Assembly: GCF_002240355.1 (NCBI RefSeq)
Contig: NZ_CP016353.1
Coordinates: forward strand, 3,522,501-3,586,500
Origin: Prauserella marina
GTDB lineage: Bacteria; Actinomycetota; Actinomycetes; Mycobacteriales; Pseudonocardiaceae
Direction: 5' to 3'
Length of the DNA: 64,000 nt
Shown here: positions 1 to 64,000 of the stretch, piece by piece
Position numbering within the stretch: position 1 is the first letter of the stretch
How the letters are laid out: each line of letters starts with the position of its first letter
Notes under the pieces: generated by a model
Told to the model about the DNA's origin: nothing
The model's input: the letters and a program-made list of their open reading frames with translations, nothing else
Databases searched by the model: none
Made by a program: the position numbers and the translations under genes

Positions 1-1
1 T

Positions 2-520
2 GCCCGCAGCCTGTGCCTGCTGGAGGAAGACCTGCCCATCTCCCCCGTCGCCGACCGGACGGCGGGATTCAGGAGGGCACTGGCCGACGCGGGCCTCGGC
101 GCGGCGGGCGACCCGGTGTTGTCGGTTCCGACGCGCAGGCAGGAATCCCTTGCCCTGCCGTGGGATCCGGGCGACGCCTACCGGATCGCCCAGGACATCG
201 TGAGCGGCGGCGACCTGCCCGACGCGATCATGGTCGGCAACGACTACTTCGCGCTCGGGGTGTACCGGGCGCTGAACGAGGCAGGACTCAGCGCGCCCCG
301 CGACGTACTCGTCGGCGGGTTCGGCGACCACCCGTTCGCCGCCTACCTCTCCCCGCCGCTGACCACCGTCCGGCTGCCAGCCGCCGACATCGGCACCACC
401 GCCGTCGACGTGCTGCTACGCCGGATGAAGGGCTCGGCAGGCCAGCCGGAAAAGCGGCGCCTGCCCTCCGAACTCGTCGTGCGTGCCTCCAGCCGCACCG
501 GGGAAAGCCCGCCCACATGA
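2..520 (+). CDS. LacI-family transcriptional regulator, C-terminal part (5' end outside window)
   Basis: This is the effector-binding half of a LacI/GalR-type repressor, entering the window in frame at base 2 and ending at a TGA at 520. The visible ~172 residues match the periplasmic-binding-protein-like fold: PDAIMVGNDYFALGVYRAL is the typical segment in which the regulator names its own domain movement, followed by SAPRDVLVGGFGDHPFA and the TTVRLPAADIGTTAVDVLLRRM helix that closes LacI proteins. The DNA-binding head is not in the window. It sits 70 bp upstream of a sugar- or peptide-type ABC importer on the same strand, so it probably represses that transporter in response to the imported ligand. 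The family is secure; the ligand is unknown. Confidence 0.85.
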   Translation, partial: ARSLCLLEEDLPISPVADRTAGFRRALADAGLGAAGDPVLSVPTRRQESLALPWDPGDAYRIAQDIVSGGDLPDAIMVGNDYFALGVYRALNEAGLSAPRDVLVGGFGDHPFAAYLSPPLTTVRLPAADIGTTAVDVLLRRMKGSAGQPEKRRLPSELVVRASSRTGESPPT

Positions 521-590
521 CCATTCACCCCCCGCGCCCTCGGACAACCGCGCCGCGCGCGGGGGACCGCGTCAGAGAAAGCCAGCCCTC

Positions 591-1517
591 GTGATCATTT
601 ACCTCGCACGCCGACTATGGCAGTCCGTGTTCCTGGTCTTCGGCGCCATCACCATCGTGTTCCTCGCGCTCAGGGTGATTCCCGGTGATCCGGCCTCACT
701 CATCCTGGGCAGTTCGGCGACTCCGGAGGAACTCGCCGAGCTGCGGCAAAGCATGGGGCTCGACGACCCGATTCTCGTCCAGTACGTCCGCCACCTCGGC
801 GAGGTACTGCGGCTCGACTTCGGCGAATCGTGGCGCCTCGGTGGCGACGCGTTCGCCGCCGTGCTGGAACGGCTTCCAGCGACGCTGACCCTCGCGGGCT
901 ACGCGTTGCTGCTGACGCTGCTCATCGGCTTCCCGCTCGGTGTCTACGCCGCGCGCCATCCCGGTAAGTTCGTCGACAGGGCGGTGTCCTACTTCTCGCT
1001 GACCGGCCAGGCGCTTCCCTCGTTCTGGGTCGGCATCATGCTGGTACTGATCTTCTCCAGAATGCTCGGCATCCTGCCGGCCACGGCGGACGGGACGCCG
1101 ATCGCGCTGGTGCTACCCGCTTTCACGCTCGCGCTGCCGTTCCTCGGCTGGCTCGCCAGGCTCGTGCGCAACGGAACTCTGGAGGAACTCGGCAAGGACT
1201 ACGTCAGGACGGCGAGATCGAAGGGACTGTCCGAGCGGGTCGTGTTCAACGTGCACGTGCTGCGCAACACGCTCACCCCCGTCGTGACCGTGCTCGGCCT
1301 CGTGCTCGGCAACTTCATTGCCGACGCGGTGATCATCGAACAGGTCTTCGCGTGGCCTGGCATCGGCTCGCTCATGATCGAGTCCATTGTCAACCGTGAC
1401 TCGGCCGTCGCCGAAGCGGCGATCGTGCTCATCGCCGTGTTCTACATCGGACTCAACCTCATCGTCGACGTCCTCTACTTCTACCTCGACCCCCGGATCA
1501 CGCTGGAGACCGTATGA
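591..1517 (+). CDS. ABC transporter permease, DppB/OppB type
   Basis: Inner-membrane permease of a dipeptide/oligopeptide/nickel-type importer, 308 aa. It begins with the family-typical YLARRLWQSVFLVFGAITIV helix, followed by FLALRVIPGDPAS and a central segment ending in the cytoplasmic loop near DYVRTARSKGLSERVV (the EAA-like loop that docks the ATPase), then four to five further hydrophobic helices. The GTG at 591 was chosen because it places the first helix at the N terminus and has an AGAAAG site 5' of it; an upstream ATG at 519 would add an unconserved, proline/arginine-rich tail. The stop overlaps the next gene by 4 bp (ATGA). No binding-protein gene is adjacent, so the substrate cannot be named. 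Confidence 0.9.
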   Translation: MIIYLARRLWQSVFLVFGAITIVFLALRVIPGDPASLILGSSATPEELAELRQSMGLDDPILVQYVRHLGEVLRLDFGESWRLGGDAFAAVLERLPATLTLAGYALLLTLLIGFPLGVYAARHPGKFVDRAVSYFSLTGQALPSFWVGIMLVLIFSRMLGILPATADGTPIALVLPAFTLALPFLGWLARLVRNGTLEELGKDYVRTARSKGLSERVVFNVHVLRNTLTPVVTVLGLVLGNFIADAVIIEQVFAWPGIGSLMIESIVNRDSAVAEAAIVLIAVFYIGLNLIVDVLYFYLDPRITLETV

Positions 1518-2425
1518 TGTCGAAGGCCGCAGGAGCTTCGAAAACCCCGGCGCCGGACGACGTGAAAAGGCGTCCAGCGCGGCGGCTCACCCGCTACGGC
1601 ATCGCTCCGCTCGTCGCGGCGACCGTGCTCGGATTGTTCATCCTCACCGCGTTGTTCGGCCCGCTGCTCGTGCCCTACGACAGTGTCGCGACCAGCGTCG
1701 CCGACCGGCTCCTGCCTCCCGGCTCCACTCTCTCCGACGGGTCGACCGCGCTGCTGGGCACCGACCAGGACGGCAGGGACGTCTTCGCGCAGGTGATCGC
1801 GGGCTCGCGGGTGTCCCTGCTCGTCGCGGTCACCGTCGTCGTCGTCGCGGGTGTACTCGGCCTCGTGCTCGGCCTGCTCGCCGGGTACTACGGCGGCTGG
1901 CTGGACACCGTGATCTCCAGAGTCGGCGACATGCAGCTCGCCTTTCCCAGCATTCTGCTCGCGATCCTGCTCGCCGGTGCGCTCGGTCCCAGTCTCCTCA
2001 ATGTCATCATCGCGCTGGCGGTGACACGGTGGGTCATCTTCGCGAGGGTGGTTCGCGGTTCCGCGCTGTCGGTACGCAACAGGGAGTTCGTCGACTCAGC
2101 GAGGGTCATGGGCGCCAGCGACCTGCGGATCATGGCGCGCTACATCTATCCCTCGTGCGTTCAGCCGCTGCTCGTCGCGGCGACCGTCCAGGTGGGACTC
2201 ACCATGGTCGCCGAGGCCGCGCTGAGCTTCCTCGGCCTCGGCGTGCCCATCGACCAGGCATCGTGGGGCTCGACCATCGCCAACGGCAGGGACTATCTCG
2301 CGTCGGCGTGGTGGATCGCCGCGATCCCCGGGCTCGCGCTGACGCTCGTGGTGATCTGCATCGGCCTGCTCGGTGACGCGGGCCGGGACAGAGGCGACCG
2401 CGCGAGCCAGGCGGTGATGCGGTGA
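1514..2425 (+). CDS. ABC transporter permease, DppC/OppC type
   Basis: Second permease of the importer, 303 aa. It has the DppC layout: a positively charged N-terminal cytoplasmic tail to about residue 35, one long helix, an extracytoplasmic loop with the conserved LLGTDQDGRDVFAQVIAGSR motif (about residues 77-96), then a helical bundle with the docking loop FVDSARVMGASDLRIMARYI near residues 190-210. It starts inside the stop of the preceding permease and its own stop overlaps the following ATPase start (GTGA), indicating tight translational coupling of all four transporter genes. An alternative start is the second ATG three bases downstream. Confidence 0.92.
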   Translation: MMSKAAGASKTPAPDDVKRRPARRLTRYGIAPLVAATVLGLFILTALFGPLLVPYDSVATSVADRLLPPGSTLSDGSTALLGTDQDGRDVFAQVIAGSRVSLLVAVTVVVVAGVLGLVLGLLAGYYGGWLDTVISRVGDMQLAFPSILLAILLAGALGPSLLNVIIALAVTRWVIFARVVRGSALSVRNREFVDSARVMGASDLRIMARYIYPSCVQPLLVAATVQVGLTMVAEAALSFLGLGVPIDQASWGSTIANGRDYLASAWWIAAIPGLALTLVVICIGLLGDAGRDRGDRASQAVMR

Positions 2426-3480
2426 ACACCCCAGCACCACCGGAAGGCCCCGCTGGCGACGTTGACGATGTCGGCGATTCGGAGGTTTCGATGGACCCGT
2501 TGCTTGAGGTTTCCGGCCTCATGGTGAACTTCGGCGACGTTCCGACGGTGCGCGGCATGTCGTTCACCGTCGACAAAGGACAGACGCTGGCGATCGTCGG
2601 CGAGTCGGGAAGCGGAAAGAGTCTCAGCTCGCTTGCCGTGCTCGGCCTGCTGCCGCCGGGGGCAAGGGTCGCTGGTGGCAGCGTGCACTGGAACGGCACC
2701 GATCTGCTAGCGCTCAGCGACGCCGAACTGAGGGCCCTGCGCGGCGAAGAACTCGCGATGATCTTCCAGGATCCGTTGAGCGCGCTGAATCCTTCGCTGA
2801 CCGTCGGTTACCAGATCGCGGAGATGTTCCGGCGAAGGCGGGGCGCGAGCCGCAAGGCCGCGCTGGAACGCGCCAGGGACGCGATGACCGAGGTGGGCAT
2901 CCCCGACGCGGCGAGCAGGCTCGGCGCCTATCCCCACGAGTTCTCCGGCGGGATGCGGCAGCGCGTGATGATCGCGATGGCACTCGCGCTGGAACCGGGT
3001 CTGCTCATCGCCGACGAGCCGACCACCGCGCTGGACGTGACCGTTCAGGCACAGATCCTGCGCCTGTTGCGCCAGCGCAGGGAGCAGGGACTCGCGATGA
3101 TCATTATCAGCCACGATCTCGGTGTGGTGGCTCGCAGCGCGCGGGACGTCGTGGTGATGTACGCGGGAAAGGCGGTCGAGTCCGGCCCTGTCGCCGAGGT
3201 GTACACCGCGCCTGCCCATCCCTACACGCTCGGGCTCATGAACGCGAGCCCTTCGGCTCGCGACGGGCACCGGACCGTCACGCCCATCGACGGCAACCCG
3301 CCCGACATCGCGGCGCTGCCGGGTGGCTGCGCCTTCCACCCGCGCTGCCCCTTCGCGCGAGAACGGTGCCGCACCGAGGAACCACGACCACGCATGCTCG
3401 CGAGGGGCAGAACGAGCGCGTGCCACTTCGCGGAGGAGGTGACAAGCCATGGTGCGGCCTTCGACCACGCCGGTGCTTGA
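2422..3480 (+). CDS. ABC transporter ATP-binding protein, DppD/OppD type
   Basis: Cytoplasmic ATPase of the importer, 352 aa. Visible motifs are Walker A GESGSGKS (about residues 60-67), the Q-loop region [13 protein letters not shown], signature FSGGMRQR (about 174-181) and Walker [13 protein letters not shown]. The C-terminal extension contains the oligopeptide/dipeptide-transporter cysteine motif ([16 protein letters not shown]), which in this family binds an iron-sulphur cluster. The GTG start overlaps the permease stop; an internal ATG at 2491 starts closer to the conserved domain and could be the real start, since the first ~23 residues ([18 protein letters not shown]) are not conserved. 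It overlaps the next gene by 32 bp. Confidence 0.93.
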
Positions 3481-4459
3481 ACTCGTCGATCTCGTCGCCG
3501 GATACCGGACCAGAAACGGCCTGCTGGGCAAGCGCGCCGAGGTGCGGGCCGTGGCCGGGGTGAACCTCGCGGTACAGGCCGGTGAGACCGTGTGCCTCGT
3601 CGGCGAATCGGGGTGCGGCAAGTCCACTGTGGCCAGGACCGTGGTGAACCTGCTTCGCCCTTCCTCGGGCGAGGTGCGCTTCGATGGCACCGACATCGCG
3701 ACGCTCGGCAAGTCCGAGCTCAAAGCCATGCGGCGGCAGGTACAAATCGTGTTCCAGGACCCGTTCGCCTCGCTCAACCCCCGGATGACCGTGCGCGAGC
3801 TGATCACCGAGGCGTGGCGCATCCACCCCGGTATCGTCGAGCCAGCAGACTGGGACACCGAGGTGACCGCGCTGCTGAACAGGGTGGGCCTCAACCCAGG
3901 GCACGCGAGCAGATACCCCTCGCAGTTCTCCGGCGGTCAGCGTCAGCGGATCTGCATCGCGAGAGCCCTTTCGGTACGGCCGAGGCTCATCGTGTGCGAC
4001 GAAGCCGTTTCGGCGCTGGACGTGTCGATCCAGGCGCAGATTCTCACGTTGCTCAAGCGGTTGCAGGACGAACTCGGTGTCGCCTATCTCTTCATCACCC
4101 ACGATCTGGGTGTCGTCCGGCACTTCGCGGACAAGGTCGCCGTCATGCACCTCGGCACGATCATCGAGAGCGGTGACACCAGCCGGATCTTCGAAGGACC
4201 AGCGCACCCGTACACGCAGGCGTTGCTGTCCGCCGCGCCCACAGTGGACGACTGGAAGGCCGAGCACGGCGAGGAGATCATGCTGCGGGGTGACGTGCCC
4301 TCGCCGTCGCGGCCACCCAGCGGCTGCCGGTTCCACACCCGGTGCTGGAAAGCACAGGACCGGTGCCGCGCCGAGGAACCCGAGCTGGTCCACCGCGACA
4401 CCGATCACCCCGTGGCCTGCCATTACGCCGCCCCCGACCGGACGCTGACCCGGCGCTGA
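3449..4459 (+). CDS. ABC transporter ATP-binding protein, DppF/OppF type
   Basis: Partner ATPase, 336 aa, which would pair with the preceding ATPase to power the importer. Walker A is GESGCGKS (about residues 52-59), Q-loop QIVFQDPFASLNPRM, signature FSGGQRQR (about 161-168) and Walker B LIVCDEAVSALD. The C-terminal oligopeptide-transporter motif with cysteines (GCRFHTRCWKAQDRC) is present. The ATG start lies 32 bp inside the preceding gene, after an AGGAGG-like site (GAGGAGGTG at 3432-3440). This is the last transporter gene; 135 bp of ordinary intergenic sequence follows before the kinase-like gene, with no recognisable terminator. Confidence 0.93.
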   Translation: MVRPSTTPVLELVDLVAGYRTRNGLLGKRAEVRAVAGVNLAVQAGETVCLVGESGCGKSTVARTVVNLLRPSSGEVRFDGTDIATLGKSELKAMRRQVQIVFQDPFASLNPRMTVRELITEAWRIHPGIVEPADWDTEVTALLNRVGLNPGHASRYPSQFSGGQRQRICIARALSVRPRLIVCDEAVSALDVSIQAQILTLLKRLQDELGVAYLFITHDLGVVRHFADKVAVMHLGTIIESGDTSRIFEGPAHPYTQALLSAAPTVDDWKAEHGEEIMLRGDVPSPSRPPSGCRFHTRCWKAQDRCRAEEPELVHRDTDHPVACHYAAPDRTLTRR

Positions 4460-4594
4460 CAAGCACCGACGTATTCAGGCGCACGCGGTCTCGACCAGTC
4501 ACCGCGCCACGGGAAGCGGCTCGTCCCTGCCGGGTGCGGCCGGTTACCCTGCCGCCTTGCCGGTCCGCCAACCCGAACCCGTACGCTGCGAGGA

Positions 4595-5752
4595 ATGGGA
4601 ACCTACCTGAACCCCGGAACGGCCGAGGCGCGGCGGGAGGAATCCGCGCCTTGCTCGTCCTCCGGGGAGCTGGTACAGACCGGTACCACCGCGGGCCGGT
4701 TGTCCTCAGCGGAAAGGGCGGACCGGCACGCCACGGTGTCGGCCGCACTGACCACGATGGACGACGAACGGCTGATGACGATGCTCCGTTCGGCCCCACG
4801 GCGAGCGGCCGGTATCGGCGGCAGCTGCGCGCTGGTCGACGTCGGCGGCGTTTCGGTATGGGTGAAGCAGGTTCCGCTCACCGCGATGGAGCGGGACGAG
4901 GACGTCGCGGGGTCGACGGCCAACACGTTCGGGCTTCCGACGTTCTTCCACTACGGACTCGGTTCCGTCGGCGCCGGTGCGTGGCGCGAGGTCGCGGCGC
5001 ACGAGATGGCGACGGAATGGGCGCTGGAAGGCAAGGGAGACGGCGTCACCCTGCTGCACCACTGGCGGGTGCTACCGCTGCCGCAGGGTGCCCAACAGCC
5101 GTGGGCTGATCGGTCCGAACTGGACACGACGGTCGAATTCTGGCACAACTCCTCCGCCGTGCGGGAACGGCTCACCGCGCTCGCGACGGCACCGGCGACG
5201 GTCGCGTTGTTCATGGAGCACCAGCCCGCGACGTTGCACACCTGGCTGGCCGGTCAGCTTGGCCCCGACCGGCTCGAATCGGCACTCGACATGGTCGAGC
5301 ACGAACTGCTGGCGATCGCGGGACTGCTGCGCCACAACGGGATGGTGCATTTCGACGCGCACTTCGAGAACATCCTCACCGACGGGCATCGGCTCTACCT
5401 CACCGACTTCGGGCTCGCCTCGGCGTCCAGGTTCGATCTTTCGGCCGCCGAGCGTTCTTTCCTGCGCCGCAACGACAGTCACGACGTGAGCTTCGTGGTG
5501 ACGCAGCTGGTCAACTGGCTCGTCACCGAGTTCGCGGGAACCACGCTCCGCGAGGACAGGGTCGACTACGTCAGGCAGTGCGCTCACGGCGACCAGGCAC
5601 GTCGACTGCCCGCACCGGCCGCGACGATCGTCGAGCGCTACGCGCCGATCGCCGCGGTACTCAACGACTTCTACGGCCGGTTGCTGCTGGAAAGCCGGGC
5701 CATCCCCTACCCCGCCACCACCCTCGACGCCCTCTGCGCGGGACTTACCTAA
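4595..5752 (+). CDS. protein kinase-fold (APH/Ser-Thr kinase-like) protein
   Basis: A 385-residue cytoplasmic protein with a divergent kinase fold. The catalytic loop reads HNGMVHFDAHFENIL (about residues 248-262; HxDxxxxN, with the DAHFEN style closer to aminoglycoside/choline kinases than to classical Ser/Thr kinases) and the metal-binding motif is DFGLA (about 271-275). A Gly-rich loop is not obvious at the N terminus, where GGVSVWVKQ may carry the phosphate-anchoring lysine. The substrate is unknown. The ATG is directly preceded by GAGGA with no spacer, which argues against classical ribosome binding; TTGCCG (4557) and TACGCT (4582), 19 bp apart, could give an almost leaderless transcript. 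Starting at ATG 4757 is the alternative. Confidence 0.7.
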   Translation: MGTYLNPGTAEARREESAPCSSSGELVQTGTTAGRLSSAERADRHATVSAALTTMDDERLMTMLRSAPRRAAGIGGSCALVDVGGVSVWVKQVPLTAMERDEDVAGSTANTFGLPTFFHYGLGSVGAGAWREVAAHEMATEWALEGKGDGVTLLHHWRVLPLPQGAQQPWADRSELDTTVEFWHNSSAVRERLTALATAPATVALFMEHQPATLHTWLAGQLGPDRLESALDMVEHELLAIAGLLRHNGMVHFDAHFENILTDGHRLYLTDFGLASASRFDLSAAERSFLRRNDSHDVSFVVTQLVNWLVTEFAGTTLREDRVDYVRQCAHGDQARRLPAPAATIVERYAPIAAVLNDFYGRLLLESRAIPYPATTLDALCAGLT

Positions 5753-5767
5753 CGATCGTTCCGGCGC

Positions 5768-6709
5768 TCACCGCGCGATGGCCTCGGCGAGTAGCCTCCT
5801 GCCGAGCGCCTTGCCAGGCAGCCCTTCGGTGTCACCCGTGCTGGCCAGCGCACCGGCGGCCAGCCGTGAGCCGAGCCACGCCGCCCGGCCCCTCTGCGCA
5901 CCGGCGAGCCGGGCCGCGACATAGCCACCGGCGAACGCGTCGCCCGCGCCGACCGGATCGACCACCTCCTCGGCGAGGCTGGGCTGATGCCGGATCACTC
6001 CGTGCTCGTCGGCCCACCAGCAACCGTCTGGCCCCGCCTTGACCACGACCTCCGGTACGCCTGCCGCTTCGGCGAGCCGCACGACGCGTTGGGGGTCGGC
6101 GGTGCCGAACAGCGGCTCCGCTTCGTCTGTCCCGATGAGCAGGATCTTGGTGAGGGGCAGCACCGTGGTCAGTACTTCGACCGCGGTGCCGTGCGGGTCG
6201 AGCGCGGGCCGCAGGTTGACGTCGACGACGAGCGTGCTGCCGTAGTCGGCGGCACTGGCCGCGACCTGGCGCACCATGGCGGCGGGTCCCTCACCGAGTG
6301 CCACGGTGAGCCCGGACACCAGCACCGCACCGGCGCGCAGGGCGAGTCCCCTTTCCGCGTCGGCCGTGGTCATGGCCGACGCGGCGGAACCGGTGCGGTA
6401 GTAGCGCACCCTGCGCCGTCCGTCGGGAAGCGCGTCCTTGGCGAACAATCCCGTCGGCCGGGACGGGTCGATCTCGGCGCTCACGCCCACCCCGAGGCGC
6501 GCGGCCTCCGAGGACACGCGGCGGCCGAACGGATCATCGCCGAGCCGTGTGCACAACACGGCGCTGCCTCCGAGGGCCGCGACGGCGGCGCACGCGTTGA
6601 GTTCGGCACCGGCGACATGGACGTCGAGCGCCGGGGCGGTGTCCAGCCGCCCACCCGCGGGCGGCTGGAGCAGCACCATGGCCTCACCGAAGCCGACGAG
6701 GTCGGGCAT
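5768..6709 (-). CDS. kdgK: PfkB-family sugar kinase, probably 2-keto-3-deoxygluconate kinase
   Basis: A 313-residue ribokinase-fold enzyme that would phosphorylate a 2-keto-3-deoxy sugar acid with ATP. The PfkB signature DPVGAGDAFAGG (about residues 249-260) with its catalytic aspartate is intact, and the N-terminal DLVGFGEAMVLLQPP is typical of KDG kinases. The ATG at 6709 overlaps the stop of the upstream gene (TGATG), so it is translationally coupled as the last gene of the leftward operon. An upstream in-frame extension of 52 residues is arginine-rich and belongs to the preceding gene's other frame, so I excluded it. Together with the KDPG aldolase of the divergent operon, KDG kinase is the best functional guess; ribokinase-like specificity for another sugar is possible. 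Confidence 0.82.
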   Translation of the reverse strand: MPDLVGFGEAMVLLQPPAGGRLDTAPALDVHVAGAELNACAAVAALGGSAVLCTRLGDDPFGRRVSSEAARLGVGVSAEIDPSRPTGLFAKDALPDGRRRVRYYRTGSAASAMTTADAERGLALRAGAVLVSGLTVALGEGPAAMVRQVAASAADYGSTLVVDVNLRPALDPHGTAVEVLTTVLPLTKILLIGTDEAEPLFGTADPQRVVRLAEAAGVPEVVVKAGPDGCWWADEHGVIRHQPSLAEEVVDPVGAGDAFAGGYVAARLAGAQRGRAAWLGSRLAAGALASTGDTEGLPGKALGRRLLAEAIAR

Positions 6710-7620
6710 CACCCGGCCGCAGCGCTGCGCGGGGGCAACGCCAGCTCGTCGAGGATCGCGTGCAACCCCGCCCTGCTGCCCTCGTCGAGCGGCGCTGCCG
6801 GAAGGCGCACGGTCGCGTGTTCGATGATGCCGCGACGCACGAGTACTTCCTTGTGCACGGCCCACGCGATCCCTTGCTGCAAGCCGAAAAGCACGAGCGG
6901 GGTGAGCCTGGCGAAGGCCGCGCGGGCCTCGGAGTGCCGTCCGGCTGCCCAGTCGTCGAGCACGGGCCGCAACAGGTCGGGGAACTCGCAGGCGGGCATC
7001 GTGCCGACCGCTCCCCTCGCGTACTCCTCCAGCACGAACTGGGCGTTCTGCCCGCCGAGCACGGCGACCGAGCCTGGCACGAGTTCCGCGACCGCCGCCG
7101 TCTTCGGCGCGGTGGGCGGTGCCTCGACCTTGACCGAATCGACCCCGTCGAGCTCACACAGCCGCGCGATCAACGGCGGCGGCATCGTGACCCCGGTCGG
7201 GCCAGGGGCGTCCTGCACCATGACCGGGATCGACACCGCCGAGGCGACGTCGCCGTAGAAATCGACGAGCTGCGCGGCGCTGGGCTTCACCATGAACGGC
7301 GGCAGCACCATCAGGCTCGCCGCACCGCCCCGTTCGGCCGCGAGTGCCTGCTCGATCGCGGTCGTCGTCGACGTTCCGTTGACACCGGCGACGACGGGCA
7401 CCTCACCGGAGACGACGTCGGTGATCCAGCTCAGAATCCGCTCGCGTTCCTCGGCGGTCAGCGCGAAACCCTCGCTGGCCATGCCGAAGGTAGCGACACC
7501 GTGGACCCCGGAGGAGAGCTGGAAGTTCGTGAGCCGTGCCAGTCCCGGCAGGTCGAGCGCGCCGGAAGCGTCGAACGGCGTGGCGAGGATGGGGACAAGC
7601 CCGTGAACGGTGTGGGGCAT
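6709..7620 (-). CDS. dihydrodipicolinate synthase-family aldolase/dehydratase
   Basis: A 303-residue class I aldolase-fold protein of the DapA/NanA/KdgD superfamily. It starts with GLVPILATPFDASGALD, has the GVNGTSTTTAIEQA strand-helix, and carries the Schiff-base lysine in DSVKVEAPPT (about residue 164). In this setting it most likely acts on a 2-keto-3-deoxy (or 5-keto-4-deoxy) sugar acid rather than on aspartate semialdehyde, because it lies between a sugar-acid dehydratase and a sugar-acid kinase. It is 5 bp downstream of the dehydratase and overlaps the kinase by 1 bp. Reverse aldol cleavage and dehydration cannot be told apart from sequence alone. Confidence 0.85.
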   Translation of the reverse strand: MPHTVHGLVPILATPFDASGALDLPGLARLTNFQLSSGVHGVATFGMASEGFALTAEERERILSWITDVVSGEVPVVAGVNGTSTTTAIEQALAAERGGAASLMVLPPFMVKPSAAQLVDFYGDVASAVSIPVMVQDAPGPTGVTMPPPLIARLCELDGVDSVKVEAPPTAPKTAAVAELVPGSVAVLGGQNAQFVLEEYARGAVGTMPACEFPDLLRPVLDDWAAGRHSEARAAFARLTPLVLFGLQQGIAWAVHKEVLVRRGIIEHATVRLPAAPLDEGSRAGLHAILDELALPPRSAAAG

Positions 7621-7625
7621 GGGTG

Positions 7626-8786
7626 TCAGGACTCCTTGGACAGTCTCGCCACGGTTTCGGCGTCGATGTCGATGCCGAGACCGGGGCCGGTGGGGACGGG
7701 AAAGCCGGCCGGGTGGACGGCGAGGGGTTCGGTGAGCAGCCGTTGGCCGACGGTGAACGAGGTCGGCTGATACTCGAAGGCGGCGAGCCCTTCGACGGCG
7801 GCGCTGACGTGCACACCGGCCGCGAGCGCGACCCCGAGCCCCACCGAATGGTGCGGGGCGACGGGAACGTGCGCGGCCGTGCACAGTTCGGCGATCGCCA
7901 TGGCCTCGGTGATGCCGGTGCGGGCGACGTCGGGTTGCGCGATCCGCAGTCCCCTGGCGGTCAGCCACTGGGCGAACTCGAACCGGTTGCGCAGGGTTTC
8001 GCCAACCGCGACGGGGATCGTGGCCCGCGAGGTCAACTCGGCGTGGCCCGCGATGTCCTCGGGAGCCAGCGGCGCTTCGAGGAACCAGCAGCCTCTCGCG
8101 GCGAGCCCGGCGGCCAGCGCCAGCGCCTCGTCGACGGAGTAGGCCCAGTGGGCGTCGACGGCGATTCGCAGTGCCGGAGCGGCTTCCCTCACCGCGTCCA
8201 CAGTGGACAGGTCGGTCGCGACGCCGTTGCCGAGATGGAGCTTGACGGCCTTGGCTCCCCTGCTCGCCCACTCGGCGCCCAGCGCGGCCCTACCCTCGTC
8301 GTCGGGACGGGGCAGTCCCGACACGTAACTCGGGACGGCGTCCCGGAAGGCACCGCCGAGCAGGGTCGCCACCGGCAGCCCCGTCAGCTTGCCGGCCAGG
8401 TCCCACAACGCGATGTCGACGGCGGCGAGCGCGTCGGCCTGATGACCGACGAGGTGCCCCCGCTCGCGCATGAGGTCGCGCAGCGCCGCGAAGACGGGGC
8501 GCGGGGCCAGCGCGGGCTTGCCGATCAGCACTGGACCGAGCAACAGATCGACGATCGCTGCGGGGACCTCGGGTGCCACCGGCGCCAGCGCCTCGCCCCA
8601 GCCGCTGGTTCCGTCCTCGGCGACCAGTCGCACGAGCAGGGTCTCGTAGCGATCCGAGTAGATGCTGCGCCACGGCGGCCGCACGGCATATCCGGCTGGC
8701 GGGTCCGTGCCGTCCCCCAGTTGTCCGAGATACGCGGCGTCCGCCGAAAGCTTCAAAGAATAGGTCTCAACCGCAGAAATTCTCAT
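7626..8786 (-). CDS. enolase-superfamily sugar-acid dehydratase (mandelate racemase/muconate lactonizing type)
   Basis: A 386-residue enzyme with the mandelate racemase/muconate lactonizing architecture: an alpha+beta capping domain to about residue 130 and a modified TIM barrel. Candidate residues are Lys in AVKLHLG (about 180), metal ligands Asp in VDAHWAY (about 209), Glu in FLEAPL (about 234) and Glu in AVGETL (about 259), and the general acid/base His in APHHSVG (about 308). These fit an acid-sugar dehydratase that removes water from an aldonate or aldarate. I chose ATG 8786 over the TTG five codons upstream because MRISAVETY is the family start. It is first in the leftward operon and diverges from the IclR gene. 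Confidence 0.85.
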   Translation of the reverse strand: MRISAVETYSLKLSADAAYLGQLGDGTDPPAGYAVRPPWRSIYSDRYETLLVRLVAEDGTSGWGEALAPVAPEVPAAIVDLLLGPVLIGKPALAPRPVFAALRDLMRERGHLVGHQADALAAVDIALWDLAGKLTGLPVATLLGGAFRDAVPSYVSGLPRPDDEGRAALGAEWASRGAKAVKLHLGNGVATDLSTVDAVREAAPALRIAVDAHWAYSVDEALALAAGLAARGCWFLEAPLAPEDIAGHAELTSRATIPVAVGETLRNRFEFAQWLTARGLRIAQPDVARTGITEAMAIAELCTAAHVPVAPHHSVGLGVALAAGVHVSAAVEGLAAFEYQPTSFTVGQRLLTEPLAVHPAGFPVPTGPGLGIDIDAETVARLSKES

Positions 8787-8841
8787 ACGGCGTGCATCCA
8801 ATGGTTGACGTCATGCGACATGTGCGTAAGACTTCCACATA

Positions 8842-8858
8842 TTGCATGGGCGTTGCAA
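8842..8858. promoter_or_regulatory. candidate IclR operator in the divergent promoter region
   Basis: A perfect inverted repeat TTGCA-N7-TGCAA lies between the divergent dehydratase (start 8786) and iclR-like (start 8906) genes. Its size and position suit an IclR-type dimer site that controls both operons at once. The arms and location are seen directly; the regulator assignment is inferred from adjacency. Confidence 0.5.
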
Positions 8859-8905
8859 CAAGGTCCAAAATCCGATCCAAACCAGCACAAGGAGCCACAC
8901 CCCTC

Positions 8906-9712
8906 ATGGCAGCCGACCAGGGCACGAATCAGAGCGTCGAAAAGGCCGCCGCCGTGCTGGCCTCGTTTCTCGACGGACGCGGCGACCTGCGCGTCTCCGA
9001 TGTCGCCCAGCGCGCTGGCGTCGGCCAGTCCACGGCGTCCCGGCTGCTGGCGACCCTCGAACAACTCGAATACGTGGAGCGCGACGAGGTCAGTTCCCTG
9101 TACCGCCTTGGCCCGGCAGTCATCTCGCTGGCCGGAGCCGCCGTCAATCAGCACCCGGTGCACAGGGAAGCCCGTTCGCACGCGCAGACGCTGGCCTGCT
9201 CACTGGGCCTCGGCGCCAACGTCGCCGTCCGGCGCGGCGGATCGCTGTTCTACCTGTGCAACTTCGAGGGCAAGCTGGCTCCCAAGTCCTTCACGCTGCT
9301 CGGTCAGCGCAATCCGCTGCACGCCACCGGTCTCGGCAAATGCCTGCTGCTCGGCCTGACGCCCGGACAGCGCCGCGAACTCATCCCGGAGCCAGCGCGC
9401 TTCACCCAGTACACGATCACCGATCACGACGCGCTCGACGCCGCGCTTGCCGAGGTGACCGAACGCGGCTACGCCGTCGAGTCCGAAGAACTCGCGCTGG
9501 GCAGGGCCTGTGTCGCGGCTCCCGTGCTGGACAGCACCGGGACCGTCACCGCCGCACTGTCGATCTCAGGACCGCTCTCGGCGATCGACCTGTCCACGAG
9601 GGAAGCCGAACTGGGCCGGATCGCGATCGAGGTCGCCGACTCCATCAGCATCGGGCTCGGCTACATCGGCCCCGGTCACCAGCCCGCTCACCTCACGGTG
9701 GCCGGATCGTGA
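8906..9712 (+). CDS. IclR-family transcriptional regulator
   Basis: A 268-residue IclR regulator. Residues about 8-70 form the winged helix (VSDVAQRAGVGQSTASRLLATLEQLEYVER), and the C-terminal effector domain (about 85-255) is complete, including LYFLCNFEG-like strands (FYLCNFEGK), PLHATGLGKCLLL and the closing helix. The ATG at 8906 was chosen because AAGGAG lies 11 bp upstream and the winged helix then sits at the N terminus. It is the first gene of the rightward operon and overlaps the aldolase gene by 4 bp (GTGA). It probably senses the sugar acid or its keto-deoxy product and controls both divergent operons; whether it activates or represses is not visible. Confidence 0.9.
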   Translation: MAADQGTNQSVEKAAAVLASFLDGRGDLRVSDVAQRAGVGQSTASRLLATLEQLEYVERDEVSSLYRLGPAVISLAGAAVNQHPVHREARSHAQTLACSLGLGANVAVRRGGSLFYLCNFEGKLAPKSFTLLGQRNPLHATGLGKCLLLGLTPGQRRELIPEPARFTQYTITDHDALDAALAEVTERGYAVESEELALGRACVAAPVLDSTGTVTAALSISGPLSAIDLSTREAELGRIAIEVADSISIGLGYIGPGHQPAHLTVAGS

Positions 9713-10365
9713 GCGCCCCTGAGTCACTGGCCGCCGCGCTCCGGCGGACCCCGGTCGTCGGCATCATCCGGCTGGCCGACGCGCACTCGGCCGTACCGGC
9801 GGCCGAGGCACTGTGGAGAGGCGGCGTCCACGCCGTAGAAGTCACGCTGACCACTCCCGGCGCCACCGAGGCCATCCGTGCCCTCCGCGACCGCGAGCAC
9901 AACTCCTCCGACGTCAACAACGTGGACATCGTGGGCGCGGGCTCGGTACGCACCGCCGACGACGCGAGCGCGGCCATCGCGGCGGGCGCCCGGTTTCTGG
10001 TCACGCCCACCTTTCAGCGCGCGGTCCTCGACGTCGCGGCCGCCGAGGGCGTGCCGGTCATGTGCGGCGCGCTGACCCCGACCGAACTGGACTCCGCCGC
10101 CATGGCCGGAGCCGACTATCTCAAGCTCTTCCCATCCTCGGCCTTCGGTCCCGGCTACCTCAAGGAACTACTCGCCCCGATGCCGGACCTGAAGATCGTG
10201 CCGACCGGCGGCATCACCGCGGACAACCTGCCCGCGTGGGCCGCCGCCGGAGCGACCGCCGTCGCCGCGGGTTCCGCGCTCGTCCCCTCCAATCTCGTCG
10301 CCGCCGGCGAGTGGGACGGCCTCACCTCTCTGGCCGAACGGTTCGCCAGGTCATGGCCGCGCTGA
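9709..10365 (+). CDS. eda: bifunctional KDPG/KHG-type aldolase
   Basis: A 218-residue class I aldolase that cleaves 2-keto-3-deoxy-6-phosphogluconate (or -galactonate) to pyruvate and glyceraldehyde-3-phosphate. The family hallmarks are present: VVGIIR near the N terminus, catalytic Glu in AVEVTLTTPG (about residue 45), FLVTPTF, and the Schiff-base lysine in DYLKLFPSS (about 138), followed by VPTGGI. The GTG start overlaps the iclR stop. Combined with the PfkB kinase and two dehydratases in the divergent operon and downstream, it supplies the last step of an Entner-Doudoroff-like route for sugar acids. Confidence 0.92.
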   Translation: MSAPESLAAALRRTPVVGIIRLADAHSAVPAAEALWRGGVHAVEVTLTTPGATEAIRALRDREHNSSDVNNVDIVGAGSVRTADDASAAIAAGARFLVTPTFQRAVLDVAAAEGVPVMCGALTPTELDSAAMAGADYLKLFPSSAFGPGYLKELLAPMPDLKIVPTGGITADNLPAWAAAGATAVAAGSALVPSNLVAAGEWDGLTSLAERFARSWPR

Positions 10366-10397
10366 CCGCGCGCCAGTAAATCCACAATGGAGTGAAT

Positions 10398-11675
10398 GTG
10401 ATTGCCCGAAACCGCGCGTCGCTGCGGATGCGCACGGCGATCGCCGTGGCGAGCACAGCGCTGCTCTGCGCGACGGTCGCCGGATGCGGCGCCACCGATG
10501 ACGGCGCCGATCTGGTGCTGGAGTTTCCCTCGTGGCAGGCCGACGACGCGTCGTTCTCGCCGTGGTGGCACGAGCTCATCGCCGAGTACGAACGGCAGCA
10601 CCCCGGTGTCGACATCGACTTCTACCAGGTGCCCTTCGACAGCTTCGTCGCTCAGCAGACAACGCGATTCGCGGCCGGTGACCCCGCCGACATCGTGCAT
10701 CTGCCCGCGGCCAACGCCGTCCAGTTCGCCGCGAGGGGCTGGCTTGCCCCCATCGACGACCGGCTCGCGGGCACCGACATCCTCCAGGAGTGGACCCCGT
10801 TGCAGCAGCAGCTGTCCTGGGAAGGCAAGACCTACGGCGTGCTGCTCCTCGGTTACGGCTACGCCCTCTTCTACAACGAGGACCTGCTCGCCAAAGCCGG
10901 GGTGGACGTTCCGACGTCGCCGGACGAACTGCTCGCCGCCGCGCGCGCCGTGTCGGCGCTGCCGCGGGACTCGTTCGGCTTCGGCGCCACCACGGCACAG
11001 AACCCCGACAACTACACGGAATTGACCTCCTTCCTCGTCGGAAACCACGCCTCGTGGTCGGACAGCGAAGGCGCGATCACCGCGACGACCCCCGAAGCAC
11101 TCACCGCACTCGGCCAGTACAGGGACGTGCTGGCGACCGCGCCACGAGGAATCCAGTCGCAGCAACGCAACGAGCTGTTCCTCAACGGACAGATCGGCAT
11201 GCTCATCGACGGGCCCTTCCTGCTGTCCGAACTGGACGGAGCAAGGCCGGAGGTCAAGGAACACCTCAAGGTCGCGGCACCACCCTTCGAGGTGACGCCA
11301 GGCGGGATCAGCAACAGCCTGCATGTACCAGCCGATGCCGATCCCGAGGTGGCGCGAGCGGTGTGGGAGTTCATCGAGCTGGCCAGCGAACCACGCTGGC
11401 AGCAGCGCTACACCGAGGTGACCTCGGTTCCGGCGCCACGTGAGGGTTCGGTGACCGAGGCGGCGTTGCGCGCGACCCCGGAACTCGAACTGTTCGGCGA
11501 ACTCGCCGACAACGCGGTCGACATCTTTCCCGAGGCGGCCGATCTGCGCAGAAACTACGGCAGGGTCGGCGACATCGTCGCCTCGGGTGCCATCCGCCTG
11601 ATCGCCACGTCCACACCTGTCGCTCAGGTGGCCGACGGGCTCCAGCGCGACCTCGAAGGAGTCGGCGATGAGTAA
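10398..11675 (+). CDS. sugar ABC transporter substrate-binding lipoprotein
   Basis: Extracellular family-1 solute-binding protein, 425 aa, anchored to the membrane. The signal peptide ends in the lipobox ATVAGC (Cys30), followed by a long two-lobed domain with YGYALFYNEDLLAKAGVD and ALGQYRDVL typical of sugar-binding proteins. I prefer GTG 10398 to GTG 10392 because GGAG at 10389-10392 overlaps the latter but is 5 bp from the former. The stop TAA overlaps the first permease start by 8 bp. It delivers the substrate of the catabolic island to the two permeases that follow. No ATPase gene is present, so a shared MsiK-type ATPase encoded elsewhere is likely, as is usual in actinomycetes. Confidence 0.92.
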   Translation: MIARNRASLRMRTAIAVASTALLCATVAGCGATDDGADLVLEFPSWQADDASFSPWWHELIAEYERQHPGVDIDFYQVPFDSFVAQQTTRFAAGDPADIVHLPAANAVQFAARGWLAPIDDRLAGTDILQEWTPLQQQLSWEGKTYGVLLLGYGYALFYNEDLLAKAGVDVPTSPDELLAAARAVSALPRDSFGFGATTAQNPDNYTELTSFLVGNHASWSDSEGAITATTPEALTALGQYRDVLATAPRGIQSQQRNELFLNGQIGMLIDGPFLLSELDGARPEVKEHLKVAAPPFEVTPGGISNSLHVPADADPEVARAVWEFIELASEPRWQQRYTEVTSVPAPREGSVTEAALRATPELELFGELADNAVDIFPEAADLRRNYGRVGDIVASGAIRLIATSTPVAQVADGLQRDLEGVGDE

Positions 11676-12609
11676 ACCCGCGACCGTGGCGGCGCCGCCC
11701 GCCGCCAAACGCGCCGCCGGCAAGAAGAAGGCCAGGCGGGAGAAGCTGTTCGCCTACGGCATGCTCACGCCGACGGTGGCCGCCGTCGGCCTGCTCATGG
11801 CCTACCCGATCTACGTGGCCGTCAACCTCAGTTTCCGCGGTGGCGAGATCACCGATCTGCAGAACCTCGGCCAGTATCCGCTGACACTGAGCAACTTCTT
11901 CTCCGTCATCACCGATCCCGCTCTGCTCGGCGACATCTGGCGCTCCATCGTGTACACGGTGGGAGTCGTCGTTCCGGCGTTCGCCATCGGGCTCGGGCTC
12001 GCACTGCTGCTCAACAAGGCGTTCCCCGGAAGGCGCATCGTGCGCCCGCTGGCGCTGCTGCCATGGGCGGTCCCCGGCGTCGCCGTCGCGGCGGCGTTCA
12101 GCTGGATGCTCGACAGCTCGTTCGGTGTCATCAACTACCTGCTGCGCACGGTCGGGCTCATCGACCAGAACGTCGCCTGGCTCGCCGACAGCAACACCGC
12201 GATGACCGCCGTGATCATCCCGACGGTGTGGAAGTTCTACCCGTTCTTCACCCTCGTGCTCGTCGCCGCGCTGCAAGCCATTCCAGGTGACCTGTACGAG
12301 GCGGCCAGAATCGACGGCGCTTCGGCGTGGCAGCAGTTCCGCAACGTCACCTGGCCCGCGCTGCGGACCCCCGCGGCGCTGGCCATCGTCATCACCGGGA
12401 TCGGCGTGTTCCGCGAGTTCGACTTCATCTTCCCGCTCACCGGCGGTGGTCCGGACAACGCGACACAGACACTGGCGGTACGGATCTACAACGAGGCGTT
12501 CGAGTACTTCAGCTTCGGTGTTTCCGCCGCGGTCGGCGTCGTCACCATGATCGTCGCGGGCGCGCTGCTACTGGCGGCCGGCCGCTCCGTTCGACAGGGG
12601 CTCAACTGA
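11668..12609 (+). CDS. sugar ABC transporter permease, MalF/UgpA type
   Basis: A 313-residue six-helix permease. A lysine-rich N-terminal tail (about residues 1-30) is followed by helices from LFAYGMLTPTVAAVGLLMAY onward, and the ATPase-docking EAA loop reads EAARIDGASAWQQFRNVTWP (about residues 211-230). It starts 8 bp inside the binding-protein gene, and its TGA overlaps the next start (TGATG), so the transporter is translated as a coupled unit. It pairs with the MalG-type permease downstream. Confidence 0.93.
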   Translation: MSKPATVAAPPAAKRAAGKKKARREKLFAYGMLTPTVAAVGLLMAYPIYVAVNLSFRGGEITDLQNLGQYPLTLSNFFSVITDPALLGDIWRSIVYTVGVVVPAFAIGLGLALLLNKAFPGRRIVRPLALLPWAVPGVAVAAAFSWMLDSSFGVINYLLRTVGLIDQNVAWLADSNTAMTAVIIPTVWKFYPFFTLVLVAALQAIPGDLYEAARIDGASAWQQFRNVTWPALRTPAALAIVITGIGVFREFDFIFPLTGGGPDNATQTLAVRIYNEAFEYFSFGVSAAVGVVTMIVAGALLLAAGRSVRQGLN

Positions 12610-13511
12610 TGGTCACCCTCTCCGCACCGCCCGAAACCCGCTCCGGGAGGCAGAACCGGTCCGGCGGCCCACGAAAGCGAGCCAGGACACCACGAGAATG
12701 GGGTCTGCTCGCGATCAGCCTCGCCGTGCTCGTGGTACTGCTGTTTCCCGTCTACTGGATGGTGATGACCTCACTCGTTCCCTCACGGGAACTGCTGACG
12801 TCCTCGCCTCCACTCGTCCCGCCGGCCGACACGGCGAGCTTCGACGCCTACGGCGAAGTACTCTCCAGCCGTCCCGTCGGGCTCTGGCTGTGGAACTCGG
12901 CGCTGGTGACACTCGGCACCGCGCTCATCTCCGTCGTGATCAGCACGCTCGGCGGATACAGCCTCTCCCGGTTCCGCACCAAGGCACAGCAGGCTATGGG
13001 GTTCACGCTGCTGTTCAGCCGTATGCTGCCGGGAACCCTGCTGATCATCCCGGTTTTCGTCATCTTCGCCTCCGTCGGCATGATCAACAATCTGTGGTCG
13101 GTGATCCTGGTCAACGTCGCGGCGACGGTGCCCTTCACCACCTGGCTGATGAAAGGCTTCGTCGACGGCATTCCCGGTGAGATCGAGGAAGCCGCGATGA
13201 TCGACGGCTGCGGACGGCTTCGGACACTGTGGACGGTCGTGCTCCCGCTGCTGCGACCGGGACTGGCGACCACCTTTACCTATGCCTCGATTCTCGCCTG
13301 GGGCGACTTCCTTTTCGCCAGAACGCTGATGCCCAACCCGAGCGACTGGACGATCACCGTCGGCATCGCCTCCTTCATCGGCGAGCACAGCGTCGACTGG
13401 AGCGGGCTGATGGCGGCTGGGCTCATGTCGACGCTGCCGATGCTGGTGCTGTTCGTGTTCCTCGAACCGTTCCTGGTGAAGGGAACCGCGTCCGGCGCTG
13501 TCAAGGGGTGA
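12609..13511 (+). CDS. sugar ABC transporter permease, MalG/UgpE type
   Basis: A 300-residue permease. A basic tail to about residue 33 is followed by ISLAVLVVLLFPVYWMVMTS and further helices; the docking loop is EIEEAAMIDGCGRLRTLWTV (about residues 193-212). The ATG at 12609 overlaps the stop of the MalF-type permease by 1 bp; any longer form would only extend back into that gene. It is 7 bp upstream of the zinc dehydrogenase gene, so import and oxidation of the substrate appear co-transcribed. Confidence 0.93.
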   Translation: MVTLSAPPETRSGRQNRSGGPRKRARTPREWGLLAISLAVLVVLLFPVYWMVMTSLVPSRELLTSSPPLVPPADTASFDAYGEVLSSRPVGLWLWNSALVTLGTALISVVISTLGGYSLSRFRTKAQQAMGFTLLFSRMLPGTLLIIPVFVIFASVGMINNLWSVILVNVAATVPFTTWLMKGFVDGIPGEIEEAAMIDGCGRLRTLWTVVLPLLRPGLATTFTYASILAWGDFLFARTLMPNPSDWTITVGIASFIGEHSVDWSGLMAAGLMSTLPMLVLFVFLEPFLVKGTASGAVKG

Positions 13512-13518
13512 CCATCCG

Positions 13519-14478
13519 ATGTGGATGGCACGACTGGCCGGACCCGGTGTCTTCGGGCGGGAACGCGCGGCTCCGCCTCCTCGGCCCGAAGCCGGGCAGG
13601 CGATCGTCGCGGTCCGCTACGGCGGCATCTGCGGCAGCGATCTGCCCTACTTCCGGTATGGCGGCAGACAGGGCGCGGGTACCGCCCCACCCGGCTTTCC
13701 GCTGCACGAGATCGTCGGCACGGTCCACGACCCGGGGGACACCGGGCTCCTGCCCGGCAGCACGGTCGTCGGCTGGGCCTCCCGCTCCGACGGGCTGGCC
13801 GAACTCGTCGCCACCGACGTGACCGGACTCGCCACGCTCCCCCCTGGTGTGAACGCGGACGAGACGACCGTCCTCGCCCAGCCGCTCGCGTGCGTGCGCT
13901 ACGCCGTCGACCAGCTCGGCCCCGTGCGCGGGCGGAGCGCGGCCGTGCTCGGCCTCGGTCCCATCGGACTGCTGTTCGCCTGGGTCCTGCGGGAACGGGG
14001 CGCGAGCCACGTCTGCGGTGTCGATCCCGTCGACAGAACACGTTTGGCCACGACATTCGGCCTCGACGACGTCGTGGTCTCCGGCAGCGCCGCGTGGGCA
14101 GCGGGGCTCGGCGGGCACCGGCCGGACGTCGTGATCGAGGCGGTCGGGCACCAGAAACAGACCCTCACCGACGCCATCACCGCGGTCGCCGACCACGGCA
14201 GCGTGTACTGCTTCGGTATCCCGCTGACGCGGCCCTACCCGATCGACGTCACCGCGGTCGTGCGGCGCAACCTCCGGGTGCTGGGTGGGATCACCCACGA
14301 CCGGGCGTACTGGCTCGGCAGGGCGCTGGCCGACCTCACGGGCAACCCCGCGCTCGGCCGTGACCTCGTCACCCACGTCCTTCCCGCCGCCGATCCGCAA
14401 CGCGCGTTCACCACGGCCCGCGACCCGAAGCCAGGACAGCTCAAGATCGTCCTCGACTTCGCGGAACTCCCGGAATAG
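13519..14478 (+). CDS. zinc-type medium-chain dehydrogenase, short form without structural-zinc loop
   Basis: A 319-residue NAD(P)-dependent MDR oxidoreductase, last gene of the rightward operon. The catalytic zinc region shows GGICGSD (Cys about residue 36) and PLHEIVG (His-Glu about 60), and the Rossmann fold has GLGPIGLLFA (about 149-158) followed by the dinucleotide-selecting acid in CGVDPVD. The four-cysteine structural-zinc lobe of classical alcohol dehydrogenases is missing, and the protein is 20-40 residues shorter than usual. It probably oxidises a sugar, polyol or sugar acid imported by the co-transcribed ABC system. Its stop abuts the stop of the converging gene with no spacer. Confidence 0.82.
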   Translation: MWMARLAGPGVFGRERAAPPPRPEAGQAIVAVRYGGICGSDLPYFRYGGRQGAGTAPPGFPLHEIVGTVHDPGDTGLLPGSTVVGWASRSDGLAELVATDVTGLATLPPGVNADETTVLAQPLACVRYAVDQLGPVRGRSAAVLGLGPIGLLFAWVLRERGASHVCGVDPVDRTRLATTFGLDDVVVSGSAAWAAGLGGHRPDVVIEAVGHQKQTLTDAITAVADHGSVYCFGIPLTRPYPIDVTAVVRRNLRVLGGITHDRAYWLGRALADLTGNPALGRDLVTHVLPAADPQRAFTTARDPKPGQLKIVLDFAELPE

Positions 14479-15486
14479 TCAGCGGCGCGGGTCGACGTGG
14501 ATCTTCGGGCCGGCACCGGAGGGCCGCTCCCCCGCCAGCACTGCGGCGACGTCGGCGAGACCGACGGTGGCCGCGACGAGCGGCGACGGATCGACGCTGC
14601 CGTCGGCGTAGTGCTCGATGGTGCCGGCCAATCCAGGAGACGCGCTGAGCACCCCAACGGCAGTCACGTCCTTGAGCACGAGCGACCGGGTGTCGAGCAG
14701 ACTGGGTGCTCCGGAAAGCCCGATGTACACCACGCGCTTGCCTGCCCGCACGAACCGCGCCGCGGCCGATGGCGACGACGGCGCGTTCGAGGCGTCGATC
14801 ACCGCGTCGAACGGCTCGGCAGGCACTGCCGCCTCGGTCCACGTCCTCCGGAAACCCAGTGATCGGGCGAATTCCAGCGACGCGCCGGTAGCGCCGAGCA
14901 GGTGTACCTCGGCACCGGCCGCGCGGGCGAACATCGCGGCCAGCAGGCCGATCGTTCCCGGGCCGAGAATGAGCACCCTGTCGCCGCGATCGAGTCCGGC
15001 GGCCCGAACGGCTCGCAGGGCGTTGCCTCCCGGCTCGACGAGCGCGCCCGCCGTGCCGCCGACCGTCTCCGGCAAGGCATGCAACGACCGGCCCGGTACC
15101 GCGAGCCGCTCGGCGAGCGCGCCCGCCCTGCCCCCTCGGATGCCGATCTCGGTCCTGAACTCGCACACCCAGTGCGTGCCCTCAGCGCACGAACGGCAGT
15201 GACCGCAGCCGAGCATGGTGTCGCCGGTGACCCTGCGGCCCACCCACGCGGGATCGACCCCCGCTCCCACCGACGTCACGGTGCCCATCCACTCGTGCCC
15301 GATCCGGATCGGGTAACGCGCGTTCCCGTCGTGCAGGTACTCCATCTCGCCGGTGAAGAGTTCGACATCGGTGCCGCACACGCCGACCCTTTCGACGTCG
15401 ACGACCGCGTCCCCCTGCGCCGCGACCGGCACCGCGACCTCTTCGACCCCCGCGGTGCCCTTGGCTGAAATCACGAACGCCCTCAT
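14479..15486 (-). CDS. zinc-type medium-chain (glucose/threonine dehydrogenase-like) dehydrogenase
   Basis: A 335-residue MDR dehydrogenase with both zinc sites. VGVCGTDVELF gives the catalytic Cys (about residue 38), IGHEWMG the His-Glu pair, and GCGHCRSCAEGTHWVC supplies the four structural-zinc cysteines (about residues 92-107). The cofactor fold is ILGPGTIGLLAAMFA. GEMEYLHDGNARYPIRIGHE resembles glucose- or galactitol-dehydrogenase-like proteins. ATG 15486 gives the canonical MRAFVISAKG start. It diverges from the IlvD/Edd gene, so oxidation to an aldonic acid followed by its dehydration is a plausible pairing. The exact sugar is unknown. Confidence 0.87.
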   Translation of the reverse strand: MRAFVISAKGTAGVEEVAVPVAAQGDAVVDVERVGVCGTDVELFTGEMEYLHDGNARYPIRIGHEWMGTVTSVGAGVDPAWVGRRVTGDTMLGCGHCRSCAEGTHWVCEFRTEIGIRGGRAGALAERLAVPGRSLHALPETVGGTAGALVEPGGNALRAVRAAGLDRGDRVLILGPGTIGLLAAMFARAAGAEVHLLGATGASLEFARSLGFRRTWTEAAVPAEPFDAVIDASNAPSSPSAAARFVRAGKRVVYIGLSGAPSLLDTRSLVLKDVTAVGVLSASPGLAGTIEHYADGSVDPSPLVAATVGLADVAAVLAGERPSGAGPKIHVDPRR

Positions 15487-15673
15487 GGTCGCGGTGGTGC
15501 GCTGATCCCTTGCCTTCGGATGGGAGCCGCCATGACCGCAACGGTAGCCGCGCCGGTCGGCGCCGGGGAACGTCGCGGGGCTCGTGGGACCCGTGTGGGT
15601 TCGCGTCCCTGGAAACGCGGCTCTTCCTGCGCCTCTGAAGATCGAGTAGGCTGCGCGGCAACCGGATACGCCG

Positions 15674-15700
15674 ACCATCGTACGGGGTTGTTCCGATGGT
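15674..15700. promoter_or_regulatory. inverted repeat covering the start codon of the IlvD-type dehydratase
   Basis: ACCATCG and CGATGGT form perfect 7-bp arms separated by 13 bp. The right arm contains the ATG at 15696. It may be an operator or an mRNA hairpin that hides the start. No clear ribosome-binding site precedes the ATG. The repeat is seen directly; its role is inference. Confidence 0.4.
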
Positions 15701-17414
15701 GACCGAGTTTCGCAGCGCGCACTGGTACGGCGGCGACGACCGCAACGGCTACATTCATCGCGCGTGGATGCGGCGCGGACTGCCGGACAGCGCCTTTTCC
15801 GGGCGGCCGCACATCGCGATCGCCAACACCGCCTCGGACCTGACACCGTGCAACGCGCACCTCGACGAGGTCGCCACGTCCGTGCGGGACGGTATCCACG
15901 AGGCCGGCGGCATCGCACTCAATCTTCCCGTGGTGTCACTCGGCGAGACCAACGTGCGCCCTACCGCGATGTTGTGGCGCAACATGGCCGCGATGGCGAC
16001 GGAGGAACTGTTGCGCGCCAACCCCATCGACGGAGTCGTGCTCCTCGGTGGTTGTGACAAGACGATTCCCTCACTGCTGATGGCGGCGGCCTCGGTGGAT
16101 CTGCCCGCGATCGTGGTGCCGGGCGGTCCGATGCTCACCGGGACCTTCCGGGGAAAGGTTCTCGGCTGCGGTACCGACGTGTGGCGGCTCAGCGAGGACG
16201 TGCGCGGCGGGGCGCTGTCGCGGGAGGAGTTCACCCGTTCCGAATCGGCGATGATCCGCAGCAGAGGGCACTGCAACACGATGGGCACCGCCTCGACCAT
16301 GGCGCTCGTCGCCGAGGCGCTCGGCGTGCTCCTGCCCGGGCTCGCCGGAACCCCGGCACCGGACAGCAGGCTGCTGTCGGCGGCGCACGGCACTGGGCGC
16401 CTCGCCGTCGAACTGATCGCCGCCGACCGCAGGCCGAGTACGTTCCTCGGCGCGGGATCGTTCCACAACGCGATCGTGGCGCTGGCCGCCATCGGCGGTT
16501 CGACCAACGCCGTGGTGCATTTGCTCGCGATCGCCGGACGGCTCGGCATTCCGTTGACGGTGGCCGACTTCGACCGGATCGGCGCCGACGTCCCGCTGCT
16601 GGTGGACCTGCAACCGGCAGGGCGGTACCTCATGGAGGACTTCCACAGGGCCGGTGGCCTGCCCGCCGTCCTGCGCGAGGTCCGCGACCTGCTCGACCCC
16701 GCCGCGCTCACCGTCACCGGGCGGCCACTCGTCGAGTATCTCGACGACGCGCGAAGCTGGGATCCGGCGGTCATCCGCCCGCGCGCCGATCCCGTTCAGC
16801 CCGCGGCGGGAATTGCCATGCTGCGGGGAAATCTCGCACCGGACGGTGCGATCATCAAACCCGCCGCGGCGTCTCCCGAACTGCTGCGGCACAGGGGCAG
16901 GGCGGTCGTTTTCGATTCCATCGAGGATTTCCACGCTCGCATCGACGATCCTGATCTCGACGTCGACCGCGATTCGGTGCTGGTGTTGCGCGGCTGCGGG
17001 CCGCGGGGTTACCCCGGAATGCCGGAGGTGTCGAACATGCCGCTGCCGAGAAAGCTGCTGGCACAAGGTGTCCGCGACATGGTGCGGGTGTGCGACGGGC
17101 GGATGAGCGGGACGGCGTACGGGACGGTCGTGCTGCACGTCACCCCGGAAGCCGCGGCGGGAGGGCCGCTCGCGCTCGTGCGGACGGGCGACCACATCGT
17201 TCTCGACGTGCCATCGCGGCTGCTCGAACTCGACGTCCCCGCCGGGGAACTGGCGGCCAGGCAGCCGAGCGAAGCCAGTGCCTCGGCCTATGCCGCGCCG
17301 TCGCGCGGCTGGCAGCGGCTCTACATCGACCACGTTCAGCAGGCCGACACCGGCGCCGATCTCGACTTCCTCACCGGCTCCAGCGGCTCGCACGTCGGCA
17401 GGGAGTCGCACTAG
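15696..17414 (+). CDS. IlvD/Edd-family sugar-acid dehydratase
   Basis: A 572-residue iron-sulphur dehydratase of the dihydroxy-acid/phosphogluconate dehydratase family. The cluster-binding cysteines are seen in SDLTPCNAH (about 52), GGCDKTIPS (about 120) and SRGHCNTMGTAS (about 193); RVCDGRMSGTAYGTVVLHVTPEAA is the family's C-terminal substrate/metal segment. The length and the HCNTMGTAS motif suit pentonate/hexonate dehydratases better than biosynthetic IlvD. In this island it would convert an aldonate to its 2-keto-3-deoxy acid, feeding the KDG kinase and KDPG aldolase. Start choice between ATG 15696 and GTG 15699 is open. A capped 21-bp repeat array begins 3 bp after the stop. Confidence 0.9.
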   Translation: MVTEFRSAHWYGGDDRNGYIHRAWMRRGLPDSAFSGRPHIAIANTASDLTPCNAHLDEVATSVRDGIHEAGGIALNLPVVSLGETNVRPTAMLWRNMAAMATEELLRANPIDGVVLLGGCDKTIPSLLMAAASVDLPAIVVPGGPMLTGTFRGKVLGCGTDVWRLSEDVRGGALSREEFTRSESAMIRSRGHCNTMGTASTMALVAEALGVLLPGLAGTPAPDSRLLSAAHGTGRLAVELIAADRRPSTFLGAGSFHNAIVALAAIGGSTNAVVHLLAIAGRLGIPLTVADFDRIGADVPLLVDLQPAGRYLMEDFHRAGGLPAVLREVRDLLDPAALTVTGRPLVEYLDDARSWDPAVIRPRADPVQPAAGIAMLRGNLAPDGAIIKPAAASPELLRHRGRAVVFDSIEDFHARIDDPDLDVDRDSVLVLRGCGPRGYPGMPEVSNMPLPRKLLAQGVRDMVRVCDGRMSGTAYGTVVLHVTPEAAAGGPLALVRTGDHIVLDVPSRLLELDVPAGELAARQPSEASASAYAAPSRGWQRLYIDHVQQADTGADLDFLTGSSGSHVGRESH

Positions 17415-17665
17415 CCCCGCGAGTCCCCCGTCCAGGAGCGCGAGTTCCGCACCCAGGACGGCGAGATCCGCACTTAGAACAACGAGATCCGCGTTCACGA
17501 GCGCGAGTCGCACGGTCGGAACATCGACGCGCCCGGTCGACCCGCCGGGTTGCGCGTTCGGTCCCGAGCCGCGGGCTCGGCTGCCTCGACGGCCACGCGC
17601 TGGGGCCGGGAGGGCAGCGTTCGGGAGCGCACACCGGATGTCCGGCTCACGGCGCACGATTCAGG
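17415..17665. repeat. capped 21-bp tandem repeat array R1 and flanking non-coding sequence
   Basis: The 19-bp cap CGCGAGTCCCCCGTCCAGG occupies 17418-17436, 3 bp after the dehydratase stop. It is followed by degenerate units (GAG[A/T]TCCGC at about 17442, 17463 and 17483) until about 17519. In the frame that follows the stop codon the array reads EFRTQDGEIRT and then meets a TAG, so it is not a protein extension. The rest, to the next gene at 17666, shows nothing recognisable. Confidence 0.75.
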
Positions 17666-17935
17666 TCACCAGCCAAACGCCGAGGCCGCGGCCATGAGGC
17701 CGGAGAAGATTACCTGCGCGCCGCCGATGACGGTGCCGGCCATCGCGGTCCAATCGAGGCGATACTCGCGTCCTGTCGACATCGAGGCAGCCCCGCAACC
17801 CGCCGCGACGGCGCCCACGACGATGCCGAAAGCGGGCGTCAGCCAGCTGATGACCGCCAGGCCGAGCGCGCAAGGCCCGAGCCACGCCTGCTTGCCCGGC
17901 CGGTCCTTCACCGGCAGGGACCGCAGCGCCTTCAC
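17666..17935 (-). CDS. small DUF4190-like membrane protein
   Basis: An 89-residue protein with two hydrophobic segments: LGLAVISWLTPAFGIVVGAV (about 23-42) and a second around WTAMAGTVIGGAQVIFSGLM (about 64-83). The small-residue-rich pair with a short polar link resembles DUF4190-type membrane proteins, whose function is unknown. The start is GTG 17935, with GAGG 5 bp upstream; an in-frame TGA further upstream rules out a much longer form. It stands alone on the minus strand between two repeat arrays, with no partner suggesting a role. Confidence 0.55.
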   Translation of the reverse strand: MKALRSLPVKDRPGKQAWLGPCALGLAVISWLTPAFGIVVGAVAAGCGAASMSTGREYRLDWTAMAGTVIGGAQVIFSGLMAAASAFGW

Positions 17936-18203
17936 CGCGACCTCGGAATACAGCGCACGATGTCATCCTGACGCACTGGAGCGAATCCGGCACCCCCGTA
18001 CTCGCGAGTCCCCCGTCCAGGCCGCCGAGATCCGCGCCCAGGACGGCGACATGCCCATCCGGGTCACCGATGATCGAGGTCGGGAAACCGGGCAACGCGG
18101 GAGGATCCGCCGGATTGGTGGATCAGCGGGCGATTCCGCGCCTCGACCGGCCATTCCGGACAGTTCGAGCACGGCCGCCCGGCGGAGAGTCACAGTCGCG
18201 CCG
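17936..18203. repeat. capped 21-bp repeat array R2 in intergenic region
   Basis: A second exact copy of the 19-bp cap CGCGAGTCCCCCGTCCAGG is at 18003-18021, followed by one good unit (GAGATCCGC at about 18027, then CAGGACGGC) and decayed sequence to about 18065. Unlike the other capped arrays it is not just downstream of a same-strand stop codon. The remaining sequence to the ohr stop at 18204 is featureless. Confidence 0.7.
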
Positions 18204-18641
18204 TCAGGCTGTGGTCAGCCGCACCTCGATGTTGCCCCTGGTGGCATTGGAATAGGGACACACCTGGTGCGCGGCCTCGGCGAGTTCACGCGCCGTCGCG
18301 GAATCCACCGAAGGAAGGGAAATCGTCAGTTCGACGGTCAGTCCGTATCCTCCCCCTCCGTTCGGACCGATTCCGACGGCGGCGGTCACCGTACTTCCGG
18401 TGACATCAGCCCTCGCCCGCCTGGCGACCACGAACAGGGCGCTCTGGAAGCACGCGGCGTATCCCGACGCGAACAACTGCTCGGGGTTCGTACCCCCGCC
18501 CTGCCCACCCATCGCCTCGGGCACCCTGACGTCGACATCGAGCGCACCGTCATCGGTACGCACGTGTCCGTCCCTGCCGCCATCCGCCGTAGCCACGGCC
18601 GTGTACAGGATCTTCGTCGGCGCCTGCTCCGCTGTACCCAT
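18204..18641 (-). CDS. ohr: organic hydroperoxide resistance protein (OsmC/Ohr family)
   Basis: A 145-residue thiol peroxidase that reduces organic hydroperoxides. The start TKILYTAVATADGGRDGHVR and the motif GGTNPEQLFASGYAACFQSA (peroxidatic Cys about residue 62) identify Ohr; the resolving Cys is in HQVCPYSNATRGN (about 127). Length is normal for Ohr. ATG 18641 was chosen because family members start a few residues before TKILYT; the nine upstream codons are unconserved. It diverges from the DedA-type gene across a 171-bp region holding a strong palindrome, a possible OhrR/MarR site, although no ohrR gene is next to it. Confidence 0.92.
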   Translation of the reverse strand: MGTAEQAPTKILYTAVATADGGRDGHVRTDDGALDVDVRVPEAMGGQGGGTNPEQLFASGYAACFQSALFVVARRARADVTGSTVTAAVGIGPNGGGGYGLTVELTISLPSVDSATARELAEAAHQVCPYSNATRGNIEVRLTTA

Positions 18642-18713
18642 CGGTCGTCCCTTCCTCGTGCCGGTCACCCGCCAGCCTCGCGCATCCCGTACTCACCCGC
18701 ACCACAGTGACCC

Positions 18714-18731
18714 GGTGGGGTTTTCCCCACC
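18714..18731. promoter_or_regulatory. palindrome in the ohr-dedA divergent promoter region
   Basis: GGTGGGG-TTTT-CCCCACC is a perfect 18-bp inverted repeat between two divergent genes. Because neither gene ends here it is unlikely to be a terminator; a repressor site or a transcribed hairpin is more likely. Confidence 0.4.
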
Positions 18732-18812
18732 ACGCACCGGGGGCGGGCAGGCTGTCGCGGCACCGCCGCGCCGCACAGACTGAACAGATCGATCGAGGAG
18801 GCGACGGCACCG

Positions 18813-19778
18813 ATGACCCCACCCGAACTGCTGGGCATGGCCGACCAGCTTCCGTGGTGGGTCTACCCGCTGCTGTTCGCGATGACGGCCGCGCCGGCCG
18901 TTCCGAACTCGGCACTGGTCATGACGGCGGCGGCGCTCGCGGCTCAAGGCGGGGTCTCGCTGCCGCTGCTCGCCGTCGTGGTCCTTGCCGGGACCGTCAC
19001 CGGCGACCTCGCCGCCTACGCCGTCGCCAGGCTGTCCAGAAGGAGCCGTCTTGGCGGCACTTCAAGCGGGAACCGCGTCCTGCTGCTCGCCGCCAGTGCG
19101 GAGGCGTTGTTGCACCGGCGTGGCGGAGCGGTGTTCATCGCAATGCGTTTCGTTCCGGGAGGACGCGTCACCGGCGCGATCGCGGCGGGCCGGGGTGCCT
19201 ATCCCGCGACGAGGTTCGCCGGCGCGGCCGTACTGGCGGAATGCGCGTGGACGGCGACCTACCTCGCGGCCGGATTCACCGGCGGAAGCCTGGTCTCCGG
19301 CCCCGGTCCGGCGTTGCTCATGGCCGCGGTCATGAGCGCGCTGGTAAGCGTGGGCGGGTGCGTCGTGCGCGGATACTCACGCACCGACCCAGACGCGGCG
19401 CGCGGTGGAAGCCGTCGCACTGTCGCCGCATCCGCCGTACCGGTCGCTGCTGTACAAGGTCACGGCACCGGCCCTGCTCACGCGGAAACGCGACGACCGC
19501 GTCGGTCCGCGCGTATTCGGCCACTGTGGACAGGGGGTGCCGACCGGGCGGAAGGACGCCTTCGAGCGCGCCGTCATCCCGTTTCTCACCGGCCGAGGAT
19601 CACGCCGAGTCCGCGCGCCGCCTTCGTATCCGCACCACCAGCACCACCACGACGAACAGTCCGCCCACAACGAGCGTGGAACGCGCGCTCACGGAACCGG
19701 CCGAGGCGCGCGCTCTCTCCGCGAGCGCGACGGTCTTGCCGCGCACGAGTCGCAGCCTGTCCTCCGCCGTATCCCTGA
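18813..19778 (+). CDS. DedA/VTT-domain membrane protein with suspect C-terminal end
   Basis: Residues 1 to about 195 are a DedA-family (VTT/SNARE-associated) membrane protein: LPWWVYPLLFAMTAAPAVPNS, GTVTGDLAAYAVARLSR, and the FIAMRFVPGGRVTGAIAAG re-entrant motif, the family's F..R..P..R hallmark. GAGGAG lies upstream of the ATG. The last ~125 residues are Arg/Pro/Ala-rich, have poorer third-position GC, and overlap the converging DUF3618 gene by 179 bp. From about 19385 the good codon bias moves to another forward frame, so a frameshift (real or sequencing) near 19370-19400 is likely and the true 3' end is unknown. DedA proteins act in membrane lipid flipping and homeostasis. Confidence 0.65.
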   Translation: MTPPELLGMADQLPWWVYPLLFAMTAAPAVPNSALVMTAAALAAQGGVSLPLLAVVVLAGTVTGDLAAYAVARLSRRSRLGGTSSGNRVLLLAASAEALLHRRGGAVFIAMRFVPGGRVTGAIAAGRGAYPATRFAGAAVLAECAWTATYLAAGFTGGSLVSGPGPALLMAAVMSALVSVGGCVVRGYSRTDPDAARGGSRRTVAASAVPVAAVQGHGTGPAHAETRRPRRSARIRPLWTGGADRAEGRLRARRHPVSHRPRITPSPRAAFVSAPPAPPRRTVRPQRAWNARSRNRPRRALSPRARRSCRARVAACPPPYP

Positions 19779-19929
19779 CCCGGTCGGCCACGTTCGCCTT
19801 CCGCAGCACCGCCGCCGCCGTCTCGGCGAGTTCGGCCCTCGTCAACTCGGCATCCAGCCGCAGGTCGTCGTCGGTCGGCTCGCCGCCGGGCAACGCGTAC
19901 CGCTGCCTGCGCCGTTCGTCGCCGGTCAT
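19600..19929 (-). CDS. DUF3618-domain membrane protein
   Basis: A 109-residue protein with the DUF3618 pattern: LRLDAELTRAELAETAAAVLRKANVADRVRDTAEDRL (about residues 23-59), then a single hydrophobic helix TLVVGGLFVVVVLVVRI near the C terminus and a short Arg-rich tail. The family is of unknown function and typically sits beside a Holin-X protein in actinomycetes, as here. It overlaps the upstream Holin-X gene by 4 bp (ATGA), so both are likely made together and may form a small membrane unit. Confidence 0.85.
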   Translation of the reverse strand: MTGDERRRQRYALPGGEPTDDDLRLDAELTRAELAETAAAVLRKANVADRVRDTAEDRLRLVRGKTVALAERARASAGSVSARSTLVVGGLFVVVVLVVRIRRRRADSA

Positions 19930-20429
19930 CGCCGTCCCGATTCGGATTTGGTCCGTTCCCTGACCGCCTCGATGTCGTCACGCACGCTGGCGAGCGCCCC
20001 GGTGGGCATTAGCGGCAGCGTCTTCCGGACCTGGAGCGCCCCGCCCAGGCCGAGGGCACCGGCCAGGGCGACCAGCCCGCCGCCGACGAGCAGCGCTGCA
20101 AGCCAGGCGGGCATCACGATGGCCAGCGCGAGAATGAGGGCGGTGAGCAGGGCCGCCGCGCCGAAGAAGCCGAGCACTCCGGCCACCGCGAGCAATGCCC
20201 CTCCTCTCGCGCCTTGTTTGGCTTTGGCCGCCATTTCCCTTGCTGCCAGCTGCGCCTCGATTTTGATCAGCCGGGTCGCTTGCTCGGAAAGGTCCTGCAA
20301 CAGTTGCGGAAGCGAGCGATCACCGTTGCCGGTCGCCGGGTCGGACACGGCGTAGACCCGAACTGTCCGATCACCCGTCATGGACGTCGAATCGGTGACG
20401 CGAGCGGATTTTCCGTACTTGTTAGCCAC
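19926..20429 (-). CDS. Holin-X/DUF1469-family (phage holin superfamily III) membrane protein
   Basis: A 167-residue protein. Residues about 38-72 (SLPQLLQDLSEQATRLIKIE) form the amphipathic helix typical of actinobacterial Holin-X proteins, followed by two long hydrophobic hairpin helices (about 75-105 and 108-135). Despite the name these are chromosomal, non-phage proteins of unknown function, and nothing phage-like is nearby. GTG 20429 was chosen because GAGGTGAG lies just upstream; an internal ATG at residue 17 is possible. It is the first gene of the pair with DUF3618. Confidence 0.85.
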   Translation of the reverse strand: MANKYGKSARVTDSTSMTGDRTVRVYAVSDPATGNGDRSLPQLLQDLSEQATRLIKIEAQLAAREMAAKAKQGARGGALLAVAGVLGFFGAAALLTALILALAIVMPAWLAALLVGGGLVALAGALGLGGALQVRKTLPLMPTGALASVRDDIEAVRERTKSESGRR

Positions 20430-20588
20430 TTCTCACCTCGCGGTCGGCTGGTTGCCTCTGTGCGAAAGGACTCCCCCTGGCCGGGCTCGGACGGATACCG
20501 ACGAACGATACGCCGCCCTGAGGCGACAACGCCAACACCGCCAACCTCGGTCCGCTGTGGACCTCCGGCGCGCCAGAAGGTGAGCCGG

Positions 20589-20617
20589 TTGACGTCTCGC
20601 ATGGAAAACGGCATTAT
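20589..20617 (+). promoter_or_regulatory. sigma70-type promoter of the methyltransferase-TetR operon
   Basis: TTGACG (20589-20594) and CATTAT (20612-20617) are separated by exactly 17 bp. The -10 element abuts the first of two palindromic operators, so a bound repressor would block RNA polymerase. Confidence 0.65.
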
Positions 20618-20645
20618 GAACACACGTTCATGAACATCTGTTCAT
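20616..20645. promoter_or_regulatory. two overlapping TetR-type operators
   Basis: Two perfect 16-bp palindromes share 2 bp: ATGAAC-ACAC-GTTCAT (20616-20631) and ATGAAC-ATCT-GTTCAT (20630-20645). Their centres are 14 bp apart. They lie directly after the -10 hexamer and 5 bp before AAGGAGG (20650-20656). Identical arms, different centres and this position strongly suggest a cooperative TetR site; the TetR encoded two genes on (21516) is the obvious ligand. Confidence 0.75.
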
Positions 20646-20666
20646 GCCGAAGGAGGCGAGGGATCC

Positions 20667-21509
20667 ATGTCCGGCATCGTGAATACGGGACAAGCCGAAG
20701 CGTGGAACGGCTACGAAGGCGAACACTGGGCACGTCACGATGACCGGTACGACGCGGTCAACGGCGGCTTCAACGAGCCCGTACTCCAGGCTGCACGTAT
20801 CGCCGACGACAGCGACGTACTCGACGTCGGCTGCGGAAACGGCCAGCTCACCCGGCTCGCGGCACGGCGGGCGGCGCGGGGGAAGGTCACCGGTATCGAC
20901 CTGTCCGAGCCGATGTTGCACACCGCGCGTGAACGGGCGAAGGCCGAGCAACTCGGCAACCTCAGCTTCGAAAGAGGCGACGCGCAGGTTCATCCCTTCG
21001 CCGACGACTCCTACGACGTCGCGCTGAGCCGGTTCGGCGTGATGTTCTTCGCCGACCCGGTCGCTGCGTTCGCCAACATCGCCCGCGCGCTGCGCCCGGG
21101 AGGCCGCATCGCCTTCGTGTGCATGACCGAGCTGGCGGGAACCGACCTCGGTACCGTGTTCGGCGCCATGGCCCCCTATGTCCCGCAACCAACGGGACCC
21201 GACGGCACGGGACCGACCTCGTTCGGCGACCCGCGCAAGGTCGAGGCAGTGCTGGGCGAAGCCGGGTTCACCGGCATCGACTGCACTCGCGTCGAAACGG
21301 AACAGACCTGGGGCGCCAGCGTCGAGGACGCCGGGGCGTTCATCGCCGACTGGGGCCCCGTCCGGCACCACTTGCGCGAAGCGGGCCAGGAGGCGGCGGA
21401 GAAGGCAAAGGCCGCGCTCGCCGGCGTACTCGCCACCTTCGCCACGCCGGACGCCGTACGCACCCGGGGCACGGCATGGCTCGTCACCGCGACGACACGG
21501 AACCAGTGA
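20667..21509 (+). CDS. class I SAM-dependent methyltransferase
   Basis: A 280-residue methyltransferase of the Methyltransf_11/25 group. The SAM-binding motif I is VLDVGCGNGQLTRLAA (about residues 51-66), with VTGIDLSEPML as the acidic motif II and SYDVALSRFGVMFFADP as motif IV. It starts with AEAWNGYEGEHWARHDDRYD, a pattern seen in small-molecule methyltransferases of this type. The ATG is 10 bp after AAGGAGG. It is co-transcribed with a TetR gene 6 bp downstream and lies behind a double TetR operator, so it is probably induced by its own substrate or a related compound. The substrate is unknown. Confidence 0.87.
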   Translation: MSGIVNTGQAEAWNGYEGEHWARHDDRYDAVNGGFNEPVLQAARIADDSDVLDVGCGNGQLTRLAARRAARGKVTGIDLSEPMLHTARERAKAEQLGNLSFERGDAQVHPFADDSYDVALSRFGVMFFADPVAAFANIARALRPGGRIAFVCMTELAGTDLGTVFGAMAPYVPQPTGPDGTGPTSFGDPRKVEAVLGEAGFTGIDCTRVETEQTWGASVEDAGAFIADWGPVRHHLREAGQEAAEKAKAALAGVLATFATPDAVRTRGTAWLVTATTRNQ

Positions 21510-21515
21510 GGCGGA

Positions 21516-22148
21516 ATGTCCCCGAGAAAAGCCGCGGCGCTCAGGAACGGCGACGGCGCGAGCCTGCGCGAACATCTCATCGCCACCGCCGAGCGCATGC
21601 TCTCCAACGGTGGCACCGCCGCGCTGACGGTCAGGGCGATCGCCAAGGAAGCCGGTGTCGCCGACGGCGTGCTCTACAACCATTTCGCCGACAAGGAAGA
21701 ACTGATCGCCAGCGCGCTGCGCGCTCACGTGCGCACCGTCGAGGCCGGACTCGGCGCACTGCCCGAGCCGGGAACGGGCACGGTCGAGCGAAATCTGCGC
21801 GCTCAGCTCGCCTACGGAATGGCGATGCACGCCGCGATCCTGCCCGCTTTCGCCGGGCTCATCGACCGGCCTTCGGTACTGTCCCGGTTCGCCGAACGAC
21901 AGGATCAGGACGGCGAACCGCCATGGAAGGAACGGCTGCTCGGCTACCTGCGCGCCGAACGCGATCTCGGCAGGCTCGCCGCGCACGCCGACCTCGACGC
22001 CGCAGCGGCGATGATCATCGGCGTGTGTCACGAGAATGTACTGTCCACAGTGTTCCCTTCGGCACCGGAAACTCCTGCACCGAAGGGGAAAGACGTCGTC
22101 GACGGTGTGGTCGCGGTCGTGCTCGACGGCATCAGGGGCGAGCGTTAG
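21516..22148 (+). CDS. TetR-family transcriptional regulator
   Basis: A 210-residue TetR repressor. Residues about 15-65 form the HTH: LREHLIATAERMLSNGGTAA followed by LTVRAIAKEAGVADGVLYNHFADKEEL. The C-terminal ligand-binding domain has no recognisable specificity. It is the second gene of the operon and most likely autoregulates the operon through the two GTTCA palindromes at 20616-20645. Confidence 0.9.
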   Translation: MSPRKAAALRNGDGASLREHLIATAERMLSNGGTAALTVRAIAKEAGVADGVLYNHFADKEELIASALRAHVRTVEAGLGALPEPGTGTVERNLRAQLAYGMAMHAAILPAFAGLIDRPSVLSRFAERQDQDGEPPWKERLLGYLRAERDLGRLAAHADLDAAAAMIIGVCHENVLSTVFPSAPETPAPKGKDVVDGVVAVVLDGIRGER

Positions 22149-22286
22149 CGAAGCCGAAGGGAGGGCGCCCGCGCCGGACCCCGGCGGCGACGTGCGCGGA
22201 ACGTATCCATAACTGGTGCCCGCATCCAGGTCTCCCTCCATCCGGCTCGCCGGTCGAGCGTCGGCGGCGTGAAACGCCACGCCAGC

Positions 22287-22321
22287 TTGCAATTACGAAG
22301 TACACTTCGTAATGTGAAGTA
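22287..22321 (+). promoter_or_regulatory. HxlR-controlled promoter with 22-bp palindrome, probably leaderless
   Basis: TTGCAA (22287-22292) and TAATGT (22310-22315) are 17 bp apart. A perfect palindrome with arms ATTACGAAGT and ACTTCGTAAT around AC (22292-22313) fills the spacer. The GTG start at 22322 is where transcription would begin and no ribosome-binding site is visible, so the mRNA is predicted to be leaderless. Binding of HxlR to the palindrome would repress its own operon. Confidence 0.7.
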
Positions 22322-22993
22322 GTGGCTAAGGATTACGGTCAGTTCTGCGGGCTCGCCAAGGCGAGCAGTGTGCTTGGTGAGCGGTGGTCGCTGCTGATTG
22401 CGCGCGACCTAAGCGTGGCGCCGCGCAGGTTCAAGGATCTGCACGAGGGACTACCCGGGGTTCCGACCAGCGTGCTGACGGCCCGATTGCGCGATCTTCA
22501 GGTGGCCGGGGTGGTGACGCGGGTGGCCGATGAGCGGCCCGGCGGCGGGGTGCTCTACGCGCTCACGCCACACGGTCGCGCGTTGGAGACGATTCTTGAT
22601 GCGCTTGGCAGGTGGGGCGCGGGAGCGATGGCCGCTCCGGGACCCCAGGACGTGATCACCGATGCGTCCCTGGCAGCCGCACTCCGCGCCAGCTACCAGC
22701 CTCGTGCCACCTGTACGACTACGAGCTACCTGATTCACACGGGCGCCGCCACGGCGTGGGCTGAGGCCACGCCGACTGCGATCACGGTCGGTCTGGGGGT
22801 GCCGGACCTGCTCGCTGATCTCACGATCCACAGCGGTCCTGAGTTGCGTGCCGTGCTCGCCGGCGACCTCAGTCCAGCCGCCGCACTTTCCAGCGGCGCG
22901 GTCCGCATCGAAGGATCGTCCGATGTGTTCGAGCGCTTCGTCCGGACCTTCCATGTCCCGCTGACAGAGGCCGCCATGGAGGTAACACGATGA
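22322..22993 (+). CDS. HxlR-family regulator with SCP2-like C-terminal domain
   Basis: A 223-residue regulator. The first ~105 residues are an HxlR winged helix: GQFCGLAKASSVLGERWSLLIARDL, PRRFKDLHEGLPGVPTSVLTARLRDL and the wing VADERPGGGVLYALT. The conserved HxlR cysteine (Cys9 here) is present. Residues about 120-215 resemble an SCP2 sterol-binding-like fold (GVPDLLADLTIHSGPELRAVLAGDLSPAAALSSGAVRIEGSSD), which may bind a hydrophobic ligand. Its stop overlaps the efflux-pump start by 4 bp, so it most likely controls drug efflux. Its codons are less GC-biased than those of its neighbours, a hint of lateral transfer together with the pump. Confidence 0.85.
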   Translation: MAKDYGQFCGLAKASSVLGERWSLLIARDLSVAPRRFKDLHEGLPGVPTSVLTARLRDLQVAGVVTRVADERPGGGVLYALTPHGRALETILDALGRWGAGAMAAPGPQDVITDASLAAALRASYQPRATCTTTSYLIHTGAATAWAEATPTAITVGLGVPDLLADLTIHSGPELRAVLAGDLSPAAALSSGAVRIEGSSDVFERFVRTFHVPLTEAAMEVTR

Positions 22994-24609
22994 CCACGCC
23001 ACCTTCCGACGGCAACGGCAATCGGGCGACCCCGCGTGAGTGGACAGGTCTGGCCGTGCTGGCTCTGCCAACGCTGCTGCTGTCCATCGACATGACCGTG
23101 CTCTACCTGGCTCTGCCGGAACTCAGTGCGGACCTCGCTCCCACGAGCACCCAGCAACTGTGGATCCTGGACATCTACGCGTTCATGATCGGTGGCTTTC
23201 TGGTCACGATGGGTACCCTCGGCGACCGCATCGGCAGGCGCAAGCTGCTCCTCGTCGGCGCAGTGGTCTTCGGCCTCGCCTCGGTGCTCGCGGCCTACTC
23301 GGTCAGCGCCGAGATGCTCATCGTCACCCGCGCCCTCCTGGGACTCGCGGGCGCGACCCTGATGCCGTCCACGCTCGCCCTCATCCGGAACATGTTCGAG
23401 GACCAGCAGCAGCGCGCGGTGGCCATCGGGGTGTGGATGATGTGCTTCATGAGCGGCATGGCGCTCGGACCGCTGGTCGGCGGTGTGGTCCTCCAGCATT
23501 TCTGGTGGGGAGCCACGTTCCTCATCGGCGTTCCGGTCATGGTGCTGCTGGTGGCCACCGCCCCGTTCCTGCTCCCGGAGTACAAGGCCCCGGACGCGGG
23601 CCGGCTGGATCTCCTGAGCGCACTCATGCTTCTGGCCATGATCCTTCCGGTCATCTACGCCCTCAAGGAATTCGCTTCCGAAGGCCCGGGGGTTCTTTCC
23701 GTCCTCGCCCTCACGTTCGGACTCGTCGTCGGAACGTTGTTCGTCCTTCGACAGCGCAAGCTGGCCGATCCCCTGCTGGACGTCAACCTGTTCAAGAACC
23801 GCACCTTCAGCACCGCGCTGGGGAGCATGTTGTTCGGCGTCATGGCCATGAGCGCGGTCATGCTGTTCGTGACGCAGTACTTCCAGCTGATCCAGGGGCT
23901 GTCGCCCCTTCAAGCCGGTCTGTGGCTGCTTCCCTCGGTCGCGGGCATGATGGTCGGTTTCATGGTGGCCCCCGCGATGGCGGCCAAGATACGCCCGGGC
24001 GTCGTGATCGGCGGCGGGCTCGGACTCAGCGTTCTGGGATTCCTGATCCTCACCCAGATCGAAGCCGGTTCGGGGTTCGCCCTGCTCATTGTCGGACAGG
24101 TCGTCCTCGGCATGGGTATCAGCCCGCTTCTGGCCCTGGGGACCGACCTGGTCGTGGGATCCGCTCCCGAGGAGAAGGCAGGTTCGGCAGCGGCGACATC
24201 GGAGACCGCCGGAGAACTGGGCGGCGCCCTCGGGGTGGCCACCCTCGGCAGTGTCGGTGTGGCCGTGTACCAGAATCAGATGGCCGACGCCATCCCGGCG
24301 GATGTGCCCTCCGCGGCGGCCGACAGCGCCAGTGAGACCTTGGTCGGAGCGATGACCGCCGCCCAGCAATTCCCCTCCGACGCCCAGGCGCTGCTGGTGC
24401 CGGCGCAGGAGGCATTCACGCAAGGAATGAACCTGGCCGCAGGGGTCAGCGCCGTACTCCTGATCGTGGTCGCGGTGCTGACAATGACCCTGATGCGACA
24501 CATCCCCCCGATCGGCGGCACAGAGTCCGATCGGGCTATCGAGACGCCGAAGGAGGCTGCCAAGCCCTCGCGTCGCGGAGACGGGGACGTGGTCCCCCAT
24601 CAATCATGA
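22990..24609 (+). CDS. MFS drug efflux transporter, DHA2 (14-helix) family
   Basis: A 539-residue multidrug exporter of the EmrB/QacA/SmvA type. LPTLLLSIDMTVLYLALPEL (helix 1, with the conserved Asp-Met-Thr) and motif A GTLGDRIGRRKLLLVG are clear, as is the motif-C-like GMALGPLVGG. Fourteen hydrophobic segments can be traced, and the large loop AMTAAQQFPSDAQALLVPAQEAF before the last helix is typical of SmvA/LfrA-like pumps. Proton-driven export of cationic or amphipathic drugs is expected. It is co-transcribed and translationally coupled with the HxlR regulator. Confidence 0.92.
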   Translation: MTTPPSDGNGNRATPREWTGLAVLALPTLLLSIDMTVLYLALPELSADLAPTSTQQLWILDIYAFMIGGFLVTMGTLGDRIGRRKLLLVGAVVFGLASVLAAYSVSAEMLIVTRALLGLAGATLMPSTLALIRNMFEDQQQRAVAIGVWMMCFMSGMALGPLVGGVVLQHFWWGATFLIGVPVMVLLVATAPFLLPEYKAPDAGRLDLLSALMLLAMILPVIYALKEFASEGPGVLSVLALTFGLVVGTLFVLRQRKLADPLLDVNLFKNRTFSTALGSMLFGVMAMSAVMLFVTQYFQLIQGLSPLQAGLWLLPSVAGMMVGFMVAPAMAAKIRPGVVIGGGLGLSVLGFLILTQIEAGSGFALLIVGQVVLGMGISPLLALGTDLVVGSAPEEKAGSAAATSETAGELGGALGVATLGSVGVAVYQNQMADAIPADVPSAAADSASETLVGAMTAAQQFPSDAQALLVPAQEAFTQGMNLAAGVSAVLLIVVAVLTMTLMRHIPPIGGTESDRAIETPKEAAKPSRRGDGDVVPHQS

Positions 24610-24661
24610 AAGGGAAATCCAACACGGAAGCGTCACCGTGACCACGACGCCCTGAGCGCTT

Positions 24662-24689
24662 CCGCGATCCAGCACGCGCCGGATCGCGG
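24662..24689. terminator. bidirectional terminator-like hairpin after the efflux gene
   Basis: CCGCGATCC and GGATCGCGG form a perfect 9-bp stem with a 10-bp loop, between the converging efflux and clpX-type genes. There is no T tract. The rest of the 24610-24822 gap shows nothing else. Confidence 0.55.
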
Positions 24690-24822
24690 GAGCCGATCGG
24701 ACTCGCTGTTCCGAAACTTCCCTTCAAGGCAACGAAAGCGCCACCCAAAGCAGGTTCGGTGCACCGCGTGCAATGCGGACCTTCCGCGAACCGGGCCCGC
24801 ATACGGCCGGCGGCAGTGAGCG

Positions 24823-26109
24823 TCACGCGGTCTTGCGGTCGTGCCGTTCCCTGGGGACGAGGGTCGGGTTGACGTTGGCGAGAACCGCGTCGCGATCGAG
24901 CACGACCTTGCCGACGTCGTCCCTGCTCGGCAGCTCGAACATCAACGTGAGCAGCACTTCCTCAAGCACCGCCCTCGTGGCCCTCGCGCCTGTTCCCCTC
25001 AGCAGCGCCTGTTCGGCGACAGCGGCGATCGCCCCTTCGGTGAACTCCAGTTCGACGCCGTCGATCTCGAACAGCTTGCGGTACTGCTTGATGAGCGCGT
25101 TGCGCGGTTCGGTCAGCACCCTGACGAGCGTGTCCCTGTCCAGCTCCCGCACCGTCGACACGACGGGAAGCCGCCCGATCAGCTCGGGAATCATCCCGAA
25201 TTTGCGCAGGTCCTCGGGAGTCACGTCGCCCGGAGACCCGTCGGCGCCAACCGCGCGCAGTTCCGAGCCGAACCCGATCCCCTTGCCACCCGCCCGCTGC
25301 TCCACGATGCCGTCGAGCCCGGCGAAAGCGCCGCCGACGATGAACAGGACGTTGTGCGTGGAAACCTGGAACGTTTCCTGGTGCGGATGCTTGCGCCCGC
25401 CCTGCGGCGCCACCTGCGCGGTGGTGCCCTCCAGGATCTTGAGCAGTGCCTGCTGGACGCCCTCGCCCGAGACATCACGGGTGAGCGACGGGTTCTCGCT
25501 CTTCCTGCCGATCTTGTCGATCTCGTCGATGTAGATGATTCCGGCTTCGGCCCGTTCGAGGTCGTAGTCGGCGGCCTGGACGAGCTTGAGCAGGATGCTT
25601 TCCACATCCTCGCCGACGTAGCCGGATTCGGTCAGTGTCGTGGCGTCGACCAGCACAAATGGCACGTCGATGATCCTGGCTAGCGTCTGCGCCAGATACG
25701 TCTTGCCGCTGCCGGTCGGCCCGATCAGCAGCACGTTGGACTTGCCGAGCTCGACCGGCTCCTCCTGTGCGGCGTGCCGCCCCTGCTCGGCCGACGTGCT
25801 CAGCCGCACCCGCTTGTAGTGGTTGTAGACCGCGACGGACAGTGCGCGCTTGGCCTGCTCCTGACCGACGACGTAGTCATCGAGCAAGGTGAAGATCTCG
25901 CGTGGTGTGGGCAGGTCGGCCGTCTCGTCGAACACCCCGGCCGCCGATGGCTCGCCGAGCTCCTCGTTCAGCAACTCCGTGCACAACTCCACGCACTCGT
26001 CGCAGATGTGCACCGCGAGCGGGCCCGCGATGAGCTTTTGTACCTGTCGCTGATTCTTCCCGCAGAAGGAACAGGTCAGCGGACTGTCGCCGTCGGACAC
26101 CGATGCCAC
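24823..26109 (-). CDS. clpX: ClpX-type AAA+ unfoldase (possibly a second ClpX)
   Basis: A 428-residue AAA+ ATPase that unfolds proteins for ClpP. It has the N-terminal zinc domain (Cys13, Cys16, Cys36, Cys39), Walker A GPTGSGKT (130-137), the GYVGED pore loop, Walker B IIYIDEID, the [21 protein letters not shown] segment and the ClpP-docking IGF loop ([10 protein letters not shown]). GTG 26109 follows GAGGAG at good distance. Differences from usual actinobacterial ClpX include GSGKT for GCGKT and [12 protein letters not shown] for ARGLRAIMEEVL, and no clpP or tig gene is adjacent, so it may be an accessory paralogue. Activity is likely because all motifs are intact. Confidence 0.88.
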
Positions 26110-26970
26110 TCGGAAACGTCTCCTCAACGGTCGCACGGGTCGGCATTGCCGGTGGCAGTGCCGACTCACCATTCACATGTCCAGCCCAGATGGTGATGCC
26201 ATCGAGACTACTGTGGGCTCGCAACACCCACCATCACCTCGCCGCCGGTCCTGTCCGCGTACCGGTGCGGTACTTCCCCATTCAAGACGGCGTGGCAACC
26301 CGCGACCCTACGCTTTGGCGGCGGCCCAGGCCACGTCCCTTGCCCGCGACTTGTCGGCCGAGCGTGGTGCCCCGCTCGGCACCCGCGTGCAGGCCGCCGA
26401 GTTCTGCGTCCGCGACGGCGATATCCGCGCTCAGGACGGCGATATCCGCGTTCGGGGCGGTGAAATGCGCATCCAGGACGGCGAGAAGCGCATTCGGTGT
26501 CCGGGCCACCGCCACCGGGCGCTGACGACGCGGGCAACGTCGAACCAGTCCGCTGACAGGTCCTCCCGTGGGTACAGGATCTGTACGGTCGCGTGCACGA
26601 GAACCGCATTCAGGACCGCGAGAAGCGCATTCGCCGCCACGAGCCGTGGCGCGGGAAGCGGTGCCCTGGAGCCAGTGATGACCGCCCGCCGAGGGCGCGG
26701 TGCTCGGCCGGCCGACCCGGCGGCACCTCAGCCCGGCTTCTTACCCACGGTGACGGAACTCGGAGGCGCGAGCGGCCGAGGCTCGCCCCGGTTCGACGTT
26801 TCCGTTCGCGGTCCCCGCGCCCTCACCGCGGATCTCGCCGTCCTGAGTGCGGATCTCGCCGTCCTGGGTGCGGATCTCGCCGTCCTGGGTGCGGATCTCG
26901 ACGGTCTGAGTGCGGATCTCGCCGTCCTCGGCGGGGGACTCGCGCGGCGGTGGCCCGGGACCAGCGCGGG
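26110..26970. other. 861-bp intergenic region with two 21-bp repeat arrays
   Basis: No convincing gene is present. The right-hand end holds the best repeat array (26828-26944). About 26395-26490 and 26590-26640 hold a degenerate array in the opposite orientation (GATATCCGC twice, GAAATGCGC, GAGAAGCGC twice). The clpX promoter must lie in the first ~150 bp, but I cannot define it. Long forward open frames here are produced by the stop-free repeats. Confidence 0.6.
26828..26944 (-). repeat. 21-bp tandem repeat array R3 with cap, downstream of metX
   Basis: GCGGATCTC recurs at 26828, 26849, 26870, 26891 and 26912, exactly 21 bp apart, linked by GCCGTCCTG[G/A]GT-type spacers. The array ends at 26926-26944 with a cap that matches the 19-bp consensus at 17 of 19 positions. 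Read on the minus strand the cap comes first, 26 bp after the metX stop, so the array lies in the sense direction of metX. Confidence 0.85.
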
Positions 26971-28110
26971 TCAGGCAGCCAGCAAATCGGTCAGCAGTTT
27001 GGCGACCTGCTCGGTCTCCACCAGGAAGCCGTCGTGACCCGACGCCGAGGAGATCACCCGCATCTCGGCACCTCGGATCCCCTCCGCCAGCGCGCGTTGC
27101 TGCGCGAGCGGGTACAGCCGGTCGGTGTCGACGCCACCGACGAGTGTCGTCGCGGTGACCCGGCGCAACGCCTCGGCCACCCCTGCTCTGCCCGCCCCGG
27201 CGTCGAACAGGTTCATCGCCTCGGCGAGCCGCACGTAGCTGCCCGCGTCGAACCGGCGGACCAGCTTCGCCGCATGATGATCCACATAGGACTCCACGGC
27301 GAACCTCCCGCCCGAGGCGGGGTCCTCACCGGGTTGCGGCCTCCTGTCGAACCGAGCGGCCAGTTCCGGTTCGCTGCGGTAGGTCAGGTGCGCGATGCGG
27401 CGGGCGATGCCGAGTCCCCCGTGCGGCCCGTCCCCCGGTCGCGCGGAATAGTAGTCGCCGCCCCGCCAGCCGGGGTCGGAGGTGATCGCCGCGATCTGGG
27501 TCGCGGTCCAGGCGATCTGGTCGGCGCTGGACCGCGCGCTCGCCGCGAGCACCGCGAGGCGGCGCACCCGCTCCGGCTCCCTGACCGCCCATTCGAGCGC
27601 TCGCATTCCGCCCATCGAGCCGCCGACGACCAGCGCCCACTCACCAACGCCGAGGTGGTCGGCCAGTCCGGTCTCCGCCGCCACCTGGTCGCCGATGGTC
27701 AGCCCGGGAAACCTACTCCCCCATGGCAAGCCGTCGGGACCGGCCGACGAGGGACCGGTGCTGCCCTGGCAACCGCCGAGCACGTTGGGCGCGACGATGA
27801 ACCACCGCGCGGGATCGAGCGCCTTGCCGCTTCCCACGAGGCCGTCCCACCAGCCGGGGCTGGGGTGCCCCGCGCCCGCCGGTCCCGCGACATGACTGTC
27901 GCCGGTGAGCGCGTGCAGCACGAGCACGGCGTTCGAGCCGTCGGGCGCCAGCGTGCCCCACGTCTCGTAGGCGATCTGGTAGCCCGGCAGCACGCCGCCG
28001 CGTTCGAGACCGAGCGGCATGGCAGGGCGGAACCAGTTCCGCCCGCCCACCGGATCCCCTTCCCGCCAGGCTCCGCTGACCGGAAGGGGATCGCCGTGGG
28101 AGTCGGTCAC
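26971..28110 (-). CDS. metX: homoserine O-acetyltransferase
   Basis: A 379-residue alpha/beta-hydrolase-fold enzyme that activates homoserine (with acetyl-CoA) for methionine synthesis. Family motifs are LVLHALTGDSHVAG, FIVAPNVLGGCQGSTGP, the nucleophile elbow VVGGSMGGM (Ser about residue 165) and the C-terminal SSASGHDGFLVE with the catalytic His (about 363). The GTG start overlaps the metY stop by 4 bp (GTGA), giving a coupled metY-metX operon. Acetyl versus succinyl specificity cannot be proven here, but acetyl is normal for actinobacteria with MetY. Confidence 0.95.
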   Translation of the reverse strand: MTDSHGDPLPVSGAWREGDPVGGRNWFRPAMPLGLERGGVLPGYQIAYETWGTLAPDGSNAVLVLHALTGDSHVAGPAGAGHPSPGWWDGLVGSGKALDPARWFIVAPNVLGGCQGSTGPSSAGPDGLPWGSRFPGLTIGDQVAAETGLADHLGVGEWALVVGGSMGGMRALEWAVREPERVRRLAVLAASARSSADQIAWTATQIAAITSDPGWRGGDYYSARPGDGPHGGLGIARRIAHLTYRSEPELAARFDRRPQPGEDPASGGRFAVESYVDHHAAKLVRRFDAGSYVRLAEAMNLFDAGAGRAGVAEALRRVTATTLVGGVDTDRLYPLAQQRALAEGIRGAEMRVISSASGHDGFLVETEQVAKLLTDLLAA

Positions 28111-29414
28111 AGCGCGTCCTTGGCCGCCCTGAATCCCGCCTCCAGATCGGCTTTCAGGTCCTCGATGCCCTCAAGACCCACCGAGAGCCGGACGAGCCCC
28201 GGCGTGACTCCGCTCCGGGCCTGTTCGTCGGCGGTCAGCTGTGAATGCGTCGTGCTGGCCGGGTGGACGATGAGGCTGCGCACGTCGCCGATGTTGACGA
28301 GCTGGCTGAACAACGACGTGCCGTCGACGAAGGCCCTGCCCGCGTCGACCCCGCCGCGCAGTTCGAACGACACGACGGCACCGGCGCCACGGGGCAGGTA
28401 CCGGTTCGCGGCGGCGTGCCACCTGCTCGACGGCAATCCCGCGTAGTGGACCGACTCGACCTCGTCCCGAGCCTCCAGCCATTCGGCGAGCGCGGTGGCG
28501 TTGGCCACATGCCGTTCCAGGCGCAGCGACAGGGTCTCGATCCCTTGCAGCACGAGGAAACTCGTCAATGGCGCGATGGCGGCGCCGGTGTCGCGCAAGA
28601 GCTGCACGCGCAGCTTCGCCGCGTACGCGCCAGGGCCGAGTGCCTGCCAGTACTGGAGGCCGTTGTAGCTGGGATCGGGTTCGGTGAAGCCGGGAAAGCG
28701 GTCCGCGTGCGCGCCGAAGTCGAAGGTGCCGCCGTCGACGACGACACCGGCGACCGCCGTTCCGTGCCCTCCGAGGTATTTGGTCGCCGAGTGCACGACG
28801 ATGTCGGCGCCGTGGTCGATGGGGCGCAGCAAGTAGGGCGTCGGCACCGTGTTGTCGACCACGAGCGGCAGGCCGGTCTCGTGCGCGAGCGCTGCGACGG
28901 CCTCGATGTCGAGCACGTTGGCCCTCGGGTTGCCGAGTGTCTCGGCGAAGAACAACTTCGTGTTGGGCCGCGCCGCGGCTCGCCACGCGTCGAGGTCGTC
29001 GGGATCATCCACAAACGACACGTCGATGCCGAGCTTGGGCAACGTGTAGTTGAAGAGGTTGTAGGTTCCGCCGTACAGCGAAGCGCTGGAAACGAGGTGA
29101 TCGCCCGCGCCCGCGAGATTCAGGATGGCGGCGGTCACGGCGGCCTGCCCCGAGGCGAAAGCGACCGCGGCGACACCGCCCTCCAGCGCGGCGATCCGCT
29201 GTTCCAGCACGTCCTGTGTCGGGTTGTTGATGCGCGTGTAGATGTTGCCCGGCTCGGCCAGGCTGAACAGGTCCGCACCGTGCTTTGTGTCCCTGAACAC
29301 ATAGGACGTCGTCTGGTAGATGGGTGTCGCCCTGGCTCCCGTCGTGGGATCGGGTGCGGCACCCGCGTGGATCTGCTGAGTCTCGAATGACCAGCCTGCT
29401 GGTGTTTCCGTCAT
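28107..29414 (-). CDS. metY: O-acetylhomoserine sulfhydrylase (PLP)
   Basis: A 435-residue Cys/Met-metabolism PLP enzyme that makes homocysteine from O-acetylhomoserine and sulfide. Motifs: [11 protein letters not shown] near the N terminus, [34 protein letters not shown] and the PLP lysine in [13 protein letters not shown] (about residue 212). The long LRGGVDAG...[26 protein letters not shown] region is typical of MetY rather than MetB/MetC. I chose ATG 29414 (GGGGA 5 bp upstream) over GTG 29426. It diverges from metQNI. Confidence 0.95.
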
Positions 29415-29724
29415 CTGGATCCCCACCTCGTTTCGGTTTCCGCGATCGACCGGATCACGGTACGTGTTCAGTTAACGGCCCTTCCGCAAGTGCTCGCATC
29501 TCGTCCCAGCCAACGGAACATGCCCGGTTTCGTGCCGACAGAAAGAAATCGTGCTGCCAGCTAGCACAACGGATCCCCTGTCGGCAAACGGCTCCACGGC
29601 GCGGCTCAATCCGTGGAACGCGGTTTGCCCCCGCGCGAATTCCCAGCAAGGTGGCTCACGAACCCGGCGTGCGCGTGTCGATCCACGCCGTGCGCAGCAC
29701 CCAGAAAGGCACTCAGGAACCATC
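29415..29724. other. divergent metY / metQNI regulatory region
   Basis: 310 bp without a gene, serving as leader for both methionine units. It contains a two-part hairpin: outer arms GGCAAAC (29583-29589) and GTTTGCC (29623-29629), inner arms TCCACGG (29593-29599) and CCGTGGA (29611-29617). A second inverted repeat is GTGCT-N7-AGCAC (29551-29567). I looked for SAM-I and SAM-IV riboswitch cores on both strands and did not recognise one, so the hairpin is reported only as a structured element. Confidence 0.5.
29583..29629 (+). ncRNA. candidate structured leader element upstream of metQNI
   Basis: Two nested perfect 7-bp stems (GGCAAAC/GTTTGCC outside, TCCACGG/CCGTGGA inside) with a small internal loop and an 11-nt apical loop. 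The position, about 95 bp before metQ and 170 bp before metY, suits a leader RNA in either direction. There is no match I recognise to a known riboswitch. Confidence 0.35.
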
Positions 29725-30678
29725 ATGGCAGAGCAGAACACGAGCGAGCAGCAGACCGCACTCCCGGAACGCCCCGGGCGGAAGAAGGGTGTGCTGATCG
29801 GTGTCGCCGTCGCCGTCGTCATCGCACTCGTCGCGGTCATCCTCCTCGTGACGACCAACAACGACGACAGCGCCGCGTCCGGCGGCAACGTCACCGTCCG
29901 CATCGGAACGACGGAGGCGAGCAGCGAGTACTGGACGGTACTCAAGGAGGTCGCGGCCGAAGAGGGCATCACCATCGAAACGGTCAACTTCGGCGACTAC
30001 ACCCAGGCCAACCCGGCGCTCTCGCAGGGGCAGATCGACCTGAATCTCTTCCAGCACCTGCTCTTTCTCGCCAACTACAACGTCGCCAGTGACGACACGC
30101 TGACGCCGATCGCGTCGACCTACATCGTCCCGCTGGCGCTGTACTCACGGAAGCACACCGCGGTCGAGGACATCCCCGACGGCGCCAGCATCGCCATTCC
30201 CAACGATCCGACCAACCAGGCGCGGGCCCTGCTGGTGCTACAAGAAGCCGGACTGCTGAAGCTGCGGGACGGCGGCAACGTGCTGTCGACACCGGCCGAG
30301 ATCGACACCTCCGCCTCGAAGGTGACGGTGACGGCGGTGGACGCCGCGCAGACCGTGGCCGCGCTGCCCTCCGTGGACGCTTCCATCGTGAACAACAACT
30401 ACGCCACCGACGGCGGTCTCGACCCTTCGAAGGCCCTGTTCTCCGACGACCCGGCCAGCGCGGCCGCCGAGCCCTACATCAACGTGATCGTCGCCAGGGC
30501 ACAGGACAAGGACAACCCCACGTACGCGAAGGTCGCCGAGTTGTACCGCCACCCCAGGGTCACCGAGAAGGTGCAGGCCGAGTCGGGCGGGACCTCGGTG
30601 CTGGTCGATCGCCCCGCCGCGGAACTGGAGCAGATCCTTTCCTCGCTGGGCGACACCGTCGGAACGGCAGGCCAGTGA
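29725..30678 (+). CDS. metQ: D-methionine-type ABC transporter substrate-binding protein, membrane-anchored
   Basis: A 317-residue NlpA/MetQ-family methionine-binding protein. VRIGTTEASSEYWTVL, DYTQANPALSQGQIDLNLFQHL and IAIPNDPTNQARALLVLQEAG are the family's ligand-binding segments. Unusually there is no lipobox cysteine: the N terminus is a charged tail plus a single helix GVLIGVAVAVVIALVAVILL (about residues 23-42), so it is probably held by a transmembrane anchor rather than a lipid. The ATG at 29725 has only a weak upstream AGGAA. Its stop overlaps metN by 4 bp. Confidence 0.9.
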   Translation: MAEQNTSEQQTALPERPGRKKGVLIGVAVAVVIALVAVILLVTTNNDDSAASGGNVTVRIGTTEASSEYWTVLKEVAAEEGITIETVNFGDYTQANPALSQGQIDLNLFQHLLFLANYNVASDDTLTPIASTYIVPLALYSRKHTAVEDIPDGASIAIPNDPTNQARALLVLQEAGLLKLRDGGNVLSTPAEIDTSASKVTVTAVDAAQTVAALPSVDASIVNNNYATDGGLDPSKALFSDDPASAAAEPYINVIVARAQDKDNPTYAKVAELYRHPRVTEKVQAESGGTSVLVDRPAAELEQILSSLGDTVGTAGQ

Positions 30679-31712
30679 GCGACGGTTCCGCGCTCATCGA
30701 GTTCCGCGACGTCCGCAAGACTTTCCGCACCGGCAACGGGAGGGACGTCGTCGCGCTGGATGGCGTCGACCTCTCCGTCGGCGAGGGCGAGGTGTTCGCC
30801 ATCATCGGCTACTCGGGGGCCGGGAAGAGCACCCTCGTCAGGTTGATCAACGCGCTTGAGCCGGTGACCTCGGGCTCCGTTTTCGTCGACGGGGTCGACC
30901 TGACCACTCTCAGTGAGCGGAAGCTCAGGCGGGTACGACTCGGTATCGGCATGGTCTTCCAGCAGTTCAACCTGCTCCGATCACGCACGGTGTTCGGCAA
31001 CGTCGCGTATCCGCTGAAGATCGCGGGCTGGGACAAAGCGGCCAGGGAGCGCAGGGTGACCGAGCTGCTGAATTTCGTCGGCATCACCGACAAGGCATGG
31101 CATTACCCCACGCAGCTCTCCGGTGGGCAGCAGCAACGGGTGGGTATCGCCAGAGCACTGGCGACGAATCCGAAGATCCTGCTCGCGGACGAGTCGACGA
31201 GCGCGCTCGACCCCGACACGACCGGTGAGGTGTTGCGCCTGCTCAAGCGGGTCAACTCGGAACTGGGCGTCACCATCGTCGTCATCACGCACGAGATGGA
31301 GGTGGTCAGGGAGATCGCCGACCGGGTCGCCGTGCTCGACGCGGGGAAGGTCGTCGAGCACGGACCGGTCGCCGAGGTGTTCACCAACCCCAAGCAGGAC
31401 ACGACGCGCCGGTTCGTCGAAACCGTGCTGCGGGACCAGCCAAGCGGGGACAACCTCGCGAGGATCAGGTCCCGGCACAGCGGGCGGCTGGTGACCACAC
31501 GTGTTGGCGACGACCGCGCCATCGGATCCGTGCTTTCGGGCGCGCTCGGCAAGCACGGCGTCCGGTTCGAGATCGTCTACGGCGGGATCAGCGAACTCGG
31601 TGGGCGGTCGGTCGGCGGGCTCACTCTCGAACTCATCGGTGAGGAGGCCGCCGTCGACGCGCTCATCGCGGAACTGAGGGAAGCCACCGAGGTCGAGGAG
31701 CTGCCGGTATGA
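30675..31712 (+). CDS. metN: methionine ABC transporter ATP-binding protein
   Basis: A 345-residue ATPase. Walker A GYSGAGKS (about residues 44-51), Q-loop MVFQQFNLL, signature LSGGQQQR (about 146-153), Walker B ILLADESTSALD. Residues about 270-345 are the NIL/ACT-like C2 domain (FEIVYGGISELGGRSVGGLTL) that senses intracellular methionine and shuts transport by trans-inhibition, which identifies MetN rather than a generic importer ATPase. GTG start overlaps metQ; stop overlaps metI. Confidence 0.95.
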   Translation: MSDGSALIEFRDVRKTFRTGNGRDVVALDGVDLSVGEGEVFAIIGYSGAGKSTLVRLINALEPVTSGSVFVDGVDLTTLSERKLRRVRLGIGMVFQQFNLLRSRTVFGNVAYPLKIAGWDKAARERRVTELLNFVGITDKAWHYPTQLSGGQQQRVGIARALATNPKILLADESTSALDPDTTGEVLRLLKRVNSELGVTIVVITHEMEVVREIADRVAVLDAGKVVEHGPVAEVFTNPKQDTTRRFVETVLRDQPSGDNLARIRSRHSGRLVTTRVGDDRAIGSVLSGALGKHGVRFEIVYGGISELGGRSVGGLTLELIGEEAAVDALIAELREATEVEELPV

Positions 31713-32371
31713 GCTTCGACTGGGACAACCTCGGCCCCGTCCTGCTGACCGCGATCGGCCAGACACTGTGGATGGTCGTGGCGACGCTGTTGATCGGCGG
31801 TTTCCTCGGCCTGGTGCTGGGCATCCTGCTCTACGCGACGCGTCGCGGCGGGATTCTGGCGAACCGGTTCGTGTTCACGGTGCTCAACGTGCTCGTGAAC
31901 ATCATCAGGCCGATTCCGTTCATCATCTTCATCACCGCGATCGGCCCGATCACGATCGGTGTCGTCGGCACCCAGCTCGGTACGACGGCGGCGACGTTCG
32001 CGCTGATCGTGGCGGCGACGTTCGGCATTTCCCGTATCGTCGAACAGAACCTGGTGACCATCGACCCCGGCGTCATCGAGGCCGCGCGCGCGATGGGGGC
32101 CTCTCCCCTGCGCATCATCGTCACGCTGCTGGTTCCCGAGGCGCTCGGACCGCTGATCCTCGGGTACACGTTCGTCTTCGTGGCCGTGGTGGACATGACC
32201 GCGGTCGCGGGCGCGGTCGGCGGCGGAGGGCTCGGCGACTTCGCGATCGCCTACGGCTACCAGCGGTTCGACTGGACGGTCACCGCGATCGCCGTCGCCA
32301 TCATCATCGTGCTGGTCCAGGCCGCGCAATTCGCGGGAAACTGGTTGGCACGCAAGGCACTTCGCCAATGA
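31709..32371 (+). CDS. metI: methionine ABC transporter permease
   Basis: A 220-residue five-helix permease, usual MetI length. The ATPase-docking loop is VIEAARAMGASPLRIIVTLLVPEA (about residues 117-140), and MTAVAGAVGGGGLGDFAIAYGYQRF is a diagnostic MetI segment. The ATG overlaps the metN stop. A very strong hairpin starts 2 bp after its stop, ending the metQNI unit. Confidence 0.95.
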   Translation: MSFDWDNLGPVLLTAIGQTLWMVVATLLIGGFLGLVLGILLYATRRGGILANRFVFTVLNVLVNIIRPIPFIIFITAIGPITIGVVGTQLGTTAATFALIVAATFGISRIVEQNLVTIDPGVIEAARAMGASPLRIIVTLLVPEALGPLILGYTFVFVAVVDMTAVAGAVGGGGLGDFAIAYGYQRFDWTVTAIAVAIIIVLVQAAQFAGNWLARKALRQ

Positions 32372-32373
32372 AG

Positions 32374-32419
32374 CCCGGCTGCTCGCCCGCCTCCTCCAGT
32401 AAGCGGGCGAGCAGCCGGG
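32374..32419 (+). terminator. terminator hairpin after metI
   Basis: A perfect 17-bp stem (CCCGGCTGCTCGCCCGC pairing with GCGGGCGAGCAGCCGGG) with a 12-nt loop begins 2 bp after the metI stop. There is no T tract, as is common for actinobacterial terminators. Confidence 0.85.
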
Positions 32420-32555
32420 TATCACCCACGATAGGTATCTCGGCAACACAAATCCCCGTCGCGGTGGTAGCTTCCGTTGAAGGACAGGGGTTTTCCGGCC
32501 CCGGTGTCTCGGATGGTGGTCGCGGGGCGAGCGGCCGCCGTCGAGGGGAGGAGTT

Positions 32556-32846
32556 GTGGCAACCCACAGTCCACACGCGCATCACGGCCAGCACCGACGG
32601 AACCGTCAGCACGGCCAGCACCGACGACACAGCCAGGTCGGCGTCGGCGACCGGGTCACCTTCGTAGCGGGGCGGCGTACGGGGTGGAGCCGCGTGTGCA
32701 GACGAGGTTCGGTGACCGCTCAGCCGGTCTTCGACAAGGACACCACCACCTGGTGGGTTCCGGTGCAGCCCGACGACACGAGAACGGCGCCCGAACCGCA
32801 CTGGGTTCCCCGCGAACAGATCGTCGACGTCGCCTCACCGTCCTGA
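32556..32846 (+). CDS. small conserved-looking hypothetical protein, His/Arg-rich N terminus
   Basis: A 96-residue protein that I do not recognise. Residues 1-28 are rich in His, Arg and Gln; the rest (VGVGDRVTFVAGRRTGWSRV ... TTWWVPVQPDD ... HWVPREQIVDV) looks like a small beta-barrel of SH3/KOW style. A strong GGGGAGGAG precedes the GTG, and the third-position GC is high, both favouring a real gene. It lies between the metI terminator and the lemA gene with no clear partner. Confidence 0.55.
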   Translation: MATHSPHAHHGQHRRNRQHGQHRRHSQVGVGDRVTFVAGRRTGWSRVCRRGSVTAQPVFDKDTTTWWVPVQPDDTRTAPEPHWVPREQIVDVASPS

Positions 32847-33033
32847 ACGAGCCGTCCGCACACACCGTGGCCGCTCGTCGCGCACGGTGCACGCGCTCCG
32901 GTGGCCCGTTTCGCCCGATTCGACCACGCGTAGAGTGGCCGTCCTGCACGGCGCTCACCGTTGAGGGAAAACCCTGCGACCAGGCAGCGGAGCCCTCTAT
33001 CCTGGGCGCACTTCGATCCAGGGGAGGCTGACA

Positions 33034-33636
33034 GTGGGTACCGGAGCCATCGTGACACTCGTCATCGTGGCTGTCGTTGTCGTAATTCTCGTCATTCTGG
33101 CGATCACGAGTTACAACGGGCTGGTCAGGTTGCGCAACGCGTACAAGAACGCGTTCGCACAGATCGACGTCCAGCTCACGCGGCGGCACGATCTGATCCC
33201 GAACCTGGTGGAGACGGCCAAGGGCTACATCCAGCACGAGCGGCAGACACTCGAAGCCGTCATCGCCGCCCGTGGTGGCGCGGTGTCGGCGCAGGACGCG
33301 GCGAGGCAGAACCCAGGCGATCCCGGCGCGATGCAGAACCTCTCCGGAGCGGAGAACATGCTCACGCAGACGCTGGGCAGGCTGTTCGCGCTGTCGGAGG
33401 CCTACCCCGACCTCAAGGCCAACCAGAACATGATGCAGCTTTCCGAAGAACTCACCTCCACGGAGAACAGGGTCGCGTTCGCCCGCCAGGGATTCAACGA
33501 CTCCGTCATGGTCTACAACAACAAGCGCGAGGTCTTCCCCAGCAACATCGTCGCGGGCATGTTCGGTTTCCGCCCCGCCGCGCTGCTGGAAGTGGATTCG
33601 CCCGAAACACGTGAGGTGCCGCGGATCTCGTTCTGA
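33034..33636 (+). CDS. LemA-family protein
   Basis: A 200-residue membrane-anchored LemA protein. One N-terminal helix (IVTLVIVAVVVVILVILAIT, about residues 6-25) is followed by the LemA core: YNGLVRLRNAYKNAFAQIDVQLTRRHDLIPNLVETAKGY and KANQNMMQLSEELTSTENRVAFARQGFNDSVMVYNNKRE. GGGGAGG precedes the GTG. LemA proteins form helical bundles of unclear function and often pair with a membrane metalloprotease, as here: the M48 gene starts 17 bp downstream. Confidence 0.93.
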   Translation: MGTGAIVTLVIVAVVVVILVILAITSYNGLVRLRNAYKNAFAQIDVQLTRRHDLIPNLVETAKGYIQHERQTLEAVIAARGGAVSAQDAARQNPGDPGAMQNLSGAENMLTQTLGRLFALSEAYPDLKANQNMMQLSEELTSTENRVAFARQGFNDSVMVYNNKREVFPSNIVAGMFGFRPAALLEVDSPETREVPRISF

Positions 33637-33653
33637 CAAGCCAACCCACAGCA

Positions 33654-35606
33654 ATGAATTTCTTCGAACGGCAGGCAGAAGTCCGCAAGGCATCGGCGAA
33701 GCTGGTGTGGTTGTTCGTACTCGCCGTCATCGGCATCGTCGCGGTCATCGACCTCGCGGTGTGGTGGGCGATCGGGTTTCCCACCCTGGACGTGGCGATC
33801 GGACCACTGGCGATCGTCACCGTGCTCACCGTCGTGACGATCGGGCTCACGTCCTGGATCAGAACGCTGATGCTGCGCAGGGGTGGCGGCGGAAAGGTCG
33901 CCGCGAGCCTCGGCGGTGTCGCGGTTCCCGAGGACACCGCCGACCCCGGCCTTCGCCGGTACCGCAACGTGGTCGAGGAGATCGCGATCGCTTCGGGCAT
34001 GCCGGTTCCCGAGTTGTACCTGCTCCCCCACGAGGCCGGTATCAACGCGTTCGCCGCGGGCTGGGCTCCCGGCAACGCCGCCATCGCGGTCACCCAGGGC
34101 GCGCTGGACCGGCTCAACAGGGACGAGTTGCAAGGCGTCATCGCCCACGAGTTCAGCCACGTCGTCAACGGCGACATGCGCCTCAACATCCGGCTCATCG
34201 GCGTACTCGCCGGGATCGTCGGTCTCGCCGTCGTCGGCAGGGTGCTGCTCAGCGGAAGTGGCTCCCGCAACAGGAAGAACAACAACGCGGGGCCACTGAT
34301 CATCGTCGCGCTTGCCGCCATGATCGCCGGTTACATCGGGGTCGTCTGCGGCAGGCTCATCAAGGCCGCGGTGTCGCGGCAGCGCGAATACCTCGCCGAC
34401 GCCTCCGCCGTGCAGTTCACGCGCCAGACCGACGGCATCGCGGGAGCGCTCAAGAAGATCGGCGGCCTGCAAGCGGGTTCGACCTTGCGCGCGGGCAAGG
34501 CCGAAGACGTCAGCCACATGCTTTTCGGCGAGGGCAGGAAGTTCTCGTCGCTGTTCGCCACACATCCGCCGCTGGCCAAACGCATCCGGTTGCTCGATCC
34601 CGCATTCGATCCGGCCGAGTTGGAACAGCTCAGCCATCGCTGGGCGGCGGCCCCTCCCTCCGGCCTGCACGAGGATCAGGCACGTGGCCTCGCCCCGGTG
34701 TCCGAGCAGCACCCGCAAGCGCCGCGATCGCTCCAGCCACCCGGGCGGCAACAGCCCATGGTGCAAGCCCAGCCGCGTGCGGTCGTCGCCAACGTCGGCG
34801 ATCCGGGATCCGGTTCGTTCGCGCACGCGGGAACGATCCTGCGCGACATCCCCGAGGATTTCCTCATCAGGGCACGACGAGCCGACACCGTCGTGCCGCT
34901 GGTGTTCGGACTGCTCATTTCCGCCGACAACGACACGCGAGTCCGGCAATACCACGCGCTGGCCGCCCGGCACGGACAACCGGTCGCCGACGCGGCGTGG
35001 AACGAGGGCAGCGCACTCACCGCGCTGGATCCGGCACTGCGCCTTCCGCTGTCCGAGATCGCCTTTCCCGCGCTGCGCCACCGCACGAGCGAGGAACTGA
35101 CCGCGATCGGGGCCAGCATCACCGAATTGGTCAAGGCGGACGGCAACACGAGCATCTTCGAGTACTGCCTTTCGACGCTGCTTCACCGCGATCTGCACGA
35201 GGCGATTCACAACAACCCGCCATGGCGGGCGCGGCACACGAGTTTGCACCGGAGCCACGGCGTGGTGGCGACGTTGTTCGCGGTGCTGGCAAGGGTGGGT
35301 CACCGGGAGCCCGGAGCCGCGGAAGCCGCGTTCCGTACCGGACTGGCCACGACGCTGCCTGGTGTGCAACTGCCCTATCATCCGCCGCCTCAGGGCCCGT
35401 TCGCCCTCGGTGCGGCGTGGCCGGTTCTCGACGGCCTTCCCGGCCACGACAAGGCCAAGCTCATCGAGGGTGTCGTCGCCGTGATCGGCAGTGACGGCGC
35501 GATGACCGTCGAGGAAAGTGAACTGTTGCGGACCGTGTGCGCCGTGCTGCACTGCCCGCTCCCGCCGCTGGTGGGATCGCAGACCGCCGCACCACGCTCC
35601 GGCTGA
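33654..35606 (+). CDS. membrane M48-family metalloprotease (HtpX-like) with long C-terminal extension
   Basis: A 650-residue membrane peptidase. Two N-terminal helices (about 17-38 and 45-65) precede the catalytic domain with HEFSH at about residues 165-169 (zinc ligands and the catalytic Glu), two more helices (about 178-195 and 215-240), and REYLADASAVQFTRQTDGI carrying the third ligand Glu. Residues beyond ~330 form a long extension with no known catalytic motif, ending in IEGVVAVIGSDGAMTVEESELL, which resembles a TerB/tellurite-like helical domain. It is co-transcribed with lemA. Likely role: quality control of membrane proteins. Confidence 0.88.
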   Translation: MNFFERQAEVRKASAKLVWLFVLAVIGIVAVIDLAVWWAIGFPTLDVAIGPLAIVTVLTVVTIGLTSWIRTLMLRRGGGGKVAASLGGVAVPEDTADPGLRRYRNVVEEIAIASGMPVPELYLLPHEAGINAFAAGWAPGNAAIAVTQGALDRLNRDELQGVIAHEFSHVVNGDMRLNIRLIGVLAGIVGLAVVGRVLLSGSGSRNRKNNNAGPLIIVALAAMIAGYIGVVCGRLIKAAVSRQREYLADASAVQFTRQTDGIAGALKKIGGLQAGSTLRAGKAEDVSHMLFGEGRKFSSLFATHPPLAKRIRLLDPAFDPAELEQLSHRWAAAPPSGLHEDQARGLAPVSEQHPQAPRSLQPPGRQQPMVQAQPRAVVANVGDPGSGSFAHAGTILRDIPEDFLIRARRADTVVPLVFGLLISADNDTRVRQYHALAARHGQPVADAAWNEGSALTALDPALRLPLSEIAFPALRHRTSEELTAIGASITELVKADGNTSIFEYCLSTLLHRDLHEAIHNNPPWRARHTSLHRSHGVVATLFAVLARVGHREPGAAEAAFRTGLATTLPGVQLPYHPPPQGPFALGAAWPVLDGLPGHDKAKLIEGVVAVIGSDGAMTVEESELLRTVCAVLHCPLPPLVGSQTAAPRSG

Positions 35607-35612
35607 GACTCC

Positions 35613-35637
35613 CGTGGTGTCCACACCGGACACCACG
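35613..35637. terminator. bidirectional terminator hairpin
   Basis: CGTGGTGTCC and GGACACCACG form a perfect 10-bp stem with a 5-nt loop, in the 42-bp gap between the converging protease and TetR-fusion genes. Confidence 0.75.
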
Positions 35638-35648
35638 AGCGGCGGCCA

Positions 35649-36728
35649 CTACCGCGAGCTGGCCGAATCGGGCACACCGGCGAGCGCGGCGGCGTGACCA
35701 GCGCCGAGACCTTCCGCGACGGCGACGATCCGGCCATCCGACACGCGCACCGCGGTCTCGCTCGCGTCGCTGACCGCGCTCACCCCCGCGGCAGCGGCGA
35801 GCGCGCCCTTCTCGTCGCACACCACCTGCACCTCGGGGATGGCGCGCGCGGGGAACGCCTGCCTGAGCCTGCCGCGCACCCCGGCGAGCACGAGCCGCGC
35901 CAACGGCATCAGCTCACCGGGATTGCCGGTGACGACGGCCGCGGTGACCCGGCAGCCCTCCGGCGCCGCCCTGACCGCGTCCTCGACAGCCGAGAGCCGG
36001 TGCAATCCGAGCACGGTCACCACGCCGTCCCCGGTGAGCACGGCGGGCTCGTCGCGGAGGAGATCGACGGCGGGAGGCGGTGCCCACGGCCGCGCGCAAT
36101 TCCGGGACTTCGGCACGATCGGCGGCCCCTGCCACCTGTCGGCGAGTTCCAGTCCCGCCAGCTTCTCGCATGCCGCGACCACATTGAACGGTTCGACGAA
36201 ACCGGGCGCGGCCGAGGCCAGCTCGCTCGCGCCGTGCAGCATGGTGAGTGCCATTTCCGCCGTCCGAACGAGACGTTCCCCGCCCGGTTCGAGCGCTTCC
36301 AGCGCGAGTCCGATGAGGATCGCGTCGAGTCGCAGGAGCTGGGTGAACGGGCGCCGGATGTCGTCGCCTGCCACGATCTCCGGTACCAGATCCGCTCCGA
36401 GGCTCGCGGCTTCGAAACGGTCGTCGGTGGCGAGCGGAAATCGCGCGACCCATGCTCTCGCCAGCGCGGCGAGCGCTCCGGCGCGGTCGTGACCTGGTTC
36501 GCCGTCGGCCTCGGCGCCGTGTTCGGCTTCGTCGGCGAGCACGGCGAAGTAGAGTGCGCGCTTGCCGGGAAAGTTGGAGTAGACCGCTCCCCTGGTCAGC
36601 TCGGCCCGCTCGGCGATGGCGTCAATCTTGGCTTCGCGAAAACCTCGCTCGGCGAACTCGGCGCGGGCCGCGGCCAGCACCTTGGCCCGGTTGCGTTCCT
36701 GCGTTTCCGCCCTGCTGAGCCGGACCAT
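35649..36728 (-). CDS. TetR-family regulator fused to a C-terminal thioredoxin-like domain
   Basis: A 359-residue protein, much longer than the ~200 residues usual for TetR. Residues about 8-60 are the HTH (KVLAAARAEFAERGFREAKIDAIAERAELTRGAVYSNFPGKRALYFAVL), and the TetR helical domain runs to about 205. The extra ~150 residues (GVVTVLGLHRLSAVEDAVRA ... IPEVQVVCDEKGALAAAAGV ... ETAVRVSDGRIVAVAEGLGA) look like a degenerate thioredoxin/AhpC fold, with two single cysteines and no CxxC. A redox or thiol input is possible but unproven. It diverges from the TrmB/LuxR-like regulator across 157 bp. Confidence 0.78.
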   Translation of the reverse strand: MVRLSRAETQERNRAKVLAAARAEFAERGFREAKIDAIAERAELTRGAVYSNFPGKRALYFAVLADEAEHGAEADGEPGHDRAGALAALARAWVARFPLATDDRFEAASLGADLVPEIVAGDDIRRPFTQLLRLDAILIGLALEALEPGGERLVRTAEMALTMLHGASELASAAPGFVEPFNVVAACEKLAGLELADRWQGPPIVPKSRNCARPWAPPPAVDLLRDEPAVLTGDGVVTVLGLHRLSAVEDAVRAAPEGCRVTAAVVTGNPGELMPLARLVLAGVRGRLRQAFPARAIPEVQVVCDEKGALAAAAGVSAVSDASETAVRVSDGRIVAVAEGLGAGHAAALAGVPDSASSR

Positions 36729-36885
36729 CGCTTGCCAACACCCCGAGTCGTCACTATCCCGGAAACCGCCGTCCGGATGTTATCACCATCTGAACAGTCC
36801 CGGCCGCGGTGTCTTGCCGCGGCGCCGGTGCGTCAGCCCTGCCGATACCCTGCTCCGAACATGATCTTGTACCCCGGAGGTCAAT

Positions 36886-37905
36886 GTGACGGGAGGCGGC
36901 GTGCTGAGCGGACTCGGGGTCGACGACATCGCCGAGCGGGTGTACCGATCGCTGCTGGCGTGCCCTTCGGCAGCGCCCCCCGATCTCGCGCGGACACTCG
37001 GCGTCGCCGAGCCGCGGATTCACGAGGCTTTCGCCCTGCTCGACGAACTCGGACTGGTCAGGAAGACGGCGGGCAACCGGCCCGTCCACCCCTCCATCGC
37101 ATTGGCCCCACTCGTGTCGAAGGCCCGCACCGCGCTGGTTGCCGAGCGGCACCGGGTCGAACTCGCAGAGGCCGGCATCGCCGAACTGGCGGCGCTCGTG
37201 CCGCCGACTTCCGGCTCGGACGACACTGTCGGCATCGGGATCAACAGAGGAACGGCCGCGGCGTGGGCATGCCTGGAGCATGTCGTCGCCACCGCCCGCT
37301 CTGAGGTACGCGTGCTCGCTGCCGCGGGCCCCGCTCCCGGCGTCGACCATCGCGACGACTACGCCGCGGTCATGGACCTCGCCGTCCGGCTCGCCTCACG
37401 TGGTGTCGAACTGCGGCTGGTCTTGCTCGACAGCGTCAGGCTCGCGCCGCGGATCGTCGAAGGTGCTCACCGCATGCTCGCCGAGGGAGCGCGGGTCCGG
37501 ACCGTCGCCACGCTGCCCGCGTGGCTCTTCCTCGTCGACGACGAGTACGTGGTGACCGCCTTCGACCCGGCCGACAGCTCACGCGGCAGCGTCACCCAGC
37601 GGACGCCGGGTGCCGTCGCGCTCGCGGCGGAGTTGTTCACGAGAACCTGGCGCGAGTCGACACCGTTCGGCGAGTCACCGCTGCCCGACGTCGAACTCTC
37701 CGAAGCAAGGCGGCGGCTGCTCGCGATGATCGTCAACGGCAGCAAGGACGACACCATCGCACGGCAGTTCAGCGTCTCCACCCGCACGGTGCGCAGGATG
37801 ATCGCGGAACTTTACGACGTGGCAGGCGTTTCCGGCCGGATTCAGCTCGCCTTTCGCGCGGCACAACGAGGCTGGCTGTCGGAATCCGAGCTCGACCGGC
37901 TGTGA
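36886..37905 (+). CDS. TrmB/LuxR-like helix-turn-helix regulator
   Basis: A 339-residue regulator with DNA-binding elements at both ends. Residues about 15-65 form a TrmB-type winged helix (DIAERVYRSLLACPSAAPPDLARTLGVAEPRIHEAFALLDELGLV). The middle (about 110-255) resembles the PLD-like sensor of such proteins (RSEVRVLAAAGPAP, GVELRLVLLDSV, EYVVTAFDP). The C terminus is a LuxR-type HTH (MIVNGSKDDTIARQFSVSTRTVRRMIAELY). GGAGG lies 6 bp before the GTG. In actinomycetes such proteins often sit near specialised-metabolism genes; its target here is unknown. Confidence 0.82.
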   Translation: MTGGGVLSGLGVDDIAERVYRSLLACPSAAPPDLARTLGVAEPRIHEAFALLDELGLVRKTAGNRPVHPSIALAPLVSKARTALVAERHRVELAEAGIAELAALVPPTSGSDDTVGIGINRGTAAAWACLEHVVATARSEVRVLAAAGPAPGVDHRDDYAAVMDLAVRLASRGVELRLVLLDSVRLAPRIVEGAHRMLAEGARVRTVATLPAWLFLVDDEYVVTAFDPADSSRGSVTQRTPGAVALAAELFTRTWRESTPFGESPLPDVELSEARRRLLAMIVNGSKDDTIARQFSVSTRTVRRMIAELYDVAGVSGRIQLAFRAAQRGWLSESELDRL

Positions 37906-38071
37906 GCGACCCGCTGGCCACCCGTTGACATGGCAGCGGGTGGCCAGTTCCCGGCTGTCGTCATCATGGTGCGCGCGCCGTAGGGTGGCCCCACTGGAGG
38001 ACACGGACTGGAAGGGTTCACTGTGGACACTCGCCGAACCGTTGCCGCGCAACGGAACACCTCGCGGGGTG

Positions 38072-38512
38072 ATGATCGTGCGTAGCTGGCTGCCGATCGT
38101 CGCAGGACTTGCCGCGCTCGGTGCCGCGGCGGTCGTTCTCGTCGTCGTGCTGACCCCGGGCAGTCGCGACAGTCAGAAAGCAACGGAGCAGGTGGCACTG
38201 GCACCCCAGTACGAACCGGGAATCGCGGTGCCCGCTCCCGCCGCCGATACCGCGACCACCCTCGTGACCGGCGATCCCGGCGCGCAGCGGGCGGCGCTGA
38301 CCCCGGAACTGGCGGAGCTGTTGCCGGAGGGACGGCTGTTCCCCGAGGACGCGCGTCTGGTGCTGCACGAGGGCAGCTGGCATGAGAACAACGGATACGC
38401 CAACGCGATGGGCACGGTCTCGGTGCGAGGACAGCCGGACCGCACGGTGCTCTTCGCGTTCGCGCAACGGAACGGCGAATGGCGGATCACCCTCGCGGAG
38501 GTGATCGCGTGA
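38072..38512 (+). CDS. membrane-anchored hypothetical protein preceding secreted hydrolase
   Basis: A 146-residue protein that I do not recognise. One N-terminal helix (WLPIVAGLAALGAAAVVLVVVL, about residues 5-26) anchors an extracytoplasmic domain with GRLFPEDARLVLHEGSWHENNGYANAMGTVSV and RTVLFAFAQRNGEWRITL, probably a small beta domain. ATG 38072 puts the helix at the N terminus; GTG 38069 is an alternative. Its stop overlaps the hydrolase start (GTGA), so the two are coupled and may act together at the cell surface. Confidence 0.65.
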   Translation: MIVRSWLPIVAGLAALGAAAVVLVVVLTPGSRDSQKATEQVALAPQYEPGIAVPAPAADTATTLVTGDPGAQRAALTPELAELLPEGRLFPEDARLVLHEGSWHENNGYANAMGTVSVRGQPDRTVLFAFAQRNGEWRITLAEVIA

Positions 38513-40605
38513 AGCCCCGTGCGGCCGGCGGGGTTCTGGCCGCGCTCATGCTCGCGGCACTGGTTCTCGCGCCGGGAACCGGCACTCCGGCCCGCGCGGA
38601 CACCTCCGACTGCGTCACTCGTTCGCTGAAGCCCATCGCGGAGCGACAGCCGGTTGAAGGCACCGTGCCCGTGATCTTCGTGCACGGCATCAATTCCGAC
38701 GCCACGACGTGGGATGCTCCCGAAGACAACACCTTTCCCCGGCAGATGGCACGCCAGGACGGCATCACCGCGTGGACCTTCGACTACGGCTTCGCGAACC
38801 CGGAGTGGGTGACCGACCCCCGCATCGGGCCCGCGCTCGGAACCGCCATCGACTGTCTGGCCGAAGTCAGCGGGCACAAGGTCGTGCTCATCGGCCATTC
38901 GATGGGCGGTCTGGTGAGCCAGGTCGCCGTCACCGAACCAGCAGCCGGTGGAGGGCAAGTGTGGCAGCGGGTCGCGGAGGTGATCACGATCGCCACGCCC
39001 TACCGCGGCTCGCTGACGCTCAGCGCGGCTCAGCTCGGCACCCACCTGGTGACCAACCCCAAAGCCCGTGTCGTCATGGAGGCGCTACTCGCTACGTGCA
39101 CGGGCATCACCAAGGTGTCCGACTCGAATCCGTGCAACATCGCGTCGGTGCTTCGCGGCCCGCAGGGAACTGCGCTCATGTACGACTCGCCCGAGATCGC
39201 CGAACTTCCGCCGTGGCCACCGGAGCTGCCCGTCAGGGTCTTCGCGGGCGACATCGGGCTGCGGGTCGGCGTTTGGTTCACCGACTCCGAACCGGTGCCG
39301 GTCGGCGACCTCGCGGTGACCCTCGACTCCGCCGTCGCGCACCACACGATCGGCGAACCCCGCGTCCTCGACTGTGAGGCCACTCTGCTGCAAAAACTGG
39401 ACGTGGGCTTGTTCGAGACCCCCATTCCCTCGAAGAGCCTGCTTACCAGCCCGTGCAACCATCTCAACATCAAGACCCACCAGCCCCTGATCACCGAGAT
39501 CACCGAAAGGGTCGGCGAGATCCGCACCGAGCAACAGAGCCACGAGGGCCGCCTCGCGTACGCGACCGCCAACGACGTCCGAGTGTGGGAAGCGCGCTCG
39601 GGCACCAGCCACGCCGTCGCGGAACTGCCGGATGGCCATACCGCGAGCGGGCTCGCGTGGTCGGGCAGCGGCTCCGCGATCGCCTGGACGACGCGCTCGG
39701 AGAAAACCGGCCTCGCTGAACGGATCTACCGCGCCGACGTCGGTACCGCGACGCGCGGGAAATCGGTCCAGTCGTGGCCGTGCGAGAGTTGCGGGTCCGT
39801 CGCTTTCCAAGGAGAACTGCTGATATCCGCGCCCGAGGACGGCGCGGCGCCGCTACTCCGCGGTTATCCCGCCGACGGGTCACCACCGCGCGACATTCCG
39901 GTGCGCGGCCTGCCGCCCCAAGATCCCGAGCTGTGCGAGTTCACCTGGTGCGGAGTGAGACTGATCGGCGGAACGGGCTCCGCCGACGGAATCATGCTCG
40001 CGCATGCCTCCACCGGTGGCGGAAACTTCGGCGGCGCCGACCGGCTCGTCCGGGTCGGCGAGGACGGCACCGTGCTGGCCCAGTACGACGCCGTCGGAAC
40101 GTTCGTTCCCGACGATCTGGTGTTCAGCCCTGACGGCGGCACGGTGGCCTACACGGCCTTCGAGCACCTCAGCGCGTGCGAGGAATCGACGAGCGTCGTC
40201 CTCCTCGACCTCGAAACCGGTGCGGTGAGCACGCCGGACCTGCCCGGCCCTTCCGAAGGCACCTGGGTGGTGTCGGCGTGGTTCGACGCCACGGGCACGG
40301 CCTTCGCGGCGTTCGCGGCGACGCCCACCTGCGCGGGGGAACCGGCGTGGGAGGGCACCCGGATCTTCCGCCTCGGCGAGGACGGGGACTGGGGGGCCGC
40401 CGACGGCGGGCTGGCGGAGGCCACCGGCGAGCCGCTCGCGATCGCCCAGCACGCCGAGGCCAGCGCGGTGCTGAGCGGGGCGCGCCCGGAACCGTTCAGG
40501 GTGGCCGGGCCTGGCACACTCACCGTCTCCCACAACGGGAAACAGGCCACGGTCGCCGAGGGCGTCACCCATTTCGGCTGGAGCCCGGCCCCGGCGGGCC
40601 GATGA
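38509..40605 (+). CDS. secreted alpha/beta hydrolase (lipase/esterase-like) with C-terminal beta-propeller
   Basis: A 698-residue exported protein. The signal peptide (about residues 1-27, LAALMLAALVLAPGTGTPARA) is followed by an alpha/beta-hydrolase domain: VPVIFVHGINSDATTW forms the oxyanion loop and VVLIGHSMGGLV the nucleophile elbow (Ser about residue 131), as in triacylglycerol lipases and PGAP1-like enzymes. From about 340 to the end, repeated strands such as GRLAYATANDVRVWEA, ASGLAWSGSGSAIAWTT and DLVFSPDGGTVAYTAFE look like a TolB/WD40-type propeller. The combination suggests a hydrolase targeted or regulated by its propeller. The catalytic Asp and His are not securely placed. Confidence 0.82.
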   Translation: MKPRAAGGVLAALMLAALVLAPGTGTPARADTSDCVTRSLKPIAERQPVEGTVPVIFVHGINSDATTWDAPEDNTFPRQMARQDGITAWTFDYGFANPEWVTDPRIGPALGTAIDCLAEVSGHKVVLIGHSMGGLVSQVAVTEPAAGGGQVWQRVAEVITIATPYRGSLTLSAAQLGTHLVTNPKARVVMEALLATCTGITKVSDSNPCNIASVLRGPQGTALMYDSPEIAELPPWPPELPVRVFAGDIGLRVGVWFTDSEPVPVGDLAVTLDSAVAHHTIGEPRVLDCEATLLQKLDVGLFETPIPSKSLLTSPCNHLNIKTHQPLITEITERVGEIRTEQQSHEGRLAYATANDVRVWEARSGTSHAVAELPDGHTASGLAWSGSGSAIAWTTRSEKTGLAERIYRADVGTATRGKSVQSWPCESCGSVAFQGELLISAPEDGAAPLLRGYPADGSPPRDIPVRGLPPQDPELCEFTWCGVRLIGGTGSADGIMLAHASTGGGNFGGADRLVRVGEDGTVLAQYDAVGTFVPDDLVFSPDGGTVAYTAFEHLSACEESTSVVLLDLETGAVSTPDLPGPSEGTWVVSAWFDATGTAFAAFAATPTCAGEPAWEGTRIFRLGEDGDWGAADGGLAEATGEPLAIAQHAEASAVLSGARPEPFRVAGPGTLTVSHNGKQATVAEGVTHFGWSPAPAGR

Positions 40606-40693
40606 GGCCGTTGCCCTGTCCTCCGCCGGCGACCACGCGCTGATCGCGAGACAGGGCACCACACCGACGGTTGTTAGCCGCGCGACGCCTGAC

Positions 40694-40738
40694 GGGTGCC
40701 CGGCGGGTTCCCTGCGACCTGAGGCCCGCCGGGCACCC
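40694..40738. terminator. bidirectional terminator hairpin
   Basis: GGGTGCCCGGCGGG and CCCGCCGGGCACCC form a perfect 14-bp stem with a 17-nt loop between the converging hydrolase and HelD genes, 3 bp from the HelD stop. Confidence 0.8.
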
Positions 40739-40741
40739 CCC

Positions 40742-42940
40742 TCACCCGCTTCGCCGGTGAGCCATCGCCAATGCGCCCTCGCCGGAGAGCGCGCGCAGAG
40801 GCGCGGGCAATGGCGCCCTGTGCAGGACGCCGAGGCGCTGCGTGGCCCGGGTCAGCGCCACGTAGAGGTCGGCCGCCCCGCGTGGCCCTTCGGCGAGTAT
40901 CCGTTCCGGCTCGACGACGAGGACGGCGTCGAATTCAAGGCCCTTGGTCTCCGAAGCGGGAACGGTGCCCGGCGTTTCCGGCGGCCCGATCACGACGCTG
41001 ATGCCCTCCCGGCTCGCCTCCTCGCGTTCGAATTCCCCGATCGCGGCGGGCAGTTCGTCCTCGGTGACCCTTCTCGCCCACGGCCGGATCCCGTTGGCGC
41101 GCACCGACTCTGGCGGCCGGACTCCTGGCGCGAACTCGGCGAGCAGCGCCGCGGCGACCGCCATGATCTCCGCCGGGGTGCGGTAGTTCACCGACAGCCC
41201 CCGGTATTGCCAGCGGCCGGGAACGTAGCGCTCCAGCATCGAGCCCCACGACGAGGCCCCCGCCGCTGACCTGCGCTGAGCGAGATCACCGACGACGGTG
41301 AAGGACCGACCGGGACAACGCCGCATCAGTACCCGCCAGTCCATTTCGGACAGCTCCTGTGCCTCGTCGACCACGACGTGCCGGTAGGTCCAGTTCCGGT
41401 CCGCCGAGGCGCGTTCGACGAGGTCGCGGGTGTCGGCCTGACCGAACCGTTCGGCCAGATCCTCCGCGTAGAGCAAATCCTGGGCAAGGAGATGGTCCTC
41501 GTCGTCCATGAGATCTTGCCGGTCGGTCTCGATGAGCTTCAGCACGCCCGCCGCGTAGGCCGTTTCGGCCTCCCGTTCCCGGTCGGCAGTCTGGTCGGGG
41601 CGATCCCCGCCCAGCAGGTCGGCGAGCTCGTCGAGCAGCGGAACGTCGGACACCGTCCACGCCTCACCTTCTGCTCGCCACAACGCCTCCTCAGCCCCTG
41701 CGGCCCGCAGTCGCTCCCGCGAGGTGTAAAGCGAGCCCAGCAGCGACTCCGGGGTGAGCACCGGCCACAACTCGTCGAGTACCGCGACGAACTTCGCGTC
41801 GGCGGCGAGTTCTTTCAGCAGGTCCCCCCGCAGGTCCTCCCACGCCTCCCGGTCGGCTCTGGTCAGCCAGCCCTTGCCGATCTTGCCGATCGCCCGCTCG
41901 GTGAGTGCCCACGTCAGAATCTCGGTGAACACGGCGCGCGCTTCGTTGTGCGGCTGCCCGCTTGCCCGGGCCTCGTCCCGGGCCCACCCCACGATGTCCG
42001 CGCCGATCCGCACCGTGACATCGGCCAATTCGACCGGCACCGGTTGTTCCGGAAGGCGTTGCCGGTCCGCCACGGCGGCCGCCAGCACGTCGAGGATCCC
42101 CAGCGATCCCTTGATCCTCGCGGCCTCGGGGTCGTCCTCCTCGGTCGTGTGGATGCCCGGCACCAGATCGCCGGGCGTCATGAACACCACGTCGGACTCA
42201 CCGAGCGAGGGCAGCACCCTGCCGATGTGGCCGAGAAACGCGGGGTTCGGCCCGACCACCAGCACACCGTGGCGTTCCATCCGCTCCCGCCGGGTGTAGA
42301 GCAGATAGGCGACCCGGTGCAGCGCCACCACGGTCTTGCCGGTGCCGGGACCGCCCTCGATCACCAGCACCCCCGGATGGTCGAGCCGGATGATCTCGTC
42401 CTGTTCGGCCTGGATGGTCGCCACGATGTCGCGCATTCCCTCGCCGCGCGGCGCGTTGACGGCCGCGAGCAGCGCCGCGTCGCCCTGGTCCCCCTCGCCT
42501 GGACGCCCCAGGACCTCGTCGGAGAAGCCGAGAATCCGGCGGCCACGCGCATGGAACTGGCGGCGGCGGCGCATGTTCTCCGGTGTCGCCGCCGTCGCGG
42601 TGTAGAACGCCCTCGCCGCGGGCGCCCGCCAGTCCAGCAACACCGGCTCGTAATCGTCGTCCTCGTCGAAAAGGCCGATCCTGCCGATGTAGCGGCGCTC
42701 ATCGGACACACTGTCCAGCCTGCCGAAGCACAATCCCTCGTCGGCCACGTTCAGCCTGCTGATCTCCCTCGCGAGCGCACGGACCTCGACGTCTCGTTCC
42801 ATCGGTGTTCCGCCGTCGTCCCCCAGCGCGAGGCCGTACCGTCGCTTCACGCGTGCGCGCTCGGCGTCGAGTCGCGCGTAAAGCCCGGCGACGTAGCCTC
42901 GCTCCGATCGCAATTCCTCTTCGTACCCCTGAGTTGACAC
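40742..42940 (-). CDS. HelD-family UvrD-like ATPase (RNA polymerase-recycling type)
   Basis: A 732-residue superfamily-1 ATPase. The coiled N-terminal arm (YEEELRSERGYVAGLYARLDAERARV) is the part of HelD that enters the RNA polymerase secondary channel. Walker A is EGGPGTGKTVVALHRVAYLLY (Lys about residue 207), the helicase motif II is VVVDEAQELSEMDW, motif III GDLAQRRSA, and ETKGLEFDAVLVV and YVALTRATQRLGV are motifs V and VI. Actinobacterial HelD removes stalled or drug-bound RNA polymerase from DNA, and one subgroup (HelR) gives rifamycin tolerance. I see no rifamycin-associated element upstream, so I do not call it HelR. GTG 42940 starts MSTQGYEEEL. Confidence 0.88.
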   Translation of the reverse strand: MSTQGYEEELRSERGYVAGLYARLDAERARVKRRYGLALGDDGGTPMERDVEVRALAREISRLNVADEGLCFGRLDSVSDERRYIGRIGLFDEDDDYEPVLLDWRAPAARAFYTATAATPENMRRRRQFHARGRRILGFSDEVLGRPGEGDQGDAALLAAVNAPRGEGMRDIVATIQAEQDEIIRLDHPGVLVIEGGPGTGKTVVALHRVAYLLYTRRERMERHGVLVVGPNPAFLGHIGRVLPSLGESDVVFMTPGDLVPGIHTTEEDDPEAARIKGSLGILDVLAAAVADRQRLPEQPVPVELADVTVRIGADIVGWARDEARASGQPHNEARAVFTEILTWALTERAIGKIGKGWLTRADREAWEDLRGDLLKELAADAKFVAVLDELWPVLTPESLLGSLYTSRERLRAAGAEEALWRAEGEAWTVSDVPLLDELADLLGGDRPDQTADREREAETAYAAGVLKLIETDRQDLMDDEDHLLAQDLLYAEDLAERFGQADTRDLVERASADRNWTYRHVVVDEAQELSEMDWRVLMRRCPGRSFTVVGDLAQRRSAAGASSWGSMLERYVPGRWQYRGLSVNYRTPAEIMAVAAALLAEFAPGVRPPESVRANGIRPWARRVTEDELPAAIGEFEREEASREGISVVIGPPETPGTVPASETKGLEFDAVLVVEPERILAEGPRGAADLYVALTRATQRLGVLHRAPLPAPLRALSGEGALAMAHRRSG

Positions 42941-42979
42941 GTACCCCTCGCAACCGTTATTCTGGTCCTAGTTCGGCGG

Positions 42980-43004
42980 GTTTTCCTGTGCATATATGGA
43001 AAAC
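42980..43004. promoter_or_regulatory. inverted repeat in the AT-rich helD promoter region
   Basis: GTTTTCC and GGAAAAC form perfect 7-bp arms around 11 bp, 40-64 bp upstream of the helD start, in a stretch much richer in A+T than its surroundings. This is a likely regulator site or promoter element of helD. Confidence 0.45.
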
Positions 43005-43126
43005 ACGTCGATTTTTTATTGTCCACCACGTGTCAAGACCGCGGTTCCGGAATGCGCGAGAACGGTGTGCGTCCCCTGGCGTTTTCGGCCCGCTGATCGC
43101 GAGGCCGCGAGAAATATGGGCTCGGC

Positions 43127-43460
43127 TCAGCCGGTGACACGGGGTTGATCGAGAATCCACAACCAGGTGCCGTCCGGCTGGCGGCGGGCCACCTCGGCCG
43201 TCGCGCCGCCTCCGGCCAGCCGTACCGACGTCAGCGCGAGATCGCCACTACGCAAGGTCGGCTGCCGTTGCCCCTCGGCGAACGTCGGCCGGCCGGCCAC
43301 GATGCGCTCGTAGGCGGCGCGGATCTCCCCGTGCCCCCGAGGCCACCGCGCCGCCGGGAAGCGCGAGCACCGCGTCCGGCTCGTAGAGGGCGACGAGGCC
43401 GTCGACATCGCCGGCGTTCAACCGCTCCACGACGAAGCGGTTGAGGTCCTCTGGCCTCAT
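43127..43460 (-). pseudogene. SnoaL/ketosteroid isomerase-like gene with a +1 frameshift
   Basis: The first part, from ATG 43460, reads MRPEDLNRFVVERLNAGDVDGLVALYEPDAVLALPGGAVASG, a typical NTF2/SnoaL-fold start. The continuation GEIRAAYERIVAGRPTF ... LRSGDLALTSVRLAGGG ... PDGTWLWILDQPRV lies in a different frame. The switch maps to a G-rich run around 43335-43345 (GGGGGCACGGGG on the minus strand); removing one G joins the halves. It is either a recent pseudogene or a sequencing error. Intact, it would be a ~110-residue SnoaL-like protein of unknown substrate. Confidence 0.75.
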
Positions 43461-43535
43461 GGCCCGCTCCCTGACACCACTCATCGGCCGCATCCTCCCG
43501 GCTCGTGCCGCGTCGCGGAGTCGATCCTGCCACGC

Positions 43536-43583
43536 GGACGGTCCGAGTGCGGATCTCGACGGCCTGAGCGGGGGGCTCCCGGA
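43536..43583 (-). repeat. short degenerate 21-bp repeat array R4 with cap
   Basis: GCGGATCTC (about 43550) and a cap-like GGGGGGCTCCCGG segment lie just downstream of the terminator of the cupredoxin-Ig gene. The orientation is the same as in R3: on the minus strand the cap comes first, in the sense direction of the gene that has just ended. Confidence 0.55.
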
Positions 43584-43584
43584 C

Positions 43585-43620
43585 GGGTGGGCCCTGGCAC
43601 CTCAGCGCCAGGGCCCACCC
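43585..43620 (-). terminator. terminator hairpin after the cupredoxin-Ig gene
   Basis: GGGTGGGCCCTGGC and GCCAGGGCCCACCC form a perfect 14-bp stem with an 8-nt loop, 3 bp downstream of the stop codon on the minus strand. Confidence 0.85.
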
Positions 43621-43623
43621 GCC

Positions 43624-45834
43624 TCACGCCGCCGAGGGGACCGGCACTCCCCTCGCGGCACTGACGATCGCCTTGCGCTCCTGCGCCGTGATCACGCCCT
43701 GGGCTTCCAGGTCACGGGCGACCTGCCTGACGTGACTGACGAACGCCGCCTGATCGGGATAGCCGGCTTCCTCGACGATCAGGTCGTTGATGGTGCACCC
43801 GTTACCGGTGTCCACATTGGCCACTCCGGTATCCGTGTCACCGACGACCACCGTCTCCCTGGCGTCCGACACCGTGCAGTGCACACCGTCGGCGACGATG
43901 CGGAACCGCGCCGTGCCCACCTCGGAGGTGTTGCCCGCATTGTCCGTCGCCCGGTAGTGCACGGTGTACTCACCGGGATCCAGCACGGTCAACGGGATCC
44001 GGTACGGCCGGAAGCTGCCCTCACCGAAGCTGTACTCGATGAGCGCGACCCCGGATTCGTCGTCCTCGGCCAGCAGGGTGATCTTGGCGAGATCGATGTA
44101 ACTCCATTCCCAGTCCTGCTCGCCGGTGATGCGGATACTCGTCTCCGGCGCCGTCGTGTCCTCCTGGGACCCTTCGACGACGGTGAAGGTCACCGACCCC
44201 GCCTCCGAGACGTTGCCAGCGTTGTCCGTCGCCCGGTACGCTACCGTGTGCTCACCGGGCTCGGTGACCTCGACGGGATCGGTGTAGCCGGTGAACTCAC
44301 TTTCCCCGAGCGCGTACTCGACACTCGCCACCCCTGATTCGGCGTCCTCGGCCGAGATCACCACGGTCGCCGCGCCGAGATAGGCACCGTCGCCGTCCTG
44401 CTCGCCCGTGACCTCCGCGGTCACGGTGGGCGCCGTGTCGTCGGGTTGTCCTTCGACGACGGCGAACGAGACCGAGCCCGGCTCCGAGGTGTTGCCCGCG
44501 AGGTCGGTGGCCCGGTATTCGACGGTGTGTGAGCCGATCGCCGACACCACGACCGGTTCGGTGTACGGGGTGTACATACCGCCGTCGAGGGAGTACTCCA
44601 CGGTGTCCACACCGGACTCGGCATCGTGAGCGGTGAGGTTCACCGCCGCCGAGCCGACGTAGTTGCCGTCACCGTCCTGCTGACCGGTGACCTCGGCCAT
44701 CACGTGTGGCGGCGTCGTGTCGTCCTGGGAGCCCTCGATCACCGTGAAGGTCGCCGAGCCCGCCTCCGAGACGTTGCCAGCGTTGTCCGTCGCCCGGTAC
44801 GCCACCGTGTGCTCACCGAGTTCGGTGACCCTGACCGGTTCGCTGTAGTCGGCGAATCCCGCACCGTCGAGGTCGTACTCGATACCGGCGACGCCGGAAC
44901 CCGCGTCCTGGGCGTTCAGGATCACCGTCGCCGCACCGAGATAGTTGCCGTCGGCATCCTGATTACCCGCGAGTTCCGCTGTCACCTCCGGCGGTGTGTT
45001 GTCCTCCGGTTCGCCTTCGGCGACGGTGAACGACACCGACCCCGGGTCCGAGGTGTTGCCCGCGTTGTCTGTCGCCCGGTACTGCACCGTGTAGTCACCG
45101 GGTTCGGCAAGGGTCACCGGTTCCGAGTACGGCTGAAAATCCCCTTCCCCTACCGCGTATTCGATACCGGCCACGCCGGATTCGGCGTCCTCTGCCGACA
45201 CTGACACGGTCGCGGAACCGAGATAGTTGCCTTCGGCATCCTGATCACCGGTCACCTCGGCGGTAACCGTGGGAGCCGTGGTGTCCTGTTCACCGCCCTC
45301 GGTGACGGTGAGCACGCCCTGCATCTGCTGATGTCCCGGTATCGCGCAGAAGAACCGGTACTTGCCAGGTGACAGGTTGACCTGCACCTCGTGCCTGCCG
45401 CCGTTGGCGTCGAAGGGACTGGCCACGATGTCCACGTCGACGTCGTGGTTGTAACCAGGGGTCGACGTGTCGAAGGTCAGCGTGTGCGTCATGCCGGACG
45501 TGTTGCCGGTCGCCACGCTGTTCTCGAACACCAGCGTCGCGGCGCCCGCGGTCGCCGTCGTCGGCGCCTCACCGTATTCGTTGAGACTGTTGTTTCCCGT
45601 CCACGTGAGCACTTGCGCTTGCGCGGGCTGCACCTGCGCCCGTTGTACCTGCTGGGTCTGGGGAACCGAGGGCCGCCCCGCGTCCTTCGCGTCGTCGGCG
45701 AAGGCCGACGGCACCAGCCACACCAACGCCACCAGCAGGCTGAGCAGCGCGGCACTCCCCCGCCGGATCGCCACCCACGAGCCGGATTTCCTCCCGCGAT
45801 GCCCGTGCCGAGCACCGCGTAATCGTCGAAACAT
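43624..45834 (-). CDS. secreted cupredoxin with five Ig-like repeats and a shared C-terminal module
   Basis: A 736-residue exported protein. After an Arg-rich start, the signal helix (about 27-46, ending PSAFA) leads to a plastocyanin-like domain (about 73-180) with a complete type-1 copper site: His117, Cys163, His168, Met171 (FFCAIPGHQQM). Five tandem ~91-residue Ig-like repeats follow (about 181-640), each with FxxYxxPV and VxYRATDNAGN. The last ~85 residues (HCTVSDARETVV ... GCTINDLIVEE ... SHVRQVARDLEAQGVI) recur in the neighbouring 1332-residue protein. It is the last gene of a three-gene secreted cluster and could be the electron carrier between a sugar dehydrogenase and a laccase. Confidence 0.85.
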   Translation of the reverse strand: MFRRLRGARHGHRGRKSGSWVAIRRGSAALLSLLVALVWLVPSAFADDAKDAGRPSVPQTQQVQRAQVQPAQAQVLTWTGNNSLNEYGEAPTTATAGAATLVFENSVATGNTSGMTHTLTFDTSTPGYNHDVDVDIVASPFDANGGRHEVQVNLSPGKYRFFCAIPGHQQMQGVLTVTEGGEQDTTAPTVTAEVTGDQDAEGNYLGSATVSVSAEDAESGVAGIEYAVGEGDFQPYSEPVTLAEPGDYTVQYRATDNAGNTSDPGSVSFTVAEGEPEDNTPPEVTAELAGNQDADGNYLGAATVILNAQDAGSGVAGIEYDLDGAGFADYSEPVRVTELGEHTVAYRATDNAGNVSEAGSATFTVIEGSQDDTTPPHVMAEVTGQQDGDGNYVGSAAVNLTAHDAESGVDTVEYSLDGGMYTPYTEPVVVSAIGSHTVEYRATDLAGNTSEPGSVSFAVVEGQPDDTAPTVTAEVTGEQDGDGAYLGAATVVISAEDAESGVASVEYALGESEFTGYTDPVEVTEPGEHTVAYRATDNAGNVSEAGSVTFTVVEGSQEDTTAPETSIRITGEQDWEWSYIDLAKITLLAEDDESGVALIEYSFGEGSFRPYRIPLTVLDPGEYTVHYRATDNAGNTSEVGTARFRIVADGVHCTVSDARETVVVGDTDTGVANVDTGNGCTINDLIVEEAGYPDQAAFVSHVRQVARDLEAQGVITAQERKAIVSAARGVPVPSAA

Positions 45835-45888
45835 GGTCGCCCACCGCACCTCTCGTCGTCGCGTGCCCCACTGGGCACCCGGTGAAAA

Positions 45889-45928
45889 CCGGCCGGTGCG
45901 CGAAGGGTTTTCCTCGCGCACCGGCCGG
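45889..45928 (-). terminator. internal hairpin between the ThuA/dehydrogenase gene and the cupredoxin gene
   Basis: CCGGCCGGTGCGCG and CGCGCACCGGCCGG form a perfect 14-bp stem with a 12-nt loop, 7 bp after the upstream gene's stop and 54 bp before the next start. It may reduce, or separate, transcription of the cupredoxin gene. Confidence 0.7.
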
Positions 45929-45935
45929 CGGCCGG

Positions 45936-48900
45936 TTACCGCTCCTGCACCCGGATGTTGCGGAACTCGATCAGATCGTTGTCACCGTGGTTTTGCAGTC
46001 CCACGAATCCATTGCGGAACTGCCGCTGATCGGTCGGCGGATCACCCGCTCGCGAGGATTCCTTGCCGGGGACGTTGTCGAACTCGTTGATCACCACGCC
46101 GTTGCGGATGATCGTGTAGTGCTGTCCCTCCACCCGGATCTCGTAGTTGTTCCACTCGTTCTTCGGGGTCGCGCCCGCGTCGGCGAGCGGAACGGGGTCG
46201 AAGTTGTACACCGAGCCCGTCTTCTGCGATTCACCGCCTTCCCCGTCGTAGATCTGGATCTCCTGCCCGCAGAAGATCGCGACCCACGCCGGTGACGTCC
46301 TCGCGGACCCCACGGTGCCGCAACTGCCGTCAGGGCGTTGTTCCAGCGGTGTCATCGGATTCGGGAACCGCACGAACACCCCGCTGTTGGCCCTGTTCTC
46401 TCCTGGCGCGATGTCGCGGAACTGGAGCTTCAGCGAGAAATCACCGTAGGCTTTCCCCGCGTACCACAGCATTCCGAGGCCACCCGAGCTGCGCAGCGAG
46501 CCGTCGGGCTGGATCGCGAAGTTGCCTCCCGGCGCCTGCTGCCAGTCCGCCAATGACGCCTTCGTGCCGTTGAAAAGCGGCTCGTAGCCACGGTCGTTCT
46601 TGCCACCGATGTCGGATGCCCTCGCCGCCGTCACCAGTGCCTGCCGATCCGGCTTGCTGATGACGCGGTCGGCTTCGAGCTGGGTGGCGACCGCGCGAAC
46701 GTGATCGACGAACGCCTTGTGCGTACTCCACGTGCTCTCGTCGTCGATCAGGTCGTTGACCGTGCACCCTCTGCCGACCTGCTGGCTCGGCAGTTCGGTG
46801 TCACTGTCGCGCAGCCACACGGTTTCTCGCCCGTCCGGCACCGCGCAGCCCACCTCGGCCTGGGTCTTGCTGGTCGCCGTCGACCCGTCCGCGTAGGTCA
46901 CCCGCAGCGTCGTGGGATAGGTGCCGACCTTGGTGTAGACGTGAGTCGGGTTGGCCTCCCTCGACGTGGTCCCGTCACCGAAGTTCCACCGGTAGCTCAC
47001 CCCACCGGACTTGTCACCGGTGAACGCGACGGTGAGCGGTTTGTTCTGCACCGCCGTCGCCATCGCCTCCGGTGCCGGAGTCGGTTCTCCGCCCTCGTAG
47101 GTGATGCGGATCAGTTTCTGGTTGTCGGTCAGGCTGAAGAACCCGCCGCCGTAGTCGATCATGTACAGCGCGCCGTCCGGCCCGAACTTGGCGTCCATCC
47201 ATTGCTGCATCTGGTCACCGGCCCCGCCGAGCGGAATGATCTTGCGCAGATCCTCGGCGAACAACGGCGGGCCCTGCTCCTGGATCCGCTGCGGATCGAG
47301 GGTCACGGCGACCCTGTTGTTGGGGTTGGTCTGGTCGCCGATGAACCACTTACCGTTCCAGTAGGTCGGCCACGCGACCGCGCTCTTCGGATCGACCTGC
47401 GAGCTGTGGAACGTCGGTCCCGTCATGACCGCCTGGCCGCCGCCGGTGAGGTAGGGCTGCGTGTAGGTCGATTCCTCCTCGACATAGGTCGGCACACCGC
47501 TTCCGTCGCCGCGCTCGGGGAAGACCGGCCCGCCACCCTGCGGCGAGTACCAGATCATGTTGTCCCTCGCGTCGGGAATGTCGACGAGCCCGGTGTTGCG
47601 GGGCGAGGTGTTCTCCAGGTTGTCGCAGTCGTACCACCCGGCCAGCACCTCGGCGTCGGTGTTGCTGCGGTCACGGTAGGGCTGCTTGTCACCCATGCAG
47701 TAGGGCCAGCCCTGGTTGCCGGCCGACGTGATCACCGTCGCCGTCTCGTACTTGGCGGGCCCGAGTTCAGGGCTCGGCGCTCCCGCGTCGGGACCGACCC
47801 AGCCCGTGGTGAGCCAGTCGTTGACCTTGTCGTAGGACAGCCTCGCCGGGTTGCGCACGCCCATCACGTAGATCTCGGGACGGGTCTTGTCACCGGGATC
47901 GGCCGATTCGGGGAACAGGTTGCCGTTCGGAATCGTGTAGGTCCCGTCGGATTCTGGGTGGATGCGCAGGATCTTGCCGTTGAGGTCGTTGGTGTTGCCC
48001 GAGGTGCGGCGAGCGTCCTGGAAGGACACTCCGAGGTAGTCCTCCGTCCAGTTGTTGCCCGAGTAGCCGTCGGAACCCTGCGACGAGTTGCTGTCGCCGG
48101 TGGCGATGTAGAGGTTGCCGTGCCGGTCGAAGTCCATCCCGCCGCCCGCGTGACAGCAGCTGTGAATCTGGGTGTCCCACGAGAGCAGGTCGACCCTGCT
48201 CTCCAGGTCGATCGAGGCGGCATCGGCGTCATAGGTGAACCGGGAGACGGTCCGCTCCCCGATCCGCTTCTCCGTGTCGATCGACTCGTAGGGCATCCAG
48301 TAGACGTACATCCAGCCGTTGTCGGAGAAAGCCGGGTCGAGCGTGATCCCGAGCAGACCCTCCTCGGTCTTGACGAGTTCGCCACCGGATCCTCTGTTGC
48401 CGAAAACGTCCAAAGTGGTCAACAGGGTGACGTCGCGGGTATCCGGATCCCACTGGTGGATCGTGCCGCAACCGAGGCCGACGTCGGGGTCGTCCCAGCT
48501 CGGCACGGGACCGGTCGCGCACGCCGCCTTGCCGACGTAGAAGACGGTCCCGTCCGGGGCGATCGTCATGCCGTGCATCTCACCGGCCTGATCGAGCTGC
48601 CCTTCCTGGTTGACGTCGGACAGTCGTTCCACTTTGTAGTTGGCCGCGATGGTCGCCTTGCAGTCGGCACGCACCATCCCGGTCGTCCATTTGAGCGCGC
48701 CCAGCAGGTGGCTGCGGAAGTACTGCTCGCCGTAGCTTCCGCTGGTCCCGCCCATCGCGGTGTAGAAGGAGCGTCCTCCCGCGTAGTCGTGGCACCACGA
48801 GATGGGGTGGAACGCGCCGTTGCCGGAATCGCCGGGATCGTAGGTGTGCTCCTGAACCTGAGCGACCGTGTGCACCTGACCGACCGGGTTGCTCTCCCAG

Positions 48901-49934
48901 TTCAGCCACTTGTCGGTGCGGCTCCAGGTCAGTGGCAATCCCGCGTTGGCAGGGTGCTGGCGGTCGTTGACGCTCACCGTCGCCTTCTGCGCGACCGGTT
49001 CCTCACCGGGGGGCGTGGTCGCGTCGGCAGTGTAGAGCTCCACCTCGGCGAGCTGGGTCGCGCTCGCCCCGTTGTTGGCGGTGATGTCGAGCCGGTAGTG
49101 CGCGTAGGACTCGGTGTTGTCGAACCGGTATTCCTTGACCTGGAAGGGTTCGGGGAAGCTCTGGCCAGTTCGCTGGTCGAGGTCGGTCCAGTTCTCCCCG
49201 TCCTGGGAGCCCTGCAGGGTCCAGTCCTTCGGGGACCTGTCGGCGAAGTCGTTGGCCGAGGTCAGCGCGTAGTGCGTGATCGCGGCGGGCTCGGCGAGGG
49301 TGAAGCTGACCCAGCCCTTGTTCGCGAAGGTCAGCCACTTGGTGTTGGCCTTGCCATCGACGAGCTTGTCCTTGCCCTCGTTCGGCGGGTTCTCGCCGCT
49401 GGCCGCCGTCGAGGCGACCTCCTGTGGCGTCGGCCTGACTCCGGCCGGCCTCGCGCCGACGAGCCCGCCGAACCACTCGGACCGTGCTTGCGCCTTCGCG
49501 GCGTCCCTGATGCCGAGGAAGCCGCCGCCGCCCGCGATGTACTGCTGGAACGCGGTTTCCTGAGCGGCGTTGAGTTCGGTGCCCTCCGAGGAGAGGAATA
49601 CGACACCCCGATAACCGGCCAGTTTCGCCGCCGTGAAGTCCGCGGGGTCGCTTGTGGACTCCACGGTGATCCCATTGCGCGCGCCGATGTCGGTGAGCAC
49701 GTCGACGGCCCGCTCGACGGGGTCGTCCTGTTCGGCGGCCGCGCCGTGGAAGGCAAGTACCTTCACGGCGTTGTCCGTTTGCGCCGCCTGCGCGGGCGCG
49801 GCGGGCGTGACGAGAGCCGGCAACGTTGGCAGTGTCAGCGCCAGCATGCCGCTCATGACCATGACCATCGTTCGCCGCAACGGTTGTCGTAACCTTCCGC
49901 TACGGCCGGAAGCTGGCAAACCTCTTCGACCCAT
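45936..49934 (-). CDS. secreted multidomain ThuA / F5/8C / sugar dehydrogenase / PKD / DUF1080 protein
   Basis: A 1332-residue exported protein. In order: signal peptide (about 1-48); first half of a ThuA domain (about 50-160, GYRGVVFLSSEGTEL); an inserted discoidin F5/8C domain (about 165-300, WLTFANKGWVSFTL, DWTLQGSQDGENW); the ThuA second half (about 312-425, DRQHPANAGLPLTWSRTDKW); a glucose/sorbosone-dehydrogenase propeller, PQQ type (about 435-925, CHAGGGMDFDRHGNLYIATGDS, MGVRNPARLSYD); a PKD domain (about 935-1025); the cysteine module shared with the cupredoxin protein (about 1027-1108); and a DUF1080/3-keto-disaccharide-hydrolase domain (about 1115-1332, GYEPLFNGTKASLADW). ATG 49934 follows GGAG. 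It probably oxidises and cleaves sugars outside the cell. Confidence 0.88.
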   Translation of the reverse strand: MGRRGLPASGRSGRLRQPLRRTMVMVMSGMLALTLPTLPALVTPAAPAQAAQTDNAVKVLAFHGAAAEQDDPVERAVDVLTDIGARNGITVESTSDPADFTAAKLAGYRGVVFLSSEGTELNAAQETAFQQYIAGGGGFLGIRDAAKAQARSEWFGGLVGARPAGVRPTPQEVASTAASGENPPNEGKDKLVDGKANTKWLTFANKGWVSFTLAEPAAITHYALTSANDFADRSPKDWTLQGSQDGENWTDLDQRTGQSFPEPFQVKEYRFDNTESYAHYRLDITANNGASATQLAEVELYTADATTPPGEEPVAQKATVSVNDRQHPANAGLPLTWSRTDKWLNWESNPVGQVHTVAQVQEHTYDPGDSGNGAFHPISWCHDYAGGRSFYTAMGGTSGSYGEQYFRSHLLGALKWTTGMVRADCKATIAANYKVERLSDVNQEGQLDQAGEMHGMTIAPDGTVFYVGKAACATGPVPSWDDPDVGLGCGTIHQWDPDTRDVTLLTTLDVFGNRGSGGELVKTEEGLLGITLDPAFSDNGWMYVYWMPYESIDTEKRIGERTVSRFTYDADAASIDLESRVDLLSWDTQIHSCCHAGGGMDFDRHGNLYIATGDSNSSQGSDGYSGNNWTEDYLGVSFQDARRTSGNTNDLNGKILRIHPESDGTYTIPNGNLFPESADPGDKTRPEIYVMGVRNPARLSYDKVNDWLTTGWVGPDAGAPSPELGPAKYETATVITSAGNQGWPYCMGDKQPYRDRSNTDAEVLAGWYDCDNLENTSPRNTGLVDIPDARDNMIWYSPQGGGPVFPERGDGSGVPTYVEEESTYTQPYLTGGGQAVMTGPTFHSSQVDPKSAVAWPTYWNGKWFIGDQTNPNNRVAVTLDPQRIQEQGPPLFAEDLRKIIPLGGAGDQMQQWMDAKFGPDGALYMIDYGGGFFSLTDNQKLIRITYEGGEPTPAPEAMATAVQNKPLTVAFTGDKSGGVSYRWNFGDGTTSREANPTHVYTKVGTYPTTLRVTYADGSTATSKTQAEVGCAVPDGRETVWLRDSDTELPSQQVGRGCTVNDLIDDESTWSTHKAFVDHVRAVATQLEADRVISKPDRQALVTAARASDIGGKNDRGYEPLFNGTKASLADWQQAPGGNFAIQPDGSLRSSGGLGMLWYAGKAYGDFSLKLQFRDIAPGENRANSGVFVRFPNPMTPLEQRPDGSCGTVGSARTSPAWVAIFCGQEIQIYDGEGGESQKTGSVYNFDPVPLADAGATPKNEWNNYEIRVEGQHYTIIRNGVVINEFDNVPGKESSRAGDPPTDQRQFRNGFVGLQNHGDNDLIEFRNIRVQER

Positions 49935-49977
49935 CCCTGCTCCTTCTTCGGTGGTGTTCGTCGAATCGGCCGTCGTG

Positions 49978-51018
49978 CTAGTGGCCGCCGTGCTGCTGGT
50001 GGGGGTGGTGCGGACCGTGGTCGTGGTAGCGGTCGAGCGCTTCCTGGGCACCTTCCGGCATCGAGCCGTCCGCGTTGCGGACCAGGAAGACGCCGACCAT
50101 GCCGCCGTCGGCATGGAACTGCACGTGGCAGTGGTACATCCAGACGCCGGGTCCGACGCCGTGCCCCGCCTCGACCTGGAAACCGAAGGAGTCGCCTGGG
50201 TTGAGGTCCCTGTTGTCGATCACGCGGCTCGGGTCGTTCGGCCCTTCCAGGTATCCGGTGCGGTTCTCCGCCCAGCGGTGGGCGTGCAGATGGAAGGTGT
50301 GGAACGTGTTGCCATGGCCGATCGCGATGAACTCGACCCGCTCGCCGAGGTTGGCCTCGATCACCGGGATGTCGGGGGCCATCTTGTTGTTGATGGTCAT
50401 GTCGTTGAACACCACGGTGTATTGCCGCTGTGGCAACAGGTCTCCTGGCCTGCGGACGATCAGCGCGCCGTAGAGCCCGGTGCGAATCCCCTCGGTCCCG
50501 TGCTCGCCGTTCATCGCGTGATCGTGGTAGTGCCAATAACCCGCGCTGCCCGGCAGCCAGCGCCCGTCCTCGGCTTCGACGGAACCCTGAGTTCGCCAGG
50601 TGTACTTGCGCACCTCGCCCGGCTCGTTGAAGGAGTCGTTCATCGGGCTGCCGTCGGAGGTGGTGTCGTACTCCACGCCGTGCGGATGGATCGACAGCCG
50701 CCGGTCGGTGTTGTTGACCAGCGTGATCTCCAGCGTGTCGCCCTCGACGATTTCCAGGATCGGCCCGGGCACCGTGGCCTCGCCGGGCTTGAGGCCGTAG
50801 CCGAACTGGCCGCCTGCCAGCTCCTCGGCATACACGGTGACGCGCCGGATCTTCGGCGCGGCGGCGGTGACCCGCACCGGCGCGGCAGCGGCTGGGCCCG
50901 CTCCGGCGCCGGTCATGACCGCGGGCACCACGAACCCGGCCGCCGCCGCGCCTGCCAGCATCGACCGGCGCGAGACCGACCGCGGCACGCTGCCGAAACG
51001 AGCACGCTTGTCAACCAT
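49978..51018 (-). CDS. two-domain (small) laccase, Tat-exported multicopper oxidase
   Basis: A 346-residue small laccase of the Streptomyces SLAC type. The Tat signal is SRRSMLAGAAAAG (about residues 17-29). Copper motifs are HPHG, HYHDHAMNGEHG, HTFHLHAH and the type-1/trinuclear HCHVQFHADGGM; VFNDMTINNK and GPNDPSRVIDNRDLNPGDSFGFQV are characteristic of the group. Such enzymes form trimers and oxidise phenols or reduced carriers with oxygen. The C-terminal tail HDHGPHHPHQQHGGH is very His-rich and may bind metal. GGAGA is 5 bp from the ATG. It is the first gene of the cluster, 43 bp before the ThuA/dehydrogenase gene. Confidence 0.94.
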   Translation of the reverse strand: MVDKRARFGSVPRSVSRRSMLAGAAAAGFVVPAVMTGAGAGPAAAAPVRVTAAAPKIRRVTVYAEELAGGQFGYGLKPGEATVPGPILEIVEGDTLEITLVNNTDRRLSIHPHGVEYDTTSDGSPMNDSFNEPGEVRKYTWRTQGSVEAEDGRWLPGSAGYWHYHDHAMNGEHGTEGIRTGLYGALIVRRPGDLLPQRQYTVVFNDMTINNKMAPDIPVIEANLGERVEFIAIGHGNTFHTFHLHAHRWAENRTGYLEGPNDPSRVIDNRDLNPGDSFGFQVEAGHGVGPGVWMYHCHVQFHADGGMVGVFLVRNADGSMPEGAQEALDRYHDHGPHHPHQQHGGH

Positions 51019-51492
51019 GGGGTCTCCATTCGAGTGATCCCCGGCGTCCTGGCCAGGGATGGATCACGGATCGAGCTGGCTGAGGGCCGCGAAGGGGCAT
51101 CACGCGTCGCGCGCGAGGGGCGGACTCGCGCCGTTCCGGGTTGTGAGCGGTCGCCGAGGAGACTCGTCGTACTCCGCCGTCGCGAACCCGGCAGCCCGGC
51201 GGCAGCCTGTGCCGCGTCTGCGCGTTGCCCGCCCATCCCGACGTCCGATCCACGCGTGCCTCGCCTTCAGCGCCGAGGGATTCCGTCGGGACGTTAATTA
51301 CTTTTGGTGTCCACGTAAATATCTACGGTCAAAATAACCTAACTTCTGCTGCGTTGAGACAAAAGCTCTAGAGCGAACGGCGTAAAGATCCGGACCCGTT
51401 CGCCTCACCTGCGCGAACGGGCCCCGGCACCCCGGGGCATCCTGGAAGGAGACGGCGCGGAGCCGTCAGCCACGAACACACCGGGAGGGCAT
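51019..51492. other. 474-bp divergent promoter region with AT-rich core
   Basis: No gene. The half next to the laccase is ordinary GC-rich sequence. About 51290-51370 is strikingly AT-rich for this genome and holds a near-perfect palindrome CGTA-AATATC-TACG (51314-51327, one mismatched pair) and a perfect 10-bp palindrome GCTCTAGAGC (51365-51374). This segment probably carries the promoters and regulator sites for the laccase cluster and the rightward lyase gene. I cannot assign -35/-10 boxes with confidence. Confidence 0.5.
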
Positions 51493-52488
51493 GTGGAGAG
51501 CGGCACGGCCAAGGACGGCGACGCGGGTCTGCTCGGGATCGATGACGTCACCGTGGCCGCGAAGCACATCGCGGGACACGTCCTGCGGACGCCGACCGTG
51601 CCGAGCCCAGGGCTGACCGAACTGCTCGGGGTCCCTGTCACGGCCAAACTCGAACTGCTGCAACGGACCGGCTCGTTCAAGGCACGGGGCGCCGCCGCGA
51701 AACTGCTCACCCTCGGCCAAGCCGAACGCGCCGCGGGGGTCGTGGCCGTCAGCGGGGGCAATCACGCGATCGCCGTGGCCGTTATGGCCGGCGCGCTCGA
51801 CGTCAAAGCCACCGTGGTGATGCCGAAGTCGGCACCGGCACGCGCGGCGGAGATCGCACGGAAGACCGGGGCGACGGTCCGGCTCACCGACGACATGGCG
51901 AGCGCCTTCGCGCTCATGGAGTCGCTGACCGCCGAAGGTCTCACCCTCGTGCATCCCTTCGACGATCCGGTGGTGATCGCGGGTCAGGGCACCGTCGGCA
52001 GCGAACTCGCCGCCGACGCGGGCGAACTGACCGACGTCATCGTCAGCATCGGTGGCGGCGGGCTCATCTCCGGCATCGCCGTCGCGCTGCGGGCCCTGCG
52101 TCCCGATGTGCGCCTGTGGGGAGTGGAAACGCGCGGAGCGCACGCCATGTCCGCAGCCATCGCCGCCCGCGGACCCGTCCCGGTCGAACTGTCCTCCGTG
52201 GTGTCCACCCTCAGCGCGCCCTCGGTGTCGGCTTTGACCTACCGGCACGTCGCGGCGCTCGTCGACGAGGTCGTGCTCGTCGACGACGCCTCGGCCGTGC
52301 GAGGCACCCTGGATCTCGCCGAGCATGCCAAGGTGTGGGCGGAACCGGCGGCGGGCTGCCTTGTTCCCGCCGCGCGCACGGTGCTCGGCAAGGTCGGCCC
52401 CGGCGCGCGACTGGGTCTCGTGCTGTGCGGCGGCAACGCGAACGCGACCGACGTCATCGGGCTGGCGGACCGGTTCGGCGCGCCTTGA
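51493..52488 (+). CDS. PLP-dependent threonine/serine ammonia-lyase family protein
   Basis: A 331-residue fold-type II PLP enzyme. The PLP lysine is in RTGSFKARGAA (about residue 63), the phosphate-binding loop is the GGGGLISG stretch (about 187-194), and VSGGNHAIAVAV holds the cofactor ring. It lacks the C-terminal ACT domain of biosynthetic IlvA, so it is likely a catabolic threonine/serine dehydratase or a hydroxy-amino-acid lyase. GTG 51493 follows GGGAGGG at 6 bp. Its stop is 15 bp from the stop of the converging carrier gene. Confidence 0.87.
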   Translation: MESGTAKDGDAGLLGIDDVTVAAKHIAGHVLRTPTVPSPGLTELLGVPVTAKLELLQRTGSFKARGAAAKLLTLGQAERAAGVVAVSGGNHAIAVAVMAGALDVKATVVMPKSAPARAAEIARKTGATVRLTDDMASAFALMESLTAEGLTLVHPFDDPVVIAGQGTVGSELAADAGELTDVIVSIGGGGLISGIAVALRALRPDVRLWGVETRGAHAMSAAIAARGPVPVELSSVVSTLSAPSVSALTYRHVAALVDEVVLVDDASAVRGTLDLAEHAKVWAEPAAGCLVPAARTVLGKVGPGARLGLVLCGGNANATDVIGLADRFGAP

Positions 52489-52503
52489 GTCCACTGTGGA
52501 CTT

Positions 52504-53433
52504 TCAAGCCAGCAGTGCGACGGCACCGAACATCAAAGGCATGCTCAGTACCGTCGTGCTGAGCACGGCGTCCCTGCCCAGCGAAACACCCTGCTCGAAC
52601 CGAACGGCGTAACCGAAGACGTTCTGCGCCGTCGGCAGCGCCGCGCACACGACGACAGCGAGCAACGCCATACCTTCGAGGCCGAGAATCAGCCCCAATC
52701 CCAGTGCCAGCAAGGGATGAACCACGTTCTTGATCAGCACGACCGCGGCGAGCAAGGGCATCGCCTCTGGCGAGCGGCCAGGCCGCTCCCCCGCGTGCAG
52801 CGAGATTCCGAACGCGAGCAGCATCGCGGGCACGGCGAGATCGGCGAGCAGATCGATGGGAGCCATCACCGGCTCGGGAGGCACGATCCCGATCGCCGAG
52901 ACGATGAGGCCCGCCGCCGTCGCGACCGCGATGGGGTTGCGCAGCGGGGCTGACAGCGTGCGCAGCAATGGCGGACGAGTGCCGTCGGCCCGCTCGGACA
53001 CGACGTCGAGGATCGTGGTGAAGAACGGAGTCAGGACTGCCAGCTGGAAGACCAGGACAGGGGCGACCTTCGTGGCGTCGCCGAACACGTAGGTGGCGAT
53101 AGGCAGGCCGAGGTTGCCCGCGTTGACGTACCCGCTTGCCATCGCCCCGATCGCGACCTCGCCCGCGGGCCGCTTGCGCAGCAAGCCGATCGGCACGAAC
53201 AGCAGGCAGGCCAGTGAGCTGGTGACCGTGGTGACGACGAGGTCTCCCGAGAACACGGCGCCGATGTCGGCGTGTGCCAGCGTGGAGAACAGCAGAGCGG
53301 GACTCGCGACGAAGAACGCCGTGCGCGAGAGGACCTGCGTCGCGGATGGGCCAAGCACGCCCAGCCGCCCGACGAGGTATCCCACCGCGATGACGACCCC
53401 GATGACGACGAAGCCTTCGACAACCCCACTCAC
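52504..53433 (-). CDS. auxin efflux carrier (AEC) family transporter
   Basis: A 309-residue integral membrane protein with about ten helices arranged as two repeats of five. GYLVGRLGVLGPSATQVLSRTAFFVASPALLFSTLA and GYVNAGNLGLPIATYVFGD are AEC hallmarks; LLAFGISLHAG and PTAQNVFGYAVRFEQG occur in the second half. AEC proteins export organic acids or amino-acid derivatives. The start is GTG 53433 (VSGVVEGFVVIGV); longer forms run into repeat DNA. It could export the product of the adjacent ammonia-lyase, but they are convergent, so this is weak. Confidence 0.9.
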   Translation of the reverse strand: MSGVVEGFVVIGVVIAVGYLVGRLGVLGPSATQVLSRTAFFVASPALLFSTLAHADIGAVFSGDLVVTTVTSSLACLLFVPIGLLRKRPAGEVAIGAMASGYVNAGNLGLPIATYVFGDATKVAPVLVFQLAVLTPFFTTILDVVSERADGTRPPLLRTLSAPLRNPIAVATAAGLIVSAIGIVPPEPVMAPIDLLADLAVPAMLLAFGISLHAGERPGRSPEAMPLLAAVVLIKNVVHPLLALGLGLILGLEGMALLAVVVCAALPTAQNVFGYAVRFEQGVSLGRDAVLSTTVLSMPLMFGAVALLA

Positions 53434-53509
53434 GTCACAGTCACGTTCCAACACGGTAGAGCTGTGACGAAGGTCAACCAAGGGCGGGTCGGCGAAGCGC
53501 GTTCGAGCG

Positions 53510-53710
53510 CACCGAGGTCCAGCGTCCGGGACGCCGAGATCCGCACCCAGGGCGCCGAGATCCGCGTTCGGGACGGTGAGATCCGCGCTGGTGCGCGCCA
53601 GATGCGCACTCCGGATGGCGAGATCTGCGTACAGAACGCCGAGATCCGCACCCAGGGCGGCGAGGCCCGCGTCCGGGACGGTGAGACCTGCGTCCGGGCG
53701 GGGAGATACC
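53510..53710 (+). repeat. 21-bp tandem repeat array R5
   Basis: GAGATCCGC occurs at about 53536, 53557 and 53578 (21-bp spacing) and again near 53641, with diverged units (GATGCGCAC, GAGATCTGC, GAGGCCCGC, GAGACCTGC) between and after. No good cap is present at its left end. Confidence 0.75.
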
Positions 53711-53760
53711 CGTCGGCGCCGGGAATGTCCGGGTGGGCGACGCGAGGTGTCCACCCGGAT

Positions 53761-53858
53761 GCCGGGCGCCGGGTGCCGGGTGCCGGGTGCCGGGTGCCGG
53801 GCGCCGGATGCTGGATGCTGGATGCCGGACGCCGGACGCCGGACGCCGGACGCTCGAC
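53761..53858. repeat. 7-bp satellite, about 14 units
   Basis: Fourteen consecutive heptamers follow the pattern GC[C/T]GG[G/A][T/C]: GCCGGGT-type units, then GCCGGAT/GCTGGAT, then GCCGGAC. The change of type from left to right suggests successive local expansions. It continues into GCTCGAC-like copies to about 53880. Confidence 0.85.
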
Positions 53859-53990
53859 GGACGCTCGACGGAAGGCGCCGTTGGCATCGGGCGAACCCGG
53901 CGCACGAACGCGCCACCCGAACTCAAGTACGCGGGACTCGCGCTGTCGAAGGCAGCTCCCCTGGGCCCGGACGGAGAACCCGGTGGGCAC

Positions 53991-54290
53991 CGATGCGGAT
54001 CTCGGCAGCTGGAGCGCGGAACTCGCGGGCGCCAATGCAGAACTCGACGGTCTGGACGCGGGACTCGCGCACTTAAGCAGAACTCACGGTCCTGAACGCG
54101 GAACTCGGCGTCCGGAACGAGGGATTCGCAGCCGAGCGCTGGGGCTGGGCCCAGCGCGGATCTCGAACCCAGCACGGAACTCGGACCCCATGCGGATCTC
54201 GGCGTCGGGAACGCGGATCTCGTGAGCACGAGCGCGGATCTCGGTGTCCTGAGTGCGGGACTCGCGCGCCGGAACGGGGACTCGCCGCCC
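53991..54290 (-). repeat. long degenerate 21-bp repeat array R6 with cap
   Basis: Repeated GCGGA[T/A]CTCG units alternate with GCGGGACTCGCG and GCAGAACTC variants. The array closes at about 54271-54287 with GGAACGGGGACTCGCCG, a cap relative. On the minus strand the cap comes first, about 33 bp after the stop of the SMI1/KNR4 gene, repeating the arrangement of R3 and R7. Confidence 0.7.
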
Positions 54291-54320
54291 AGACAGCCCC
54301 GGCCGGGCCCGGCCAGCGCG

Positions 54321-54977
54321 TCAGTCCAGGAGCGCTTCCGCCGGGGCATCGTCGGGCAGGTCACGCAGCCGGACCGCCATCGCCGCCCGCGAGCGCATAC
54401 CGGTCACCGCGTCGCCTGAGTACAAATTGGACACCTCGAAGGCGCCACCGGCACAGAACGGCACCTTCGGCATGAGCCGGTTTCCCTCGGCGAGCGGCTC
54501 GTTGTCCCGCAACCACTCCCGCACGAGACCGTGCCCCGTCATGTAATCGTTGTCGAGCAACACCAGCCGCGCCCAGTCGTTGATGCTCGACGCGAGTACC
54601 TCGGTCTCGGCCGTCTCGGGATCGAACAACACGACCTCGTCGCCGCGCGCGGCGAACTGGCTTCCCACGAAGTCCTCCGCGAAGAACAACATGCCATCGG
54701 CCTGCGAGTCGTAATCGCGGATCCAGAGCCCGGGGTCGTTCCACCCGGCCACATCCACGACATCGGAATCACCAGCGACACCGCCCACCGCCAGCGAGGG
54801 GAATACGTGCAGCGCGGCGTCGAACGCGTACATCCCGTTGCCGCGCGAAAGCAGGTAGGCGAGTTCGCCGAGAAGGCGCTCCGACACGTCCGGGGAAACG
54901 ACCGGTTCCGCCGGTTCGCCGAGCACGGGAACCCCGACGGCACGGAGACTGTCGATAGCCGCGACATTCGTGAGCAC
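54321..54977 (-). CDS. SMI1/KNR4 (SUKH)-like protein
   Basis: A 218-residue soluble protein. The pattern LSRGNGMYAFDAALHVFPS, then GLWIRDYDSQADGMLFFAEDFVGSQFAARGDEVVLFDPETAETEVLASSINDWARLVL, matches the SMI1/KNR4 (SUKH) superfamily, many members of which are immunity proteins to polymorphic toxins. No toxin gene is adjacent, so an immunity role is not supported here. GTG 54977 begins MLTNVAAIDSL. The function is unknown. Confidence 0.75.
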   Translation of the reverse strand: MLTNVAAIDSLRAVGVPVLGEPAEPVVSPDVSERLLGELAYLLSRGNGMYAFDAALHVFPSLAVGGVAGDSDVVDVAGWNDPGLWIRDYDSQADGMLFFAEDFVGSQFAARGDEVVLFDPETAETEVLASSINDWARLVLLDNDYMTGHGLVREWLRDNEPLAEGNRLMPKVPFCAGGAFEVSNLYSGDAVTGMRSRAAMAVRLRDLPDDAPAEALLD

Positions 54978-55316
54978 GCCGCCATCCTACGACCGCGACC
55001 ATGGGCCACCAACCCCTCGCCCAGCACGGGCTTCGCACGGCACGAGCCGGACCAAGTCCGGCCGCACTGAATGCCGACCGCGGGCAGCGCACGGCGGACC
55101 GGGGCGTCGTCGCATCACTCCTCGGCAGTGGTTCGCCTCCGGCCCGTCCAATCTCGCCGACGGCGTTGTTGTTGGCGCGCGGCAGATTCCGGGCCGAACA
55201 CCGGCCGAGACGACCGGGTGCGCTGACATCGCCGAGAAATACCTCGACAGGCATGGTCGTGGTGACCGCCGAACGGGTCACGGCAGCCGAACGCGACGCG
55301 TCACGGTCGCGGGAGG
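54978..55316. other. 339-bp intergenic region, nothing recognised
   Basis: Between the SMI1/KNR4 gene start and the AhpD-like gene stop. Open frames on both strands are Arg/Pro-rich and match nothing that I recognise. No strong hairpin or repeat was found. Confidence 0.5.
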
Positions 55317-55859
55317 TCAGCGAACCGGGCGGTCCGGCGTGATCCGCAGCGTGGCGATGACGGTGGCCAGCATCTCGTAGTGCCCAGCCAGGAGGCACAA
55401 TTCGATGACCTCGCGTTCGCCGAGCCACGCGCGCAGCGCGGCCCAGCTCTGGTCGTCGAGGTCGCGCTCGTGGTGCAGCAGGTCGACGGCCGCGATCATC
55501 GCGCGTTCCCTTGGCGACCAGCCCGGCTCCGCCGGGCCGCGCCGGACACGCTCGACGTCACCTTCGGTCAACCCGATCCTGCGGCCGAGCCGGTCGTGAT
55601 GGGCGAACTCGTAGTCACAGCCCCGCAGGTGCGCGACGCGCAGGATGACGAGTTCGGTCTCCCGGCGCGGCAGTGAACCGCCCGGCATGAGCCGTCCCGC
55701 GAAGTGCAGCCAGCCCACGAACACTCGCCGGTTCTTGCCGAGTACCCGGAACAGCTTCGGTGGTTCCGTGCCGGAGAACCGGCCGATCACGGCGGCGACG
55801 GACGAGGCGAAAACACCGATGTCGCGCCGTCCGCCCGGCTCGATGCGCCCGTTACTCAC
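55317..55859 (-). CDS. carboxymuconolactone decarboxylase/AhpD-like family protein
   Basis: A 180-residue all-helical protein. ETELVILRVAHLRGCDYEFAHHDRLGRRIGLTEGDVERV is the CMD-family core, with one cysteine and the EFAHH pair instead of the AhpD CxxC, as in the peroxidase-unrelated subgroup. A later segment SPRERAMIAAVDLLHHERDLDDQSWAALRAWL completes the fold. The GTG overlaps the upstream SDR stop by 4 bp. Together with the SDR it may process a small oxidised substrate; the reaction is unknown. Confidence 0.85.
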   Translation of the reverse strand: MSNGRIEPGGRRDIGVFASSVAAVIGRFSGTEPPKLFRVLGKNRRVFVGWLHFAGRLMPGGSLPRRETELVILRVAHLRGCDYEFAHHDRLGRRIGLTEGDVERVRRGPAEPGWSPRERAMIAAVDLLHHERDLDDQSWAALRAWLGEREVIELCLLAGHYEMLATVIATLRITPDRPVR

Positions 55860-56713
55860 GACTCCGCCTCGGGCTGCGGGGTGGTGAAGGCGATCTCTTC
55901 GTCGCGAGCCAGCGACAACGCTGCCGGCAGCTTCTTTCTCGTCGCGACGTCGATGACACGCTGGGCGATCCCCCGCACGGGCAATACCGCGCCGGCCCAC
56001 GGCGGGGCGACGATACGCCGTTTGCGCGCGACGATCCCGCGTTCGAGCGCGTCGATGCCGACATTCAGCGGAGCGGGCGTGTTCAGTGATCCTCCCCCGG
56101 TGAGCGCGGTCGCGGCATTGGTGCCGAACCCCCTGCTCGTCATGTCGGTGTCGAGTTCGGCGAAGTAGGCGACGCCGACGCGCGCTCCCGTGGCGTGCAA
56201 CTCGATGCGCGCGGTGTTGCCGAGCGCCTCGACCGCGGCCTTCGACGCGCTGTAGGCACCGAGCAGCGGCAACTGGACCGCGGCGGCGAGCGAGGCCACG
56301 AGCACCACGTAACCGCCGGGGTGGGCGACGAACGGTCCCGCCGCGTTGAGCGTGTGATAGCTGCCGAGGACGTTCACGCGCAGAGTCTGTTCGAGCACCG
56401 CCGGATCACCGCCGACAAGCGGAAGTTGCTTCGCGATTCCGGCGTTGGCCACGACGATGTCGAGTCCGCCGAGTTCCGAAGCCAGCTCGCCGACAGCGCT
56501 GGTGACCTGATCGGCGCTTCGCACGTCGCAGGACCGCCACGGCGCATCGCATCGTCCGGCCACAGTGGACAGTTGAGCCGGTTCGATTCCGGCGAGCGCG
56601 ACCTTGGCTCCCCGTGCGTGCAACCGGATGGCGAGCGCGGCACCGATTCCCCTGGCCGCTCCCGTGATCAGCACCCGCTTACCCGCGAGCGACCCTCGGC
56701 GTTGAGGCGACAT
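55856..56713 (-). CDS. short-chain dehydrogenase/reductase (SDR)
   Basis: A 285-residue classical SDR. The cofactor motif is LITGAARGIGAALA (about residues 15-28), NAGIA is the structural NAG motif, and the catalytic Ser-Tyr-Lys is seen in VASLAAAVQLPLLGAYSASKAAVEAL (Tyr about 154, Lys about 158). The long C-terminal part with GIDALERGIVARKRRIVAPPWAGAV is typical of a subgroup acting on hydrophobic alcohols or ketones. It is translationally coupled with the AhpD-like gene downstream. Confidence 0.92.
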   Translation of the reverse strand: MSPQRRGSLAGKRVLITGAARGIGAALAIRLHARGAKVALAGIEPAQLSTVAGRCDAPWRSCDVRSADQVTSAVGELASELGGLDIVVANAGIAKQLPLVGGDPAVLEQTLRVNVLGSYHTLNAAGPFVAHPGGYVVLVASLAAAVQLPLLGAYSASKAAVEALGNTARIELHATGARVGVAYFAELDTDMTSRGFGTNAATALTGGGSLNTPAPLNVGIDALERGIVARKRRIVAPPWAGAVLPVRGIAQRVIDVATRKKLPAALSLARDEEIAFTTPQPEAES

Positions 56714-56839
56714 CGGCGCACCGTACCACCGCGTCCGGGGCGGCGGGACCGGAAAGCCGGCAGTGACCTGTGCAACACGGCCGCGCGGGCTCGCCCTATC
56801 CTGGTGCGGTCAGCCCGAACAGGAAAACGAGGTCCTACC

Positions 56840-57658
56840 GTGTCCAACGACCCAGCGCCGCTTGACCTTGAGCGTCCCAGCGCAGGCCGCGTCTACGACT
56901 ACCTGCTGGGCGGCACCAACAATTACGCGATCGACCGCGAATTCGCCGAGCAGCAGATCGCGCTCACCCCATGGGTGCGCACCTTCGCGATCGCCAACAG
57001 GGCGTTTCTCGGCCGCGCCGTGCGCTATGCCATCGAGAACGGCGTTCGCCAGTTCGTCGACCTCGGCAGCGGTCTTCCCACTCAGGGCAACGTGCACGAG
57101 GTCGCCGACCGGATCGCGCCGGGCGAGGCGAAGGTCGTCTACGTCGACAACGAACCGATCGCCCACGCGCATTCGCGGATCCTGCTTGAGGACACCGCCG
57201 ATCCGGAGCGGCACTTCGCCTTCTGCGGGGATTTCTTCGGCGGCAAGACGTTGTGGACCGAGATCCTTGAGCAGACCGGTCTCGACCGGGACAAGCCCAT
57301 CTGCCTGCTCACGGTGGCACTGCTGCACTTCATGCCGCCGGAAAGCAATCCAGAGGCGACCCTGGCCTACTTCCGGGAGCAGCTTCCCTCCGGCAGCCTG
57401 CTCGTGCTCTCGCACGCGAGCATCGACGAGGAGGATGCCCGTTCCAAGGCCGCGGCCGGCGACATCACGGACAACTACGCCAAGAAAGCGACCCACCAGG
57501 CTCATTTGCGCACCCGTGACCAGATCAGCACATTCTTCGGTGAGTTGGACATGGTCGACCCGGGCCTGGTGTGGCTGTCGCAGTGGCGGCCCGACGAGGC
57601 CGTCAAGGGCAACCCGGCCGCCTCAGGGGCTCTCGGCGGCGTCGCGCGCAAGGCGTGA
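56840..57658 (+). CDS. PF04672 (DUF574)-family SAM-dependent methyltransferase
   Basis: A 272-residue actinobacterial methyltransferase. The family opening ERPSAGRVYDYLLGGTNNYAIDREFAEQ (about residues 11-38) and the SAM motif QFVDLGSGLPTQGNVHEVA (about 71-89) are clear; VVYVDNEPIAHAHSRILL supplies the acidic motif. These proteins are abundant in actinomycetes and some modify natural products or DNA-linked targets, but substrates are mostly unknown. GTG 56840 was chosen because family members begin just before ERPSAGR. A strong terminator follows. Confidence 0.9.
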   Translation: MSNDPAPLDLERPSAGRVYDYLLGGTNNYAIDREFAEQQIALTPWVRTFAIANRAFLGRAVRYAIENGVRQFVDLGSGLPTQGNVHEVADRIAPGEAKVVYVDNEPIAHAHSRILLEDTADPERHFAFCGDFFGGKTLWTEILEQTGLDRDKPICLLTVALLHFMPPESNPEATLAYFREQLPSGSLLVLSHASIDEEDARSKAAAGDITDNYAKKATHQAHLRTRDQISTFFGELDMVDPGLVWLSQWRPDEAVKGNPAASGALGGVARKA

Positions 57659-57663
57659 GCATT

Positions 57664-57700
57664 GCCCGGGGTTCCTTCCCTCGTGGGAGGAACCCCGGGC
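57664..57700. terminator. bidirectional terminator hairpin
   Basis: GCCCGGGGTTCCT and AGGAACCCCGGGC form a perfect 13-bp stem with an 11-nt loop, between the converging methyltransferase (stop 57658) and FMN reductase (stop 57705) genes. Confidence 0.85.
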
Positions 57701-57704
57701 AGTG

Positions 57705-58265
57705 TCAGGCCGCGACGGCTGCCTTGTCCCGCAAGCTGGTGACGACCTCGGTGAGCTGAGCGCGCACCTCGGCGTCGTCGGCCGGGTGCGTCTCGGCGAA
57801 ACGCGTGGCAGAGACGGGGATCGACAGCTTGACACCATCCAGCACGGCGGCACCGGCGATACCGGCGGCCTTGCGTGCCTCATCCTGTGCCCACTCGCCG
57901 CCGAACCGGCCGAGCGCGATACCGACGACGGCGACCGGCTTGTCCCGCATCGCTCCTTCACCGAAGGGACGCGACAGCCAGTCGATCGCGTTCTTGAGCA
58001 CCGCGGGCATCGTGCCGTTGTACTCGGGCGAGAAGAGCAGGAAACCGTCGGCTTCCTTGGCCGACTCGCGCAGCCGGATCACCTCCGCCGGAAGCGGCAG
58101 CCCCTCGGCGTCGATGTCCTCGTTGTAGAAGGGCAGTTCACCGAGCCCCTGGTGGACACGCAGGTCGACATCGGCGGGCGCGAGGCCGACCGCGACGTCG
58201 GCGAGGCGGCGATTGTGCGAACCCGAGCGGAGGCTACCGACAAGGGCGAGGATGCGTACGGACAA
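57705..58265 (-). CDS. NADPH-dependent FMN reductase family protein
   Basis: A 186-residue flavodoxin-fold oxidoreductase. The FMN phosphate loop is GSLRSGSHNRRLA (about residues 9-21), and FLLFSPEYNGTMPAVLKNAIDWLS is the flavin-ring segment that defines the family (chromate/quinone/azo reductases). The TTG at 58265 was chosen because GGGAG lies 5 bp upstream and it gives the expected SVRILALVGS start. It diverges from a TetR gene, with two CGGAC/GTCCG palindromes between, so it is probably induced by a toxic quinone or similar electrophile. Confidence 0.88.
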   Translation of the reverse strand: MSVRILALVGSLRSGSHNRRLADVAVGLAPADVDLRVHQGLGELPFYNEDIDAEGLPLPAEVIRLRESAKEADGFLLFSPEYNGTMPAVLKNAIDWLSRPFGEGAMRDKPVAVVGIALGRFGGEWAQDEARKAAGIAGAAVLDGVKLSIPVSATRFAETHPADDAEVRAQLTEVVTSLRDKAAVAA

Positions 58266-58300
58266 CGTGGCTCCCAGTGCGGAGAGGGGACAAAACCGAA

Positions 58301-58348
58301 GCGGACCAGAGTCCGCATCGTACGGTAACACAAGCGGACCGGAGTCCG
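58301..58348. promoter_or_regulatory. two TetR-type operators between FMN reductase and TetR genes
   Basis: GCGGAC-CAGA-GTCCGC (58301-58316) and CGGAC-CGGA-GTCCG (58335-58348) are inverted repeats with the same arms and 4-bp centres, 33 bp apart centre to centre (about three helical turns). They lie between divergent genes and would let the adjacent TetR repress both. Confidence 0.75.
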
Positions 58349-58380
58349 ATTGTGTCATCATGAGTTAGGCTGGATCGACC

Positions 58381-59028
58381 ATGAGCCCACCCCAGACTTC
58401 GGATTCGGTCTCCGGGACCAATCAAGACCGGATCCCGTTGCGATTGGCAGGCGAGGGACCACCGGCACGAGCCGACGCGGTCCGCAACAGGGCCCGGCTG
58501 CTGGAGGCGGCGGCCACGCTGGTCACCGAGCACGGCGCGGCGCACCTGACCATGGATGCCGTCGCCACCGCCGCCGGCGTCGGCAAGGGCACGCTCTTCC
58601 GCCGGTTCGGCGACCGGGTAGGGCTGCTGCTCGCGCTGCTCGACCACACCGAACGCGCCTACCAGGAGTCGTTTCTCCACGGCCCTCCCCCGCTCGGGCC
58701 CGGCGCGCCGGCGACGGAACGGCTGCTGGCCTTCGGCGAGACGACGCTCGACTACCTCGTCCTGAACAGGGAACTCAATCTCGCGGCCGAACACGACCAC
58801 ACGCGACGTTTCCTGACGCCACCGCGCAAGGTCAGGGCGACCCACGTGGCCATGCTGCTGCACGAGATCGGTGTCAAAGGCGACATCGAGCTGCTTACCG
58901 AGGCACTGCTGGGTTTCCTCGACGTCGCGCTCGTCAGTCACCTCACCACCCAGCGGGACATGCCCCTTGAGCGGCTCACCTCCGGCTGGAGGGACCTTGT
59001 CGCGAGAGTGATCCGGCCCGCGGGGTGA
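58381..59028 (+). CDS. TetR-family transcriptional regulator
   Basis: A 215-residue TetR repressor with a ~35-residue unstructured leader. The HTH is RARLLEAAATLVTEHGAAHLTMDAVATAAGVGKGTLFRRFGDRVGLLLALL (about residues 37-87). The ligand domain is unspecific. ATG 58381 follows no clear ribosome-binding site; a later start is possible. It very likely controls the divergent FMN reductase and itself through the palindromes at 58301-58348. Confidence 0.88.
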   Translation: MSPPQTSDSVSGTNQDRIPLRLAGEGPPARADAVRNRARLLEAAATLVTEHGAAHLTMDAVATAAGVGKGTLFRRFGDRVGLLLALLDHTERAYQESFLHGPPPLGPGAPATERLLAFGETTLDYLVLNRELNLAAEHDHTRRFLTPPRKVRATHVAMLLHEIGVKGDIELLTEALLGFLDVALVSHLTTQRDMPLERLTSGWRDLVARVIRPAG

Positions 59029-59035
59029 GCGGACC

Positions 59036-59611
59036 TCAGGCTGCCACGGGCACGAGACGCGGGCCGAGCAACTGCTGGAACTGGGCGGCGAGCCGGTGAC
59101 CGTCCTCGGCCTTGCCGACGAAACGCTTCCGTGAGCCATCAGCGAACCGCACCACGACGGTCACGCGTTTGGACTCCACAGTGGACCATGCCTGCACGAT
59201 GTGCGTGGCGGCAACGAAGCCCGGTCGCTGTTCGAGCGGCCTCTTCCGGAACTTGCGCTGCCTCCTCCGGCTCGGTATGAACAACGCGACGATCTCGACA
59301 ATGGTCTCGACCACTTCCGCTGCCATCCGCACCAGCATGCCGAACAGGAAGTAGGCCAGGAACAACAGCGGCGCCGCCGTGACGGCGAGAATCTTGGCGT
59401 CGGAGGGATCGTCCCGTAACAGGATGGTTCCCGGCAACGAGGACACCAACGCCAGCCCCAGCGAGATGAACAGCACCTTCAGGCTGAAGCACGTTTCGAG
59501 CCAGTGCTCCACTTTGCTCGCGATGTCCTCGCGCTGGACAAGGTAACCGTGGGGCGCGAAAAGCACATCCATGCGCCTGCCAGGTGCGGCGCCCACCTTC
59601 GCGATCGTCAC
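59036..59611 (-). CDS. membrane protein of unknown function
   Basis: A 191-residue protein that I do not recognise. Two helices, VLFISLGLALVSSLPGTILL (about 46-65) and LAVTAAPLLFLAYFLFGMLV (about 75-94), are followed by a basic stretch (RRRQRKFRKRPLEQ) and a soluble end (KRVTVVVRFADGSRKRFVGKAEDGHRLAAQFQQLL) that resembles a PH-like or small beta domain. GTG 59611 is the likely start. It lies alone between the TetR gene and the repeat array R7. Confidence 0.65.
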   Translation of the reverse strand: MTIAKVGAAPGRRMDVLFAPHGYLVQREDIASKVEHWLETCFSLKVLFISLGLALVSSLPGTILLRDDPSDAKILAVTAAPLLFLAYFLFGMLVRMAAEVVETIVEIVALFIPSRRRQRKFRKRPLEQRPGFVAATHIVQAWSTVESKRVTVVVRFADGSRKRFVGKAEDGHRLAAQFQQLLGPRLVPVAA

Positions 59612-59719
59612 GCTGTCCTCTCATCGTCCGTGATCCGGTGGGGAACCCTAGACCAGACGGCGCAGGCACAGCGGCTGTTTTCCGCACTTGCCCAGTGGCG
59701 AACGACACCGGGCACGCAG

Positions 59720-59841
59720 GGGAACCGGGCATCCAGGACGAGCCGGGCAGCGGGCCGCGCCCGAGCGCGGATCTCGATGGCGCGAGTGCGGATCTCGATG
59801 TCCTGAACGCGGATCTCGGCGTCCTGGACGGGGGACTCGCG
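59720..59841 (-). repeat. capped 21-bp repeat array R7, downstream of the ABC ATPase gene
   Basis: GCGGATCTC units recur at about 59775-59820 at 21-bp spacing, closed by the exact reverse complement of the 19-bp cap at 59823-59841. On the minus strand the cap starts 19 bp after the ATPase stop (59861), so the array follows that gene in the sense direction. Confidence 0.8.
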
Positions 59842-59860
59842 AGAACGGGGCACGAACGGT

Positions 59861-61483
59861 TCACCTGACCTCCTCGCCGACGCGGCGACCGGGGATTGCC
59901 GCGAGCAGTTGCCTCGTATACGCCGAACGGGGCGCGCCGAGGACCTCGCTCGCGCTGCCGGCCTCCTCGACCTTTCCCGCTCTCATGACAACGACCTGAT
60001 CCGCGATCTGCCGGACCACCGCGAGATCGTGCGAGATGAACAAGTACGTCAGGCCGAACTCTTCCTGCACCCTCACCAGCAACTCCAGGATGCGGGCCTG
60101 CACGGAGACATCCAGTGCCGACACCGGTTCGTCGCACACGACGAACTCCGGCCGCAACACGAGTGCTCGCGCGATGGCGACGCGCTGGCGCTGCCCTCCG
60201 GACAGTTCCGCCGGTCTGCGCCGCGCCATCGAGGAGCCGAGGGTGACCGCGTCGAGCGCATCGCGAGCGCGAGCTTCCCGTTCGGACCTGTTCCCGATGC
60301 CGAACGCCCTCAGCGGTTCGGCGACGATGGTGCCGACCGAGTGCCGGGGATTGAGCGAGGCATAAGGATTCTGGTAGATGAGCTGCATCCGCCCGCGCAG
60401 CGCGCGCAGGCGCTCACCACGCGCCGACGTGACGTCGGTTCCCCCGAAGGACACCGTGCCGGCTCGTGGTCGTTCCAGGCCCAGCAACAGCCGCGCCGTC
60501 GTCGACTTCCCGGAACCGGATTCGCCGACAAGGGCGAGCGTAGTGCCCTTCGGGATCCGCAGCGAGACGTCGTCGACCGCGCTGATGTCCCGCCGGGACG
60601 AGCGAGAGCGCGACGTGAACGTCTTGACGAGCCCGGTGGCCTCGACGAGCGGTTCGGTGCCCTCGCGCTCGGGCCGCAGTCGCAGGCCGGTGAGGCTCGG
60701 CGCGGCGGCAAGCAGTCCTCTGGTGTAATCGTGGGCCGGGGCGGCCAGCAGCGAACGGCTCCCGCCCTGCTCCACGATCCGGCCCTTGGACATGACGGCG
60801 ACGCGCTGCGCCCGGTCGGCCGCGACACCCAGATCATGGGTCACCAGCAGGATCGCCGTGTTCGACGCGGCGGCCAGTTCGTGAAGGTGGTCGAGAATCC
60901 GTTGCTGCACGGTGACATCGAGCGCGCTGGTCGGTTCGTCGGCGATGATGAGCCGGGGCCGTGCCGCGAGCGCGATCGCGATGAGCACTCGCTGCCGCAG
61001 GCCACCGGACAGCTCGTGCGGGTACTGGCCCGCCCTCGACTCCGGGTGGTCGATACCGGCACGGGCGAGCAATTCGGCGGCGGCGGCTCTCGCCCCGCGC
61101 CTGCCCTCGATGCCGTGAATCAGCAGCACCTCGGCCACCTGGTCGCCCACTTTCTTGACGGGGTCGAGCGACATGACCGGATCCTGCGGCACGAGTGCGA
61201 TCCCGGCACCCCTGACGGCGCGCAGTGCCCTTTCCGGCAGCGTGCTCAATTCGGTTCCCTCGAACCGGAGCGAGCCACCGTCCAGCGAACCTCCGCGCGG
61301 CAGCAGGCCGAGCACCGCGTGAGCCAGCGTGCTCTTTCCCGACCCCGACTCACCGACGAGAGCCATGATCTCTCCACTGTGGACGTCAAGGTTCACCGCG
61401 CGCAGCGCGGGAACGACGCCGGAGGCGGTCCGGTAGGACACGGCGAGGTCGCCGATGCTCAGCAGCGGCTCCGTCATCGTCAT
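59861..61483 (-). CDS. ABC transporter with two fused ATPase domains (DppD-DppF type)
   Basis: A 540-residue protein carrying both ATPase domains of a peptide/nickel-type importer. Domain 1 (about 5-250): [29 protein letters not shown]. Domain 2 (about 275-535): [36 protein letters not shown]. The oligopeptide-transporter cysteine motifs at the domain ends are missing, unlike in the transporter at the left end of the window. The ATG overlaps the upstream permease stop (ATGA); a second ATG two codons on is possible. It is the last gene of the operon. Confidence 0.92.
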   Translation of the reverse strand: MTMTEPLLSIGDLAVSYRTASGVVPALRAVNLDVHSGEIMALVGESGSGKSTLAHAVLGLLPRGGSLDGGSLRFEGTELSTLPERALRAVRGAGIALVPQDPVMSLDPVKKVGDQVAEVLLIHGIEGRRGARAAAAELLARAGIDHPESRAGQYPHELSGGLRQRVLIAIALAARPRLIIADEPTSALDVTVQQRILDHLHELAAASNTAILLVTHDLGVAADRAQRVAVMSKGRIVEQGGSRSLLAAPAHDYTRGLLAAAPSLTGLRLRPEREGTEPLVEATGLVKTFTSRSRSSRRDISAVDDVSLRIPKGTTLALVGESGSGKSTTARLLLGLERPRAGTVSFGGTDVTSARGERLRALRGRMQLIYQNPYASLNPRHSVGTIVAEPLRAFGIGNRSEREARARDALDAVTLGSSMARRRPAELSGGQRQRVAIARALVLRPEFVVCDEPVSALDVSVQARILELLVRVQEEFGLTYLFISHDLAVVRQIADQVVVMRAGKVEEAGSASEVLGAPRSAYTRQLLAAIPGRRVGEEVR

Positions 61484-62331
61484 CGTTGCTCCGTTTCCCT
61501 GTCGATGGCTCGGGCAACCCGGTTTCCCGCGAGTACGACGGCGGCGATGGCCAGTCCTGGAAAGGTGGTCAGCCACCAGGCCGTCGCGAGGAAACCCCTC
61601 CCCGACGACACGAGTGACCCCCACTCCGGAGCCGGGGGCATCGCGCCGAAGCCGAGGAAGCTCAGCGCCGACACCTCCAGCACGGCGGTGCCGAACGTCA
61701 GTACCGCGAGCACGAGTACCGGGCCGAACGCGTTGGGCAGCACGTGCCGTGCCAGCACGCCCGGCCAGCGGAGACCGCTCACCCTCGCCGCCTCGACGTA
61801 CACCGACGAGCGCACCCGCAGTGTCTCGGCACGCATGAGCCTCGCGAAGTCGGCGATCCTGGACACCCCGACGGCGATGGCCACGTTGGTCGTCCCGAAG
61901 CCGAGCGCGGTCACCAGTGCCAGTGACAACAGGATCGAGGGAATCGCCAGCAGGACGTCCACGACGCGCATGATCGCCGAGTCGGCCCAGCCGCCCCGGT
62001 ACCCGGCGACGAGCCCGAGCAGCGAACCGGCGACCAGCGCCACGAACACCGCGATGACGGTGGCCCGTAACGAAAGCGAGGCTCCGTGCACGACCCTGGC
62101 GAATACGTCCCTGCCGGTCTCGTCCGTGCCGAAGAAGTGGGCGGCCGAAGGACCCAGCAACCGGTCGGCCGGGACACCCGTGACGGGGTCGTACGCGGTC
62201 CACCAGCCGGGCACGAGCGCCCACGACAGCGCGATGCCGAGCACGAGCACGGAAAACAGCAGGCCCGGCGTGCGCCACAGTGGACGGTTCCGGCGGCGTG
62301 GCCTTCCGGCCCGGATCACGGTCTCAGACAT
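61480..62331 (-). CDS. ABC transporter permease, DppC type
   Basis: A 283-residue permease with the DppC hallmarks FGTDETGRDVFARVVHGASL (about residues 66-85) and the docking loop VEAARVSGLRWPGVLARHVLPNA. An Arg-rich N-terminal tail precedes the first helix. ATG 62331 lies 8 bp inside the DppB-type gene; GTG 62337 is an alternative. It is coupled to the fused ATPase gene. Confidence 0.92.
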   Translation of the reverse strand: MSETVIRAGRPRRRNRPLWRTPGLLFSVLVLGIALSWALVPGWWTAYDPVTGVPADRLLGPSAAHFFGTDETGRDVFARVVHGASLSLRATVIAVFVALVAGSLLGLVAGYRGGWADSAIMRVVDVLLAIPSILLSLALVTALGFGTTNVAIAVGVSRIADFARLMRAETLRVRSSVYVEAARVSGLRWPGVLARHVLPNAFGPVLVLAVLTFGTAVLEVSALSFLGFGAMPPAPEWGSLVSSGRGFLATAWWLTTFPGLAIAAVVLAGNRVARAIDRETEQR

Positions 62332-63313
62332 GGGCACGCTCCCTGGCCGGTCCGGCGTCCGGTGTGTGCGCGATCCTCGGATCCAGTACCGGATACAGGA
62401 GGTCGACGATCAGGTTGATCAGCACGAACACCGCGGCGGCGAGCACGATGACGGCCTGCACCACCGGGATGTCCTGCGCCGTCACCGCGTCCGCGGTCAC
62501 CCTGCCGATGCCGTCGCGAGAGAACACCGTCTCCGTGACGACGGAACCGGCGAGCAGATTGCCGGTGACGACACCGGCCAGCGTCAGCGCGGGAACGGCG
62601 GCGTTGCGCAGTACGTGTCCGATATGGACTCTGCTTCGGCTGGCGCCCTTCGCGGCGACGACGTCGACGTAGGGCTGCGCCTGCTGGGTCGCGAGGCTCT
62701 TCGCGAGCACCTGGGCGACGATGGCGCCGACGGGCAGCGCCAGCGTCACCGAGGGCAGGATCACCGATTGGAAACCCTCCCCGCCCATGGCCGGCAGGAG
62801 TCCCAGTTCGAACGAGAAGAGCTGGATCAACAGCAGTCCCACCCAGAAGGGCGGCAGTGAAATCCCCAGCGGCGGAAGGGAAAGCAGAAGCTGACCGAGC
62901 CACCGCTGCCGCGGGTAGGTGCCCAGCAACGCGACACCGCCGCCGATCACGATGGCCAGCAGCAGAGCGGGAACGGCGATGGCGAGTGTCGAGGGCAGCG
63001 CGGACACCACCATGTGCGTCGCGGTCTCCCCTGTGCTGACGGACGTGCCGAAATCGCCGGTGAGAGCAGCCAGCAGGCGGTCGGCATACTGGACCGGTAC
63101 GGGTTCGTCCATGCCGTACTCGGCGCGTATCGCGGCCAGTTCCGCCGGATCAGCGGTGATGCCTCCCTCAGCCGAGCCGAGCTTGGTCAGTACCGCGTCG
63201 CCCGGCAGCAGGTAGAGGATCACGAACGACACCGTGAACGCGGCCCACAACACCAGTACCGCCTGCGCGAGCCTGCGCAGCACATAGGCCACGGGTACCT
63301 TGCCTGCCGTCAC
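62324..63313 (-). CDS. ABC transporter permease, DppB type
   Basis: A 329-residue permease. YVLRRLAQAVLVLWAAFTVSFVILYLLPGDAV is the conserved first helix plus PGD motif, and the docking loop is VDVVAAKGASRSRVHIGHVLRNA (about residues 213-235). GTG 63313 overlaps the binding-protein stop by 4 bp (GTGA) and was preferred to an upstream in-frame start. Confidence 0.92.
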   Translation of the reverse strand: MTAGKVPVAYVLRRLAQAVLVLWAAFTVSFVILYLLPGDAVLTKLGSAEGGITADPAELAAIRAEYGMDEPVPVQYADRLLAALTGDFGTSVSTGETATHMVVSALPSTLAIAVPALLLAIVIGGGVALLGTYPRQRWLGQLLLSLPPLGISLPPFWVGLLLIQLFSFELGLLPAMGGEGFQSVILPSVTLALPVGAIVAQVLAKSLATQQAQPYVDVVAAKGASRSRVHIGHVLRNAAVPALTLAGVVTGNLLAGSVVTETVFSRDGIGRVTADAVTAQDIPVVQAVIVLAAAVFVLINLIVDLLYPVLDPRIAHTPDAGPARERAHV

Positions 63314-64000
63314 GACGGCGAGACCCACGCATCGAACAGCCGCAGCCGCGACGAAGCCTCGAAGGCGACGTCGTGCGCCGTCGGTCCCAGCGCGATCACC
63401 TGGGACAGTTCGAAAACCGGGATCGCGTAGGCATGCTCGACGATGAGCCGTTGCGCTTCGGCCGCGCCGGGCCCTCGCACGGCGGCCTCGGTCGATGCCG
63501 CCTGCTTGTCGAGCGCGACGTCGAGCGGGTTGCCCGGTTCGAGTTTGCTGCGATCGCCCGCTTCGGTCGAGAAGGTGTTGCGCAGGATGTCCGGGTCGGC
63601 CCTCGTCACGTTGTACCAGAGGAATTCGTAGTCACCGCGCTGCTGCCGGTCGGTGACCTCGGGGGTCGGGTGCGGTTCGACCCGCAGCTCGAAGCCGACC
63701 GCTCTGAGTTGCTGCTGCACGAGTTCCAGCACGCTCTGGCTCTGGTTGAACGCCGACGAGAAGATCACCGACGCGCTGAGCCGCTCTCCGTTTCGCACCC
63801 TGATGCCGTCGGGACCCTCGACCCAGCCTGCCTCGTCGAGCAGCGCCGACGCGCCGTCCGGATCGTGGGCGAGCTCGGCGGAAAGGTCGGTGTGCAGCGG
63901 TGTCGAGGCGGCGAGGATACTGCTGGCCGGTGCGTAGTTGGGGCTCAGCACGGTATCGCTGACTTCCTTGCGGTTGACCGCCTTCTGCACGGCCTTGCGG
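63310..64000 (-). CDS. peptide/nickel ABC transporter substrate-binding protein, C-terminal part (5' end outside window)
   Basis: The visible ~230 residues are the C-terminal portion of a family-5 solute-binding protein: VRKAVQKAVNRKEV-like helix at the window edge, DPDGASALLDEAGW, LVQQQLRAVGFELRVEPHPTPE, then FLWYNVTRADPDILRNTF and AYAIPVFELSQVIALG. Such proteins bind peptides, nickel or cellobiose-like ligands outside the membrane. It is the most upstream visible gene of the leftward operon, so the order is binding protein, DppB, DppC and fused ATPase. The ligand cannot be inferred. Confidence 0.9.
   Translation of the reverse strand, partial: RKAVQKAVNRKEVSDTVLSPNYAPASSILAASTPLHTDLSAELAHDPDGASALLDEAGWVEGPDGIRVRNGERLSASVIFSSAFNQSQSVLELVQQQLRAVGFELRVEPHPTPEVTDRQQRGDYEFLWYNVTRADPDILRNTFSTEAGDRSKLEPGNPLDVALDKQAASTEAAVRGPGAAEAQRLIVEHAYAIPVFELSQVIALGPTAHDVAFEASSRLRLFDAWVSPS

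What the first reader, a model, noticed from the sequence alone, without database searches (positions are those of the whole stretch)
17418..59841. Dispersed, polar 21-bp tandem repeat family with a 19-bp cap that follows stop codons
At least seven intergenic arrays share a unit with core GAGATCCGC plus CAGGACGGC at 21-bp period (cleanest at 26828-26944, five exact-period units). The cap CGCGAGTCCCCCGTCCAGG occurs exactly at 17418-17436, 18003-18021 and (reverse) 59823-59841, with relatives at 26926-26944, about 43570 and about 54271. In five of six capped arrays the cap begins 3 to about 60 bp after a stop codon and the array runs in the sense direction of that gene. That polarity is unusual: it suggests a 3'-UTR element, a termination or mRNA-stability device, or a mobile family that inserts at gene ends. 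I know of no named family matching it.
Basis: seen in the sequence. Interest (0 to 1): 0.85.

Follow-up and report, generated by a model that had tools for sequence, protein, structure and literature searches.

The report
Paired repeat arrays after stop codons
Many gene ends in this actinobacterium carry polar arrays of a 21-base repeat that are often the two facing arms of one hairpin-like element near stop codons, and the repeat sequence differs between related lineages even at shared gene ends.

Summary
Arrays and cap are real. The window holds 10 arrays (42 units); 1.66 Mb of the same genome (Prauserella) holds 101 (517 units), against 0 in reversed sequence. The "cap" is the first-unit variant of the array. 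The missed feature is pairing: 28 of 29 opposite-strand neighbours in one gap run + then -, caps outside; the exception separates two such pairs by 1.8 kb. Pairs can fold as large hairpins (mean z -6.4, 14 of 28 folded). In Kutzneria the relative is a 61-109-bp palindrome, 1-12 bp from a stop codon in 37 of 41 cases; in sampled P. endophytica loci 16 of 16 outer edges lie within 14 bp of a stop. In this genome the link is looser. Array bodies are lineage-specific: orthologous arrays are no more alike than unrelated ones. Best reading: a REP-like family of stop-adjacent inverted-repeat elements, perhaps bidirectional 3'-end/terminator hairpins, with arms expanded into polar arrays. Against function: no covariation, no arm co-adaptation in Prauserella, 39 lone arrays, some empty orthologous gaps. 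No Rfam hit in the window; no RAYT in 6 genomes.

The parts
17418..17525 (+). capped array, 5 units, 3 bp after the stop of gene 15696-17414; lone arm in a convergent gap
   Evidence: no array found at the orthologous gene end in G001-G003
18003..18068 (+). capped array, 3 units, behind the 5' end of a - gene (17666-17935); lone arm
26399..26482 (+). left arm (4 units; a further weak stretch at 26596-26643) of a head-to-head pair
26816..26944 (-). right arm (6 units, 2-mismatch cap at 26926-26944), 26 bp from the stop of the - gene 26971-28050
43537..43578 (-). short lone arm (2 units), 45 bp from the stop of the - gene 43624-45774; a hairpin-like inverted repeat (about 43584-43621) lies between stop and array
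   Evidence: the inverted repeat was read by eye
53536..53703 (+). left arm (8 units) of a head-to-head element
53983..54263 (-). right arm in three blocks (4+2+4 units), 57 bp from the stop of the - gene 54321-54977
59755..59841 (-). capped array (4 units), 19 bp from the stop of the - gene 59861-61483; lone arm

Best explanation
The arrays are arms of one family of dispersed inverted-repeat elements. The complete element is [outer cap - polar array of 21-bp units] - spacer - [the same kind of array inverted - outer cap]. The simplest form, in Kutzneria, is a single 61-109-bp palindrome set a few bases after a stop codon, most often filling the gap between two convergent stop codons. In Prauserella each arm has grown into a tandem array. 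I infer that a transcript running through a complete element folds into a very stable hairpin just downstream of the stop codon and that this serves as a bidirectional 3'-end element (an intrinsic terminator without U-tract and/or a 3' mRNA stabiliser). Shown by the calls: anatomy, placement, orientation rule, predicted hairpins, patchy distribution within one family, lineage-specific array bodies. Inferred: that Kutzneria shows the ancestral form, termination or 3'-end protection, spread by copying, arm growth by slippage or unequal crossing-over.
For: Orientation: 28 of 29 opposite-strand neighbours in one gap are + then -; the exception separates two complete pairs by 1.8 kb. G000 pairs fold below shuffles (mean z -6.4; 14 of 28 pairs folded, those with span up to 430 bp), while arms of pairs alone (+0.2, 56) and unpaired arrays alone (-0.1, 45) do not; P. 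endophytica mean z -9.3 (8 of 8 pairs), P. cavernicola -8.0 (10 of 11), Qaidamihabitans -9.0 (2 of 2). Convergent gaps with arrays 36 of 264, divergent 10 of 261 (OR 4.0, p 8e-5), codirectional 21 of 953. Stop proximity of outer cap edges: P. endophytica 16 of 16 at most 14 bp (one overlaps), P. cavernicola 14 of 17 at most 29 bp, Qaidamihabitans 4 of 4 at most 9, P. shujinwangii 4 of 5 at most 12; Kutzneria 37 of 41 within 1-12 bp, and 7 of 7 codirectional elements lie 4-6 bp from the stop. In relatives' codirectional gaps the stop side is nearer in 14 of 15 (rows). In G000 21 of 93 element-to-stop but 0 of 41 element-to-start distances are at most 15 bp. The P. cavernicola gap orthologous to 1927922 holds a short inverted repeat (by eye) instead of the array pair. 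Ordered unit types (cap-type TCCC in 66% of first, 2% of middle, 0% of last units; 89 arrays, 0 of 2000 order permutations as extreme) fit nested cap-cap and inner-inner pairing (inference).
Against: No consistent U-tract: only 3 of 26 Kutzneria elements have a run of 4 or more T within 14 nt after the hairpin. Arms of one locus are no more complementary than swapped arms in G000 (p 0.57 and 0.53), P. endophytica (0.72) or P. cavernicola (0.24), nor in their innermost parts (0.73, 0.34, 0.32). Covariation in 20 Kutzneria palindromes does not exceed shuffles and one pair is unpaired in 18 of 20; only the arm-swap test on 26 elements is positive there (p 0.028; inner stems p 0.0014). Convergent gaps with array pairs (mean fold z -2.1, 14) or lone arrays (-1.4, 22), folded over at most their first 300 bp, are not more structured than convergent gaps without arrays (-3.2; 96 of 228, those of 20 bp or more). 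39 of 67 gaps in G000 hold a lone array; of 45 unpaired arrays 32 could be tested for a hidden partner and 3 had z below -2, two of those in gaps that already hold a pair. Some orthologous gaps are empty: 1, 5 and 9 bp long. In G000 stop-side preference in codirectional gaps is weak (13 of 21, p 0.06). At 43584-43621 another hairpin-like repeat lies between stop and array.
Confidence: 0.47

Rival explanations
1. Selfish or neutral REP/MITE-like palindromic repeat that spreads by copying and is merely tolerated at gene 3' ends and between convergent genes; arms grow by slippage; no host function.
For: Kutzneria copies share near-identical sequence and a fixed unpaired position (A opposite C in 18 of 20), as expected of copies of one ancestor. 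Presence/absence at orthologous gaps. Lineage-specific sequence. Lone arms. No arm co-adaptation in Prauserella. Array gaps no more structured than other convergent gaps.
Against: Position within 4-6 bases of the stop even in codirectional gaps of 102-758 bp in Kutzneria (7 of 7) is tighter than promoter avoidance alone predicts. No RAYT (PF01797) in 6 genomes. No target duplication noticed by eye at four filled/empty pairs.
Confidence: 0.32
2. DNA-level binding array: 21 bp is two helical turns, so a protein (gyrase, nucleoid protein or a dedicated factor) binds repeated sites on one face and absorbs positive supercoils or blocks polymerase between convergent genes; lineage-specific bodies then track a changing protein.
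For: Near-constant 21-bp period. Preference for convergent gaps. Body sequence that differs between lineages under a conserved cap. Lone arrays need no partner. PMC3733652 (passage) says E. coli REPs are targeted by DNA gyrase.
Against: No candidate factor was looked for or found. Kutzneria has no tandem array in the 26 elements seen, only one palindrome per locus. Inward head-to-head order is not required by simple binding.
Confidence: 0.13
3. One reading: a sense-polar 3'-UTR element acting one array at a time.
For: 5 of 6 capped arrays in the window; cap behind a 3' end in 68 of 101 arrays of the sample.
Against: Codirectional gaps 16 against 15; inward pairs in divergent gaps; unpaired arrays have no RNA structure of their own (mean z -0.1).
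Confidence: 0.05

Closest known systems
REP / BIME (repetitive extragenic palindromes and mosaic elements)
   Same: Dispersed, intergenic, high copy, opposite-orientation dimers able to form large hairpins, mostly between codirectional and convergent ORFs downstream of genes, some families species-specific (PMC3733652: abstract, section 14 and passages seen).
   Different: Unit is a 21-bp repeat without self-structure, in polar arrays with ordered unit types; no conserved GTAG or CGTC end tag; no RAYT gene found in 6 genomes; in relatives it sits a few bases from the stop codon.
I-shaped (U-less) intrinsic terminators of actinobacteria
   Same: Hairpin without poly-U within 50 bp of the stop codon (described for mycobacteria in PMC12288462, passages seen); Kutzneria and P. 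endophytica elements fit this placement.
   Different: One sequence family shared across loci and genera; arms are tandem arrays in Prauserella; termination not shown. [quoted passage not shown]
MITEs / palindromic mobile elements
   Same: Inverted caps at the ends, presence/absence differences between species.
   Different: No target duplication noticed, no parent transposon identified, placement next to stops, arm arrays of variable length.
Bacterial minisatellites / VNTR arrays
   Same: Tandem 21-bp units whose number differs between loci sharing a gene end.
   Different: Dispersed over the genome, polar with a conserved first unit, mirrored in pairs.

Membership tests
REP / BIME | each unit is itself a 20-40-bp palindrome | tested here: not met
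   unpaired arrays and arms have no fold excess (mean z -0.1 and +0.2); the Kutzneria relative is a palindrome, but 61-109 bp
REP / BIME | GTAG or CGTC tag at one end | tested here: not met
   the outer end reads GCGAGTCCC in most first units; the CGTC inside the G000 cap becomes CGCTC in the relatives listed, which were fetched by a pattern with CGCTC
REP / BIME | RAYT (Y1_Tnp, PF01797) transposase in the genome (GTAG type) | tested here: not met
   0 of 6 genomes; 5 of 14 control genomes positive
REP / BIME | opposite-orientation dimers between genes, mainly convergent or codirectional | tested here: met
U-less intrinsic terminator | stable hairpin within about 50 bp of the stop codon | tested here: met
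   sampled relatives and Kutzneria; in G000 looser: median element-to-stop distance 52 bp and many lone arms
U-less intrinsic terminator | base pairing under selection (covariation) | tested here: inconclusive
   pair counts do not exceed shuffles; arm swap positive only in Kutzneria
U-less intrinsic terminator | stops transcription | not testable with these tools
   no RNA data available
MITE | terminal inverted repeats | tested here: met
   caps outside in the 28 head-to-head pairs; not in the 39 gaps with a lone array
MITE | target-site duplication | tested here: inconclusive
   none noticed by eye at four filled/empty pairs; flanks have diverged, so short duplications could be missed
MITE | related autonomous transposon | not tested
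   only PF01797 was searched

The most novel reading that the evidence does not exclude
A new kind of gene-end element: mirrored, polar arrays of a 21-bp module with ordered unit types, kept next to stop codons and rewritten in concert at many loci of a lineage because a diverging trans-acting factor (or genome-wide ectopic gene conversion) reads the module. That would be a bacterial parallel to satellites that evolve in concert with their binding protein, and a 3'-end code not based on a U-tract hairpin.
Probability: 0.1. Interest if true: 0.8.

Novelty: new variant of a known kind. Interest (0 to 1): 0.5.

Why it matters
How GC-rich actinobacteria with few U-tracts end transcription between tightly packed convergent genes is still debated, and here is a natural series (one palindrome in Kutzneria, short arms in P. 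shujinwangii and Qaidamihabitans, long arrays in Prauserella, empty or ordinary-hairpin gaps at orthologous sites) that lets this be tested directly. The loss of orthology signal in array bodies despite shared gene ends is an unusual pattern among dispersed bacterial loci.

Tried and rejected
Considered and set aside: (1) sense-polar 3'-UTR element per array: codirectional count 16 against 15. (2) RAYT-driven REP: no PF01797 in 6 genomes. (3) Rfam family: 0 hits in the window at gathering scores. (4) Body unit as a family-wide marker: of 390 family genomes only G000 is rich in it (78+77); every other genome has 0-4 in all. (5) Homogenisation by chromosomal neighbourhood: unit similarity falls only slightly with distance (Spearman -0.07, p 4e-5). 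(6) Covariation as proof of RNA structure: negative. (7) Arm co-adaptation in tandem arms: negative. (8) Strand bias along the chromosome: array strands are balanced in each segment (33/33, 4/6, 13/12); the origin was not located, so replication polarity proper was not tested.

Paper searches listed no description of this family in the held open-access library; most subscription papers are not held, and only listings were seen except for PMC3733652 (abstract, section 14, passages), PMC12288462 (passages) and PMC4210621 (passages; nothing on such repeats in them).

Caveats: gene calls come from my own codon-usage caller trained on this genome and used for relatives and Kutzneria too. In one search ORFs covered 15% or more by arrays were barred, so 'intergenic' is partly built in; without that rule 4 of 55 arrays of the first 864 kb overlapped a called ORF by more than 30 bp, three short low-scoring ORFs in all. 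Relatives' loci were found through a cap pattern, so they are not an unbiased sample, and one search gave no row for 6 of 38 loci (L127, L138, L154, L168, L170, L177), where no gene was called on both sides. Distances are of cap-side edges only. The Kutzneria sample is 26 unique complete elements from the first 30 listed cap hits (4 exact, 26 with one mismatch) of 188. The 13-of-13 figure came from hand-copied rows that left out two codirectional rows (L133 against, the second L123 gap for); the full count is 14 of 15. The binomial 28/28 and the 28-pair count used a 1.5-kb limit; without it the count is 28 of 29. One of the nine orthologue comparisons had no matched controls.
Full report
Observation. 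The cap at up to 2 mismatches occurs 66+67 times in the whole genome against 1+1 for the reversed pattern. With a profile of the unit, built from this genome, I scanned 1.664 Mb of it (C1:1380001-2580000, the window, C1:5280001-5680000). 101 arrays of at least 2 units (517 units) were found against 0 in the reversed sequence; they occupy 67 intergenic gaps. ORFs covered 15% or more by arrays were barred from the gene calls; without that rule 4 of 55 arrays in the first 864 kb overlapped one of three short low-scoring ORFs.

Unit and cap. The body consensus in this genome is GAG[A/T]TCCGC[A/G][C/T][C/T]CAGG.CG.C. The cap is not a separate element: it is the first unit of the array, GAGTCCC[C/G]CG[C/T][C/T]CAGG. 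Unit types are ordered along the array: TCCC at positions 4-7 in 66% of first units, 2% of middle and 0% of last; G at position 14 in 24%, 36% and 71% (89 arrays with at least 3 units; 0 of 2000 order permutations as extreme). So the array has a preferred beginning and end, unlike an ordinary minisatellite.

Orientation. When opposite-strand arrays are neighbours in one gap the order is + then -, caps outside, in 28 of 29 cases; the exception is the 1.8-kb space between two complete pairs in one divergent gap. Of the 28 gaps with several arrays, 27 begin with a + array followed by a - array and one reads --. This holds in convergent, divergent and codirectional gaps, so the polarity belongs to an inverted pair and not to the sense of the upstream gene. 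In codirectional gaps the cap end lies behind a 3' end 16 times and a 5' end 15 times. 39 gaps hold a lone array; its cap is the side nearer to a gene in 30 of 39.

Gene context. Arrays are in 36 of 264 convergent, 10 of 261 divergent, 11 of 548 ++ and 10 of 405 -- gaps (convergent against divergent OR 4.0, p 8e-5). In this genome the element-to-stop distance has a median of 52 bp, with 21 of 93 at most 15 bp (overlaps counted); element-to-start has a median of 120 bp, with 0 of 41 at most 15 bp; in codirectional gaps the stop side is nearer in 13 of 21, p 0.06.

Relatives. The cap is common in 3 of 4 genomes of the genus and patchy in the family: 78 of 390 genomes hold at least one exact match to a slightly wider cap pattern, most only one or two, which may be chance. 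With another cap pattern, 7 of 397 genomes drawn from the order have a match, one of them (a single hit) among the 318 outside the family. Contig lengths and record titles identify G001 as P. cavernicola and G002 as P. endophytica, so the window's genus is Prauserella. In P. cavernicola, P. endophytica, P. shujinwangii and Qaidamihabitans the cap is followed by 21-bp arrays. Neighbouring arrays on opposite strands are + then - in 8 of 8 cases in P. endophytica, 11 of 13 in P. cavernicola and 2 of 2 in Qaidamihabitans. The commonest body unit differs: GAGATCCGC in this genome, GAGTCCCCC and then GAGTTCCCC/GAGTTGCCC in P. cavernicola and P. endophytica, GAGTGC[C/T]GC in P. shujinwangii (20 body units only).

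Kutzneria. Kutzneria sp. CA-103260 (G228, recognised by elements and positions matching record NZ_CP073318.1) has 93+95 cap matches against 0+1 in the control. From the first 30 listed hits come 26 unique complete elements: 61-109-bp palindromes with predicted energies of -42 to -73 kcal/mol. 17 lie in convergent gaps, 7 in codirectional, 2 in divergent. 37 of 41 stop-side distances are 1-12 bp, the other four being -25, 122, 787 and 956; all 7 codirectional elements lie 4-6 bp from the stop although the start side is 23-680 bp away. Only 3 of 26 have a run of 4 or more T within 14 nt after the hairpin. P. endophytica shows the same lock: 16 of 16 outer cap edges at most 14 bp from a stop (one overlapping), start-side edges 16-383 bp. 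In the relatives' codirectional gaps the stop side is nearer in 14 of 15 (rows).

Hairpin. 14 of the 28 G000 pairs were folded (span up to 430 bp): mean z -6.4, range -1.4 to -13.9; unpaired arrays -0.1, arms alone +0.2. P. endophytica pairs give -9.3 (8 of 8), P. cavernicola -8.0 (10 of 11), Qaidamihabitans -9.0 (2 of 2). But arms of one locus pair no better than swapped arms in G000, P. endophytica or P. cavernicola. Kutzneria gives p 0.028 for whole arms and 0.0014 for inner stems, yet a direct pair count on 20 aligned elements shows no excess of compensatory changes and one position unpaired in 18 of 20. The shared mismatch points to common descent of the copies. Convergent gaps without arrays in G000 (96 of 228, those of 20 bp or more) have fold z below -2 in 60% of cases (mean -3.2), more than gaps with pairs (mean -2.1, 14 gaps) or lone arrays (-1.4, 22 gaps), each folded over at most its first 300 bp. 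So ordinary hairpins are common in such gaps and the array pair may be one of several gap fillers; array gaps are not the most structured ones. At one orthologous gap P. cavernicola has a short inverted repeat (by eye) where this genome has a +5/-7 pair.

Evolution. Arrays at shared gene ends: 1434965 (P. endophytica, both flanks; P. cavernicola, one flank), 1782488 (both species, left gene shared, right neighbour different), C5326958 (P. cavernicola, one flank), 3035657 (P. cavernicola and Qaidamihabitans, both flanks), 2004990 (P. cavernicola, both flanks) and 4523976 (Qaidamihabitans has a +3/-3 pair, this genome only a - arm). Different occupancy: this genome has 9 bp between convergent stops where P. 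endophytica has +5/-4 (both flanks) and P. cavernicola +4/-6 (right flank shared); 1 bp where P. endophytica has +13/-4; a +5/-7 pair against 58 bp and a lone -4 array against 5 bp in P. cavernicola; and the array at 17418 is not found in G001-G003. Among gene pairs adjacent in both genomes, 126 gaps were compared with P. cavernicola (1 shared array, 2 only here) and 32 with P. endophytica (1 only there). Independent gain at a shared gene end is not excluded.

Body sequence. In eight comparisons with matched controls, arrays at a shared gene end were about as similar as arrays at unrelated loci of the two species (for example 15.47 against 15.45, 14.39 against 14.49; departures from -0.96 to +0.38), while arrays at other loci of the same species scored 16.46-17.27 of 21. 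The lineage difference is clear for this genome (mean unit identity 14.0 within against 11.8-12.8 to the others) but not between P. cavernicola and P. endophytica (14.05 between, 14.04 and 14.78 within) and not resolved for P. shujinwangii (12.87 within, 12.86 to P. endophytica). So the body is rewritten together at many loci at the level of lineages, not demonstrably of every species.

Mechanism. I favour a 3'-end hairpin element working in both directions, because placement relative to the stop codon in the sampled relatives is too tight for simple promoter avoidance. Confidence is moderate: no RNA data, negative covariation, array gaps not more structured than other convergent gaps, many lone arms in this genome and some empty orthologous gaps. 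A copy-spread, REP-like origin is compatible with a 3'-end role. The DNA-binding rival rests on the two-turn period, the convergent-gap preference and the lineage-specific body.

Comparison. The closest known kinds are REP/BIME (dimers in opposite orientation, convergent and codirectional gaps; PMC3733652, abstract, section 14 and passages seen) and U-less terminators within 50 bp of stops (PMC12288462, passages seen). Membership in REP fails on unit palindrome, tag and RAYT. It is best filed as a new variant of dispersed palindromic gene-end elements, with tandemly expanded, ordered arms.

Noticed in passing
G001, G002, G003, G329 genomes; L116 and L118 near the 17414-locus orthologue: A different palindromic repeat, AGTGAAGGNNNCCTTCACT (up to 1 mismatch), has 0 copies in this genome but 16, 324, 319 and 98 in G001, G002, G003 and G329. 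In 120 kb of P. endophytica 11 copies are all intergenic, 6 of them in convergent gaps. Copies sit after the gene whose orthologue here is followed by the 17418 array, as if palindrome families replace each other at gene ends.
   Followed up: partly
53755-53872: A 7-bp repeat (consensus CCGGATG, then CGGACGCTCGA-like units) lies in the spacer between the two arms at 53536-54263.
   Followed up: no
43584-43621: A GC-rich inverted repeat (by eye) sits between the stop of the - gene at 43624 and the short array at 43537, so here the array lies beyond a terminator-like hairpin.
   Followed up: no
56007-56070: A 21-bp-period repeat inside the - gene 55856-56674, with a unit that does not look like the family.
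   Followed up: no
32583-32636: A two-copy 27-bp tandem repeat that does not look like the family.
   Followed up: no
L119, L132, L144, L162, L164 (Herbihabitans) and L122 (Amycolatopsis thermalba): Similar cap-like repeats with apparently 22-bp spacing in Herbihabitans, and a long GAGCCCCACGCTCAGGCCCGC array in A. thermalba: further lineage variants.
   Followed up: no
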